In this document: one piece after another, positions 1-64,000 of the stretch | How positions within the stretch are numbered: the stretch's first letter is position 1 | Layout of the letters: every line of letters starts with the position of its first letter | NCBI GenBank assembly: GCA_002989075.1 | Contig: PSQN01000016.1 | Span: 558,001-622,000 of the forward strand | DNA from: Arthonia radiata | Taxonomy: Eukaryota; Ascomycota; Arthoniomycetes; Arthoniales; Arthoniaceae | Length of the DNA stretch: 64,000 nucleotides | Reading direction: 5' to 3' | Program-made: the position numbers and the translations under genes | Notes under the pieces: generated by a model | What the model was told of the DNA's origin: nothing | Databases searched by the model: none | Seen by the model: only the letters and a program-made list of their open reading frames with translations

Positions 1-722
1 GGATCGAAGGTCCTATGTTGCTGCACTTCATCACTCACACTCTTCGAATCGCGGCAGCCAAATTCGAGAGTCGAACAAGCTATACGCCTTACAAGGGCAT
101 GAGCAGACGTGGTCGATGCCCCCTCTGCTGTCTCACTCTTGTCTCTGCCCCTTCATTGCGGAGGTTTTCCGCAATAATCTTCCGATAGAGGCCGTGAGGT
201 CGGAAGAGTATCGATAATGAGCGTATGTAAACGATTTCCCATGAGGCCGATGCTCGAACCTTGAAGCCTTGCTCACTTAGCAGGAGTCGGTGGCTCAGCG
301 CCGTGGTGCACTTATATTTCTCCGACGGTACGATACTTGAGGTGGCCAGTCTACGCTCTATAAGAAAGCACCAAGGCAAGGAGTACAGGGGATTCAAACT
401 CTTGAGATCGCTTACGAACAGAGACGAGTTGTAGGTATAATACTACTCCTCAAGAAACCTTGCCAATGCTACGATTAACGACTGTACGGTTGCCGCTGCG
501 CTTCATCATTACTCGTCTGCAGCGACACAGTTGGTATCAGCAAGCTGGGTCTCTGACTAAAACAGAAGACTGGGTCTCCTTCCCTTGTAGATATTGAAAC
601 ACTGTATCCTTGCCCCTCGTTTAACACACATGTAATGTAGCGCCCTCTAACCAGCGATGCGGTCCTCGAAAGGACGCCAACGAAGTGAGCTTTTCTTAAT
701 GACTTGGCGCGATGAGGATGTG

Positions 723-907
723 TGATAAGGTATATGGCTTTTATCACATTCCGACTAACATGGTAGGAAGGTAGGTACAGGAGGATGAGACGGAAGATAT
801 GAGTGCGTCCATCACGTGATCCCAATATATGCCTATTCAGGCAATTCTCCACCAGGCATCCCGTGTCTTGGCATGGCCATCTGGACTGGGCGATCCTGCA
901 CACAACA
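723..907 (+). mobile_element. Solo LTR, 185 bp, family C
   Basis: The 185-bp unit starts TGATAAGG and ends CAACA (TG...CA) and is flanked by a perfect 5-bp duplication, ATGTG, at 718-722 and 908-912. The same 185-bp sequence is at 52203-52387, where most of it has turned AT-rich. It has no internal coding part, so it is a solo LTR left by recombination. The strand is set to match the other copy. This copy keeps normal GC. Confidence 0.85.
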
Positions 908-952
908 ATGTGCGATGCTCGGAGGCTTACCTATATTACACGTAGTATAAAT

Positions 953-1004
953 CAGTAGCTCAGCGCAGTGGTGCTCTTGTATACATTCGGCGGTGCGACA
1001 GTCA
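953..1004 (+). repeat. tRNA-like (SINE-like) module, best copy
   Basis: TAGCTCAGCGCAGTGG at 956-971 resembles a pol III A box (TRGCNNAGYNGG), and GGTGCGACAG at 992-1001 resembles a B box (GGTTCGANNCC), at tRNA-like spacing. Similar blocks start near 291 and 2346, and each is preceded by a GATGCTYGAAGGCTT-like stretch. No cloverleaf with a convincing acceptor stem can be folded, so it is not called a tRNA gene. Confidence 0.35.
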
Positions 1005-4000
1005 AGCGGACCAACTTCTCAATCCGCTATAGTTATTAGGACTGCTCTCACAGAAGGGGACTCGTTGATTTCTGGGCCGCGTTCCGGCTAAGGCAAGTTG
1101 AAGTACAGAACGTAAACTCGCGCGTACTGCTGATGCTCCTACGAGCGTCGCACCAGTGCCATGTTGCTGCGAATTATCGCCACGATCTGCAGTAGTTGAG
1201 TTGATGTGCTTGGGATGCTGTATCTTGAAAATGTGGAGAGATGTGGTGAGATACCCCCTACGACTGCTCAAGTTCAAGCCTGCCCCTTTGCGGTTTTCGT
1301 CCTCGCTACGATCTTCCGACAGAGACTATGAAGTCGGTAGAACGTGAAAAAGGTGAACTTGTACGAACACGCTCGCGCGGGAAGGATCCTCGATGCTCGA
1401 AAGCTCCTTTACACGGTACAATTCAAGGAATCAGCCACTCATTGCCTGCATGAAATGTAGACGGCGCGACGGATGAAGTGACCTGCAACTTTGCATCACG
1501 CGATAACGAGGAGCTTTAAAGGCGGTGTGAGGGGTCGCTCGCTTATCACACGCCAACGAAGCATAGGTACTTATTCGAAGATCGGTCTTCCAGGTACCAC
1601 TCATACTGCGATCAGTCAACACAGCTGAGCTGCTGCATTTCATCGTTGCGTCTGATGTGGTCAGCCAATGTCGACATGCTGTGCGCTCAAGGCGTTGGAA
1701 TGATATAGCGCTACACGTTATTGCCATCCATAATATCCTCGCCCCCCCTCGGTGAGCGCTAACATGTTGATAGCGCTCGACAGCAGCCTAGTCGTTGAAG
1801 TACGTCGATGAGGTGAGCTGGTGCAAGTGCGTCCACTTGGGATGGTGGCTCAGACGCTTGCTCATATGCCAGCTTACTGATAGCTCATCAAACGTGTATC
1901 TTCCACATCGTCGAGCAGTTAAGGAGAACAACCATACAGAAATCTACGATGATTAGAAGGGATACATCCTTATCGAGGGGGTCAGCTGACCTCTACTGTT
2001 CAGTTGCCGCCAATCAAGATACATACATACACAAGAGACCGTCTCGTGCGTCCTCTATTGCCGCCATACGCACCGTACAGGTGTTGCACCTCATCACCGA
2101 TCCATAAAGTGCGAGGCAACAAATGCAGCAAGTTATGTTCTAGAGAGAGAAGGAAAAAAAGTCGTGACTGCCCCTGCATTTCATTGGACCTGTCTTCGCG
2201 CCTTCGAAGCGTATGATGTATGATTCACTCGCTACAGGGGCGTGCTCATATGCTAAATTGGTGGTGAGACGGACTTATGTAAGTATGTGCATGCGTGCTC
2301 GCAGCTCAATGATGCTTGAAGGCTCGCGGACGCGGCATGGGCAGATGGCTCAGCTCCGTAGCGCCTTTATAAGTCTCCGACGACGGTCTCGATGAGAGGA
2401 CCAGCTGCTTCATGATGAGCAACACCCATGGGCATTCGCCCATGAGGGGCTGACCAGCCCCTACCGTCCATCGACCGAGCAGGTTATAAGCATAGAAGCC
2501 ATGTTTACGTATACTACGAATTGCTGCTAACAACTTTACTCTTATGATGCTGCGTTTCACTGCCACGAGCCTATAGCCAATAGCCTGCAAACGCAACAAG
2601 CGGTGTTCCGGAGCTCGAGGCGATAGAGAGACTTACCTCGGGCCCATATGAGCTTCTGTGGGGTATACTAAGCCCCTCGGGGCTATTTCTGCTTCCTTTT
2701 CTCTCCACAGCAGCGTTGTTACTAGAGAATCAATGATGAACTGGCCTGTATAAATGGTCTGTACTGTGCAGATTTGGTGCTTGAAGGCTTGTTTGTATAG
2801 TAGGAGTCACTGGGTGAGCGCTTTGTATGTCTCTGACGGCGCGAATTTGAGACTTGAGCAGCTGCCTGGCCTCACGCAATCACGTTCCTTGCTGGAGATG
2901 TAGGGGATTCGTCGACCTCCACCTTCTTACTCAAACCTACCAAGTCGCGTCTTTGGAATCTTGTCTGGTACAGGATCAGCTAATTGGCGTAAGTATCGCA
3001 CAAGTGCTGCGCTCCATCATCAACCTGCCAGCCTGGTATCATCAAATCGAGGAAGCTGTACCCACAGGGATATCAGAAGAATTGATCGCCGCACCATTGA
3101 TGTCCTGGAAACAACCTCTCCCCCCTTCTGATAGCTTATTCTGGTCTCAATCTCTGTAGCAGTGCCAATGTAGAACTGACCGTCGATCTGGCGTAAGCTC
3201 ATATGATTGGGAAAGCGTGTTGCGTGTGCCATCAGATCTGAGTGAATAGATGTTTGTATTTCCTGCGATGCACCTCATTCGAGATAGCCAGCTCTTGACT
3301 CGAAAAAGTTACACCAGCCAATTTCGTGTATAGGGGACTTACAGACTTGTCGACTGCTTATCAAGGATAGAAGAAAACCGTGTCAGCGGCAGGCACTCTC
3401 ACGCGTACAGTATACTGCAACGCTCACTTACGACACCTACACTGCCGCTGTTCATCTTCAACATCGCGTAATGGCTTGAGTGATATACCCGGAAACCCTG
3501 GGCAAGTCCCCGTAAGCACTATGCGATAGCAGTTGCCCCTTCGTAAGTCAAGTGACGTTCTAATCTGCCCCTCTTCAGAGCCAATTGACTGTACTCAGGC
3601 TCGCTAGTAGCGTGAATGTAGGAGGAATATGGAGCTGAGACGCCTCTTATAAGCGGATCTATGCAAGAATGACGCTCTAACGCTCGGCTATTTGACACGG
3701 ATCACTCGCTCAGCGCTTTCACATATCTCTGGTAGCTCGTTAGTCAAGACACCTGGTCAAGCGCAGACCCGCGGCGGCAACAAGGGAATCGTTGATTTGT
3801 TCGACGCTTAACAACAATGACGACTTGCGCATGTAACACTGGTTGCAAACATATGCATTACGCTGGTGCTGCTGAGCTTCATTGTTGAGCCTCATTATTA
3901 ACTAAACGACGTTTCCTAAAAGACACAGCCTACCTCTCGCCGGTGGAAGCTTAATCGCACCACCCCTATACATTTTTCCAGCGTTTTGCTCTCCTCAGCG

Positions 4001-6950
4001 GTTTAGCTTGCGCCTAAGCCAGGTTCTCTTCTAAAGCGCTCGAAGTGCTCGCTCTTACCAGCGGTCTACTTGTTGAGAGAACCTACGAGATAAGCTACTT
4101 CCATGAAGAGTTCGATTGGTGTGCGTGTCGCTATGGAGGGCGTACAGATTGAGGCTTGACAGCTTGTTACACTTATAAGTTCTAAGTTGTCTGAGAGCCG
4201 AGAAGACCATCAAGCATAGGTCTATGAGCAAAAGAGTGTCGCTGGGTGAGGGAATCACTCTGACCGACTTCTAGTGTTCGTCGACCGTTGCAATCCGGGC
4301 ATCCAACAACAGTCGTACATGGCTGTCTTATCGCGCTGTCAGCATATAGATACTGAGCTTCACCAGTGTGGCTCGGCCGCCGTCAAGTAGGTGTATCGGC
4401 ACGCCTTTTCTCATGAATGCAAAGCGACGTGGTGGCTGCGCGCTGACTTCTTGCTGGTATTCATCCCCTTAGCCAGTTGCTTGATAGTAGTTGCCTACTC
4501 TGATCAACAGCATTATCGTCGGAAGGATCATCGAGCTTAGGCGAGCTTTAACGGTCCAATTAGCGTGCTGATATTGACAGCGGTTTGGCGCGGCGAATTA
4601 TATCCGATACCTAAATGTTGCCGATCCCACATAACTGAAGATAGTCAGCTACGCAAAGACCTAGGGGAAATAATTACGTCCAAATCTAAGGGAACGCACT
4701 GAAATCCCCACTTACCAACGACGATGCGTACAAAGAATACTTCCTACTCTTTACCAATTCATGGTATATGCAATGTACCAGTGATGCTGCGTCTCATCGT
4801 TATCTTTTGGCAGCGTTCGGACTACGAGTACGCCCGTGGACGCCGTGTGTATTCGCGCTTGGCAGTCATCAAGGCGTCTGCCCTTCTTGTGTAACTCGCA
4901 ATATCGAGGAAGTATCAATACCGCTGTGCTATCTTGTCCCCTCGCTTTGCTCACTGAATTTCTTGTTCTTGATAGCTTCTGGATGGCCACAATAACCATT
5001 GAGCTTGGATGAGACTGTCTGTCAGGTAGCGTAGAGTATGTGTCAGCCGGCTTTCGCGTGGAAACGTGAATACTGATGATGGGGGTTTATTTTGCGGGCC
5101 GCGTAGCAGCTGAGGAAGTAGCTGCTTGACTGTGAACTACAATGCCGCTAGTATGATCACTCCAGGGGATTCAACGCCAATTTTCTCACCGCACACACGA
5201 TGTAAGCATCGAGAATCTATCTTCGTCCATCGTCATCGACACAATGATTTCATACAGATGCTGTTGCGCTTCGACATCAGCAGTGTGTGCCGAGCAAGAG
5301 TTGACGAGCCCACCAAGCTTCGTATTCATGCGGAGGTAGACAGCGTTGCCGTCCTGCTGTTCTGGCGTTGTGCATGCCCCTAGTCCGTCAGCCGTCCAGG
5401 TTGGTTTCTCTTAGCAGGTGCGATGGAGAACGAGCTAGCCTGCTGAGATGAGCTCTATGGTACCAGGATGTGGAGCTGTGGAGTTCGTGATGGTGACCGT
5501 TTCTGAGACGATCAGGCACAGGGGAGCCAATGGGTAGCAACTGTTTAAAGCAAGAAAAGGGGAGGCTCATCTGCTTGTACATTGAGCTGTGAACGGTTCC
5601 CTCTGGTGAACGGCACGAACACTGAACGTGTTTGTTATCTTGTGATGATGCTGACTACCACCATCATCGTACGGCATCATGCCGCTATATTCTAATAACC
5701 AAATGACGGTATATGAGAGCCACACGTCTCCAGACGGGCCCCTCACTTGTAGGTGTTTCTCTTTCATTGTCTCTTTCACAGGATCTTTTGAGATCTCTTA
5801 TGCTGGGTCGCCTATCACAGCCGCGTATCGAGGATGGATTGTTATCGCAATGACGCGTTCGCGCAAGTTTGAGCTCAGTAGTGGTGCTGATGTGATCGTT
5901 GGCTTTTGTATCCCACTTTGGCCGATTGGTAAAGTGACCGTACCGAATAAGGTCATTCCCGGATACATCGCGGAAAACGTAGGGGCTTAGGAGCCCAGAT
6001 GCACCCGTGAAGCAGCCGTGACTCCAAGAATGAGCAGCATCGCCTTGGGACATCGTTCCGCGACCTCATCGACCTCGCTCCTTGAAGCTGTTCCTCATCG
6101 ACGCTCGCAGTAGCAAGGCACAGTGTGGGACGCTGCTGCACCATGATGCCGAGAATGGTTAGACAAGCTCCAGGACTTGCCCCTGCTTCATGTTTGCCTT
6201 GAGTCTGCGCGCTGCTGTTGTTTGTGCGGTAAACCCAGGTCCATCTCTTGCGCTTTTTTGACAGCTTAGGACAATCGTGCTTTCACGTTTCGCGGCCTGC
6301 GCTGACACTCGTTACATGTCATGAGCTACCTAGCCTCGCATTCTTGGCTTGGATGAGTATGGCCAAGCGCCAGGGGTTATTGACGATGTGCGGAGGTTTG
6401 GACCGGTACGCGTGAGAAGTCAGGCATTATCGAGATTTTATTTGTGTCCTTGCATGCCGCGCATGTTCCCTTGCCAACAATACCAAGAATACCAAGAACC
6501 TCCAAATTGAATATAAAGTCTTCAAGAGGGGTCACCCATGTGCAGCAGATCCAATACACAAAATTTTACGAGGCATTATGATATGATGATGATGTCTTGA
6601 TGAGTGTAGCGGTACTTGGCTCCAGAGTGTGGACGACTTTTTTTCGGTAGTCGCGAACCTACACGAAGGGAAGCTCTCAGAGTGATACACAGGCAAGTCG
6701 CTGATTTTCCGCTTAGATAAAGAGCCCCTGTTTTTCAACTTGTGTACTTCGGCCATTGTGCTGCCGAAGTGGTGCTCATGTAGGAGTGTTCAATGGCAGA
6801 GTATCTATGCGTAGTCTCAGTGGCAAGCGTGCCCGCAGAAAGGTCCTCTTACGTAATTTAAAGAATCTGGGCTGTATAGTAGAGGTTGCAAACAGTGTTG
6901 TGTCGATCGTTAACCTCGGCTCAGCTGTAATCGATCAGCCGCGCGGGTAA

Positions 6951-7275
6951 GTGGCAGGGGTTGTTATAGGATCTTTAGGTATTAGAAGGCCTAGGCCTTC
7001 TAGTAGGGTTTATAGATAGTAATAGTTTTACCTTTATTAATATAGTATATATACTAAAATTATAGTATTAGTAGTATAATATATCTAAATTTTAGCATAT
7101 TATATTAAAATTGATATAAAACTTTAATAAAGTTTATAAAAGGACTTTATTAGCGTTAATAAAGTAATATAATAACTTTAAGTACTAATATTAAGTTATT
7201 ACTATAATATAGTTTTTTATTATTTTTATTTATACTATAATTTAGCTTTAAAACTACTATAACCTTTTAAAATAA
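6951..7275 (+). repeat. Left terminal inverted repeat of the composite element
   Basis: Aligns by eye to the reverse complement of about 37590-37882. Shared landmarks in order are CAGGGG, AGGATC, a palindromic AAGGCCTAGGCCTT core, CCTTTATTAATATAGTA, AAACTTTAATAAAGT, GAGTTATTACTATAATATA (left copy AAGTTATT...) and TTTAGCTTTAAAACTACTATAA. Similarity fades after about 7275. The left copy has roughly 30 bp that the right lacks. A perfect 20-bp palindrome lies at 6983-7002. Confidence 0.7.
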
Positions 7276-7576
7276 CTAGAACTATTTATATTACTATTTA
7301 TATAACTATTTATAAAATTACCTATATAGCTATTATTTATATAACTATTTATATATTATTTAGTTTCTACTATTAAGTCTATATAGTTAAAACATAATAA
7401 TAATAATATATAATATTAAAGTATAGAAAATAAAGTAGATTAGTAACTATATTAATAATAAATTTAAAAGAAATTATATATAGCTAAAATTAAGATTATT
7501 AGTAATAAATACTATATACTAAGCTAGATTTATAAAGGTTTTTAGTTTTATAGTAATATTTCTTATATAGCTATAG

Positions 7577-8048
7577 TATAACGCTAGTCGCTGGAAGAAC
7601 CAAACTAAGGCTTACTTGCCTTATATACTTATCGACCTTGGTAGTGGGTATCTTGTGTACTAGAGACTAAAAGATAGGAGAGGCGAGATAGATTATAGAA
7701 GGTAAGAGGAGCTTAACTAGAGTAGATAGAAGATAAAGTACGTTACCTAAATATAGTTAAGAAACTTGTATTTAAATATTAAGTTAATAGACTAAAGTCT
7801 ATTTTAAGGTTAGTTATTAGTTTAGCTATATAGTCTAAGGTATATAGAAGAAGTTTCTTTATGTTCGCTAACTCAATAATACTTATATTAGGTTTATAGG
7901 GAATATAGGCCTTTATAGCCGTCTTGTTCGATAATACCTATAGCGGGTTTATAGGCTTAGTCGGGAATAATGCTGGTAGGGCTAAAATAACTAGCGGTGG
8001 TTAATACTTAAATGTGCGCTAGGCCGTCTGAGGCTAGTGTCTGTAATA
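7577..8048 (-). repeat. Gypsy A 3' LTR (472 bp)
   Basis: Same length as, and about colinear with, 21667-22138. Begins TATAACGC, derived from TGTAACGCC as seen in the less mutated relative at 36775, and ends TAATA (from TAACA). Confidence 0.88.
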
Positions 8049-8152
8049 CAATTCCCCCTCTTCTAGTTAAATTGTTCTTAATTAACTCTTAGCCTTTTAA
8101 ATACCTATAAGTTGCGTTTCGTCCCTTCTTTTGTAACTAATCTGTAAGTCGC

Positions 8153-8800
8153 TATGCCTCGCATAAAGTCTGTTGCTGCGGGTCCTAACAAAAAGTACAG
8201 CTAATACCTATTGATTGAAGCTTACGGTATCGAAATGCCTCTTTGTTTCAGATGTGTGTCGACTAAGGAAAGGTATGTAGTTTAGTTTAGAAAGGCGACG
8301 TGTTCGGTGTGTACTCGGGACGAGAAGAGTTATAATTTATGGGTATCGATAGCAGATAGTATGCCTTATTGTTGTCTTTCTATAATGCTTAAAACTAACT
8401 TAGTTGCAGTACGTTCGGTTTATTCTTAATATTTCTTTCAGTCGGCTGCCCTTTAGCGTGCAAAACGTTAATTACGCGCGTTAAAGTCCTAGGCAGTAGC
8501 GTTAATTGCGGCTATACAGCGTAACCGATCTAAGATCCAAAAGTTAAAAGAGAAGGTTAAGAAGACTTGTACGTAGATAGCAGCAAAGTTAGCTTAAAAT
8601 AAGTTGTTAAAGTAAGAAGAGTTTACTACGTTAATAACTAGTAGCGATATATTTAAATATCTGAGCGGGTTATCTATTAACTTTTAGAGTAACCTCTATT
8701 CGAAGTTAGGTAGTAGTCTTATAACGTAGTAGGCTGGTTTGTTTGTAGATAACCTAGGTACCGACAAGACACACTAGATAGTAGATTAGAGTATTAGTGC
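8153..8800 (+). other. Antisense Cys-rich plus coiled-coil gene relic inside Gypsy A
   Basis: Downstream of the integrase end, but on the opposite strand to pol, there is a coding-like stretch. It starts at about 8153, and a second Met at 8235 opens a block MPLC-x2-C followed by RYVV and a C-x2-C pair (zinc-finger-like spacing). Intron-like sequence follows (branch-like CTAAC, then pyrimidine-rich CAG) near 8395-8445. After it comes a Lys/Ala/Gln-rich stretch to about 8,650 that looks like a coiled coil. A gene of the same order and strand sits at the matching place in Gypsy B (14002-14650). It is now non-functional. Function unknown; I recognise no named family. Confidence 0.45.
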
Positions 8801-11800
8801 TACTATAACTGACTAATATTTTAATTCTAATATCGTTAAATAGTGTCTTTATAGTTAGTTAGGTTTTATTTTGGTTTCTATTAATTTTTATGTTTAAGAT
8901 ATTCTTTCTATTTTATAAGATACTGTCGTTTGCCTCAATGTTGTTTGTAAGCTTAAATCATTTTAACCTTATACTCGGGTTCTTAGTTGTTAGAAAGGAT
9001 TTCTAGGTTGAGTCGTTCTACCTCTCGGAAGTAGGCTAGTTTTAATAGCGCTATATAGAATATAGAATGTATTCTTATTGTCTTCGGGAGTTTAATTTTA
9101 AATGTTACGGGTTCTAATTGCTGTAAGATTTTAAACGGTCTTGTCTTAGTATAGTTAAGTTTCTTGCTTAGTTTAATAGTTTTTATGTTTCTTATAAGCA
9201 AGTAAGCTCTTCTCTTCTCTTTTATATCTATATTTAGGGTAGTTTTTAACTTATTATACTATTTCCTTGTTCGTTCGTTAATAAACTCGCTGTTAGCCTT
9301 TAACTGCTGGTACAGGGTTCTTATATTTGTTGCTATTCGCGTAGCAGTGTCGTTTTCTGTAGTGTTCTATAGTTATCTACCTTAAAGAGGGTAATAGCCG
9401 TATAAGGTATAGAACGGTGTTGTCTTAGTTATATTGTTCTTTGTATCGTTGTACGCCGCTTACGCTACTAGTAGTAATTATACCTAGTCGTTTTACTAGT
9501 AGTTAATATATACCCAGAGATACTATTCTAGTGTTTAATTTGTTTGTTCTATCTGTCCGTCTGTTTATAAATAGAATAACGTAGACATTTTTTGTTTTGT
9601 TTCTAGTTGTTGTATTAGAGATGTTTAAAATTATAAGACAAATTTTTAGTCTCTATCTAAGACAATTCTTTGTGGTTAACTATAATTAGCTAAGATAATC
9701 TAAAGCAAGGTGTATACTAACTATTCTAAGTTGCTGGCTTCCTTGTAAGATACGAAGTACGCGTATTTTGTTAGTTTGTTGTATATAACTAGAATAGCGT
9801 TGTAAGCTACTCCTGTAAGTAGATCCTTAGAAGTTAGTAACTTAGTAATAAAGTCTAGTAAGACTGTATACTATAGTCTCTTAGGTATCTCTAGTAGTTG
9901 TAGTTTACTGTATAGTAAATGTCTTGGGTGCTTGGTTCTTGCGCATACATCGTATTTCTAAATATAATTCTCGACATAGTGTTAGATTCTCGGAATGTAG
10001 TAGGTTCTCGTAATCTTTTCTATAGTATTGTCGATACCTTTATGTTCTTTTATCGAATTATTATAGAAGTTATTAATAATGTGTCGGATTAGATTCCTTA
10101 GAACATAGATTTTGCCTTACAATTTGTAATAGCCTTTGTTGTTCTTAGTTAATCCTAGGTGTTGTTTCTCGTTTTCCTAATAGGTCTTAGAGTCGTTTAG
10201 GATATTTAGGATTCGGCTGTCTGGTTCGATAATAAACTCAGTTGTTATAGTTAATTAATTGTATCTGATCTTATTATTGTTTTCTTAGAATATTGCGTGT
10301 TTAACGTATTTCTTATTATTAAGGTAATCTAGACGTCAGCTTAGAGCGTCGGCTCTGTCGTTCTTAGAACCCTTCTTGTAGGTAATAATAAAGTTGTATA
10401 AAGCTATAGTTTCTAACTATCTAACTTATCTGCGGTTAAGTTTCTTTGTTGTTATAAAGTAAGTTAGGTTCTTGTAATTTATATATACTATAATTGTATA
10501 GTTCGCTCCTTCTAGATAAGCTTACTATATCTTAAATGCTGCTATAATAGCTAAGAGCTCTTTATTGTAAATATTATAGTTCTGTTCTGTAGATAATATC
10601 TTCCTTAAGTAGAAAGCTACTAGTCTAAGCTTTCTTTCCTTATTGTTTTAACTTATATATACTCTAATCGCATAGTCTAACGCGTCTATTTCTATAATAA
10701 TTGGTAGGTTAGGGTCAAATATTGCTAGTATAGGCTCGATCTTAAAAGCTTTCTTAAGCTCTTTAAATACTAATTGTTTCTTTTACGTCCAGAAGAATCC
10801 TGTCAATTGTTTTGTTTGTTGAGACAGCGGTGCTATAATTCGGCTAAAGTTAGATATCTATCGCCTGTAGTAGTTAGCAAAACTAAGAAACTGTTGCAAT
10901 TGTTTTATATTCTTTAGTATAGGCTAGATTAGAATAGATTAAATCTTTAAATCTTCTATTTAGAGACTGTGCTCGGTAATTATAAATCTAAGAAATTTAA
11001 CAGATTGTTGATAAAACTAGATTTTCTCGATATCGATTTGTAAATCGGTACGCGTCAATCTTTCTAATACCTTTTTAATATATTTCTTATATTCTTCTAG
11101 TATACGGCTATATACTAGAATATCGTTTAAATAAGTAGTTATAAATATGTCTAGATAATCGCTAAGTGTGTTGTTAATTAGTTTCTAAAATAATGCTAGT
11201 GCGTTTGTTAGCTTAAAAGGTATAACGCAATACTTAAAAAGTCTGTATCTAGTGTGGAAGACTGTCTTTTATTCTTCGCCTTCTCTTATATAGATTAAGT
11301 TGTAGGCTCTTCGTAGGTTAAACTTAGTAAACTATTGCACGTTATACAATCGGTCTGTAATTTTGTCGATGCGTGGTAGCGGGTATCGATTTTTAATAGT
11401 TACTCTGTTCAATTGCCTATAATTTACGTAGAGTCGTAGTTTGCTATTCTTCTTTAGTACAAAGAGTATCGGGTATCCGGCTAATAATGTCGACCTTTAG
11501 ATAAATTCTTTCTTAAGATTTTTATTGAGATAGTCGCGAAGCGCTTAATTTTCTGCTTCTAATAGAGAGTATATTAGACCGAACGTTAGCGTTTTACCTT
11601 CTTGTAAAGGTATTATATAATCTTACGGTTTGTGCTCTAGGAGAGCTAAGTTTGGCTCAGCTTCCTCGAACAGATATTAAAATTGATTGTATTCCTTAGG
11701 TATCTTAGTAATCAACTGAATACTTATCGTTGTATAGAATCGTTAGCGTATAGTTGTCTCTTGTTTATACTTATATATAGTTAGCTATAGATAAGATACT

Positions 11801-13280
11801 ACGTTAGACTTCTCTCGTAAGATATCTAAATATCGGAGTGTAGTAGTACTAACCCGCGTAAGTTCTTTATCGCGCTTCTTATCCTTACTACTAAAAATAG
11901 CTTATAAAGTATTTATCTCGTAGAACGACTCTTATCTAAAGTACTTGTATTTAGTAAAGAGGAGCTTTTTAGTTCTCTAATCTACTTCTAAGTTATATTG
12001 TTACAACTAGAGTATATCTAGTACGGCGTAGTACTAGTTAATATCTACGATATTATAAGTAATTTCTTTTTAATAGTCCCCGATAGTTATATCTATTGGC
12101 GAAGTTTTGTAGTCGACTCTTCTCTCTGTCCCTTAAAATCTAGACAGTACGTAAAGTAATTTCTTTTTTTGTGTTTATATCTAACACTCCTCGATACAGC
12201 GTATTAAGATAAAGTTGCCTGTTGCGTCTAAATCGATTATAATTTTAATGTTTCTGTAGTTTATTGTTGCCCGAGTGTATAGATATATTCTATAGGAAGC
12301 CGAGCTCGTATAGAGCTAGACTCTTAGAGAGTTTAACCGTTAAATAAGCCGGTACTACTGCTCTTGAAGCAGTCGGTCTAGTCTTTTTCCTGTTAATTAT
12401 ATACGTTCTAGAGTATTTTAGGTACTAAAACTTATTGTCGGTTGATTTGCTATAAGAATTCCTGTGCAAGGTGTCTTAGTACTGCTTTTATTATAACGTC
12501 TGGTTTATTGTTTACGATCTCTGCTTTAATTATATAACTATTGCTAGTTAAAACTTGTTGTGTCTATAGGTTGTATATTGTTAGTTAAAAATATTGGTAC
12601 TAACTATATAATTCTAGACCCCTAATAAGGTGGTCTACTAGTCGTCGTAGGCGTAAGTAAATATATTCTAGAATATTATTAATGTCTCTATTAGTGCTTA
12701 ACTTCCTCTTGTAAAAGGCCAACTAACAAAGTCTCTATATTATTCCTTTCTAACGGATTGGGGTTTGCTCTTTCTAATTAGTGTCGTTCTTAAGAGAGAA
12801 TTCTGTACCATTAGAATCTATATTTTTATCTTTAAGTCGTTGTCTTGTCTATAATGCATCGTAGCTGCTATCTTGCTTAGCTTCTACGGTCTGTTCTTTC
12901 TTAAATTCTCCTTAGGTTTCTAGATAAGGTAATCTAGGTCGTTCTTGAGTAAGGCCTAGTTCTTATATTAAACCTTGTTTTAGAAATATTAGTTTCTTTG
13001 GCTACTATTCTAACTCTACTTTGTTAGAATTATAGGTCGTACAATTGTTATTGTAGCACGCAGTCTAGAATAGTGTTTTGTATAGTGTAATGGTACTCTA
13101 TACCCGATGCCTTGGAATAGTACGGTCAATGTTGTTTTAGTCCTATAGGTTTTATTGTTTCTGTTTTATTTGTCGTTCCTTTGTTTTCTTCTATAACTCG
13201 TTATCTGTATTCTAGTTTGCATACAACTTAAATAGATTTAGCTCGTTGTGCTTCTCGTTGGAAGTAACCTAGTAAGTGTC

Positions 13281-13924
13281 TATAACGCCGGGCGGCCGTA
13301 ACCGCTTTGCTTGGTCTTATTCTATACCAAGGGTAATCTAACTAAGACAAGGAAGACTGAGGCCGGGTCTATCGTCTAGGTATTTAACTCGGGAGGAGAG
13401 GTTAAGGAAGCAAGGAACAAACTATAAGTCTTTAAACGAAGGACTCAGCCGGTAATGTAAATAAGCCAAAAGATGCACTAAGACCGCACAGAAAAGCTCT
13501 CTCGAGATACAGTCGCTCTATTTGTACGTCGTCGTAGCTATAGAGTTCTGCCTCGCGCTAATACTTATAAGAGTCGCTCGTAGCTTACTAGTTGTGTTAC
13601 AGCAAGATAAACTAATTAGGTTTAATACCTTAGAGTTAATATTAAACAATAATACTAATTCTAAATCTAAATTTACGGATATTTATCTACTAAGGTAGAT
13701 ATTTATCCTTACTATATAGTCTGTAGTAACTACTGTTACTGCTACGTTAACTGTGTCGGGGACCGCTGGCGACGCTACGTTGTACGCGGTTAGTAACGCT
13801 AATAACGCTGCGTTTCTTACAGTTATATTATATAATCTTTGCTTTATTATATAATTCTGTATAACGTACATAAAAGAACGTGTTTCTGTTTAATTATTAG
13901 TTAGTCTGTACGTACGTCTTAATA
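13281..13924 (-). repeat. Gypsy B 3' LTR (644 bp)
   Basis: Identical in length to 20043-20686. The two copies differ mainly by C/T and G/A changes, so a clock age from LTR divergence would be inflated by RIP. Confidence 0.88.
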
Positions 13925-14001
13925 TTAGCCCCTCTCTAGGTTAAGTTGCCCTCGATTAACTATAAGTACGGTATCTCGCTGCTATTTTAATCTCTAAGTT
14001 T

Positions 14002-14650
14002 TTGACTATGTCTAGTTGTCTACTTCTAATACGTACCGAGCTTCGCGACAGACGTACCAACCGAATCGAATCTTGCGCCGCTTCCAACATGCCTCTATGT
14101 TCTAGCTGTTCCTGCGTTGATACAAGGTACCTTGTAGCTCCTTCTCTGTCTCGCTTCTATACGCGCTATACTCGAGGTTCTTATTCAGAAAAATGCGACG
14201 CCCTTCTTAACAAGAGCGAGTATTCGTAACACGACTCGGGTCCCTTGCCTCTCTTTCTAACACTTTTGCAGTTAACAACCTTTCTAAGCGAATTAACTTG
14301 CTAAAGAGGAAGAAGAAGTTGTTAAAGAGAAAGTTAGTAGAAATATTTACAGAGACTATTAAAGCTAAGAGTCGGTAGAGTAAGATATTTGCTCGTAAGA
14401 AGGAGATATTGTTTCGGTAGAACTTGGCTAAGAGTATATCTATTGGCGTTCCTAAGCGTTTTGCTGCAGAAGACGTTGCTTTCGATTTGTTGAATCTAGG
14501 TAGTGCCGGTTTTGTTACTAGTAGTTAGAATAATGCCTTGCGTTCTGTTAATCTTAATTCTCTTAAGACTTTCGAAGAGGTTCGTAGTTTTAGCGTTGTT
14601 CCTAATACTGGCTCTAATAGTGTTTCAGCAGTTGCTAGCAATAAGACAAG
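14002..14650 (+). other. Antisense Cys-rich plus coiled-coil gene relic inside Gypsy B
   Basis: Same position and strand as the antisense stretch in Gypsy A: just inside the 3' LTR, beyond the integrase end, opposite to pol. A Met at 14089 opens MPLC-x2-C-x-C followed by RYLV, then a Cys/Lys/Tyr-rich tail. An intron-shaped block follows (GTAACA near 14225, CTAAC, then TTTTGCAG ending at 14270). The next part is a strongly basic run with alternating Lys/Leu, like a coiled coil or nuclear signal, reaching about 14,430, with a Ser/Asn-rich end to about 14,650. The shared MPLC-x2-C...RY-[VL]-V core with Gypsy A suggests homology. Function unknown. Confidence 0.5.
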
Positions 14651-17600
14651 TTCTTAATTAGTTTCTATATGTTCTCTGTTTCCGAATACCCTTTCTATTT
14701 AATAAGATACTTACGTATCCTACCTCGTTGACGATATATAAGGATTTATTTAACTTTGTATTCTAGTTCTTAGTTCTCGTCTAATAGTTCGATAAGTTCT
14801 AGTTGTAGTGCATCCTTTAGTACTAGTTTTAGGAGTAATTTATAAAAGACGTTGTGTATACGCATTATTTGTGGTAGTTCTAATCTAAAGGTAACTAATC
14901 CGAGTACCTTAGAAATTTTAAATAGTCTGAGTTTTGTATAGTCTAACTTGTTGCAAGGTTGTTTAGTTTTAACGTATTTCTAACGAAGGTAAACTGTATT
15001 CCTCTCCTTAAGGTCTAGTCTTATAGACCGTAACTTGTTAGCTTGTGCTCTTATTCTTTCTAAATTCTACTGTAACTATTAACGGAGGTAGTTATAGACT
15101 ACTTCTCTGTGTTATAAAATTTTAATTGCTCGTTCTAAGTTTGCTGTAGTTACGCCTGCGTTGTGCTATAAGATAGGATTTCGTTTAAAATTGACTCAAA
15201 AAAGTGTATTACCTGTTAATAATCTACTGTTGTTGTACGTAAACTGTACCAATAGTAGTAGTTGTAACTAATTGTCTTGAGTATAATTAATATAGGCTCG
15301 TAGAAACTGTTTTAATGTCTGATTGAGTCTTTCTGTCTGTCTATTAGTTTAAGGATAAAAGCTAGTCGATAGCTTCCGCTTTGTGTCTATAAGCTTAAGT
15401 ATTGATTTCTAGAATCTTAAAGTAAAGAGTTTATCTCTGTTAGAGATTATCTCTGCTAGTGCTTTATGCTAAGCAACAATATATCGATACAAAAGGAATA
15501 CTGTATCGTGTACAGTATAGCTTCGCATTGTTAAGATAAAGTACCTATACTTTGTAAATCGATCTACAATTACATAAATTGTATCGTACCTGGTCTCATT
15601 TCCTAGTTCCTTGGAAGGTAGTAGGTCTGTAATGAAGTCTATAGCGATCGAGCTTCAAGGCTCTGCTAGTATCTTTAAGGGTTGAAGGAGGCCGTATAGT
15701 CGATGTCGTTCGTTCTTAATCCTTTTGTATATATTATACTTATTAATATAGTTATCGATTATCTTTCTAAGTCCTGGAATAAAGTAAGTTCTTGTAATCC
15801 TTTCTATAGTTGTAGCAACTCTTCGGTGTCCTTCCTCGTAAGCTTCGCGAATAATAGTATTTTATATGTTTCTTGGAACATAGATCTTGCCGTTAAATGT
15901 TTTAAGTCTATATTCGTTAGTAAGCTTTATAGTATTGTTATAGACTACTTAGTTCTATTTGTACCCTTGTATTAGTTTGTTTCTTCTTGACTGGTCCTCT
16001 ACTCTTATTACTACTAAGAGTTCCTTGGCCCCGTTGGGTTTAAGTATTCTATCTAGATTGTATCGTAGTATTGTATATAAGACTTGTGTTTTATTTGCTA
16101 TGTAGTTTAATCTTCTACTAAGAGCATCGGCTCTTTAGTTTTCTGATCCTTTCTAATATGTAATACAGATGTTGAACGATTGTAGTTCCTCTAACTATCT
16201 AACCTATCGTCTGTTTAAAACCTTTGTTGTTGTAAATTAGGTTAGGTTCTTATAATCTATAATAATATATACTTAATGTTTTGGTATTGCGTAGTAATGC
16301 TTCTAGTGCTTAAGTAACTCAACTACTGATAGTAGTTCCTTATCGTAGATATCGTAGTTTAGTTCTAATGCTGTTATCGTTCTTAAGTAGAATGCTACCG
16401 GGTATAAAGTTCTATTTTCTAGTTAGCTAAGTACTAATTCGATTGCAAAGTTAGATGCGTCTGTCTCTATAGTGGTTAATTTGTTGTAGTCGAAGGTTGT
16501 TAGAACTAGTACGGTCGTAAACCGCTGCTTAAGATCTTGAAACGCGTCTTCTTAATTCTTTTTCTATACGAAGAGTAAATATTTTCGTATAAGTCTTGTT
16601 ATTGGCAAGACTACTCTAGAGTATCTATTAATAAATCTCCTGTAGAAGTTTCTAAAGCTGAGGAAGGATTAAATTTCCTTCACATTTTTTGGAGTAGGCC
16701 ACTTAAGTATAGCTTTTACCTTATCCGATAACATTTTAATTATGCTAGGTTTAATAACGTATCCTAGAAAGTTAGTTTCCTGTATATAAAACTTACACTT
16801 CTAGAGCTTAATACAGAGATTGTGTTTATCTAGCTGTTCTAATACCTACGCAACGTGTTGCTTGTATTCCTCTAGCGTCCTAGAGTAGACAATAATGTCG
16901 TTTATATATACTGTTATAAATTCGTTAAAGTACTTTTCTAGCACTAAGTTAATATATCGCTGAAAGGTTGCTAGAGCGTTTACTAGTCTGAAAGGTATAA
17001 CGAGGTATTTATAGAGGCCGAAAGGCGTTTTGAATGCTATTTTCTACTCGTCTCCTTCTCGTACTCGGATTAAATTGTAAGCGCCTCGAAGGTTTATTTT
17101 TGTAAACTATTGTACTCCTCGGAGAGAGTCTATCTCGTCGTTAATAAGTAGTAACGAGTACCCGTCTTTCTTCGTTATTGCGTTTGTTGGTCGGTAATCA
17201 ATAACCGATCGGAGCTTGTCTCCTTTCTTAAGAATAAAGAATAGTAAGCATCTAAATAGAGCTTCCAATTTCCTAATAAATCCTTTCTTTTTAAGCTTGT
17301 CGATATATACCTTATATTCGTTTCTGTGATCTAGTCTTATTGGATATAACTTAGTGCCCTTAGAATTTAAGTCGGATAAGAACTCAATCTTATAATTCTA
17401 TGGTACGTATTTAGGTAACTCGTTGTCGGCTTCTTCTCTGAAAACTTGTTTATACTGCTAGTATTTCTTAGGTAATACCGGTTAAGGAGTATTGAGGCTT
17501 GTTAGTTCGGCTACTTCTCTTACCTAGGCACGCTCCCTACGTCTTTTAGTATAATAGGTTGGTATAGCTATTGCCAACTCGTTGATAGAATCTGTTCTAA

Positions 17601-20042
17601 GATCCTTTAAGGACGAAATAGTTCGGTATTATCTTTCTTCTAATCTAAGGAACGACGTTAGTATATTTCTCTATTTTAGTGTATGTCTGTCTAGAAAAGG
17701 CGTTCCTAGTATAACTTAGTGTGCTCTAGTATTGGTAACGTCTAAGACAATGTCTGTTTTAAATTTTGCTGTTCTTATCGTGGTTCTAACTTTGTGTATA
17801 ATAGCGCCGTTGTAATATATATTCTTGAATCTATCTGCGACTTGCAGATTGTACGGGAATCCCTTTTTATGTTAATTTTCTTAAATTTTAGATACTGTAT
17901 CGAAGTAGATAAAATTTCCTGTTGCTCCTAAATCGATTATAATTGTAACTAGTGTTCCGTTAAGTAGTGTCTTAATAAGTTCTTATCCTCTTCCTAGTAG
18001 AGAACAAAGTGTTTCTACTAGGCTCTTAGATAGAGACTTGGACGCCGTCGTCCTCGTACTTTCCTTAGTTTATGGACGGCGCTGTCGTTTCCCGACGTAT
18101 GCTTATACGCAAGTTTCTATGTGTTGTAATGGTTCGAAATAACTTGTTTTCGGAACGTCTTGTCTATATCTAATCTTTCTTTAAACTGTTTAATAGACAC
18201 TCGCTATTCTTCGTTAATCTAGATTGCTTATATTGCATACTATCTTAGGAATAGAACTACTTCTGTTGCTGTATTAACGAGAATATTATTGAGGCGTAGT
18301 ACTGGTTCGTAGCCTTGACCTACGAACCTAAGTCTATTAATAAGTAACTATATTTTTGCTTGGGCTTTTAAGTCCTATAAGCATAATCTAGCCGTTTGTA
18401 GTTACAATATTGCGTCTGTATAGTTAGGTTGTTCCTCGTCTTCTTCGAATAATAATAATTCCTCTTCTTCTCGAAGCTGTTCTTTATTGGCTGCCAAGGC
18501 TTAAGATTCGTTAATCGGTTGGTTTTCCGATTCTTCTATAGCTGCGAGTCTTATAAGATATTGTAAAGCTTCAATATTGTAATTCTTAAGTTCTTAAAGT
18601 TGTTGTTTATAATTACGAGCTAACACTACTAAAAGCTGCTCGTTGTAGTTGTCTTGTAGTAAAACCTAATTCTAGTCAATTCCTTTAACTAGGACTATAT
18701 CGTATGCGTCCTTTAAGTTAATTCTTGGTTTCCAGCTAACAATTCTCTCTAGAGATTTAGCCAATGCTAAAAGAAAGGTTAATAAATTATTGGGGTCCTC
18801 TATTATATAGGCTTTAAGTTACGTTAGTTCTTCGGCTACGTTTTTCTTGTTGTATCTGCCTCGTTTAAGAGCATAGAGCTTCTTGGTCGGGCCTTATTGT
18901 TTAGATTTATATTCGGCTGCTCTGTGGCTCTCCTTGCCGCAGTAAAGGTAGAGGTTGTTAGTAAGTCGATACTTTCGATCTTTTTCTAAAAGTTTTCTAT
19001 ATTTCTTTTGACTGGGTCGCGGTCCTCTCTTCTAGAGCGCATTAAGATCTATTAATTTAGTATAACGATTGTCGTAGCGAGGTTGGAACGTATTTAGTGT
19101 CTAACTAGGCTATTTACTAGTTTGTTTACGCTTATATTCTTGGAGTCGTTAATTAAGTCTCGTTGCTTAAGTTTTAATGTCTGTAAGTCGCTCTGCGCGT
19201 TCTTTGTGCAATATAAGGTTTTTTATCTCCTTGTTTAGTCCTTTATAAAATTAGACTACTAGAGCTTCTTCGTCGAATCCTGTAATATAGGCGTATGTTA
19301 TAAACTTAGCTACATACTGTGTTACTAGTAAATTGCCCTGCTTAAATCCTTTGAGCTTGTATTATGCTTCAAGCTTCTAATTTCCTCCTCTATATATGTC
19401 CTTGAGCGTTGTAGTAAATACTGTGTACGATCTAAATACTCGTTTCGTTTTCTTCTTTGCTTCGTTGCTATTGTTAAGGTAGTCGTCTAAGAGCGGTAAA
19501 AACTATAAGAGTGCATCTCTACGTAGATACAACTCTACGTAGATTACCTTCTTTACTTTAGTAGCTAACTCCTTTTGTTTGTTAATGAGATTGATTCGAT
19601 ACAGGCTAAGAAACATTTGTAGAGACTGTCGGTCTCCTCGGAATTCTGGTATCTTAATGTTATTGTTTCTATGTGCTGTAGTAACGTCTTTGTCTTGTAG
19701 CATGTTGGGCTTCTAAGGTTGATTCGAAGATTCTAGTTGTGTTGTTGCTTTCCTAAGAAGGTCCTCTGAAATTCGTTTGAGAGTGTTTAGGGTACTTAAC
19801 TTGTATATTCGTGGTATAGTTCGTTTTTCTACTTGCTCGTTTCTTGGTCTTAACGATAAGGTTAGTACACTTTGTATAGAGGTTAGACTAGATAATCGGT
19901 ACTAAGGAACCTTTGTTTATTCTTTCTCTAAAGAACTGTCTAAAGAATTGTTTTTTAATAGAGTCTTGTTTCTAAATAAGTTAGTTATAAGAATAGAGGT
20001 ACATACCTTAGTTTGTTAGTTGCTTAAGGCGATCCGTAAAAG

Positions 20043-20686
20043 TATAACGCCGAGCGGCTGTAACCGCTTTGCTTGGTCTTATTCTATACCAAGGGTAATT
20101 TAACTAAGACAAGGGAGACTAAGGGCGGGTCTATTGTCTGGGTATTTAACTCGGGAGAAGAGGTTAAGGAAGCAAGAGACAAACTGTAAGTCTTTAAACG
20201 AAGGACTCAGCCGGTAATATAAATAAGCTAGAAGATATACTAAGGCCGCACAGGAAAGCTCTCTCGAGACACGGTCGCTCTATTCGCACGCCGTCGTAGC
20301 TGTAGGGTCCTGCCTCGCGCTAATACTTACGAGAGTCGCTCGTAGCTTACTAGTTGCGTTACAGCAAAATAAACTAATTAAGTTTAATACCTTAGAGTTA
20401 ATATTAAACAATAATACTAATTCTAAATCTAAATTTATAGATATCTATCTACTAAGGTAAATATCTATCTTTACTATATAGTTTATAATAACCGCTGCTA
20501 CCGCTATATTAACTGTATCGAGGACCGCTGGCGACGCTGCGTTGTACGCGGTTAGTAACGCTAGTGACGCTACGTTTCTTGCGGTTATATTACGTAACCT
20601 TTGCTTTATTATATAATTCTATATAACGTACATAAAAGAACGTGCTTCTGTTTAATTATTAGTTGGTCCGTGCGTGCGTCTTAATA
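20043..20686 (-). repeat. Gypsy B 5' LTR (644 bp)
   Basis: Partner of 13281-13924. Followed on the right by the GTGTT duplication and then by the resumed gag-side sequence of Gypsy A. Confidence 0.88.
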
Positions 20687-21666
20687 GTGTTCTCCTATAT
20701 CTAAGTAGTTATATTAAACTATTGTCGTAGGAAACAGGGTTTCTAAGATCGATCGTTGTTTCCGTTTCTACTAGTACTATTAAACTATTGTTTCTTGGAA
20801 CAATATTCTTTAACTTAATACTCTAGCTTTCTGCAATACAAGCATAGCTTATTCTTTATTCTGTGTTCTTGTTCCTAATTGTTTAGTTTTCTATAGGGCT
20901 TTATAAAATCTAACTCTATTAGATTACCCTAGTCTTATCGTAAGTTTGCTCGATTCTTTGTTCTATAGAATCTATTAGTAAAGTTATCTTTCTTTTCTAT
21001 TTATCTTTTAAAGTTGCTGTCGTCGATCTTCTTTGCTCGCTGTATAAAGCTGTCGAGATCGTTAAACTTCTCTTTACGGATATAGATTATTTTCTTAATA
21101 TAGTCCTTAAGTCCTTCGTAAAAGATCTCGATAAGAGGTTTTTTGTCTTATTCTGTTTAATTAGCATACTGTATAAATTCGGCGGCGTACCTGCTTGCTG
21201 GTCCTATTTGTTTAAGGTTCCGAAGCTTCTTAGTAGCGACGCGTCTAGCGTCGGTCTATTTAAAGATTTTACAAAGCTTCTTCTAAAAGAAGGCGAAGCT
21301 AGTAAAGAACTTATCGGTGTCCTCGCGTCTACTCTTTATTAGAGTAAATAAGAAGTCGTCGAGATAATACTTAACTTACTTGTAAGTATCTCTGTCTATA
21401 CAAGAGGTAGCAAATAAAACTATAGTAGTATTATTTAGGAACTAGTCTTTATAAGTTCTAAAGTATACGGCTAGGCGTATTAAAAATAAAGTAACTTTAA
21501 AACGTTTATTCAAGAAGCTTTTTTCTATTTTAGTATTAACGTTCGATATCTTACTTGTACTAGCTATTCTCTTGGCTAACCTATCTGCAGCGTTGCGGCT
21601 ATTGGGTACTAAAGTAGTAGATATAAGTAATCTGCTTTCTCTGCTTTCGTAGCGAGTCTATTAAAG

Positions 21667-22138
21667 TATAATACTGGTCGCTAGGAGAACTAAACTAAGG
21701 CTTACTTACCTTATATACTTATTAACCTTAATAGTAGGTATCTTATATGCTAGAGACTAAAAGGTAGGAGAGGTGAGATAGATTATAGAAGGTAAGAGAG
21801 GCTTAACTAGAGTAGATAGAAGGTAAAGTACGTTATCTAAATATAGTTAAGAAACTTATATTTAGATATTAAGTTAATAGACTAAAGTCTATTTTAAGGT
21901 CGGTTATTAGTCTAGCTATATAGTCTAAGGTATATAGAGGAAGTTTCTTTATATTTACTAATCCGATAATATCTATATCGGGTTTATAGGGAATATAGGC
22001 CTTTATAGCCGTCTTGTTCGATAATGTCTACAGCGAATTTATAGGCTTAGTCGGAAATAATGCTGGTAGGGCTAAGATAACTAGCGGTAGTTAATGCTTA
22101 AATGTGTGCTAGGCCGTCTGGGGCTGGTACCCATAATA
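21667..22138 (-). repeat. Gypsy A 5' LTR (472 bp)
   Basis: Partner of 7577-8048, with the TATAG duplication directly after it at 22139-22143. Confidence 0.88.
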
Positions 22139-22143
22139 TATAG

Positions 22144-22496
22144 CTATTAAAATATACTTTATTTTTTACAATAATAATAATAATATTATAAATAGAAGAC
22201 TTTAGTATAAATATTACTGTACTATACTTAACTAAAGCTTTAAAAGCTAGTTACTTTTACTATAATAAATAAATATATTATATAATACTATAAATTAAAG
22301 TTAATAAAATAATACTACTTTATATCTTTTATAAATATCTAGCTATTATTTATTTATAGTTTAATTACTAAAGACTTTAAATAAGTAGCTTAAAATTAAG
22401 ATTACTAATTAAGTTTAACTAATATTCAAACTTTTATAGCTTTTTAAGATAGTAGTAATCTTTAAATAAATATTTACTTAATACTTAAATAATTAT
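22144..22496. other. AT-rich stretch between Gypsy A and a solo LTR
   Basis: Very AT-rich and simple in composition. It is part of the body of the inverted-repeat element left of its recombinase gene. No gene or motif recognised. Confidence 0.4.
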
Positions 22497-23004
22497 TGTT
22501 AAAAAAGGTACAGGGAAGAAGAAGAATACTACTACAAAGAGTAGGAAGACGAGACTAGCTTAAGACTAGTACAATACTTAGGCTTAATACAGGTACAATA
22601 CTTAGTAGCAAGGAGAAGCTATTATTATATTGTCTGTCTTGTTAGCTAAAATTCTCTAGAGAAATCCTAGCTTATATATCTAAGTCTAGCGGCCTATATA
22701 GGACTTACTAGATATCTGTTTTTTTAATAGAAGTCAGATAACCTGTAACTTACTATATAAGACAGTAATTCTGTCTATCTAAAACTGTTAGTCTCTAAGT
22801 CTATTCCGTATTGTTTTAGACTACGGGCCAGCTATTTATAACAGGTTGTATAATGCTTCTTTTTGTTCTAGACCCGGGCTACTAGACCCGACCCTTTAGG
22901 TAAAAGGCTTATTCTATTTTAGACCGAGACAGCTAGTAGGACCTATCCAATACTCCGGGCCCCTGAAGGTTCCGGCTAACCAGCTAGTTGGTTAATTTCC
23001 AACA
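22497..23004 (-). mobile_element. Solo copia LTR 1 (508 bp)
   Basis: Reverse-oriented copy of the copia LTR found at 31468-31974. It is bounded by TGTTAAAAA... and ...TTTCCAACA, with a perfect 5-bp duplication ATTAT at 22492-22496 and 23005-23009. No internal region, hence a solo LTR. Confidence 0.9.
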
Positions 23005-23009
23005 ATTAT

Positions 23010-23749
23010 AGCTTAATTACTTACTTTTAAAGTATAATCTTTATTAATAACGCTAATATAGTATTAATATTTAAATATAATATTAAATAAAAAAGTAAAA
23101 GTAGTTTAAGTATAAATTACTAACTATAAAAAAATAAAGTTTTTAGCTAAATAAGCTAGTTTATATATAAATAAATAGTAAAAGTTAGTACTAATAGATA
23201 AATTAATTAATATAGTATTACTAATAAACTCTGTATGCTAGATCGTAGGCTACTAAAAGTAGTAGCTTTTAGGACACTTTCTAGCATCCCGCGATTTAGA
23301 GTCTATATACTATATTCCTCTAATTCGCCTATCCGCCCTACCTTATACTTACAGTACTTCTTTATTTATCTTGCTATTAGTAGTAATGCGGGCGTAATTA
23401 AAGATACGTCTTTACGCTACCGACGTTGAGATATAGAGTAAACGTACCTACTTCTACCCGCTACGTGCTAATTAGCTATACTCTTATAGAGCGGGTCTTG
23501 GTATTAAGCGAGCGCAGTATAGAGCCTTTTTAGACTCAAGAAGCCTTTTTCTAACCCTCTGCGTTTATAAAACAACGTCCTTTAAAAGACTAGCTAAATC
23601 TATACTTTTTGTATAGTACTATTTTATTACCTTTCGTTTCTATACGCGCTACTTACTCTTTCTAGCCTAAAATCCTCCCTAAACCTTTCCCTTATAGAGA
23701 CCTAATCCGCCTGTTCTCTGTAGTATCTTCCTATTACGGGGTGTATACT
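23010..23749. other. Upstream region of the DUF3435 gene
   Basis: AT-rich up to about 23,230, then less so. A short open stretch on + at 23235-23429 (64 codons) has no recognisable relatives by eye. This segment probably holds the original promoter and leader of the recombinase gene that starts near 23,750. No clear TATA box can be singled out in such AT-rich sequence. Confidence 0.3.
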
Positions 23750-26180
23750 ATGCGTTATAGGTCGTTGCCGTCGACTATAGCCGCCGCTAGCCAATACAAC
23801 GCTCAACAAAGATATAGACCCTAACGCCGTATAGGAATACTATATATAACGATATATAAGGTCTAAAGAAACTTATATAGCTATATAACTTTATACTAAA
23901 AGTATAGATAGCTACGTTAACCGTATAGAAGCTGCTTAGCGAAGGTATATTCTTAGAGAAAATATATATATTTGCTTCTACTAATAAGTCATTATTATAG
24001 TTTCTACGCTATTATTTAGTAAGACCCTTACTATACCCTTAAAATATGCAAGCTAGCTAAGATTAAGACATTCTTGTACTAGTATCTAAGGAGTATAAAG
24101 TATATAAGACAAGTTTACTAGAGACAAACTAGAAACAACTAAGTTAATTATATATCCGATAGTTTAGTGAAAGAATCGAGCCGCTTACGCTTAAGTAGAT
24201 TTATGTAGTATACTCTTTTCTCTCTTTAAATATATATACGCTTTAACCTATCCTTATTCCTAGTAAAGACGTAGCTAACGGACCTAATAGCTTATTTATA
24301 GAAACCTTACGTAAGAGAACGACCTAGACTATACTAATAAAGAGAAGCTATTACTTAACACAGACAATTTTATAAAGGTTCTTTAATACTACTAGACAAC
24401 AGATACTAATATCTTTTAATACGAACGATACTATATTAAGCTAGCAACAATTCTTTTACTCGCTATATATACCGCGTCCCGACCTAGCGCTCTACTCGAC
24501 GTACGCTATAGAGACCTCGAGTTATTTGTCCTTAAGAATATAAAGACCGGCGAAATATATAGAATACTATATCTTAAGCTATAGAATACTAAAAAGTAAA
24601 GGATTAAGCGTCGGCGACTATAAGTAGTTATAGTTGTACTACATCTTAGTTAGGATTATACTAAGATAGTAATTAGAAAGACGTATACCTTTATAATTAA
24701 CAACAATCTACTGTTTTATATAGTCTCCTATGCTATTAGCCTCGCTTTAGATAATAGTACGTTTACTAATCTTAATTTAGATACCCTTAAAAAGGTATTT
24801 AACTTAGCTGTTAAGCGACCTAGTACGCAGTCTTTATCTATTTTCTAGGGCGAAGACGTTCTAGACCGCTCTATTTTCCGGCCTAGTCTTTAAACTAAAG
24901 AGAGAATTTATATTACATTAGATAGCGCCTTACCTTAGTATAAGTACTATCTATAGGTCAAATAGCTAGGTATAGCGACAGAGTTTCTTTAAGTTATAAC
25001 GAGCTACTATCTTTAACGGGCGGAAGGGAACGCTATTAATAGTAAGTACGCGGCTACAGCTACTTAACTTAAAGTATAAAAGAGGAATTAACTAATAGAG
25101 CTCTATTGTAGATAATTTTAGTATAAGCGCTGCTATACGTAATCTAATCCTTAATTATACTAATTTAAAGATCTTTGAGCGGAACTACCTGTTACGCTAT
25201 ATTCAATACGATACGCAGTCTACGTACTAAAGTAGAAATCCGTAGAACGACGTAATGCGCGCAGCAAACTAAATAGGTCGTAAGATAGATCTGTAGCGGC
25301 TTACAAGATTAACTGTAGAGCAGAAGAAAAGTATCCTCTAAGTTTTAGAGATACAGAGCCGGTCTCGCTGTTGCGAAGAGCTATAAGAAGCGCTAGCGCT
25401 TACTAAACAGTGTTACGATAGCGCTAATATAAAGTATTACTAGTAAAAGCTTTATAACGCCGCAACGGATCTAAAATACGCTGTATAAGCTTATTAACGA
25501 TCCTTACTAAAGGAAGTTCGTATAGAATACAATCGAGCCGTTGCTTTATAGAAAATTACGCGACAGCTGGTTAGCTCGTTATTGCCTGAGGTTACTGTCT
25601 TCGAAGTATAGTTAACGCTAAACGCTTTATATATCTTTATAGAACAACATTAACTTACTTAAGCGGCTATACGTCTCTATGCTCCCTTAAGTACGCTAAT
25701 TAGCCGGAACTAGCGCTTTTAGATTATAAGCAATATAGTTATACTATATAACCTACGCAAGGTACAGCGGTTACAATTCTAGCGGCGCAAGCCTATTAAA
25801 GTAGAGAATAAAGTATAGTTAACAGATTCTAAGTTTAATGTCGCTAAAGAGTTCTATACTATACTCGAGAGCATTCTATAAGGAGAACTTCTGCTAGGCG
25901 TACCGCTCCTGTACAAGCTTACCTAATATATATTCTACTAATAGGATCTTTATCTAAACCGGAAGGCGCGTAAGTATAAATTCTATACTCCGTCGAATAT
26001 ACGTAAATACGTTAAGAGCTATTATTTGGGGCTCGGCTAGCGTTAAGGTCTAATCCTGTATCCCGGCCCTTGCTGTAGTTCTATAGTACTAAAGAACGGT
26101 AAGTATTTTAAGGCTTACGTACAGAGGACACATAGAATAAGTTTAGTATCCTGCTAATAGAGTATATACCTGCAAGACGT
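23750..26180 (+). pseudogene. DUF3435 tyrosine recombinase (Starship-captain family), RIP-killed
   Basis: Read through numerous RIP stop codons, the + strand shows the order of a DUF3435 protein. The N-terminus begins M-R-Y-R-S-L-P-S-T-I near 23750. Around 24,040-24,180 a K-T-F-L-Y-Q-Y-L-like SAM/core-binding region is followed by R-N-N-Q-V. Around 24,470-24,540 comes the catalytic-domain opener T-A-S-R-P-S-A-L-L with R-Y-R-D-L-E-L. Around 24,990-25,040 comes S-Y-Y-L-Q-R-A-E-G-N-A-I-N, matching the family's YxLRRxxGNAIN box that carries the second catalytic arginine. A long Gln/Arg-rich helical tail follows, then a zinc-finger-like end near 25,980-26,140. About 2.4 kb, the usual size (700-900 codons). 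DUF3435 proteins mobilise giant fungal Starship elements and related YR transposons. It points inward from the left end of the composite element and converges on the NLR gene. Certainly non-functional. Confidence 0.8.
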
Positions 26181-26229
26181 CTCCTCTCTGTTCTGTTTTA
26201 TATAATCTATAAATAATAGTGTTGCTAAC

Positions 26230-29130
26230 TTTAGTTTAATTACGCTGTCTATACTATAGTTGCACAAAATTAGTAGACACAGTTAGATAAATACTAAGTC
26301 TATATACTTCTTTAGTAGCTGTTACAACATTTTAGACATCTTAGGCAGCATTCGCGCCCACTAAAATATCTCTTGTACCTTAGCCCGCCTACCCTAATTT
26401 CTGTATAAGAGGCCTAGATTATTAACTATATTAAGTGTCGACGTATAATCTTGTCTAAGTACCTTCTCCTTTCCTACTAGCGCCCGTAGATATATCTCCT
26501 CTATCTCCGCTAGCTTGCCCTAATCGCTATATAAAACAGTAAGGTTATTAACTATATTAAGTATCGACATATAATCTAGTTCGAGTGCCTTCTCCTTACT
26601 AGCTAGCACCCGCTAGTATATCTCCTCTGCCTCCGCTAGTTTGCCTTAAGTTCTATACAGCTCTTCTATAGAACTAAAATCTGTAGACTTACTATTATAC
26701 TCTTAATATTCTTCTAAAACCTTTCTTATACGAAAGTAGCAATATCGTAAGGCGTAACGAAGGAGTTGCCGGTTGTCGAACTATAATAGTAGCACGTCCT
26801 GCTAAACAAAGGAGTCGGCTATACAATAGAAGGCGCGCTAGGCAAGGTCTTAGTTAATAAAACTGTTTAGGTAATTTAGAGTCTAGTTATATACGTAAGT
26901 ATATAAACTGTATCCTTCTATACTCTTATAGCTATTAATAAGTAAATAATCTTGTAGCCTCTTTATAATCTAACTAAATTTTAATTTGCTGCGTAGAGCC
27001 TTCTATAAGTTAGAACGACAATTATTAATACTAATTGCTTTCTATAAGATCTCGAATCGGATATCTTCGCTATTAAAATATGCTACTAGACGTAGAATCT
27101 ATACAGCTTTAGATAACTGCCTCTTAATTATTAACAAGGACAGGTTCTAAGTACTATAAAGCGTTCGTCCCTTATAATTTAGAAGCTCGTCGGCGATCTC
27201 TCTAAGCTCCTATTACAACTCTTAGTAATTCTTTAGGTATTTAGAAAAAGTATTAGAGATGTGTTTTAACTAGTTGCCTACGGTCGCTAGCGCAAGAGGT
27301 AGTCTGTTAAGTTACGCCGCTAGAACGCGGGCATTAGGATCTAGTTATATAATTAGCTAAGTCTTAACTATAATCTTAACTTACTATACCTTCTATAGCT
27401 TTCGGCCGGTTTAATCTCCTTGCTAGAATCTCTAGTCCTTGCTATTCGCCAAGCTTCCTTAATATAAGAACTTTGCTAAATTCTACCTACAAACTTTACG
27501 TTGTAATAAGTATCGATCTCTGTACTCTATACGGAAAGAAGTGCTTAATGTTGTAGACTGTTAGCTCGTTATAGTTATTAAAGATTAGTATTTATTGAGT
27601 ATTTTTAGATCGCGACAGCTATTCTTTAAGGTGCGTAATAGCTGTGTCCTTATCCTCTACTCCTGTACTATATCCTAGAGAGCTCGGTATTAGGGACAGC
27701 TGAGACGCTATTCGGTGTTAACTTTATTATAGAAGCATTTTACTCTTTATATTTAGCCAAAAGATGGCCGAAAAGCTATCCTTTAGCTTCTTAGTAAGCG
27801 CGACAGCAAGCTGGGTCTTGCCTATCCCTCCTAATTTCAATACAATTGCAATTCTTCGGCTAGAATTATCGTTATCGAGAACAAGTACCTTCTAGAGAAA
27901 ATTAAGTTCGTCCTTACGTCCTATAAAGCTATACTCCTCGATCTCGGGGGCGTTTACAAAATTTAGGCCGAAATTGTATACTACGTCTATACAAGTTATT
28001 AGCTGTTAAATAGCATTCAATAGCAAGCAAATTGCAAGATTTAAATACGTCGTTTAAGAGAATCTAGAGTAGTACTATAATTATATATTAAACTAATAGC
28101 ATATAAGCTGCTTACTAACCTTTAGACATTGTTTCTATGTTTCTGACTGTTCTTAGTTAAATCTTATAGAGTAATTCCCTTCTAAACGCTGCTACTCTTC
28201 CGGCTACCTAATTCTTCTAAAAATTGTCTTTATGCGAGTTAGTATAGTCTAAGATCTTATAAATAATAAGGTAGCTTCTAAATATATCGACGCCTACTAC
28301 TTCTATCTTAATATAAAGCACTCTATTATACTATCGGCTAATCTTATTCCTTCGCTCGCCGTTCTAAATAACTAAATTGCTACTAGCAACCCGCCCTTAA
28401 TAGAAGATAAATCTGCTTCTCTCGTCTTTAGACCGTAGAGCTCGCTAAACAAGCTTGTACTAATTATATATAGCGCAACTAGATCTATACTCTCCGATAT
28501 GCTTATATAAAGTACTAAATAAGTTGTCGTATTCTTGTCTAAGACGAGCAAACTTTAGGTAGTCCTGTAACTACGTAAGTTAAGTATAAAAACCGGCCCG
28601 ACCTAACTTATAATTATTCTTAAGAACTCTAAGCGTATTTATAAGCCTCTAGTCTAGTTTGTCTATAATCTCTAATATCTTATATTCCCTGTTAGGCTTA
28701 AATTTCTTTGAGTTATAATAGACACAGGCTAGCTTCCTGTTACTAGGCTAGCTAACAGCGATATCGCCGAGATAGATATTTATAAGAGCGTTACTTAAGC
28801 TTATTAGATAGAGCATACCGCCTCCTATTCTAATAAGTAAGGCTATTCTAACGTTAGAGAACGTCTTAAATAGTAAGCCTGTTAGACGTCTAGTATTAAC
28901 GTTGCCTATCGATCTTAGTAGGCAGGTAGTAACAACTACTATATAACTAGTAATTGTACCGTAGATATATATATTGTCGTTATAATATATATTATACTTT
29001 AAGTAGACGTACTCTTTATCGAGCATTAAACAAAACGGTAGTAGCTCGACGTTCGGTAGTAGATATATTTATACGACATAGTAGTCTTTATAACTTAGTT
29101 GTATTCTTTCTTAAGCTATTACAATAATAG
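26230..29130 (-). pseudogene. NOD-like receptor relic: PNP_UDP, NB-ARC, TPR
   Basis: On the minus strand, read through RIP damage. Near 29,100-29,030 there is D-Y-Y-V-V-W-I, as at the start of fungal PNP_UDP domains. At 28,750-28,880 comes I-G-G-G-M...L-G-D-I-A-V-S, matching the nucleoside-phosphorylase core GIGGGVP...LGDVVIS. Near 27,813-27,840 comes the P-loop G-G-I-G-K-T-Q of NB-ARC. At about 26,400-26,700 there are at least three TPR units of the kinesin-light-chain type (T-L-N-I-V-N-N-L-G-L-L-Y) at exactly 126-bp (42-residue) spacing, e.g. 26419 and 26545. This is a classic fungal NLR architecture, used in non-self recognition; such genes are frequent Starship cargo. About 2.9 kb, the expected length. 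It sits tail-to-tail with the DUF3435 gene, roughly 50 bp apart. Inactivated by many stops. Exact ends are uncertain. Confidence 0.78.
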
Positions 29131-30040
29131 ACAGAAAAGAGAGATAAGAGATATTAGTAGTTACTAGAATAACAATTTACGCGGTAGTCTAAGAAATTAA
29201 GCTTACTTTTTAAGAAGGCCGTCTTAAGCAAAGAAACAGAAAAACGGTACTAGCGACTTTTTTAGGTATATAGCAGCTCAAGGGTTTCTTATCTTACTAC
29301 ACGTATAGACAGAAAGGCTGGCGCGTACGTTCGGCCTCTTAATAGAGACAGTAAATTAGGGCTCTGCTCTTGTACCCAATTAGTAGGCTAAGATAGACGC
29401 AAACCGTTTATTTAGCTTCTACTTTATCGGAATAGATAGCGTTAATAGCAGGCTAGGCTGTTTAACTACTCGAGACGAGACATAACATAGAAAGGTAGGC
29501 CCGAAGATATAAGTATTACCAGTATATTTACCCTTTTCGGGTATTTAGTATCTCTTACCGTAAAGTATATATAGGTCTACTATACAAGGCAGAAGATAAT
29601 TAGATGCGTACTAATACTCCCTAAAATAGCTATATTAGTGTAGACAGCAAGTATCTCAATAAGAGCTACGCTCCGCTCTATATTTAGATACCGTATAGAC
29701 TAGTGCTTATATATACTGTAGCGTTAGGCGTACAGGAGACAGAAACGCAGTAACTAATAAACCTCCTCTAAAGCTTGTCTTAGTAGATATTTACTATTGC
29801 TGTTAGTTCTACGCCAAGACAAATACTTTAGTGCCTAGCAATATAATTTAATTGCTTGCTAAATATTAGAATAAGGTAGCTAGCTAGCATTTAACTTATT
29901 ATTCTAGAACTCTTAAGTCCTGACTACGGTCTATAATTGTTTAGTATATTTCTTGTTAGTGACAGACAAACAAGATTAGCTCTATTACGTGTCTAGAAAT
30001 AACTCGTATCGTAGAGCAGGGTTAGCATTAACCTTAGAAT
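29131..30040. other. Unassigned RIP-mutated stretch upstream of the NLR relic
   Basis: Moderately AT-rich, with no recognisable protein motif on either strand. It probably contains the former NLR promoter and the 3' flank of the Tc1/mariner relic. Confidence 0.3.
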
Positions 30041-30049
30041 TTAGGTAAC

Positions 30050-31460
30050 TGTTAGGACATTTCTTTATAAGCGCAATAGAACTACTTAAACTTATCTTAA
30101 TTTAACTAGAATAAAGCTACTAAGAACTACTAAAGGCGTACAGACAGCGTAGCAATTACTATAGCGATACAAAGCCTTATAGCTAGTAGCACGTTTAGTA
30201 TCTTTACGGCAACCTACTTAACCTACTTATTAAACTAAGACCGCGGCAAGGTCCTCTACCAATCGTTCTTTAGATAGCGCTTAAGCTTTTTTTATATCTT
30301 TATATAATATTTATAAGCTTGTTACTTAATACATCCCTAGCAATTCTCAATAATATTAAGGTTAGGTAACTGTAGCGTAGTTACTATACTCTAAATACTG
30401 TATTACTGCTTTATACGCGTAACAGGTATCTTTATACCTCCTTATATGTCTCTTTGTAGTACTAGTAGAGGTTACTTTTATAGTTCCAGCCTACAGCTAT
30501 CTATATATAAAGGATATAGTTATTACAAGACTTATACCCCTTCTCTATATAATCGTCGCGGTATTACTTACCCGGCGCGCAAATAAGTTACTTAGTTAGT
30601 TAACAATAAAAAAGAGAGTACTCTATTAGGAAAGCGTACAGACTTATAAAATGCCAGAGGTTTGTCTTTTAAGTCTCTATAGTTAAGCTTTGTTAAAAAG
30701 GTGCAGGGAAGAAGAAGAATACTACTATAAAGAGTAGGAAGACGAGACTAGCTTAAGACTAGTACAATACTTAGGCTTAATATAGGTACAATACTTAGTA
30801 GCAAGGAGAAGCTGTTATTATGTTGTCTGTCTTGTTAGCTAAAATTCTTCAAAGAGATTCTAGCTTATATATCTAAGTTTAGCAGCTTATATAGAACTTA
30901 CTAAATATCTGTTCTTTTAATAGAGGCCAGATAACCCGTAACTTACCGTATAAGACAGTAATTCTGTCTATTTAAAACTGTTAGTTTTTAAGTCTATTCT
31001 GTGTTGTTTTAGACTATAGGCCAGCTGTCTAGGATAGGTCGTATAATACTTCTTTTTGTCCTAGACCCGGGCTACTAGGCCCGACCCTTTAGATAAAAGG
31101 CTTGTTCTATTTTAGGCCGAGACAGCTGGTAGAACCTGTTCAATACTCTAGGCCCCTAGAGGTTCTAGCTAACCAGCTAGTTGGTTAATTTCCAACAAGC
31201 TTCCTTTTATTAATGTTTTGTGGCTATAGCGATCGCTTTTTAATATACTTAATATATATAGTATCCTATCTTTTTTATGTAATTGTATAGCGTCTACTAT
31301 TTGTATAGTAGCTTCTATTCAATTTAAAGTTGTTTCTAGCTAAGACGCTGTAGTCCGAGTAGCTAATTATCTAGCGCGCGGTTAACTACCCCTGCAGCCT
31401 TGTTTTCTTCTTAGTGCTTCTAGTTTTTCTTAAGCCGGCCCCCTCTCTAATTTTATAAAT
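30050..31460 (-). mobile_element. Tc1/mariner-type DDE transposase relic, split by a solo LTR
   Basis: On the minus strand at about 30,640-30,050 a DDE_3-like transposase is readable through stops. C-A-P-G-K-x-Y-R-D-D-Y-I appears near the middle, a G-G-K-I-like turn follows, then L-P-N-L-N-I-I-E-N-C (the family's SPDLNPIENCW box before the last catalytic acid), then K-K-L-K-R-Y-L and a terminal A-I-R-L. The solo copia LTR at 30691-31197 interrupts its N-terminal half, and basic helix-turn-helix-like sequence continues to about 31,460 (Q-L-T-A-R-Q-I-I). No terminal inverted repeats or TA duplications could be assigned. It lies inside the inverted-repeat element, either as an insertion into it or as old cargo. 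Confidence 0.65.
30691..31197 (-). mobile_element. Solo copia LTR 2 (507 bp)
   Basis: Same family and orientation as 22497-23004. Perfect duplication AGCTT at 30686-30690 and 31198-31202. It interrupts the Tc1/mariner relic. Confidence 0.9.
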
Positions 31461-31467
31461 AATTACT

Positions 31468-31974
31468 TGTTGGAAATTCACTAACTAGCTGGTTAGCCGG
31501 AACCCTTAGGGGTCTAGAGTATTGGATAGGTTCTACCAGCTGTCTTAATCTAAAATAGAACAAGCCTTTTACCTAAAGGGTCGGGTCTAGTAGCCCGAGT
31601 CTAGAACAAAAAGGAGCATTGTACGACCCATTCTAGACAGCTGGCCTGTAGTTTAAGACAATATAGAATAGACTTAGAGACTAATAGTTTTAGATAGACA
31701 GAATTACTGTTTTATATAGTAAATTACAGGTTATCTAGCTTCTATTAAAAGAACAGATATCTAGTAAGTTCTATACAGACCGCTAAACTTAGATATATAA
31801 GCTAAAATTCCTTTAGAATATTCTAGCTAATAAGACAGACAATATAACAATAGCTTCTTCTTGCTACTAAGCATTGTACCTATACTAAGTCTAAGTATTG
31901 CACCAGTCTTAAGCTAGTCTCGTCTTTCTACTCTTTATAGTAGTATTCTTCTTCTTCTCTGTACCTTTTTAATA
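31468..31974 (+). repeat. Copia 5' LTR (507 bp)
   Basis: Starts TGTTGGAAATT and ends TTTTTAATA (from AACA). Matches the two solo LTRs in reverse orientation and the split 3' LTR. Confidence 0.9.
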
Positions 31975-34900
31975 GGTTATAAGCCCGAGTTAGCACCAAT
32001 TCCTTTTAAATTTCCTTTTTAGAAAATATTTCCCCTACAACATTTATCGGCACCTCCAAACGATTCTATTACCAATCGACTCTAAATTTTTAGCCCAATT
32101 TAACTATTAGAACAGAATTTCCTTTTTTTTTCGGAAATCTTCGACTATATATTCGGCTATAAACTCCTCTTATAAGATTTCTAAACTCAGGGGCTCGACT
32201 AATTGAGACATTTGGTCGATTCGAATAGAGGCCCTTTTAACTAAAAAGGGCTACAGTAATGTTATGATCCCCTTTTCCGGCTATTTAGCTAGAGATATTA
32301 CCGAAGCTAGTCGTTAGAAACAGTCAACAAGGGTAGCAGCCCTTATTCGACTAACTCTAAAGGACGGTCTTCTTATTTAAACAAAGGGGATTTATAACTC
32401 TTTAGAGCTTTAAGATAGCCTAAAAAGGTTATACGAATCGAAAGGTTTTAGTTTTAAGTTTCTAATTTGCAAGGAGCTCTTTAGCACTACACTTAGTAAG
32501 ATAAAAAATCTTAAGCTTTACCTTACTAAAATTAGGCAATTAACGGACGATTTAGTAATCCAAGGACTAGCATTATTCAACAAGGTAGTAGCTACCTACA
32601 TCCTCTACAATCTGACCCTCGAATACAAGCATACGGTGGCTATTATTAGCCAAAGCTACCGGCAAACGACTAGCGATATAAGTTTACAGGACTTATTTAG
32701 TTAACTTATAGACGAGTCTCGCCGAATCCGCGGTAGTATCCCAGCAGAAAAGGTTTTTACTGCAATAGACAATAAATCGACGCAAAGGACCAGAGAAAAA
32801 TTAAAACCTCTAAGTAAAAACTAAGAAAAATGCCTCTTTTGCAACAAAAAGGGGCATAAACCGGCAACTTGTTGGAAAAAATATCCAAATCTCCGGCTAA
32901 ATTCTAACAAAAGCTCTAAAAACACCGATTCTTTAATATTTTCTGTACATAGTTCCAACCTACAAGAAGAACAATGCTTTCTAGCATTACTAAACAGAGT
33001 TAATTATTCTACTAATTCTTAGATCCTCGATATAGGCTCAATAAGCTATATTTACTCGAATATTAACCTTCTAACAGATATCCGGCCAACTAACCAGATT
33101 ATTCGTTGGGGAGGGGGAAAGTTAATCTGAGCCTTTTAGACAGGCAAAGTAAAACTGTTTTTTAAGAACAAAACAATTATTCTAAACAAAGTTTTATTTG
33201 TTAAGGAATTCGAAATTAACCTTCTAAGCTTCAAAAAGCTTAGAAAGAGGGGAGGTAAGGTAACTCTTAACTAAAACAAGCCAAAAGTTAATTAGACCGG
33301 ACAACTAATCACCGAGGGGCGGTATGTTGACGGCTTAATAGTAATAAAAGCTCAGACTATTAATACAGTCCGATCTCTTTATACTATTTCTTCGAAAACT
33401 AACCTTTAGTATCAATAGATAGGACATATAGGTAAAAACACCTTAAAACAGCTTAAAAAGGTTACTCTAGAAACAAATTATTCGGACAAATTAGAAGATA
33501 ATTGCTAAATTTGCTTTGAAGCAAAGATAACGGCTAAAGTTAGCTAAGAAACTCTAAACAAATTGGCCAATTATTTAGAAAAAGTCTACTCAGATATTTG
33601 CGGGCCAATTATACCGCAAACCCCTTCTAAAGGTCGATTATTTACTAGCTTTATAGACAATAAAACTCGGTATACAACTACCGAGGTACTATAGTCTAAA
33701 GATTAGGTTTTTAACGCACTATCTATCTATATTATTTAAGAAGAAACGTAGTTTGAGTATCCTTTTAAAAGACTATACTTAGACAACGCAAAAGAATACC
33801 GGGAAGGCCAGGTAAAACAGCTTCTAGAACAAAAAGAAGCTATTTTAACGATATCCGTACTATATACTCTTTAGCAAAACGGACGAGCCGAACGCTTTAA
33901 CCGAACAATCGTTAGTAAAGTTTAAGCAATACTTTATACCGCCGGGCTACTCTAAGTATATTGGGGTAAAGCGCTAAAAGCAGCTATTTATATTTACAAC
34001 AGGACCCCTTATATCGAATTACCGGGGTTTATTACCCTGTACAAAGTAAAATACGGCAAAAAACCGGATGTTAGTACTATTAAAATCTGGGGCTCAGTTA
34101 CTTATCTTAAAGAACCTAAACTAAAAAAACTAGACGCCAGAGTAACTGCTTATATCTTAATAGGCTACAGATCGAACTAATATAAGCTCTTAGACCCCAA
34201 TAGCCGGAAGGTTTACTAAAGGAGAGACGTTTACGTTTAAGAAGGAAAATTTGTTTAGAACCTACGGAGATCTACGATTAATCGATTAACCAAGAGTATT
34301 CCTAAAGAGTCCGAAGAACAACTAAAAGTTGAGTTCAAAAACGAGCTAAATCCGACCGCTAAATCTTAAGATAATAGGGAGGTACCTCCTAATAAAGAAG
34401 AAAGTCCTCTATATAAGAAACAGTATACCCCCCCTATATCTTAACAACTAGCGGACGAATTTAGATAAGAACTATACTAAACTAGAGCTCTAAACGAGTC
34501 TAACCTTTCTATCGAGTTAGATTACAGAAGTACTAAAGACCCCGGCCGGGTAGATATTGATTGCGCCTAGGAAATAGATTTTATATACGAAAACGTCGAC
34601 AAAAATTGGTTTGAGGAGTTCTACAATAACCTAGAACAATACGCCGAGCAGACCTTAATCGCAGTAATTAAAGAGCCTAATAACTTAAAAGAAATAAGTA
34701 TATTTAAGGATTGACCTTCTTAGCTAGACGCAATGTAGTCGGAGCTCAAAGAGCTAGCTAATTAAGAAACCTAGATATTAACCAAGCTGCCGCCGGGTAG
34801 AAATGCGCTAAAAGGGCGCTGGGTACCGAAGATTAAGTACCCTCTAAAGAGCGAGCCGATTTTTAAAGCCTACTGAGTAGCTAAGAGCTGCCAGCAAAGA

Positions 34901-36373
34901 CCTAGTTTCAATTCTATAGAGACCTTTATAAATATAGTAAATTTAATTACCTACCGGCTTATATTAGCCTTAGCAGCAGAGAAAGACTAGGAAATAAAGC
35001 AATAGGACGTAAAATTAGCTTATTCTAACGTAAAGTTAAATAAGATTGTCTATGTCGAGTAACCAACTAGCCTATCTAACGGAACTAATAAAGTTTATTA
35101 AATAGAGAAGGCCCTTTACGGTCTAAAACAGGCCAGCCAACAGTAGAAAGCCTATCTTCGAGAATTACTAAGGGGAATAGGTTTTAAATCTCTAGTATCC
35201 AATTAGTCGATTTATATCCAAAGAACTAAAAAGCAGGCAATTTTAATTGTCTATATAGACAATATATTAGCTGTATCCGATTCTACCGAAACAATCTCCG
35301 GAATCTACCAAGAACTAAATAAGACTCTTATAGTTAAGAACTTAAGAGACGTTAGTAAGTTCCTAGAAATTAAAATTACCTAAGATCGCCCGGCAAAAAC
35401 GATTCGCCTAGACTAGTCGACTTATTTAACTAAAATTTTAACCAAATACTCGAAGAAAAACGGTCGAATGCCCAGAAAAATACTGTAACCCGTCGGCTTA
35501 AAATTGACACTAAATTCTAACTAAGCTAGCAGTGCCGATATTTCTAATTATTAGCAACAAATTGGATCGATTTTGTATCTAACAACAAAGACAAGACCCG
35601 ATATTGCCTTTACAACTAGCCTACTAGCTCGGTACATATTAAATTCTAGCGAGAAGCACTAAAGAGTTTTAAGTAGCCTTTAGGCTTACTTAGATAAAAC
35701 TTCTAACCTTGGCCTTTACTACAAATCTTCCTTAATAGACGGTATAACTGGCTATTATAACGCAGATTGGGGGGGGAACATTGGTACCAGGAGATTAACT
35801 ACTGGCTATATCTTTCTACTTAGGAACGGAGCCCTTAGCTAAAATTCGAAGCTACAAAAAACGGTCGCCTTAAGCTCTTGTGAGGCCGAATATATGGCCC
35901 TTAAAGAAGCTATAAAGAAACAGTTATTTATCTGATTAATTGCTACCAAACTGTCCAGAATTTTTGAAGAAAATTTGATTACTACCGTTTTAGCGGGTAC
36001 TCTTAAAAAGTCTGCGGATAAAAAGACTTAGCGGGCTCTAACGTACCAGGCAAGCATATATTTGCCCGGGCAAGCCGGTTAAATTAGACCGGAGACCCCG
36101 GTTTTGTCGGTAAAACTGTTACTTACCGACAGCAATTTGGCAAAAGAACTTATAAAAAACTCTACCTTCCGAGCTAAATCTAAGCATATTGATATACAGT
36201 ATTACTATATTAGAGAAAACGTTCAGGCAGGCCAAATAGAGCTTAAATACGTTTCTATAAAGAAACAATTAGCAGACGGTTTAATAAAACCGATCGACTT
36301 AGCTAAAATACTAACGTTTAGAACTTTAATTAGCTTATAATCCGGCTAAAATAACTAGTCGATTAAGGAGGTA

Positions 36374-37351
36374 TTTTAGAAATTAACCAACTAGCTGGTT
36401 AGCTAGAACTCTTAGGGGCCTAGAGTATCGAACAGGTCCTACCAGCTGTCTCGGTCTAAAATAGAACAAGCCTTTTACCTAAAGGGTCGGGCCTAGTAGC
36501 CCGGACCTAAAACAAAAAGAAGCATTATACGACTCGTTCTAGACAGCTGGCCCGTAGTCTAAGACAATACAGAATAGACTTAAAGACTAATAGTTTTAGA
36601 TAGATAGAATTATTATCTTATACAGTAAGTTACGGGTTATCTAGCCTCTATTAAAAGAATAGATATTTAGTAAGTCCTATATAGGCCGCTAGACTTAGAT
36701 ATATAAGCTAGAATCTCTCTAGAGAATTTTAGCTAACAAGACAGACAATATAACAATAGCTTCTCCTTGCTACTTGTAACGCCGGTCGCTGGGAGAACCA
36801 AACTAAGGCTCACTTGCCTTGTATGCTTGTCGACCTTAGTAGTAGGTGTCTCGTGTACTAGAGACTAAAAGACAGGAGAGGCGAAACAAATTACAGAGGG
36901 TAAGAGGGGCTTAACTAAAGTAGACAGAAGGTAAAGTACGTTACTTAAATATAGTTAAAGAACTTATATTTAAATATTAAGTTAATAGACTAAAGTCTAT
37001 CCTAAGGTCGGTTATTAGTCTAGCTATATAGTCTAAGGTACATTGATATGTCCTACTAGAGGACGTAGTAGACGTATAGCTCTGTACCCGTCCTAGACGT
37101 CTTTAACGTCCTATAAACGTAGTAGACGTGTAAACTAAATACGTCTTCGACGTCTTCCTCTAATTAGTGTATCCGGGTTTAGGGCTTAGTCTGGCCTCGT
37201 GTGTTTTCTATTTAGGTTTAGACAAGGCGGACTTGTAACACTACTAAGTATTGTACCTGTACTAAGTCTAAGTATTGCACTAGTCTTAAGCTGGTCTCGT
37301 CTTCCTACTCTTTGTAGTAGTATCCTTCTTCTTCCCTGCACCTTTTTAACA
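36374..37351 (+). repeat. Copia 3' LTR, split by a solo Gypsy-type LTR
   Basis: Copia LTR sequence runs to 36774, is interrupted by 36775-37240 plus one CTACT duplication, and resumes at 37246 to end TTTTTAACA at 37351. Without the insert it is 507 bp, equal to the 5' LTR. Confidence 0.9.
36775..37240 (+). mobile_element. Solo LTR related to Gypsy A (466 bp), inside the copia 3' LTR
   Basis: Begins TGTAACGCCGGTCGC and ends TTGTAACA, with the duplication CTACT at 36770-36774 and 37241-37245. The first ~260 bp matches the Gypsy A LTR (7577-8048). The second half is different and is full of ACGT and GACGTC words, so it is a variant subfamily. It shows that the Gypsy A family, or a sister, was still moving after the copia insertion. 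The strand given is relative to the shared 5' part as written; Gypsy A LTRs read in the same direction on +. Confidence 0.85.
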
Positions 37352-37589
37352 ACCTAAATTAATATTATAAATATATATATTACTAATAAAACTATATAAG
37401 TAGTAAAAGTAAGATAATAAGTAACTTTAATATAGTAAAAGAGCTTTAAAAGTATTAAAAAGGCAAAAGAAATAGAAGAGTAATAATAATAACTTATAAT
37501 CTTATAAATATTAATAGTAATAGAAGTATTTTATATTATTAAAGCTTTATTATAATTTTCTTAAATTAACTAACATAGTATTATTAATA

Positions 37590-37882
37590 ATTTTAAAAAG
37601 TTATAGTAGTTTTAAAGCTAAAGTACAGTATAAAAAAATAAGAAAAAGTTATATTATAGTAATAACTCAATATTAGTACTTTAAGCTACTATAATACTTA
37701 ATTAATATTAATAAAGTCTTTTTATAGACTTTATTAAAGTTTTATACTAATTTTAATATAATATCTTAAAATTTAAGTATATTGTACTATATTAATAAAG
37801 GTAGGACTATTACTACCTATAGACCCTACTAGGAGGCCCAGGCCTCCTAGTACCCGAGGATCCTGCAACACCCCTGCGCCAC
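37590..37882 (-). repeat. Right terminal inverted repeat of the composite element
   Basis: Inverted partner of the left repeat; see the landmarks listed for 6951-7275. It ends in CCCCTGCGCCAC at 37871-37882, where AT-rich sequence stops. It contains a near-perfect 22-bp palindrome at 37829-37850 (CTAGGAGGCC, CA, GGCCTCCTAG reading outward) that corresponds to the left-arm palindrome. Compared with the left arm it has kept more G and C, so it is less mutated. Confidence 0.7.
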
Positions 37883-40501
37883 AGTTTCGTCTGTTTTCGC
37901 TGCCGCCGTCCACCGCTTATTATCAGCACTGCTAACAAAAAAGAAGACGACTTATAACGCGACGCGCAGCGCCCAGCCGTCTCATTCAGAGGTAGGAAAG
38001 CTGCGCAGACGCCAGCTCAGCGGACTCGCCATCCAGAATATTTAAGACGCGAACCTGCATCGTACTACGCCAGCTGCATAGTAAGATGTCTGTTGTGATA
38101 GATCTCGTCGCTATGAAAGGGGGCCAGATACTAGAGCGCAGATGAACAGCCACCATAGGGGACTGAAGATTCGGAAGCTGCAGAGCGCGCAGAAAGCAGA
38201 CATAATCATCGTAGATCACTGACGCTGATTATCGTCGTAACTGGTCTCTCATCAACACATCGAGCCGGAAACGAATGTGATTTACATCGCAGCTGATTTT
38301 GAGCTGTACAATTTGCGAAAAGATTATGTTGCGTTCCCCTCAGAAATATCACAACGCTCGCCTTCTGCCGTTCCTTCTCACGCCTGAGACTCTGAGTGTA
38401 TGCTGGAGGGCCGGGCTTTATATGCCTTTGCGACCGCCCACAGAGGCGCAAGATTATTGACCTTTTCAAGAGGCGAGTGCGGCTCCCAAGGCATGCTGAG
38501 ACTGTTGCGTGTCGATCGCGTCCCATGTACCCCATATAAGAACGAAAATTGCGAAGAATGCGGGGAGACATTGTTGGCTGCTATGTACTGAAACAGTACC
38601 ACGTGAAACGCTAGAGGAAATGCAGAGGGATCGAAATTCTTCAGACACGAGCTGCGTACGTCTTCCAGAATTGCTATCTTCAAAGAGTGTCGAGAAGTCT
38701 TCGAGGCGTATGATGTTCATCATTATTAGCTTTTACCAGCGTCCGCGTCCTCATTAGCTGATGCGACTGGCAAACGTCGAAATAGGTGTTTGCCATAGCC
38801 GCCGTGACTCGGATGAGAGCTTCAGTATGCCCCTCGACTTCTGACGGTTAATATGCCGTGGTGTTCAACAACCTTGATGGTCAACTCCGAGCTACGGCTA
38901 GATATGAAGTCGATCATATACTACTTACTGCACTAAGGCTGAATCCGCGCTACTCTAACTTCTTCAATGCCTTCACGAGGTGCTTGTCGTCTCTGATTTC
39001 TAACTTAGAGGAATAAGCCGACACAGGCGAGGGGGGGCAAGGAGTGGACTTAGGGGCTTTAAGCTTGTAAGAAGACGCTAGCTTAGACTTGTCAAGCACG
39101 ACGGCATTGCTGTGCACGACCTAAACTTTCCTCCAAATTTATAAGCGCAGTGCGCGCTGGAAGCTTGTTTATCCGGCGTTGGAGTGCTTGAGAAAGGATA
39201 CCAACCATGTCCAGAGGTTTCGGGGGAATTCTTTCTCTGCGCGCTAGCTCGGCGCTTGACGAATTGATAATACTCAGACCAGTCGATTGACCGAACGGAA
39301 GGTGACGAACGACGGTGCTGACCATCATCACGCTTTCCATCTTCATCGCTATCAACACTTCGAATCTGCGTGACCCCAAAGCCAGCGACCAAGTGTCAGC
39401 GATCTCAGCATCTCTTGTAGCTTCAGTAAACCCCTTCGTCTCGAGAGAGGGACAGTTTTCGGTGCTCGACCAGCTTGTGTATAAACAGAAGGCAGACGGT
39501 CCGCTCTTATGTACTCAAAACATCGCCAGTACACGTGTTTTTGCGCCTGAAGAAGCTATTGCCGCGAACATGAGTCTTAGGCGGCTTGCCATTGGTCGTC
39601 GGCCGCTGACTCGATACTGCTTTGTACAGTATTGAAGGGTACAAAAAGACATCTCTGGGAGCTTTGACTAAGTGCAGAAAGCACGAGGTGCACGCCGCGA
39701 AACGCCAAGATGTATCTGAGCGCAGGGGCATGCAAGTATAGTCGTTTCCTTCCCACTTGTCGAAACTGCTTGCTGCACTGTCCAAGAGGTGTTGTAACCG
39801 CGTACCTCGATAGCGCTGATTATCACCACACCTCGTGCTTTCTGTGTTTGCGCGCACACGGTCGGAGCACCAACACTAAAGGCGACACACCAGCCTACTC
39901 ACATGCCACTTCAAGCATTTTCAGAACTCAGACAGCCCCTATTAGCGCTCGTATAGTGGCAGTGCGCGCTTTGAAGTCGCTGATGCGCACTTGTGAACAA
40001 ACGAGGAGAACGGATCTGAGAAAGTGCCCTCTACTGCATAGAGACAGAGCCTGCTCTAGTCCGACACCTTCACACTGCCTTCATAAAGCCTCTGCGGTTC
40101 TGTGAGATTCACTCAACGGTGCATGCGCCGACATAAGCGCGGTGGAGAAAGCAACAAGTGGAGGGGGCTCCGAGTTCTCAGAACCACCGTTTGATGGTAT
40201 GGCACGTTGGTCACTATCACTGTCATTGACGATGCAGATCTTCACCACTCCGCGAAGTAGCCGCAAAGAGTGAGCAGTCCTCTCCCGCGAGCATCGACGT
40301 GCCTTGGTGCATTCACCCCCCTCCTGAGCCGCGAGAGTAGGCTGCCCCTGTTACTGTTGATATTGCCGAGCGAGATGTATCATCTTTGTTGTCGTCCGAG
40401 TCGTAGTGCTTCATACACTTTCTAAGCATCGTGACCCTGCGACATGGACTTTGAACATAAACCACAGGATGATATCATCTGACATTCGAAACAGCGAGCA
40501 C
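37883..40501. other. GC-normal stretch with no supported gene
   Basis: Several overlapping open frames of 60-130 codons exist on both strands, but none shows family motifs, consistent splice signals or a clear coding bias. One minus-strand frame at 39078-39392 has a plausible acidic/Ser-rich composition and is the best candidate for a gene fragment. A weak match to the tRNA-like module of 1-6950 occurs near 38005-38060 (GCTCAGCGG ... GACGCGAACC). Confidence 0.35.
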
Positions 40502-40810
40502 TCAAAAGCCGCAAACACAGCTGCCTTCTTCCGCAGCCCTTGATGGCCTCGGCGACGAAGACTTGGAGGCATCCGCTACAGGGGCACTGAGCTTGCGGCT
40601 TTGCTTCATTCTCTGGATGTTGTTTCGGAAGTGGAAACGAGCCATCAAGAGTCCTACGACTATGAGTGCGGTGATGCCGATCAGTGAGACGCCAGAGCCC
40701 GCAGCGGACGTTGCGCTCGTTAGTATCAGACCAAAGCTGCGCTTGCCCCTGTATTCCAGATGAGGCGGCTGTTCTGCTGGCCATGGTGAATGTAGCTCCG
40801 AAGAGTACAA
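40502..40810 (-). CDS. Possible small single-pass membrane protein, 102 aa
   Basis: Open from ATG at 40810 to the stop ending at 40502. Residues about 40-58 form one hydrophobic segment (G-V-S-L-I-G-I-T-A-L-I-V-V-G-L-L) followed at once by a basic stretch (R-F-H-F-R-N-N-I-Q-R-M-K-Q-S-R-K), the usual stop-transfer pattern. The C-terminal third is Ser/Pro/Ala-rich and ends in C-V-C-G-F. There is no signal peptide and no recognised family. Another long frame overlaps it on the same strand (40422-40784), so this may be chance; the membrane pattern is the only reason for listing it. Confidence 0.25.
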   Translation of the reverse strand: MYSSELHSPWPAEQPPHLEYRGKRSFGLILTSATSAAGSGVSLIGITALIVVGLLMARFHFRNNIQRMKQSRKLSAPVADASKSSSPRPSRAAEEGSCVCGF

Positions 40811-41290
40811 GCGCTTGAATTTAAGGCATCAAAGGAGGAGAGCGAGTGTGATCTGCACGTGAGCTCCTGCAATCAAACGAACATTAAAGGCCTGGGACAT
40901 CGTTGTTGCGAACAACATGGCGCGGCGCAGTGCAGACTGCAGAGACAGAGGACGCGAGGAGCTCACAGGAGTTGGCAGAGGGTAGAGGTTGTGGTACCTA
41001 AAGTCCAGGCTGGGTATGCATTGTTCGACAGGTGTGTTTCTGCATGTCGCTGATGATGCTTGCCATTGTCTTTGCTGGCATTTAAGCTCCGATAGAATGC
41101 AGCATGATGTCCGTGAGACGATACTTCATTGCTTGATGTTGTGTGCAACTACTTACCACGTTGCTCCATTGTCGATGCTGGAGATAGCTGATCTCATCTT
41201 CATCACTTACGCTGGAATTGCAGACATAATTGATACTTTCGACTTCCCTGACATTGCCCACCCAGACACGTGCACTAATGTCCTCGCAAC

Positions 41291-43178
41291 TTACATCTGG
41301 AAGCGGATCAAGTACCTGCCGAGATGTGTCAGTAGTCATCTTCTTCATGAACCATTGAGGGTCAATCATACCTCAAATTGATCTGCGCCACATCATAGCA
41401 GATATACTCATTGTACTGCAGATACGCATTCGGATGCTGCTTCTGATCGCCAGGTTCCAGGTTCGGATCCGGGACCATGACACCCTTGAGGTCCTTGCTG
41501 ATCACATCGCCAGCATCGACCCATCCCTGCGGTGTCGTGCGCCCAACACCGAACGTCGCAATAGCACCTGCCTTCTCCGCACCCTCCTGCGCCATGGAGT
41601 CACCGCCAAGGAGTTCGTACATCGGATTGCCGAGCTCGGCCTCGCACAGCAGCAACAGTCCGGTGTTACCTGAAGAGCTGCTGACACAGTAGTTCGCGGA
41701 CTTGGTTGAGATGTCGGCAAGATACACACCCTTTCCGAACGCATACCCGTTAACCGGAGCCTCAGGCGGCGCAATGCGGAGACCCTGACTAAGGATCCCG
41801 CCGAAATTGGTCGTTCTCGAGCCGTGCCAAAGCAGGCGGCGGTTCTTGTCTTTGATGCCCGAGTACTTTGATTTCTTAAAGCGATCGTCTTCGCCATCCC
41901 GCTGGATCCTGAAGACGTCTTGAAGCCGGTAACGAATGTTATGCGTATGACCGGCCGTGTTGATGAGGTAATTTTTGAGCGCTTGGTACTCGCCGGACTT
42001 CTTGTCGAGGGGCTTGCACTCGTTCAGGTTGAGCTGCTCGAATCGCTTGTCGATCTGGGCGATGGATTCGGCATCCTTGTGGCGATCGGACGACGTCTTC
42101 ATGATCTGATTGGCGACCTCCATGTCCGTCAATGTGTCAAGCATGGCCACCTCCCTCGCCAGGATGTCGTTATTATCGATGATGGGGGGACGGTTGCGGC
42201 CGAAGACGTGAGGGATAGTGGAGTAGTACTGGTTAGTGAAGTCCTCCATTGCCTCATGGTGCGACACGCCATGCTTGGATTGAGCGAGTGAAGGGTGACG
42301 GATGAGACTTGACAGCTCCTTGAGATGCTCGAAGCCTTTCTGGATGGTGTTCTTGCCAAGCTTACCCAGTGGGAGCTTCTCGTTGTTGTAGCCGATGTTC
42401 TCGAGCACGGAGTTGAAGTGCTGCTCATTGAAGATTAATTCCATCAGACGCTGGACTTGAATCGGCAGCTTGCTGGCTGGTTGATCCTCAAGACCTCCGT
42501 CTTCGTCGTCTTCCTCCTTCTTGACAGGGCCCTGATCGCCATCGTCGTCATCCTCGTAGCTCTTTTCGAGAAAGGTGTACTTTCCCTTCATGGGCTCACC
42601 GCCACGGTCATCCCACTTCAGACCAGTCTTCGACCTGAACTTCGAGTTGTACTCTTTGAAGGCGTGATCGAAGTCGGTGAAGTCCATGGTCTTGCGCTGA
42701 CTAAGCGGGAAGCGTCAGCAGTGTGATGCCATGGATCTACTTGAATGCGCGGTCGAGGACGCACCCATTCTCGCCAACACGTCCCCAACGAGTGTGTACA
42801 TAGTAATACTTGCCAGCTTCAATCAGCTGCAGGCGGTAGAACTGAGCGAACGTGAGCACTTTGAGCTGCCATGAGCAGTAAGATGGCCGGAAAAGCACAC
42901 CTTGTTGGCATTTTGGGCGACTTGACTCTGGTTGAGGGAACAATCGAAGATGACGCCATCCTCGTCCACGTAGACCTTAGCAGCTGGGGTGAGATGTGTG
43001 AGCAGGTGCGATGTCAATGTCAGAAAGCCAAGGACCAACAGGCAGGTGCTTGGAAACCCTCATCGATGGGAACGTTCAACTCTTTGGAGACAGATTCCTG
43101 ATCTTGGTGCTTGATTTGTTTTTTCTTTGAAGGGTTTGTCTGCGGCGTCGGCGCCTTACGCTTCGCCCTCGGTGGCAT
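41291..43178 (-). CDS. Poly(ADP-ribose) polymerase, 550 aa, five exons
   Basis: Transfers ADP-ribose from NAD+ to proteins, a nuclear DNA-damage and chromatin function. Exons: 43178-43040, 42983-42901, 42841-42765, 42700-41372, 41315-41291; all joins keep frame. The N-terminus (M-P-P-R-A-K-R-K...K-K-K) is a basic nuclear signal. A WGR domain covers about residues 49-150 (K-V-Y-V-D-E-D-G to H-T-R-W-G-R-V-G-E-N-G). An acidic linker at 149-172 is rich in E and D, then come the helical regulatory domain (about 175-315) and the catalytic domain with L-L-W-H-G-S-R (His392), G-K-G-V-Y-L-A-D (Tyr426) and Y-N-E-Y-I-C-Y-D (Glu531), the H-Y-E triad. The last exon is only 25 nt and supplies Y-L-I-R-F-Q-M after I-N-L-R, as expected for the family end; without it a read-through stop would cut the end. 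No zinc fingers and no BRCT domain are visible, so it is shorter than BRCT-bearing fungal PARPs. Confidence 0.93.
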
Positions 43179-44125
43179 GACGGAAGGTTGGGTGAGGACG
43201 TGAGGAATTCACCTTGGCAGTCGAAGCGTTTCTCAACCGGGAAGAGGAGCAGGTAAGTCGCTGAGCAAGCCACAAAGATGGACAGGCAAGGACGGCATCA
43301 TTTGCATTATTTATTTACCCCGGAATCATTGGTCGCTGGGGGCGGACAAGGCAGCCAGGGGCATTGCGGCCTACGCTCAGGCTACACCGCTTCATCTCTA
43401 GGCTGAAGAACCCTAGTCTCGGGGATGCGCCTGCTTCATTTGGCAGTCCATGATCTTGGTATCTGAAGAAAGCGGTGCTCGTAGGTGGGCTAAGAGAACA
43501 GAGATGAAGCTCAGAAATGGCAACACAGGCGATGAAAAGCACAGCTTCCCAGGCCCGAGAATGTGTCTCGTTGATGGGTGAGAGCTTGGGGGTGGTAAGC
43601 CCCGAAAAAGTGCTTCCCGGGGTAGCATTTTGGGGGCAAGAATGGCTTGCTGGGGCGCGTTTTCGGGACACGTGGGGCCTAGGTTGTACCCACTGCAAGC
43701 GGAGGCAGCTCCGAAGCCTGCCAAGCCCCGCATCTTGCCAAGCCTGCCAAGCTCTCATCTCGCTCTCTGTCCTCTTCAACGCCACGACACTACTATTGCC
43801 TTTCAGCGCGTTGCCACCGCGAAGCCATCGCCACTCATCAGCTTCCCATGTCCAAATTCGCCAAAGCGCTGGTCACGACTGCGGAGGCGAGGTGTTTGCC
43901 ATGATGGTCATCGAAGCGTATGAGTATCCTCCCTTGGCAGACTCGCGAGGAACGGCAACTGCATTCTGGCAGCGCATTCACGAAACTGAGTAGAAGTATC
44001 AACAGTCTTAGTGCTCTTTCCTCCGTAGCTCTTTGGCCACAGCCCGTTGCTATTTCTGGCGTATTTGCCTCAACTCCACGCTGAAGTACAGATTCAAACC
44101 TCACCTCTTGAAAGCCGAATGAGCC
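43179..44125. other. Intergenic region upstream of the PARP gene
   Basis: GC-normal and rich in CTTGG/CCAAG-type words near 43,380-43,760. Frames of 97-158 codons overlap on both strands (43315-43785 minus, 43517-43993 plus) without family motifs; I treat them as chance. It should hold the PARP promoter. Confidence 0.4.
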
Positions 44126-44629
44126 CTAAGGATTCTCATTGTCCTTCCGTATCTCCAATGGTACAGTGATGCAGCCACTCTTCGACCATTCCATGTAGTT
44201 GAAGCGCCAAATCAGATGGCGCTTTCTTCCAACCCAAACGTGGAAATGATATTTGTCTTTACCCACTGGCTCGATTTGTCTGTGGCCAATTAATGCGAGG
44301 TCCAGCTTCGTCACAAAGTTGCAGACGCCAATCTCCAATTTGGCAAGACGATCAATAACTTACTCAATGACAGCCACATCCGGTCTTTTCCCCGGCTCCA
44401 TATATTTTGTGAATACATTATCCCAGTCTTTGAGAAGGTACCCACTCCCGTATTCCCACTGTGTTGGATCGAGGCCCTCCACACCGTAGACCGTCGCTGG
44501 TTCGCCTCTCGGACCACGATTCAACAAAGGGCAGTCGATACGGTGATATATGTGAAGAGACTTCTCGCGCGTCTTGATCACAAAGTGGTTGTCCTTTGCA
44601 TTGCCGGATGAGGATGGTCGTGCAGACAT
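44126..44629 (-). CDS. Unknown protein, 139 aa, one intron
   Basis: Start ATG at 44629 (M-S-A-R-P-S-S-S). Exon 1 runs 44629-44364 and ends V-A-V-I-(E). A donor GTAAGT at 44363 and an acceptor CCACAG ending at 44280 define an 84-nt intron that removes an in-frame TAA. Exon 2 is 44279-44126 and continues E-Q-I-E-P-V-G-K-D-K-Y-H-F-H-V-W-V-G to the stop. The product is soluble, with many aromatic residues and no signal or membrane segment: H-I-Y-H-R in the first half, W-E-Y-G-S-G-Y in the middle, W-R-F-N-Y-M-E-W near the end. I do not recognise a family. The intron length is a multiple of three, so the alternative is an unspliced frame broken by one nonsense codon; the good donor favours splicing. 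Confidence 0.55.
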
Positions 44630-47600
44630 GATGGACAATAAGAATTGCTTGAAAATCAAAGTGTTGATGCAATGAATATGAAAGAAGTGTTTTGTCCAGT
44701 TCATGTCTTACACTCAGGCCGACACTTCCCGTAACGTATGCAACAACACTCATGGAGGCGTACTTGCGACCCGCTTTCGCGCCCAATCATGAACGCATCA
44801 TTGGAAGGTCATGACCGCTCTACTAATGATCAATAGCGCATGCCATTCATCGCTATAGGCGTCGCTCAAAATGATTGCGACGGCTGTCGCAACCGCACTA
44901 TACTAGATTAACGCTGATCTTGCAGTGAACAGTTCTTCAGGTTCACGCCCAGACGACTGTGGATGAACTGAGCAACTCGCTGCACGCTTCTTCGCCGTTC
45001 ACGACGACGGCGTGAGCTGCATGCAACTGCCAGGAGTTCGCACGCTGCAGGGGTGCGAACACTCACCACAGCGATTGTAACGTGAGAAACTTTTCCACGC
45101 GCTTCACAGTGAATGGCTGGCGGTCTTCATCATCATTACATGTGGGGTTTACAGTGCGCTAAGCAATGCCACGTTATGCCACAGGATGCCTTGTTAAGCT
45201 ACGCTGCAGACAAAGCTTGCCCCTGTAATGCGATCACCTCGACACCAACTCTTTTACTTCACGGCCGGTAACGAGAGCAATGCAGCAATTTTCCTGCGCA
45301 AAATAGGCGCACGCACCTCTGCTAATCCCGCAGCGTTGGTATTGTCAACCTCTTATCTCGCGTCAGCCTCAACGACTCAGGTGAGTTTTCAGTCGAGCCT
45401 CAGTTCTATAAAGGGCATTGACATGACGAGTACCCGATTCGAGATGTGCATCTTAACAACAGTCATTGCACTCACCCAAGAATAGCTTCTTCATTGGGGC
45501 ATCTACACTGTCAACTTCCGCAGCTGAGCTGCACACATCGCCAATACGTCGCGCGTCCTGCAGAACGATAGCTTGAGCAACGGCGATGATAATCATAATC
45601 TTAGTGCACTTTCTTTGGTCGTGCGGAGGATGCCGTTGCTTGCACTTTCTGTGCGTCTATTAGAAGATCGCGCTAATCGTGTACACGGCCGGCGGATCTG
45701 CCAACTTCCAAGGCTATCTTTCAGGTCGAATAGAATATATCGGCCCGCATTGATACACATAAATAAATCTTTCACTCGCACAGCTGCTCGAAGTGAGAGT
45801 GAACTGACAAGTCATATAAAGTTAAACAATGCCTAGGGGTCTTAATGTGTCGACCTCGCTGAGCTTCTCGCCTTGCAAGAGACGAAGGGTATCAGGCCGC
45901 ACCCCGGTCCGCATATTCACTTTGTGATCACAGCCGCCATCACCGCGCATCAACAGCTCGTCAGCACGTGTGTACCGCCATGCAATGCCACAGATCCCGC
46001 TCCCCTCCTTTGCGCGTCTTATACTTCTAAGCAAGCTTCTCGCATGTTGCGGAGTCTTCGGAAGCTCGTCTGTCTCGAAAGACTGGCATAAGCGATCGAC
46101 TATGGGAGACAGAGTGTTGATGCAGCTGTCCACTTCGCCTTTGGAAAGTCTCAATGGCATGTATGCGCTCGACATGGAACCGTCTGAAGATCGTATCGCA
46201 GATCAAACTCAGCAGAGGGGCCTCGCGCGCATGGCGAGGAGCTAAAGCATGATATGCAACACTTGTACTCAGGTCTTCTAGCTACTGTTTGGTTGTGAGT
46301 GGTGACGATGCAATCACTACGACCTGCTGTTGCCGAAAGAGCGGTATCCATGCTCGTACTCTCTCAAGCCTAAAGTGTTGGTTCGTTGTCTATTGACGAG
46401 ATCTACCTCCCCTCTAATACCTTTTCGTTGGATACAAGTCCATTGTGCTGCATTTGCTTGACATTGTCGCTGGGCTTGCTTAAGCACTTGCAAGATATAC
46501 GGCACTCGAAACAAGTTGGAGCGATGTTGTGGCATTGCTGACTGACCGCCACAGAACCATCGATCAGAGCTGCTCCATCGTTGCTCGGTTTACACTTGAG
46601 TTCACACTGATAGTATAGAGCGTGCCTGAAACCCAGGGGCGTAGGAATGATACTAATGTCCTTGCAAAGGAGACGAGGGTGTCGAAGCATGACGATGAGC
46701 GTCATCAATACATGCGTTGGTCAGCTATCGCTGGGAAACAGGCGCGATCTCCAGCCCGAAGCGGTCAGGAGCAACTGAGAGTTACTGGAATTCCAACATC
46801 CCCTCGGTATCGACTTCGGCGTGTAAGTTGTGGCTTCGACGACGCTGTCATGGCGTTTACGCGCATCTAGATGACCATAATTTCATGCGGGCATCATCAA
46901 CCATATCGATGAATAATGCGTCACTGTCGCTCTATGCAGCCTGCTCAGTAAACGGCGATATAGACCGCGACAACACCTGGGCAGGGGACATGACTGGCGT
47001 CGCTTCGGGTATGCGGACAACGTCGTTCCGTCAAATACTGCATGTTGGTACAATCTTTGCGTGGCCGTGTGTGCAGCGATTGACGTGCATTATCATTTGC
47101 GACATGCGCCAGCAAGTGCATTGGCTCGCACTTGCTACTCTTCCTCGGGGCCCTCCAAGATAGTCCCACCACGTTGTGGTATCACTATGAGCCCCTGGCC
47201 TCAGACTTATCAACGTTAGTTACGCTTCAACAGTGTGGAGTGTTTACTGCAAAGCTATCTCTCAACTGGTGACTCCAGATATGGTCGATGCACAGCAAAG
47301 ACAGCGCATAGGGCGCCTTCGAGGCTAGCACGAATAACATACGTTTCGAAGAGACGGATCGGCATTTTTGACCGGGAAAATTGATGTCAAGCGATAACCG
47401 GACTTCTAGATGAGTGCAATAAATCATATCCCAATATTCACCCGCAGGGGAAAGCTGCCGTTACGTTGGGTCGTTGATGGACACACGGAACGCACCACCA
47501 TTTAATGTGTATCCCAATGTTAATCAATATGAAGTTAACTGAAGTTACAGCTTTGAAAAGTGAAATTGCACACTAGGGACGCGCAAAAGCCGGTTCTCAG

Positions 47601-50005
47601 CAAACGTGTTGTTGCTTGTGCACGTTGCTATGGCAACGGCTGCATTTCCGCACCCCCTGTCGGGATCGTCATCGTCGATTCTCTCGCAGAAAGCTCCGTG
47701 GATCTCTACATGTCTTCTCTATGATATGAGTCCCAGGAGAGTTAGTTCGCACTTTGGGCAAGCTATCGCGCTTGCGCCATATATATCCAACGACGAAGCC
47801 ACCTTTCGGGTCTCCATCCTTAAGCGAAAACCCGAAACCCATTTTACAGATAGCTCAGGGGAAAGTAAAGACATCAAAGCTCGCTCGAATTACGAATTTC
47901 CCAATGTACTTTCCACCAGGAGCTGCGTGCGCGCGAAGCACAAGGCCTGCGATGCTGCGTTTCATCATCATCATCAGCCGCGCATTTTTGCACAAAGACT
48001 ATTTTATTTGTGTATCGCTCGGACAGATATCGATGATTTTTGCATCGTTCAATGAGTTGCAAGACCCCTCTTGCACTTGTGACATTTTACATTGCTGACA
48101 AATTGCGTGCGTCATGTCCTTGACCAGTGAATAGCTCATCTTCACACTTGGATATATTAGGACATCTGCGCGTGTGATGTGGGCCGGCACATCATTGGAG
48201 CTTAGACTCTGGGTCTTCTTTCTGACGTGGTTCTTGGCAGGGGAGCGCCTCGATGTATGGACTGGCATCCAGTTACCTCCGCAGCTCCAGGCGAAAGCAG
48301 CTGCGCTCGCCCAACATATGACGACGGTTCCAGCGATTCTGGCATCAGCTTGTAGTCTCTGACTAGAGGGGTGCAGCAAGAGAAAGCACCCCTTGTATAC
48401 AGACCTCTCCCCAGTAAGGTCGCCCCTGTTTGACCAATAGAATGCACAACATTCACGATGCCTTTCTTTCAGGATGATGGGGAATTACTCGAAGCCAGGT
48501 ACACGCTTGCGATACATGGACAATCATGCAAAGCCGACAAAGGGGCCCGGACATTTCTACGCTGACGCTGAAAGCAGTGCCGTATGCGTTTGACTGCTGA
48601 TCTGCTGGATGGCTACGAAGACCGTCGTCACCATCTCGTATATCCAACAAACGTGGCGCTTCATTGTACAATGAGGACACAAGGTGAAGTATGGCACCAA
48701 CTTTCCGAACAGAAGCCCCTCGATTAATCTGTTCACATTCTCTGACGCTTGGATGAGCCCTTCTGACGTGTTTGTATCGACGCCTGTCCAAAAATATTGT
48801 GGAGAATTGGTGCCACTTTTACGGTAGCCCTATAATGCGGCGAAGATACAGGCTTTGGCCGATGAACCGTATATTCATTTGTATTGCGCAGCTATTTTTT
48901 CAATGATGCTGCGTTCGACCAGAATTATTTATATCCACCGGAGAAGCTTCGCAGCCTGGATGGGGTACTTTCGCATTTGTCTCATCACGGGTTCCCGGCC
49001 AGCAATACACTTCAGCCGCTCCAACGGACGTCGTTCGGCTTCCTGGACATAATATACACAGTGAAGGACATCATCGCCGGTTCATTCCACCTTCAAAACT
49101 CAGTCCAGCGCAATGGTACCCAGACATTAGCATCGCGGGACGAATATCGACGGTGCCCACGGCTAAGTGCCACACCCATTTCCCTCACGAAAGTCTGCCG
49201 TACGCTGCTACTGAGTTCCTCAGCCAGCATCGCCGAACGATGCTATCAGAGTTTCACTGCTTTTCAACACCCTTGCTGCTGACAGAATCCAAACTATCCC
49301 TGATTGAGACTTGTCAAGAGACAACACCCACGTCTGGAATCTGACAGCACTGACAAGCAGTCACTGTGTCCGGCGTCTTCGAGAACGAGCATGTACACCG
49401 CAGCATGTAAGGGGCTCACATCCGATGACTGGCAGCTTGCTATGTATCAGCAGTCATCACATACTCTAGCGGAGACGGACAGTCACTTCATATCACGTTG
49501 CCTGTCATCAAGATGGTGAAGCGCTTCACCGTTGGTCAGAACCGTCGATATTGTGCAATGAGCGCGCATGATCGCCTCAGCTCAAGCGTCCTGACCTGCC
49601 AGATGCTTTCACGCCTAAATTGCGGCCAAAGCAGGTTATAATTAACGAGACGCTCTTATGAGACGCTGACCCGTCGACTCGAACGTGCGTTGTGATTGCA
49701 ATCTCTTGGACGTCTGCGTCAATATTCTGGGTGCTGTGGCAGTATCGCGTCCTTGATGTTCCACTTCAGGTGCAGTTGAGTTGCCGAACACGGTCACTAC
49801 AAAGAGTGCAAGAAATGAGCAGAAGCAAATGTACTATGCTCTGGAACATGTATTGATATGCCTAAGCCCAACGTTCATCTCGTACAAGTTCTCAGAAGGC
49901 CAGGAACCGGAGGAGCTTCTAAGCAATTTTGCTCTTGCCGCGTGCCCCAGCGGGACCAGAAATACTGAGAGCTTGGCAACATCGCTACATCTACCGTTGC
50001 GGCGC
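44630..50005. other. GC-normal stretch with no supported gene
   Basis: Scattered frames up to 149 codons occur on both strands, many overlapping. None shows motifs I recognise. Candidates that look least like chance are 45822-46175 (minus, 117 codons, balanced composition) and 48884-49282 (plus, 132 codons). tRNA-like words recur near 47,865-47,910 (TAGCTCAGGGG ... CTCGAATTAC), and GATGCTGCG words near 47,951 and 48,904 are 953 bp apart, twice the period of the array in 1-6950. Confidence 0.35.
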
Positions 50006-50810
50006 TCAATGCCGATGAAAATGCCATGTCGCCGCCCTAACCGGGTGTGCATACCAATGCCACATACCACCTGGTGCTGGTTGTGGCGCTGGCTGCTGCT
50101 GTTGCTGCCCACTGCTGGCCGCGCCCCGGAAGTGGACATTGTCAATACTAGCGGCACCCCGGAAGTTGAAAATATCACCACCCTGCTGCGGCTGTGGCTG
50201 CGGCTGCGGCTGTCCACGGCCGGCCGCACCCAAAAAGCTGAAGCCACCGCCTTGCTGCGGCTGCGGCTGCGGCGGCTGAGTTCCACCAGCGGGCTGAGGC
50301 TGAGGCTGCTGGCCGCCTCCCAACGGATGGATGACGCGTTGAACTGTGGTTCGCGGCTGTGGAGCAGGCTGGGTCGAAGAAGATGCGTCTCCATGGATTT
50401 GGGGGCGTGGATTGCGTGGATCATCGATCCAGGCGCGTTCGTCCGTTCTGACCGGAATATGTGTAGGATTGGGGGAAGCTCCCGGTTCTATCAAGGTTAC
50501 ATTTAAATGAGGTCGAGGGTCGACTCTTCTTCTCGCTCGAGCTCTTGCCCCTCCCCCACTACTGGTATGTACTGACGCCCTGGGCTCACCGTTAGTAATT
50601 GCCACGTCCCTTCGACATGTAATCCCTTGGGGCATTCGAGATTTAATCCTCATAGAGAAAGAAAGCTTACGTGATTCTGGCTGTCGTGGCATTCGGATGT
50701 AGCTGGGGAATTTTTCTCCGGAGGAATTGCTCAGCCCTGTCTCTTTTCCTGGGATCGTTCTTCCAGGCATCAGTATCCCATGCAAGGTTGATACCTCCTT
50801 GATGAGCCAT
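50006..50810 (-). CDS. Gln/Pro/Gly-rich repeat protein, about 237 aa, unknown function
   Basis: ATG at 50810 opens M-A-H-Q-G-G-I-N-L-A-W-D-T-D-A-W-K-N-D-P. Exon 1 runs 50810-50671. A textbook 91-nt intron follows (GTAAGC, TACTAAC, CCCAG) and exon 2 starts at 50579 in frame. The first ~50 residues are charged and look folded. Residues 55-120 are Arg/Pro-rich. From about residue 135 the chain is low-complexity: runs of QPQPQP and QQQQQ alternate with a repeated motif of the form Q-G-G-x-F-x-F-x-G-A-A, seen as F-S-F-L-G-A-A, F-N-F-R-G-A-A and V-H-F-R-G-A-A. The 3' end is uncertain: the frame stops at 50006, but a possible donor GTATGT near 50,060 could splice to a different tail ending at 49834. 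No family recognised; the composition is prion-like or scaffold-like. Confidence 0.55.
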
Positions 50811-52197
50811 AGTATTGTTGTTCACTCTGGAGTAGGTTTGGCTTTCCGTACTGTAAGATCTTGCTTTCTAAGACCTGTCAAGAAATGTAATATTGTCTGT
50901 CTATCGAACATCACCATGAAACGCCTGCGAGCGCAGGCTTATATGCCCGCAAGGACAACGACACGCTAGTGCATTAAGATTGCATCGAGCATATGTGGCC
51001 ATTGGGAGCCTTTACGAGGGAGCGGCGTTATGATGACGTGGTCCTGAGACGTGACTTGAAACCGGGCATCTGGCACGCTTGCATCTGTCGAGATTTGAGA
51101 CTGAATAGGATTGTTGTCAGAGGATGCATGGAGCATCAGCCACAGACCACGCACGAAGAGGTACCAGGCGGCTTCCTAGAGTAGCTTTGAACATCAACGT
51201 TACAGAAGGAGGCCTAGGAGAATTCACAAGCTCAGGGATAGGTCAGGTTTGAACAGTTGGCGGTATTTCAGAGCTCAGAACAGATCCATTGTAATGCCTC
51301 TGCGCAACATTACCATGGATGTGAGGGCCGCATTTGGGATGATACGCATAGTGAAGTCCAAGTGTGCATAATTGAGTGGTCTCGGGGCGACGGCGCCCAA
51401 TTGATATAATTGGCTGTTAGCAGAGGAAAAACAATTAACAGGATAGTGTGGACAAAGAATGATGTCGAAAAAGAATGAAGCTTGGATGGGGCCAGATTCA
51501 GGCGGATAAGGCCTTCCCTGGGAGTTGGTCGGGTAGTTTCAGGCCAAACAGAGCCTAGGACACCACCATGATACTCAACGTATGGACAGATATCTGGCGG
51601 AATCAGTCAGGTCAGCTTTGCAAAATTTTGATCTGGATGTATCAGTGTTGTGGTGGCAATCTCTCCGTCAAGGGTGCGTGCCCATTTTGGGTGAGGAACT
51701 CCTTCGTCAGGCAGGAACGTATCGATTTGGCGGACGTAATATATCTTCATGGGGGCTTGAAAAGACATCCTCCTTGCTCGTTACCAATAAGTAGTACCAA
51801 TCAAAGCCACAATGCGTTGCTGCCCGACATTCAGATTGAGCGCTATAATGTCATCATTGGTCTCATTACCAACACTGAGAAACGGATCCGCCGGAAGTGG
51901 CGACGTCGCGCCACGGAATGAATGTCTCACGGAGGTTTAAGAGTTCAACATCGCAGTGAGAGGTTTCATCCTGTAGGGACGTCGCTTGGCTTGTCCACGG
52001 TGTTTGCTATTACAGTAGTCGATTACTATTCCGAGACGCGTCTCAGGCCTAGCTGTAGTGAGCCAGCACCGAGCGTCAATGAAATGACTACCGAACGGTT
52101 GAAAGAGTGGGATGTTGACTCAGGAGACTGAGAATGATGTTGGGGAGATTGTGAGCTGCAGCGCTGTCTGAAGCGTGAAGACGCATCTGTGGATGGG
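50811..52197. other. GC-normal stretch with no supported gene
   Basis: A plus-strand frame at 51568-51921 (117 codons) overlaps another at 51582-51794; neither has recognisable motifs. The stretch ends at the edge of the second AT-rich block, marked by an LTR. Confidence 0.35.
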
Positions 52198-52202
52198 GTC
52201 CG

Positions 52203-52387
52203 TGATAAGGTATATGGCTTTTATCACATTCCGACTAATATGGTAGGAAGGTAGGTATATAAGGATAAGACGGAAAATATAAGTACGTCTATTACATAAT
52301 CCTAGTAAATACCTATTTAGGCAATTCTCTACTAAATATCCTATATCTTAGTATAGCTATTTAAACTAGGTAATCTTATATATAATA
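52203..52387 (+). mobile_element. Family C LTR copy, mutated by RIP
   Basis: Same 185 bp as 723-907. The first ~52 bp are identical but for one C-to-T; after that most CpA and TpG sites have become TpA. It marks the left border of the second AT-rich block. The sequence just before it (GTCCG at 52198-52202) has no matching copy that I can find further right. Confidence 0.8.
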
Positions 52388-53640
52388 TATCTTCTTAAAA
52401 TTACTAATATAGATAAATAATAAGCTAAATATTATTATTTTAAATAAAAGAAATAGCCTACTAAAGGTAGTAAGTAATAAAAGAAATAGTATATATAGTA
52501 TAGCTAGGCGGAGTCGTTGGATATACTGTATAATACTCTAATAAGGCTAGCTGCGCTCAGCCTTGTACTAGCTCAATATAGTAAGATTGTAATATAGGTA
52601 GAAGTGCTTTATAAGCACTAAACAAAAACATTAAGATTTCTAAAAAGCCTCCTATTTAATAGAGAATCTATATTTACTAGCTTATATTAGAGCACCTTTT
52701 ACTAACATTTAGCCGTAAAACGAAGGTTAAGTACAGCGTTTTATTCTTAGACTAATAGTTAAACCGAGCGTTAAAACTAGAAGCTTAAAAACTACCTGTA
52801 TATTTATATCTCTTAAGATTAAGTTAATTAGTATAAATATTTAGAAGAAGCTACTTTTACATATAACTCGAAAATTTATTTATCAACAAAGATATTACCG
52901 ATTGAATATACGTTCGGTCGTATTATAGACGTACTAGACGGCGTACCGCCGCTAAATCGGTATCGTACCGTAATTAAGCTAAACAACCTTCTTATTGGTA
53001 AGAATACCTTCTATTAAGAGGAAAGGTAGCTTAAGTTAAAACACTCTATAATAGTTAAGTATATAAAAGAACGTCTTTTCCGCTAACAAGAAATAAAGCA
53101 GCAGCTAAAAAAAGCTTAGTGTTTATAAACAGAATAGTATAATACTAAGTATACACTAAAATACTATACAGTAGGTAATTTAGTACTACTGTCGTTAAAG
53201 AACCTTAAAATAAAGAGGTCAATAAAGAAGCTCGATAATCGAAGCCTAGAACCGTTTAGAATCCTTAAGAAAGTAGATAAACAAGCTTATTAGCTGGTAC
53301 TACTAGATTTCTACTACATTCACTCTATCTTCTATATATTCTTACTAGAGCTATATTGCCGTCGGTCCGATATAGAATCGTCTGGTCCAATTAAAGTCGA
53401 TAGTAGTAAAAAATAGCTTATTAAGGCGATTCGCTTTAAGATTAAGAATAAAGACTAGTATTAGACTAAGTAGTAGAGGTAGTTAAAGGCGAATAATACA
53501 ATAGAGCCGCGGACATATCTTAAAGACTTTAATGCTCTTAAGGAATTTAAGAAGCGTAAAGATACTAAGCCGAGAAGTAAGCGTCTAAGGTAAACTAAGC
53601 AATATAAATAAAAAAAAGCTATAAGTCTACGCAATTAGTC
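52388..53640 (+). mobile_element. Fossil Ty3/Gypsy remnant: integrase end and chromodomain
   Basis: Plus-strand motifs read through RIP damage. L-S-T-A-F-Y-S-Q-T near 52,730 corresponds to the integrase core LSTAFHPQTDGQTE. F-T-Y-N-S near 52,860 follows. V-G-N-L-V-L-L-S at about 53,160-53,200 with L-D-N-R-S-L-E-P-F-R-I-L and L-L-E-L-Y is the integrase C-terminal GPY/F-type module. I-E-P-R-T-Y-L-K-D-F at about 53,500 is a chromodomain end. Gag, protease and reverse transcriptase are not seen before it, so only the 3' part of a chromovirus is present. Whether the adjacent 185-bp LTR belongs to it is uncertain. Confidence 0.7.
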
Positions 53641-55730
53641 TAGAATATAACGCTAAAGAGAAGATAAAATACCTCGAGTATAGTTTAAAACATAGAATTA
53701 GTATAGTATTAGACTCTAAGACTATTTATATATAATTATAAAGCTTAAGCTATAAGAAAGCTAAAATAAGACTTATATAGAAAATAAATATAGAACTATT
53801 TTAATAAGCTAAGGAAAACTACTTATATAAACTAAGACTCTAGCTAAATAGAAGGCAGAAAACTATAAGAAGACTACTTAAACTAGCGCCGAAGTTAGTA
53901 CAGATCGGCGGTATAATACTACTTAAGCTAGCCGCGTCTATTGTCGATATAGTCTTAAATCTAATTAATTAGACTTACTATAGCTAGCTTATAAGAAGTC
54001 TTATTTATAGGCGGCTAAGGGTCGTATAACTCTATACTAGAATTAAAGCTCTAACGTAGTATCTTAATACGCTTAAAATTGTTAGTATTAGTCTGCTTAA
54101 CTAACTTAGTATCTAGACCGTACTACTAGGCCTATAGCCAAATACAAAAAGCACGAATTAGAGTAAGATAGTTGTTATAGAAAGACTCTTTATTATCTTA
54201 AACGTTCTTATTAAAGGTTAAGAAGAAGTTAGCGCGTATAAGAAGATTGTAGGTACGTCTCTACTAAGCAGAAACCTACTATATATTAATATAAGGTTAA
54301 TTAGTATCTAAGATAGAGAGTATTAGACTTACTATCTTATACTTATCTTTTAATCTCTTAATACTAGTATAGCGAGTATACTTAGCGTACTATTCTTTAG
54401 GCTACTCGTAGATTTAGTCTTTATAATACTTAAAGTTAGAGTTTATAGAAGGTCTACTACATACAGCTATATCGCTAAATAAGGCCTTTATATAACGACA
54501 GTATACCGGAACGTAAGTCTCTAGCTAAGGCTAAATTAACGCAGATACGGTATAAAAAGTAGAATTCGAGGAGGTAGACCGGCAAGACTTTATAGACGAC
54601 TTGGGCTTATAAGCAGTACTGCGGTAATAAAAAGAACAGACGATCTTATTATTACTAGAGTCGTCTTTATGAACGTAACGCTTTTAATAAGCTAAAATAC
54701 TAACAGTTAGACTAAAATAAAGCAATAAGAGAGAGAAGACTTATAAAAAGTTATAAAAGTTAGAGACACGCTATTTAGTTTAAAAGAGCGTAGAATAGAA
54801 AAAGCTACAAATAATTTAAGAATTAGTAAAATAACTTTAAGAGCTTTTTTTTTGCAAGCGTTACAAAGAAGAGCTTTAAAATTAATAGCGGCTTTAAAGT
54901 TCTTAATACCGTAAGTTAAGCGGCAAGTTAGCGCTTTAAAAGAGCTTACTTTAGTAGTAAGTTTGTTAACGGGGTTAAAACTCGATATAGTAGAGATTAT
55001 AAAGGCAAATTAAAGACAATTTAATACTAAATTAGCTATAAACTTCTTACCTAAGAAGAGAAGTAAAGGCTTATTAAAGAAGAGAAGCTTGTAAGCTAAG
55101 TAAAAGAGTATAATAATATTAAAGAAAGAAAGAGAAAGTTTAAAAGAGCAGGAGTCTTGTTTTATACCTATTGTTAGGTACTAATAATAAAGCTTCTGTC
55201 TATAGATACTAATTTAGAAGCAAAGAAGCCTATTTACGCTAATTACTACTATCTATAGGGACAATTAATCGGTAAAAGCGTGCATAAAGGATATAAAAGA
55301 ATGTAAAATTAGATAAAAATAATACAAAACTTTACTATTAAGCTTATAACTTAGGCTCGGGAGCTTTAAATTAAAAGTAAAGCTTAGTACTATAACTTAG
55401 TACTGCAGAAAACTAGCACTAAACGATATATAGAATAATAGTAAGTAACATTACTCTTTTTCCGACTGAATGTAGATATAAGCCAGTAGGTTTTTAACGA
55501 GATTATTGCTCTACGTAATATAAAAGATAGAAGGTACGATAGATATAGCGAATTGCACCCGGATCGAAAACGATCTTTCTTAAGAGAGAGGATAGTTGTA
55601 ATATATAAACGTTTTAATAGCAAATTAGAACGAAATGTTGTCTATTTAGGAAGGCTATAATCTTAGGAGAATATCTTCCGTTCAGTAGACGCATCCCTTT
55701 CTTTTTTCCTTAATAATTAGCTTAAACACT
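53641..55730. other. AT-rich stretch, unassigned
   Basis: RIP-like composition with coding texture on the plus strand (Lys/Arg-rich, e.g. near 54,700-55,150) but no motif I can place. It could be further element remains or former cargo. I see no terminal repeats. Confidence 0.3.
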
Positions 55731-55734
55731 AGTA

Positions 55735-57464
55735 GAGCCTATTTGGGCCCTTTTTGCCACCTAACTGCTCCCTGCCCTATACCTAGATTACAAGTAACAA
55801 TAGCAATAATACCTATAATATAGAAGTTCTAGAATTATTAAAGAATTAAGAACTTATTAGTTATATTCTTTATATCTATTATTAGATATATAGCTTATCT
55901 ATCTATATAGCCTAATTTAATAGAATTTTAATTAATAAGAATAAAAACTGTTATCTAAATAAGTTAAAGATAAGTTTAGAATTACTTCTCTAGAAAGATT
56001 ATCTTCTATACTTAATAAGGCGCTATATAGAATCTAATCTATATTATAGGTCTTAGTAGATAACAAGATAAGATAGGATTTAACTTATACTATTATTAAA
56101 CGCTTTATAAAGCTAAAATTACGTCTAATAAAATTTCGAAGTAAATAAAAGCTACTAAAGAAGAGCTAATCTTAATTATAGTTATAAAAGTATAAGAAGA
56201 AGCTCTATAACGTTACTAACAATATACTATCTTTTACTAAGTAGCGTTAACTTAAGAAACTTAGTCTAATCTTAGAGAAGTTCTACTAATATACTCTTTA
56301 CTTTAAATACTATAAAGTACTAACATTAGAGGTAGCTTCGTACCTTTATAAATTATATAAAAAGATATAGATATTCTTTAATTACTACTATTAGTAGACT
56401 TAAAATCTAGAGTATAATAATATCTACTATATAGTAATAAAGATAGCTTACTACTATAGCTAGAATAAGATTAATAACTACTTTAAAATACTGGACAACT
56501 TACTAGTCTACTACATAGCTCTTATAATAGATTCTAGTATAAAGATAGTATAGTTTAATAAGTACTAGAATAGTAGTAAGAGTAGTAGAAGAACTATAAT
56601 AACGGTAGTATAGTTACCTCTTCTACGTAAAGTAGTTTATAGGCTATAGATAAAGAAGTATTATAATAAGATACTTAATCTCTATAATAGTAATTCCTTC
56701 TAGCTTATATAAAATCTTAATCTTAATAATCCTATAGTATTGCTACTACTACTATTTAATAATATAAGCTTTTTATTAGCTATAAAGATACTAGTAGAAG
56801 AACATAATAATTCTAAATAGAAGAAAGAGAATAACGTTAACTAGTAATATAAGTTTAAGTATAAGCGCCTAGACCATATCTAGAGTAAGTAATATAAAAC
56901 TAATAACTATAACAGATACTTTACTAGTAATTTAGAGAACTATAAAGATAAATACCTTAATTTAGCAATTTACTACTATTAAGAAGAGTTAGCGCTTAAT
57001 TTAGCTATCTTTATATATAACATAGCGTCTATACTACCTACCTTAGTAAAGGTTAAATAGTAATTTAGTAGCTATAGCCTTACTCTTATAGCGTTGCGCT
57101 TAAAACTATAAGTAGACGCTCTAAAAGTATTAGAATACCTATACGTATAGCGTCTATAAGAGAGGAATAAGAGGCGGTACTAGCAATAATTAGTAAATAA
57201 AAGGTAAAAGGAGGATTACTAGCAACAGACTAAATTAAAGACGGTAACAGCAATAATAGTATAAGACTTGAGAGAACGACGGTAGAAATAAGGCCTGTAG
57301 GTAAGTTAATAAGATATTATAATATCTACCGCCCTCGCCGCCCTTACCGCCCTTACTACCCTTACTACCGCTATATGCTAGCTTTATAATTAAGCTAGCT
57401 AAGCTAAATTAACAATTTAAATTAATGGGCCTGGTAGGCAAGCCAGCTACCCAAATTGGCTTGA
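55735..57464 (+). mobile_element. hAT-family DNA transposase relic
   Basis: Plus-strand translation through many stops follows the order of a hAT transposase C-terminal two-thirds. A helical region with L-L-x-x-F-Y-x-x-T-L is near 56,270-56,330. Y-F-K-I-L-D-N-L-L-V-Y-Y-I-A-L at about 56,480-56,540 resembles YYKLTDESPVYxAAL. K-Y-W and a L-L-R-x-V-V-Y-R-L-W segment follow. Near 56,945-57,150 comes a Y-P-N-L-A-I...I-A-S-I-L-P...F-S...R-L-K-L-Q-V-D-A...L-E-Y-L order, matching the hAT dimerisation region (YPxLSxMAxDxLSIPxxSxxxERxFS...RxxLxxxxxExLxxL). Candidate ends are TAGAGCCTATTTGGG at about 55,735 and its partial inverse near 57,450-57,463; the two agree at 10 of 14 positions and no 8-bp duplication was found. 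Inactive. Confidence 0.6.
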
Positions 57465-57487
57465 GACTTTGCCAATCAAGCCAATTT
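57453..57487. repeat. Perfect 12-bp inverted repeat (hairpin) at the transposon-gene junction
   Basis: AAATTGGCTTGA at 57453-57464 and its exact reverse complement at 57476-57487 are separated by 11 bp. It lies exactly where AT-rich sequence ends and the truncated hydrolase-VWA gene begins, so it may be a pair of transposon ends or an excision/insertion scar. Confidence 0.6.
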
Positions 57488-57491
57488 ATGA

Positions 57492-59466
57492 AAAAATTGG
57501 ATTGAAAAGAACCCTGATCTCTTGGGCACAGACTTGGATCGCGCCGGCATAAATGCGAGGATCAGCTCTATCGGGTACAACGCCCGCTTTATGCGCGGAG
57601 CCGATAAGACAGCAAGTATTCGAACGATAGCCGAATCGCTCCTTGCAGAGTTAGGCTCTCATCAGGCCGTAGTATGGACTTCTCTGACTTTGATGATCAA
57701 ACGGCAGGACTGACTCAATCGACAGCAAAAACGACCCTTCTTTTTCATCTGTCATAGTCTGGGGGGACTTGTACTGTGTCAGGTGCGTGGACTTAACGAA
57801 CGGTAATAGTCCCATCTACTGACCGAGAGAACAGGCTCTAATACTATGTCTGTACTCTGATAAATCACAAGGTGTCGAGAAACCTCAGTACAGAGATGTC
57901 TTCATGGACGGAGACGAATTCTTGCTCAAAGGCATTCAATTTCTCGGAACGCCGTTTGCGGGCAGTCTTGTTGCGGACGCCGCCCAGCCGTTCGTGGACG
58001 CGTTGAGCACCGTCAACCCCTGGCCCGTCAATGCAGGACTTTTAGCGGCCCTGACGAACAAGAATCCAAACCTTGCCGACATCGTCGACAAATTCCGTCG
58101 AGTTCAAGATGAGAGAGCAATCTCACTGTGGATAGGTTGCGAAACTGACCCTACTGCCGGAAAAATGGTGAGCATGTCTAAAGCATGTATGGAAGGCGGC
58201 TAATGAACTGAGGTCACTTCGCGAGAACCAGCTACTGCAGGCTTTGAACAGATTGCAAACATCGCCACTATCAACGCCAATCATACTTCGATGGTGAGAT
58301 ACGATAGGGTGAACCCAGATTATATGCGGATCTCGTTGGGACTCGTCAAGATGATCCATGGTAGTCAGATTGAGACAGGGCGAGGCATTAGAGCCCGCAG
58401 CGAGACGTTGGTAGCGTCTCACCGGTCCAGTGTATATGACGTCCAGTCCGAAAGAAGCCCAAGCACGACCACCATGCCCAGCGGATCCTTCTCCAACGGA
58501 TCGCACGCCTCGGCCATTTCGACTACAGCGAAAGTCCAAAGCCCAGAGGTACAGTATGCTATGCGCCGTCAAGAAAGTGCGCAAAGCAGCGCCCGCGGGC
58601 CAGAACTCGGAGCCGAATCTAGTCAATCGTTGAAGGCAGTAAGCGCGCCAACGCCCAGAGATGGCTCTAAGCTTGCAAAACTCAGCAGATATGACATTGT
58701 CTTTGTCATCGACGATACAAGCTCCATGACCATGCCAGCGGATGGCGTGTCGCGCAGAGGCTCTGTCCCAAGTTCCAGATATACGGACCGCTGGAGCATT
58801 CTTGAGCATTGTCTGCAAGCTGTTGTCGATGTTGCAGCGTCGCATGATAGCGACGGTGTTGACGTGAGATTCTTGAAGTGTGGCAAAGATATTTTTCGTG
58901 GTAGCTACACATTCGACCAAGATAACCTGAGGAGAGGGCAGGACATACTGGATCGGCTGGTCTCAATCCGAAGCATGTTGGATACGCCAAGGTGTGAGGG
59001 GGGTACGTTCTTCACAGACACTCTTTATGAACTCCTGTCAGAACGAACCGACAGATGGAAAGAACACGCGAGTCTCCGAGACAATTACAAACGGGACGAC
59101 ATGCCAAGGTATTTGAACATTATCGCCGTTACGGACGGCGCCGAGAATGACCAAGAATCCGTGCAATGGGCCATCGCCAATGCAGCGAAAGTGCTCGACA
59201 AGTGCGATGCACCCCCGAGATGTATAGGCGTACAGTTCGTGCAGATTGGCGACGATGCGGCCGCTACTGCGTGGCTAAAGCAGTTGGATGACGATTTGGG
59301 TCGTGAGGAACATCGATTCCGTGACGTAAGTTGTTTGACTTACAGAGATGTGGCTGCTAATTACGCTTAGATGGTTGACACAAAACCTTGGGACCCAGAA
59401 AACATTGAAGCCATACTCCTGGGCGCTATCGTGACGCAGGAGGACAACGCAAAGCCGAGATTCTAG
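57492..59466 (+). CDS. Alpha/beta-hydrolase (SesB-like) fused to VWA domain, 5'-truncated
   Basis: Exons 57492-57668, 57726-57782, 57835-58167, 58252-59325, 59371-59466; introns of 57, 52, 84 and 45 nt have CTGAC or CTAAT branch sites, and about 578 codons remain. Hydrolase part: I-S-S-I-G-Y-N-A-R, then the nucleophile elbow C-H-S-L-G-G, L-K-G-I-Q-F-L-G-T-P-F-A-G-S, and N-A-N-H-T-S-M-V-R-Y with the likely catalytic His. This is the serine-hydrolase type that caps many fungal NLRs. A Ser-rich linker follows, then a VWA domain with D-I-V-F-V-I-D-D-T-S-S-M (MIDAS form D-x-T-x-S), G-G-T-F-F-T-D-T and V-T-D-G-A-E-N-D. No NACHT or NB-ARC lies between them. The first strand and oxyanion loop (usually a GLxGxxxxTW-type start) and the start codon are missing; the frame runs back only to a TGA at 57489, beside transposon sequence. 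So the gene is cut at the 5' end, although the rest is intact and unmutated. Confidence 0.8.
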
Positions 59467-59494
59467 CTCGTGCATGTCGGATAGCTTTGCATTC

Positions 59495-61557
59495 TCACTT
59501 GACTTGATAAAAGTCCGGGGCGTACTCGAGCAGCCAGCGCTTCTCAATTTTCGTAACATCACGAATGAATGTCTTGGACGAGGTCTCCATGATCTCATGA
59601 AATATGACCCATTCAGCTTTGCGATTGAACATCAACGAACTCGGATGAGCGTGAAGCGTAGTCGTCCCAGTCACAGACTTGAAGGTCCCATCTGGCTGCA
59701 TCTTCGCGGCGTGCGCAAAGAAGCCCGACGTCAGGCATCGTCGCATTTGTTCGCCTTTGCCGCTGTCATCGACATCCTGGTTTCGTTGCGTTCGTGTAGT
59801 GCCCGCAGTGATGCCAAAGCGTTCCAAGTATCGCTCAAGCTGGTTTCGGATACTCACAGCTCGTACCATGCTTTTGTAATTGAGATAGTTCTTGGCACAC
59901 CATTTAGCGTCCTTCTTTCCGCTCGTCACGAACGCTTGGAAGATATTGAGGAGTGTCAGGTGGTCTCCTTCTTCTGCTGCAAACTTGTGGCGAGCTGACT
60001 GATGATCCTTGCGGTCGCCTTCGTGAGTGAACCATACACTACCCTGCAGACTCGTCATCGCAGCGATGCTTAGCATCTCATCTAAGCAGCCGAAGCTTGG
60101 AGACGCCAGTAGCACCTTGGACATCATCGGTTCAACTGCAAGCTCCGCCATTCGAGAGCCGAGAGGCTTGGTCAGCTTTGCGTAATCATCAAGCGCACCT
60201 AGAGAATAGAGTAACTCTAGACCGCGAATGACCAGCTCGGCTGGCGGAGGCGTCAAGAAGTCAAAGCGAACAACGTTGTCAATGCCGAGCGCTTTCAGCT
60301 GCAGTATCACAGGCGCCAGGTTCGATCGCTGTACTTCGGGCACCGTGGCTTCCGCCAACCGGCTGTAGTCTGCTTCTGTGTATATTCGATAGCACTTGCC
60401 AGGCTTTGTTCGCCCTGCTCGGCCTGCTCGTTGAGTCGCTGACGCCTTAGAGACTGGCGTCGCTGTTAAAGTCTCAATGGCGGTCTGTGGATTGTACGCT
60501 CGTAACTTGACAAAGCCACAATCAATGACATAGACAATCCCGTCGATGGTCACGCTCGCCTCGGCGATATTAGTAGCCAGAATCACTTTGCGATACCCCT
60601 CACCAGCAGGCTCGAAGACCTTCATCTGTTCATCAGTTGGCAGACCTGCATACAGTGGAACGGGAAAAAGCCTTGGGCCCGGCCCTTTCCAGTCATATGT
60701 CTGGTCAGCGATTGATTGCAGAGCATCTTGAATTTCTTCTCGTCCCGTCAAGAATACCAGGACGTCACCATCACCCTCCTTTGCGTTGATCTCGAAGACT
60801 GTCTGTACTGCACGTTTCAGATAGTCTTCTGCAGGCTGCTCCAAGTAGTGCATGTCTACAGGGTACATCCTTCCGCTAATGGAAACAATCTTGCCGAGTG
60901 AATCTTGATGCCGACCAGATTTTGTCGATTCCTCTGTGCTGCTGAAGAAGCGGAGGAAGTCCTCAGCTTGCAGTGTGGCGCTGCTGACGATGATGCGAAG
61001 GTCGTCGCGCTTCCTTCGGATCTTCTTCAGGATACCAAGAAGGATGTCAGAGCTGAGCGAACGCTCGTGAGCCTCATCGACCATCACAATAGAGTAGCGG
61101 GACAGAAGTGGATCTACCAATGCTTCTCTCAACAGCATGCCGTCAGTCAAGAACTTGATGCGGGTTTTGGCGGAGGTAACGTCTTCGAAGCGGATGGAGT
61201 ATCCGACTTCTTGACCTAGCTGACATCCTAATTCGTCTGCAACACGCTTCGCTACTGAGGTTGCTGCGACTCTACGTGGCTATCTATTGTCAGCCCATGA
61301 GCCCTTGATTGATATGAATGAGCATACCTACCCACCTGTGTCACGGCAACGACCTTGCCGCCTGAACTCCATCCCGCCCTGTTGAGGAATTGAGGAAGCT
61401 GAGTTGTCTTTCCACTCCCAGTGTGACCGATCAAGACGGTCACTGGATACGTCTCAGCCGTGTATTGCAGCTGCTTTTCATACTTTGCAATGGGGAGTAG
61501 TGAGGAAGGCTTGAAGGTCGAAGGCACGAAAGACGCGCCATCATCTTGTTCAGCCAT
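59495..61557 (-). CDS. DHX35: DEAH-box RNA helicase, DHX35-like, 668 aa
   Basis: ATP-dependent RNA helicase. The human DHX35 protein is associated with spliceosomal complexes, so a nuclear pre-mRNA role is likely. Two exons: 61557-61336 (74 codons) and 61279-59495, joined at V-V-A-V-T-Q | P-R-R-V-A-A (intron GTGGGT...ATAG, 56 nt). Motif I G-H-T-G-S-G-K-T-T-Q is at residues 44-53, motif II D-E-A-H at 142-145, motif III S-A-T at 174-176 and motif VI Q-R-A-G-R-A-G-R at 357-364. Then follow the winged-helix/ratchet HA2 region (L-K-A-L-G-I-D-N-V) and the OB-fold end (A-K-W-C-A-K-N-Y-L-N-Y-K). The match to DHX35 runs end to end, e.g. C-G-F-V-K-L-R-A-Y-N-P and F-A-A-E-E-G-D-H-L-T-L-L-N-I. The start at 61557 (M-A-E-Q-D-D-G) is preferred to an in-frame ATG 33 nt upstream, since MAEQ-type starts fit better. 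Its stop lies 28 bp from the stop of the convergent hydrolase-VWA gene. Confidence 0.93.
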
Positions 61558-61811
61558 CCTTTTGCCACCTGCAAGTCGCAGAAGATGCAAAAACTGCGCA
61601 CTTCAATCTGCTGGTGGTTTACATTTCAATGAGCCTTGGAAGGAATGAGACGCTGCAGTTTCAATATTGCGTGCAGCTAGTCCTATACCGGACAAGCGCG
61701 GTGATAGCGCGATATTTATTTGTTTACATCGAAGCTCCGTCTATCCCTACTCCGTGCATCTGGACGTCTTCGGCATAGACCTGCCCTTCTGCTCGCGTTC
61801 GAGGAAAGGTT

Positions 61812-62744
61812 TCAAGCCCCGCTCTGAGCCTTCTTAATGCCTTCCCTCATCCACTCTTGCGGCTGTGTAGGCTCCCTCCCCAGCAGCCACCGCAGGACGT
61901 TCGGACTCCCCTGGAGTCCTTGCTCATCATAATGCATCAGCATACGGCTCCCTTGTGCTCGACTGGCTGACGGCGCTTTCTTCGCGTCACCAAAAAGTCG
62001 AGCCATCATCATCTCGTCCCTTTCCTTTCTCGACAGCTTGTTCATCGTGATGATTGTGCCCAGCTGTTTCCCGCAAATATCTGCCAGGCTTCTATTGGTG
62101 ATAGGCAGCGTCGAGCAAAGCGGGTACTGGGCGAATACATGTTTCTCGCGCTCCGCGACGACCTTCGCGACAGCGTCTCCCATGTCGCTCAAGGCTATCA
62201 TCGACATTGGGGTGTCTGGGTCGTAGACAGCGGGACATACTGGTTGCGCACATTTCTGATGCTGCTGTACCAACAGCGGCAAGGGAAAGTTGTCCAAGAA
62301 GGTGCTTGGGCCGAGGATAGTCCACGGCAGCCCCGACTCGATGAGGTACTCCTCAACGTAGCGTTTGGAGTCATGGTTGAGCAGCTTGCGCAGCTGCGTG
62401 TGCAGGACTGACGAGTATACAAAATGAATGGGATTGTTTCCGCTCTCCAATGACGGAAGACAGGCGTCAATCATGTTGTAGCCGAGGGAGGTCTCATGAG
62501 GATGGAATGAGGGTCCAATATGCACGACAACATTCGCCCCTTCCACGATACGGGCGCAGTCGTTTGGCTGAGCGAGGTCGGCTTGAACGACCTCAGCTTC
62601 GGGGTAAGCCTGTTTGAGCTTCTCGACAGACTCAGGACGGCTCGCAACGAGTCGGAGCTTGTACGCTGGGTTATCAATAAGGCGAGGGATGGTGTGAGCA
62701 CATTGCTTGCCGCTGGCACACGTGAGGACGATGAGTTGTGCCAT
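61812..62744 (-). CDS. NmrA-like NAD(P)-binding protein, 310 aa
   Basis: Single-exon frame from ATG 62744 to the stop at 61812. The Rossmann start is M-A-Q-L-I-V-L-T-C-A-S-G-K-Q; the usual GATGxxG glycine run is weakened to C-A-S-G-K-Q-C. L-V-A-S-R-P follows the second strand, A-D-L-A-Q-P sits at the third, N-V-V-V-H-I-G-P at the fourth, H-F-V-Y-S-S-V at the fifth, and L-P-W-T-I-L-G-P-S-T-F-L-D-N is the NmrA signature. There is no YxxxK catalytic pair, as expected for atypical SDRs of this group, which act as redox sensors or isomerase-like enzymes rather than classical dehydrogenases. Length is usual (about 300). Same strand as the helicase, 254 bp upstream of its start, and divergent from the SLP-2 gene. 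The exact substrate or partner is unknown. Confidence 0.85.
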   Translation of the reverse strand: MAQLIVLTCASGKQCAHTIPRLIDNPAYKLRLVASRPESVEKLKQAYPEAEVVQADLAQPNDCARIVEGANVVVHIGPSFHPHETSLGYNMIDACLPSLESGNNPIHFVYSSVLHTQLRKLLNHDSKRYVEEYLIESGLPWTILGPSTFLDNFPLPLLVQQHQKCAQPVCPAVYDPDTPMSMIALSDMGDAVAKVVAEREKHVFAQYPLCSTLPITNRSLADICGKQLGTIITMNKLSRKERDEMMMARLFGDAKKAPSASRAQGSRMLMHYDEQGLQGSPNVLRWLLGREPTQPQEWMREGIKKAQSGA

Positions 62745-62855
62745 AGTGGTATTGCTAGATCGATATGCGGACAGTCGTGCCGTATACGTTGTTGAGATGC
62801 CTCAGGTCTAGTATTTCGAGGGTGTCTAGGCAATGCTCATAGTGACCCTCAGTAG

Positions 62856-62864
62856 CTTTATATA
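62856..62864 (-). promoter_or_regulatory. TATA-like box upstream of the NmrA-like gene
   Basis: TATATAAAG on the minus strand, 112 bp before the ATG at 62744, within the divergent promoter shared with the SLP-2 gene. A sequence match only. Confidence 0.35.
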
Positions 62865-63139
62865 GTGTGTCCACCTGCGGGGTTAGGAGTGTCGGCGCTG
62901 ATGTAAAGCGAACCCTGTATCGCCGAATACGAAACCCTCTTACCGCATGCGTTTCAGATCACCTCTGCCCAAGCGATGACATTTACCCATCTGCTGAACA
63001 CCGGCAGATCTCCGGCGATATAAGCGGCATAAGGCTGAACGGCACTTACCGTCCGCTGCTCGTCAAGACGTCAAACATTATCGACGTCCGCAAGGCAACT
63101 CCAATACCCCCAACCATCTCTCTCTCAACTTCGGAGAAC

Positions 63140-64000
63140 ATGGCCGCCCTCCAACGCGCAGCCGAGCGCAAAGCTCTAACATCCCTCCGAGCCGCCACCC
63201 GGCCACACATCACTCCAACCCACTCCCTCCGCCCACGACCTCAAGCCCTCTCCATCGCCGTCCGCACCTTCACCACCACACCCACATCCTCCCTCCCAGC
63301 CCCCTCCTTTGGCTCTCTGAGCCCCTCGCCCTCAACATACTTCCAACGCCCCTCCCTCCCCGCGAACACCGTCATCCGCTTCGTCCCACAGCAGACCGCC
63401 TGGCTCGTCGAGCGCATGGGCAAATACCACCGCATCCTGAACCCAGGCCTGGCCATCCTCATCCCGTTCCTCGACCGCATCGCGTATGTGAGAAGCTTGA
63501 AAGAGACCGCAATCGAAATTCCAAGCCAGAGTGCAATCACAGCCGACAATGTCACCCTCGAGCTCGACGGCGTGTTATACACGCGGGTCTTTGATGCTTA
63601 CAAAGCTTCGTAAGTGACCCCACCACTCCCTTAATACTTCAGCCCTCAGGCCACCTACACAACTCTCCCCACTCCTCGCCAACACCTAAATTTCACCCAC
63701 TAACACAACAAAGCTACGGCGTCGAAGACCCCACCTACGCCATCTCCCAACTCGCGCAAACAACAATGCGCTCCGAAATCGGGCGCCTCTCCCTCGACTC
63801 CGTCCTCCGCGAGCGCGCCTCCCTCAACACAGAGATCACCAACGCCATCAACGAGGCCGCGCAAGCCTGGGGCGTGACCTGCCTGCGCTACGAGATCCGC
63901 GATATCCACGCGCCGGACGGGGTGGTCGCTGCGATGCATCGACAAGTCACCGCTGAGCGCAGCAAGCGCGCCGAGATCTTGGATTCAGAGGGACAGAGGC
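63140..64000 (+). CDS. Stomatin-like protein 2 (mitochondrial SPFH protein), 5' part
   Basis: Mitochondrial inner-membrane scaffold of the stomatin/prohibitin (SPFH) superfamily. ATG at 63140 (M-A-A-L-Q-R-A-A-E-R). Exon 1 is 63140-63609, then a 104-nt intron 63610-63713 (GTAAGT...AAAG), and exon 2 from 63714 runs off the window. Residues 1-60 are Arg/Ser/Thr/Pro-rich without acidic residues apart from one Glu, a mitochondrial presequence. N-T-V-I-R-F-V-P-Q-Q-T-A-W-L-V-E-R-M-G-K-Y opens the SPFH domain; L-N-P-G-L-A-I-L-I-P-F-L-D-R-I-A-Y and Q-S-A-I-T-A-D-N-V-T-L follow; exon 2 gives Y-G-V-E-D-P-T-Y-A-I-S-Q-L-A-Q-T-T-M-R-S-E-I-G and R-Y-E-I-R-D-I. These match SLP-2 closely. An in-frame upstream ATG at 62867 would add 91 residues and looks unlikely because the sequence before 63140 lacks presequence character. 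Incomplete at the 3' end. Confidence 0.9.

What the first reader, a model, noticed from the sequence alone, without database searches (positions are those of the whole stretch)
6951..37882. A tyrosine-recombinase element bounded by long inverted repeats, with an NLR gene as apparent cargo
Seen: ~0.3-kb inverted repeats exactly at both composition edges, and between them (after subtracting nested LTR elements) about 9.4-9.5 kb with a DUF3435 gene starting 1.7 kb from one end and a convergent NLR gene. Known: DUF3435 recombinases mobilise Starships, which carry NLR cargo, but Starships and Cryptons are not known for long terminal inverted repeats. Inference: this may be a compact, inverted-repeat YR element with a two-gene body of recombinase plus immune receptor, or a Starship fragment captured by another inverted-repeat element.
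Basis: partly seen in the sequence, partly recalled or inferred. Interest (0 to 1): 0.85.

Follow-up and report, generated by a model that had tools for sequence, protein, structure and literature searches.

The report
Starship remnant inside older inverted-repeat transposon
The stretch looks like several mutated fungal jumping genes nested in one another: a small, probably cut-down Starship-type element carrying an immune-receptor gene sits inside an older inverted-repeat element, rather than being one new kind of inverted-repeat Starship.

Summary
The one-element reading is not supported. Of six LTR insertions, four have 5-of-5 target duplications and one 4-of-5, which makes the left repeat contiguous with the DUF3435 gene. 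The copia element before the right repeat has unrelated flanks (0 of 5), so the right repeat is not shown to be the partner. No direct repeat of 5-12 bp flanks the outer ends. The repeat-bearing arms are 13-14% GC, the DUF3435-NLR block about 35%, with sharp breaks at 23229 and 31448. ATTACT lies just outside both breaks and matches ATTAC/TTTACT repeats reported for Phoenix-family Starships; a 12-mer starting with it recurs only in the right arm. These repeats are suggestive, not decisive. Best reading: a compact or truncated Starship-like element (about 7.7 kb) inserted into an older AT-rich TIR element, later hit by LTR elements. No other copy could be examined, because no host genome was held.

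The parts
6955..7281 (+). Left arm of the long inverted repeat, starting CAGGGG; outer 54 bp 46% GC with an internal palindrome, the rest about 13.5% GC
37578..37876 (-). Right arm of the long inverted repeat, ending CCCCTG; outer 76 bp 55% GC; at 10 of 10 differing sites in the outer 60 bp it has C or G where the left copy has T or A
6955..7576 (.). AT-rich left arm of the TIR element; continues at 22144-22496 and 23010-23228 after removal of two LTR insertions with 5-of-5 target duplications
7577..22138 (-). Gypsy-type LTR retrotransposon inserted in the left arm (TSD TATAG/TATAG)
   Evidence: RT, RNase H and integrase matches on the - strand, (one frame per strand searched); TSD
13281..20686 (-). 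Second gypsy-type element nested in the first (TSD GTGTC/GTGTT, 4 of 5)
22497..23004 (-). Solo LTR of the copia family in the left arm (TSD ATTAT/ATTAT)
23217..23228 (+). ATTACTAATAAA: candidate 5' direct repeat, ending at the composition break; only other copy in the 64 kb at 37379-37390; its first six bases ATTACT also at 31462-31467 (ATTACT is found 15 times in 23001-37500)
23229..31447 (.). Block of about 35% GC with the DUF3435 gene and the NLR gene: proposed compact or truncated Starship-like element (7,739 bp from ATTACT to ATTACT without the solo LTR)
24363..25584 (+). DUF3435 (captain-type tyrosine recombinase) match, profile positions 2-367 of 418, with a +1 frame change between 25046 and 25105 (intron or indel, not resolved); 14 in-frame stops in 24363-25040
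26354..29120 (-). NLR-type gene relic: TPR region about 26354-26741, NB-ARC about 27493-27912; the upstream part (about 28500-29120) looks to the eye like a PNP_UDP_1 domain (recalled), which no Pfam call supported
   Evidence: no PNP match
30130..30690 (-). Suspected relic of a DDE transposase C-terminus, seen by eye; DDE_3 match only E 0.023 at 30283-30366, within the range of chance matches in these calls
   Evidence: none with stops as X; frames
30691..31197 (-). Solo LTR of the copia family in the block (TSD AGCTT/AGCTT)
31468..37351 (+). Copia-type LTR retrotransposon with non-matching flanks TTACT/ACCTA (0 of 5): right junction of the outer element not supported
   Evidence: RVT_2, SH3, gag and Pol_BBD matches; flanks
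36775..37240 (-). Solo LTR of the first gypsy family in the 3' LTR of the copia element (TSD CTACT/CTACT)
37352..37876 (.). AT-rich right arm of the TIR element (14% GC except the tip); holds ATTACTAATAAA at 37379-37390

Best explanation
Nested remnants. An older AT-rich transposon with roughly 0.3-kb terminal inverted repeats (what is left of it is about 1.7 kb without the inserts) was entered by a compact or truncated Starship-like element of about 7.7 kb. That element had a DUF3435 tyrosine recombinase (captain) near its 5' edge, reading inward, and an NLR-type accessory gene reading towards it. The captain would have moved it by site-specific recombination at an ATTAC-type target inside the TIR element. 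Two gypsy elements, one copia element and three solo LTRs then entered, the island was mutated by RIP, and recombination involving copia copies probably replaced or deleted DNA next to the right arm. Shown: the inverted repeats, the LTR target duplications, the composition breaks, the DUF3435 match and the NB-ARC/TPR remains (weak scores). Inferred: the insertion at ATTACT, the function of the captain, the order of events, and the copia recombination.
For: Change points of GC at 23229 (log-likelihood gain 99) and 31448 (gain 30) in the LTR-subtracted sequence. Arms 13.2-14.1% GC; four block stretches without a recognised domain 38.5, 36.4, 35.4 and 27.5%; LTRs 35-37%. CpA 0.3 and 0.9% in the arms against 2.2% in the block. 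The TIR pair has 7 transversions in 237 inner columns; four LTR pairs have 0 of 462, 1 of 644, 1 of 508 and 2 of 503, which suggests that the TIR pair is older than the LTR insertions. ATTACT lies in the 12 bp next to the left break (63 of 1545 arm windows hold it) and in the 20 bp next to the right break (119 of 1513). A 13-mer ending exactly at the left break recurs in the right arm (0.2-0.5% of 3000 simulations for each of three models; 1.7-2.6% within 10 bp). Direct repeats of Phoenix-family Starships are given as TTTAC, TTTACT and ATTAC (PMC12257634). DUF3435 is the first domain found inside the left break, all six frames searched from 22.0 kb. NLRs are listed as Starship accessory genes (PMC12506042). 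No direct repeat of 5-12 bp at the outer TIR ends.
Against: The direct repeats are short, lie in very AT-rich DNA and the windows were chosen after looking. ATTACT occurs 15 times in 23001-37500, and a 14-mer and two other 13-mers are shared by the two arms elsewhere. Two candidate 3' edges (31462 and 37379) compete. Known Starships are larger (17 kb and up in Verticillium; type elements from 16.4 kb in A. fumigatus). No terminal inverted repeat was found at the block edges (words of 8-9 bp only). The right break could be the edge of another feature. The transversion count rests on one alignment of AT-rich DNA. No second copy or empty site was available.
Confidence: 0.62

Rival explanations
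1. One compact element: the long inverted repeats are the ends of a tyrosine-recombinase element whose body is the DUF3435 gene and the NLR gene. The AT-rich arms would be its non-coding ends.
For: The left repeat is contiguous with the DUF3435 gene once two LTR insertions with 5-of-5 TSDs are removed. DUF3435 is the first domain found inward of the left arm from 22.0 kb. Starships can have TIRs.
Against: Sharp composition break at 23229, although the DNA just inside it, upstream of the DUF3435 match, is 38.5% GC. No direct repeat of 5-12 bp at the ends. The copia flanks do not match, so the right repeat is not shown to be the partner. The TIR pair has more transversions than the LTR pairs.
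Confidence: 0.13
2. A DDE-type TIR transposon that owns the long inverted repeats and a transposase relic at about 30.1-31.4 kb, and that has picked up the DUF3435 and NLR genes as passengers, as ToxTA/ToxhAT carries passenger genes.
For: A stretch on the - strand next to the right arm reads to the eye like a Tc1-type DDE C-terminus, with a DDE_3 match of E 0.023. ToxTA has 74-bp TIRs and cargo (PMC12506042).
Against: The DDE match is within noise: an unrelated family reached E 0.0068, and (stops as X) found no DDE match. No 8-bp or TA target duplication at the outer ends (flanks). The left composition break is unexplained.
Confidence: 0.09
3. The two inverted repeats come from two different copies of a TIR family, brought together by ectopic recombination between copia insertions; the TIR-to-TIR unit never moved as one element.
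For: Copia flanks TTACT/ACCTA match at 0 of 5; no direct repeat of 5-12 bp at the outer ends.
Against: Needs two copies with copia insertions in suitable orientation; similarity of the right arm to DNA upstream of the left 12-mer is not above chance (P 0.34 of 2000). Compatible with the best explanation as an added step.
Confidence: 0.1

Closest known systems
Starship elements, Phoenix-type target (for example Limos with DR ATTAC, Thetis with TTTACT, Horizon with TTTAC; PMC12257634 passages)
   Same: DUF3435 captain near the 5' edge reading inward; ATTAC-type repeat at the edges (suggestive); NLR accessory gene
   Different: About 7.7 kb instead of roughly 16 kb and more; RIP-degraded; 3' edge obscured by a copia element; captain family not determined
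ToxTA/ToxhAT nested in Starships Sanctuary and Horizon (PMC12506042, PMC11857905 passages)
   Same: Nesting of a TIR element and a Starship; RIP; passenger genes
   Different: There the TIR element lies inside the Starship; here the proposed Starship lies inside the TIR element. ToxTA TIRs are 74 bp with a TA target duplication
Icarus of Pyrenophora tritici-repentis (PMC9594970 passages)
   Same: A unit with TIRs at its edges read as a putative Starship
   Different: 294 kb, captain absent, DDE genes present there
Crypton (features recalled)
   Same: Tyrosine recombinase DNA transposon
   Different: The match here is to DUF3435; no GCR1_C match in the Pfam scans of the block

Membership tests
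Starship | DUF3435 tyrosine recombinase (captain) | tested here: met
   PF11917 E 1.1e-25 and 1.5e-18 in two adjoining frames
[quoted passage not shown]
   No other domain between 22.0 kb and 24363 in six frames at E 0.01; + strand. Taken from the break at 23229; gene start not resolved
Starship | Flanked by short direct repeats | tested here: inconclusive
   ATTACT at 23217 and 31462, or a 12-mer at 23217 and 37379; none of 5-12 bp at the outer TIR ends
Starship | Asymmetric terminal inverted repeats (frequent feature) | tested here: inconclusive
   Block edges share inverted words of 8-9 bp only; the 3' edge is uncertain
Starship | Accessory genes such as NLRs | tested here: met
   TPR matches and a below-cut-off NB-ARC match on the - strand
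Starship | Large size (about 16-700 kb) | tested here: not met
   7,739 bp without the solo LTR; loss at the 3' side is possible. It is therefore called Starship-like and not filed as a Starship
Starship | Presence/absence between strains at a defined empty site | not testable with these tools
   No genome held for the window
   Left side contiguous by TSDs; right side interrupted by a copia element whose flanks match at 0 of 5
   No exact repeat of 5-12 bp and none of 8-12 bp with one mismatch near the ends; at the exact ends (GTGG outside left, CGCC outside right) none of 1-4 bp either, read by eye
hAT or Tc1/mariner transposon (outer TIR element) | 8-bp or TA target duplication (recalled for hAT) | tested here: not met
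   flanks read
hAT or Tc1/mariner transposon (outer TIR element) | DDE transposase in the element | tested here: inconclusive
   DDE_3 E 0.023 at 30283-30366, none; within noise, ownership unclear
Crypton | Crypton-type YR with GCR1_C (recalled) | tested here: inconclusive
   No such match, but a small domain could be missed in RIP-mutated DNA

The most novel reading that the evidence does not exclude
A compact tyrosine-recombinase element that really ends in long (about 0.3 kb), palindrome-tipped inverted repeats and carries an immune-receptor gene as its only recognised partner, a small architecture unlike the Starships in the passages I read. The evidence here lowers it but does not exclude it, since no other copy could be examined.
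Probability: 0.12. Interest if true: 0.7.

Novelty: new member of a known kind. Interest (0 to 1): 0.32.

Why it matters
If the nested reading holds, it gives a small Starship-like unit of a captain plus an NLR with a proposed insertion site inside a TIR element, and a reminder that inverted repeats around a DUF3435 gene need not be its ends. If the one-element reading held, it would show a compact TIR form of the captain-mobilised elements. One search in the host genome could settle it.

Tried and rejected
Rejected: that the two direct LTR copies at 22497 and 30691 bound a retro-element carrying DUF3435 and NLR; each has its own 5-of-5 TSD, so both are solo LTRs. Rejected: the similarity between 22402-22497 and 37353-37438 seen by blastn next to the LTR; 18% of 1000 shuffles of the non-LTR part score as high. 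Rejected: homology of the right arm to DNA upstream of the left 12-mer (P 0.34 of 2000). Not supported: terminal inverted repeats at the block edges; further domains in the block (searches gave only sub-cut-off matches to unrelated families besides those named, the best HAAS_TM E 0.0068, which shows the noise level in RIP-mutated frames).

Led nowhere: viral contigs with the DUF3435 piece (64 pattern matches, none confirmed) and with TIR patterns (0); genome contigs with a TIR pattern (0); solved structures with the DUF3435 piece (0) and three frames of the suspected DDE relic (0, 0, and one thermosome match at E 1.9). These are viral and prokaryote collections or solved structures, so the lack of matches says little about a fungal element. 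The PNP-type part of the NLR, the Tc1-like look of the DDE stretch and the catalytic residues of the captain were read by eye from recalled motifs; no call supports them firmly. Papers with a long-TIR DUF3435 element were looked for only; one search was seen as a listing.

Full report
What was checked. The window holds a 31-kb AT-rich, RIP-marked island between DNA of about 50% GC. Its two edges carry an inverted repeat of about 0.3 kb: 292 aligned columns, identity 86.6%; local score 339, against a maximum of 73 in 300 Markov shuffles. The left copy starts CAGGGG at 6955, the right copy ends CCCCTG at 37876. All 10 differences in the outer 60 bp are transitions, with T or A on the left; the inner part shows 22 transitions, 7 transversions and 31 gap columns in 237 aligned columns.

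What lies between. Two gypsy elements (7577-22138 and, inside it, 13281-20686), one copia element (31468-37351), two solo LTRs of the copia family (22497-23004, 30691-31197) and one solo LTR of the first gypsy family (36775-37240) were delimited; domains, ends. Of these six insertions four have 5-bp target duplications that match at 5 of 5 bases and one at 4 of 5. The copia element matches at 0 of 5 (TTACT/ACCTA). So the left inverted repeat is physically continuous with the DUF3435 gene, but the right one is not shown to be.

The genes. DUF3435 (PF11917) matches at 24363-25046 and 25105-25584 on the + strand (E 1.1e-25 and 1.5e-18). On the - strand there are TPR matches at about 26.4-26.7 kb (TPR_12 E 9.2e-6, below the cut-off; TPR_10 at its cut-off) and an NB-ARC match at about 27.5-27.9 kb (E 0.052, 8.6e-4 with stops read as Q/W; both below the gathering score). 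A stretch at about 30.1-30.7 kb on the - strand looks to the eye like a DDE transposase C-terminus; DDE_3 scores only E 0.023 there and nothing with stops as X. Chance matches to unrelated families reached E 0.0068 in the same kind of scan, so this is a suspicion. The DUF3435 stretch has 14 in-frame stops in 24363-25040, and the other frames are broken by stops as well, as expected after RIP.

Why one element is unlikely. In the subtracted sequence, maximum-likelihood segmentation finds four GC change points: 7009, 23229, 31448 and 37800. The arms that carry the inverted repeats have 13.2-14.1% GC apart from their tips; the block has about 35%, and its stretch just inside the left break, upstream of the DUF3435 match, has 38.5%, so the break at 23229 does not look like the mere start of coding DNA. 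CpA and TpG are nearly absent from the arms and not from the block. The TIR pair also carries more transversions than four LTR pairs, which suggests greater age. The outer ends have no direct repeat of 5-12 bp.

Where the block may end. The 12-mer ATTACTAATAAA ends at base 23228, directly at the change point, and occurs in the 64 kb only once more, at 37379 in the right arm. With Markov models of the arms, a shared word of 13 or more ending exactly there arises in 0.2-0.5% of 3000 simulations per model, and within 10 bp in 1.7-2.6%; for 12 or more within 10 bp the figure is 4.5-6%. Its first six bases, ATTACT, also stand at 31462-31467, just outside the right break; random arm windows of 12 and 20 bp hold ATTACT in 63 of 1545 and 119 of 1513 cases. 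The 12-mer was found, and set beside a recalled Starship target TTAC(N7)A (note), before I read that Phoenix-family Starships are flanked by TTTAC, TTTACT or ATTAC (PMC12257634) and that two Phoenix elements in A. fumigatus have a predicted target A(N3)TTACTA(N2)A(N15)CT (PMC12153272). The pair of ATTACT at both breaks was counted afterwards. Of that target, I compared by eye only the core TTACTA(N2)A, which both copies of the 12-mer fit; the distal CT does not fit at the right copy. Against this: it is a post hoc find in AT-rich DNA, ATTACT occurs 15 times in 23001-37500, other words of 13-14 bp are shared by the arms, and the two candidate right edges disagree.

Conclusion. The best reading is a compact or truncated Starship-like element of about 7.7 kb in an older TIR element whose remains total about 1.7 kb, followed by LTR insertions, RIP and probably a recombination at copia copies. 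It meets the captain, position and accessory-gene features of Starships, is inconclusive on direct repeats and terminal inverted repeats, and does not meet the size feature, so it is called Starship-like. That the host is a filamentous ascomycete is inferred from RIP and DUF3435; no call names it. What would settle it is a search of the host genome, which was not held.

Literature seen: passages of PMC12153272, PMC9594970, PMC12506042, PMC11623449, PMC12289983, PMC12257634 and PMC11857905; other papers only as search listings.

Noticed in passing
52000-57400: A second RIP-marked island; one of six frames of 52000-56902 matches the Tf2-1-like SH3 domain (E 1.1e-9), so at least part is a gypsy-type relic. 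No 200-bp window outside 6955-37876, in steps of 50, falls below 18% GC.
   Followed up: partly
722-880 and 52202-52360: A 159-bp direct similarity (82%) between normal-GC DNA and the second RIP island.
   Followed up: no
6980-7010 and 37820-37855: A palindrome (AGGAGGCC TG GGCCTCCT on the right in repeat orientation, with T/A changes on the left) lies in the tip of each inverted repeat; the right tip is 55% GC although the adjoining arm has 14%.
   Followed up: partly
7009-7576, 37352-37800: In the arms C survives mostly in CpT; CpA, CpG and CpC are each below 1% of dinucleotides: either extreme RIP or a natively AT-rich element.
   Followed up: no
30130-30690: Suspected relic of a DDE transposase C-terminus (DDE_3, E 0.023, within noise), interrupted upstream by a solo LTR; its owner is unknown.
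   Followed up: partly
41362-42714 and 59495-61602: Long open frames in the normal flanks that look to the eye like a PARP-type protein and a DEAH helicase (names recalled, no family search was run).
   Followed up: no
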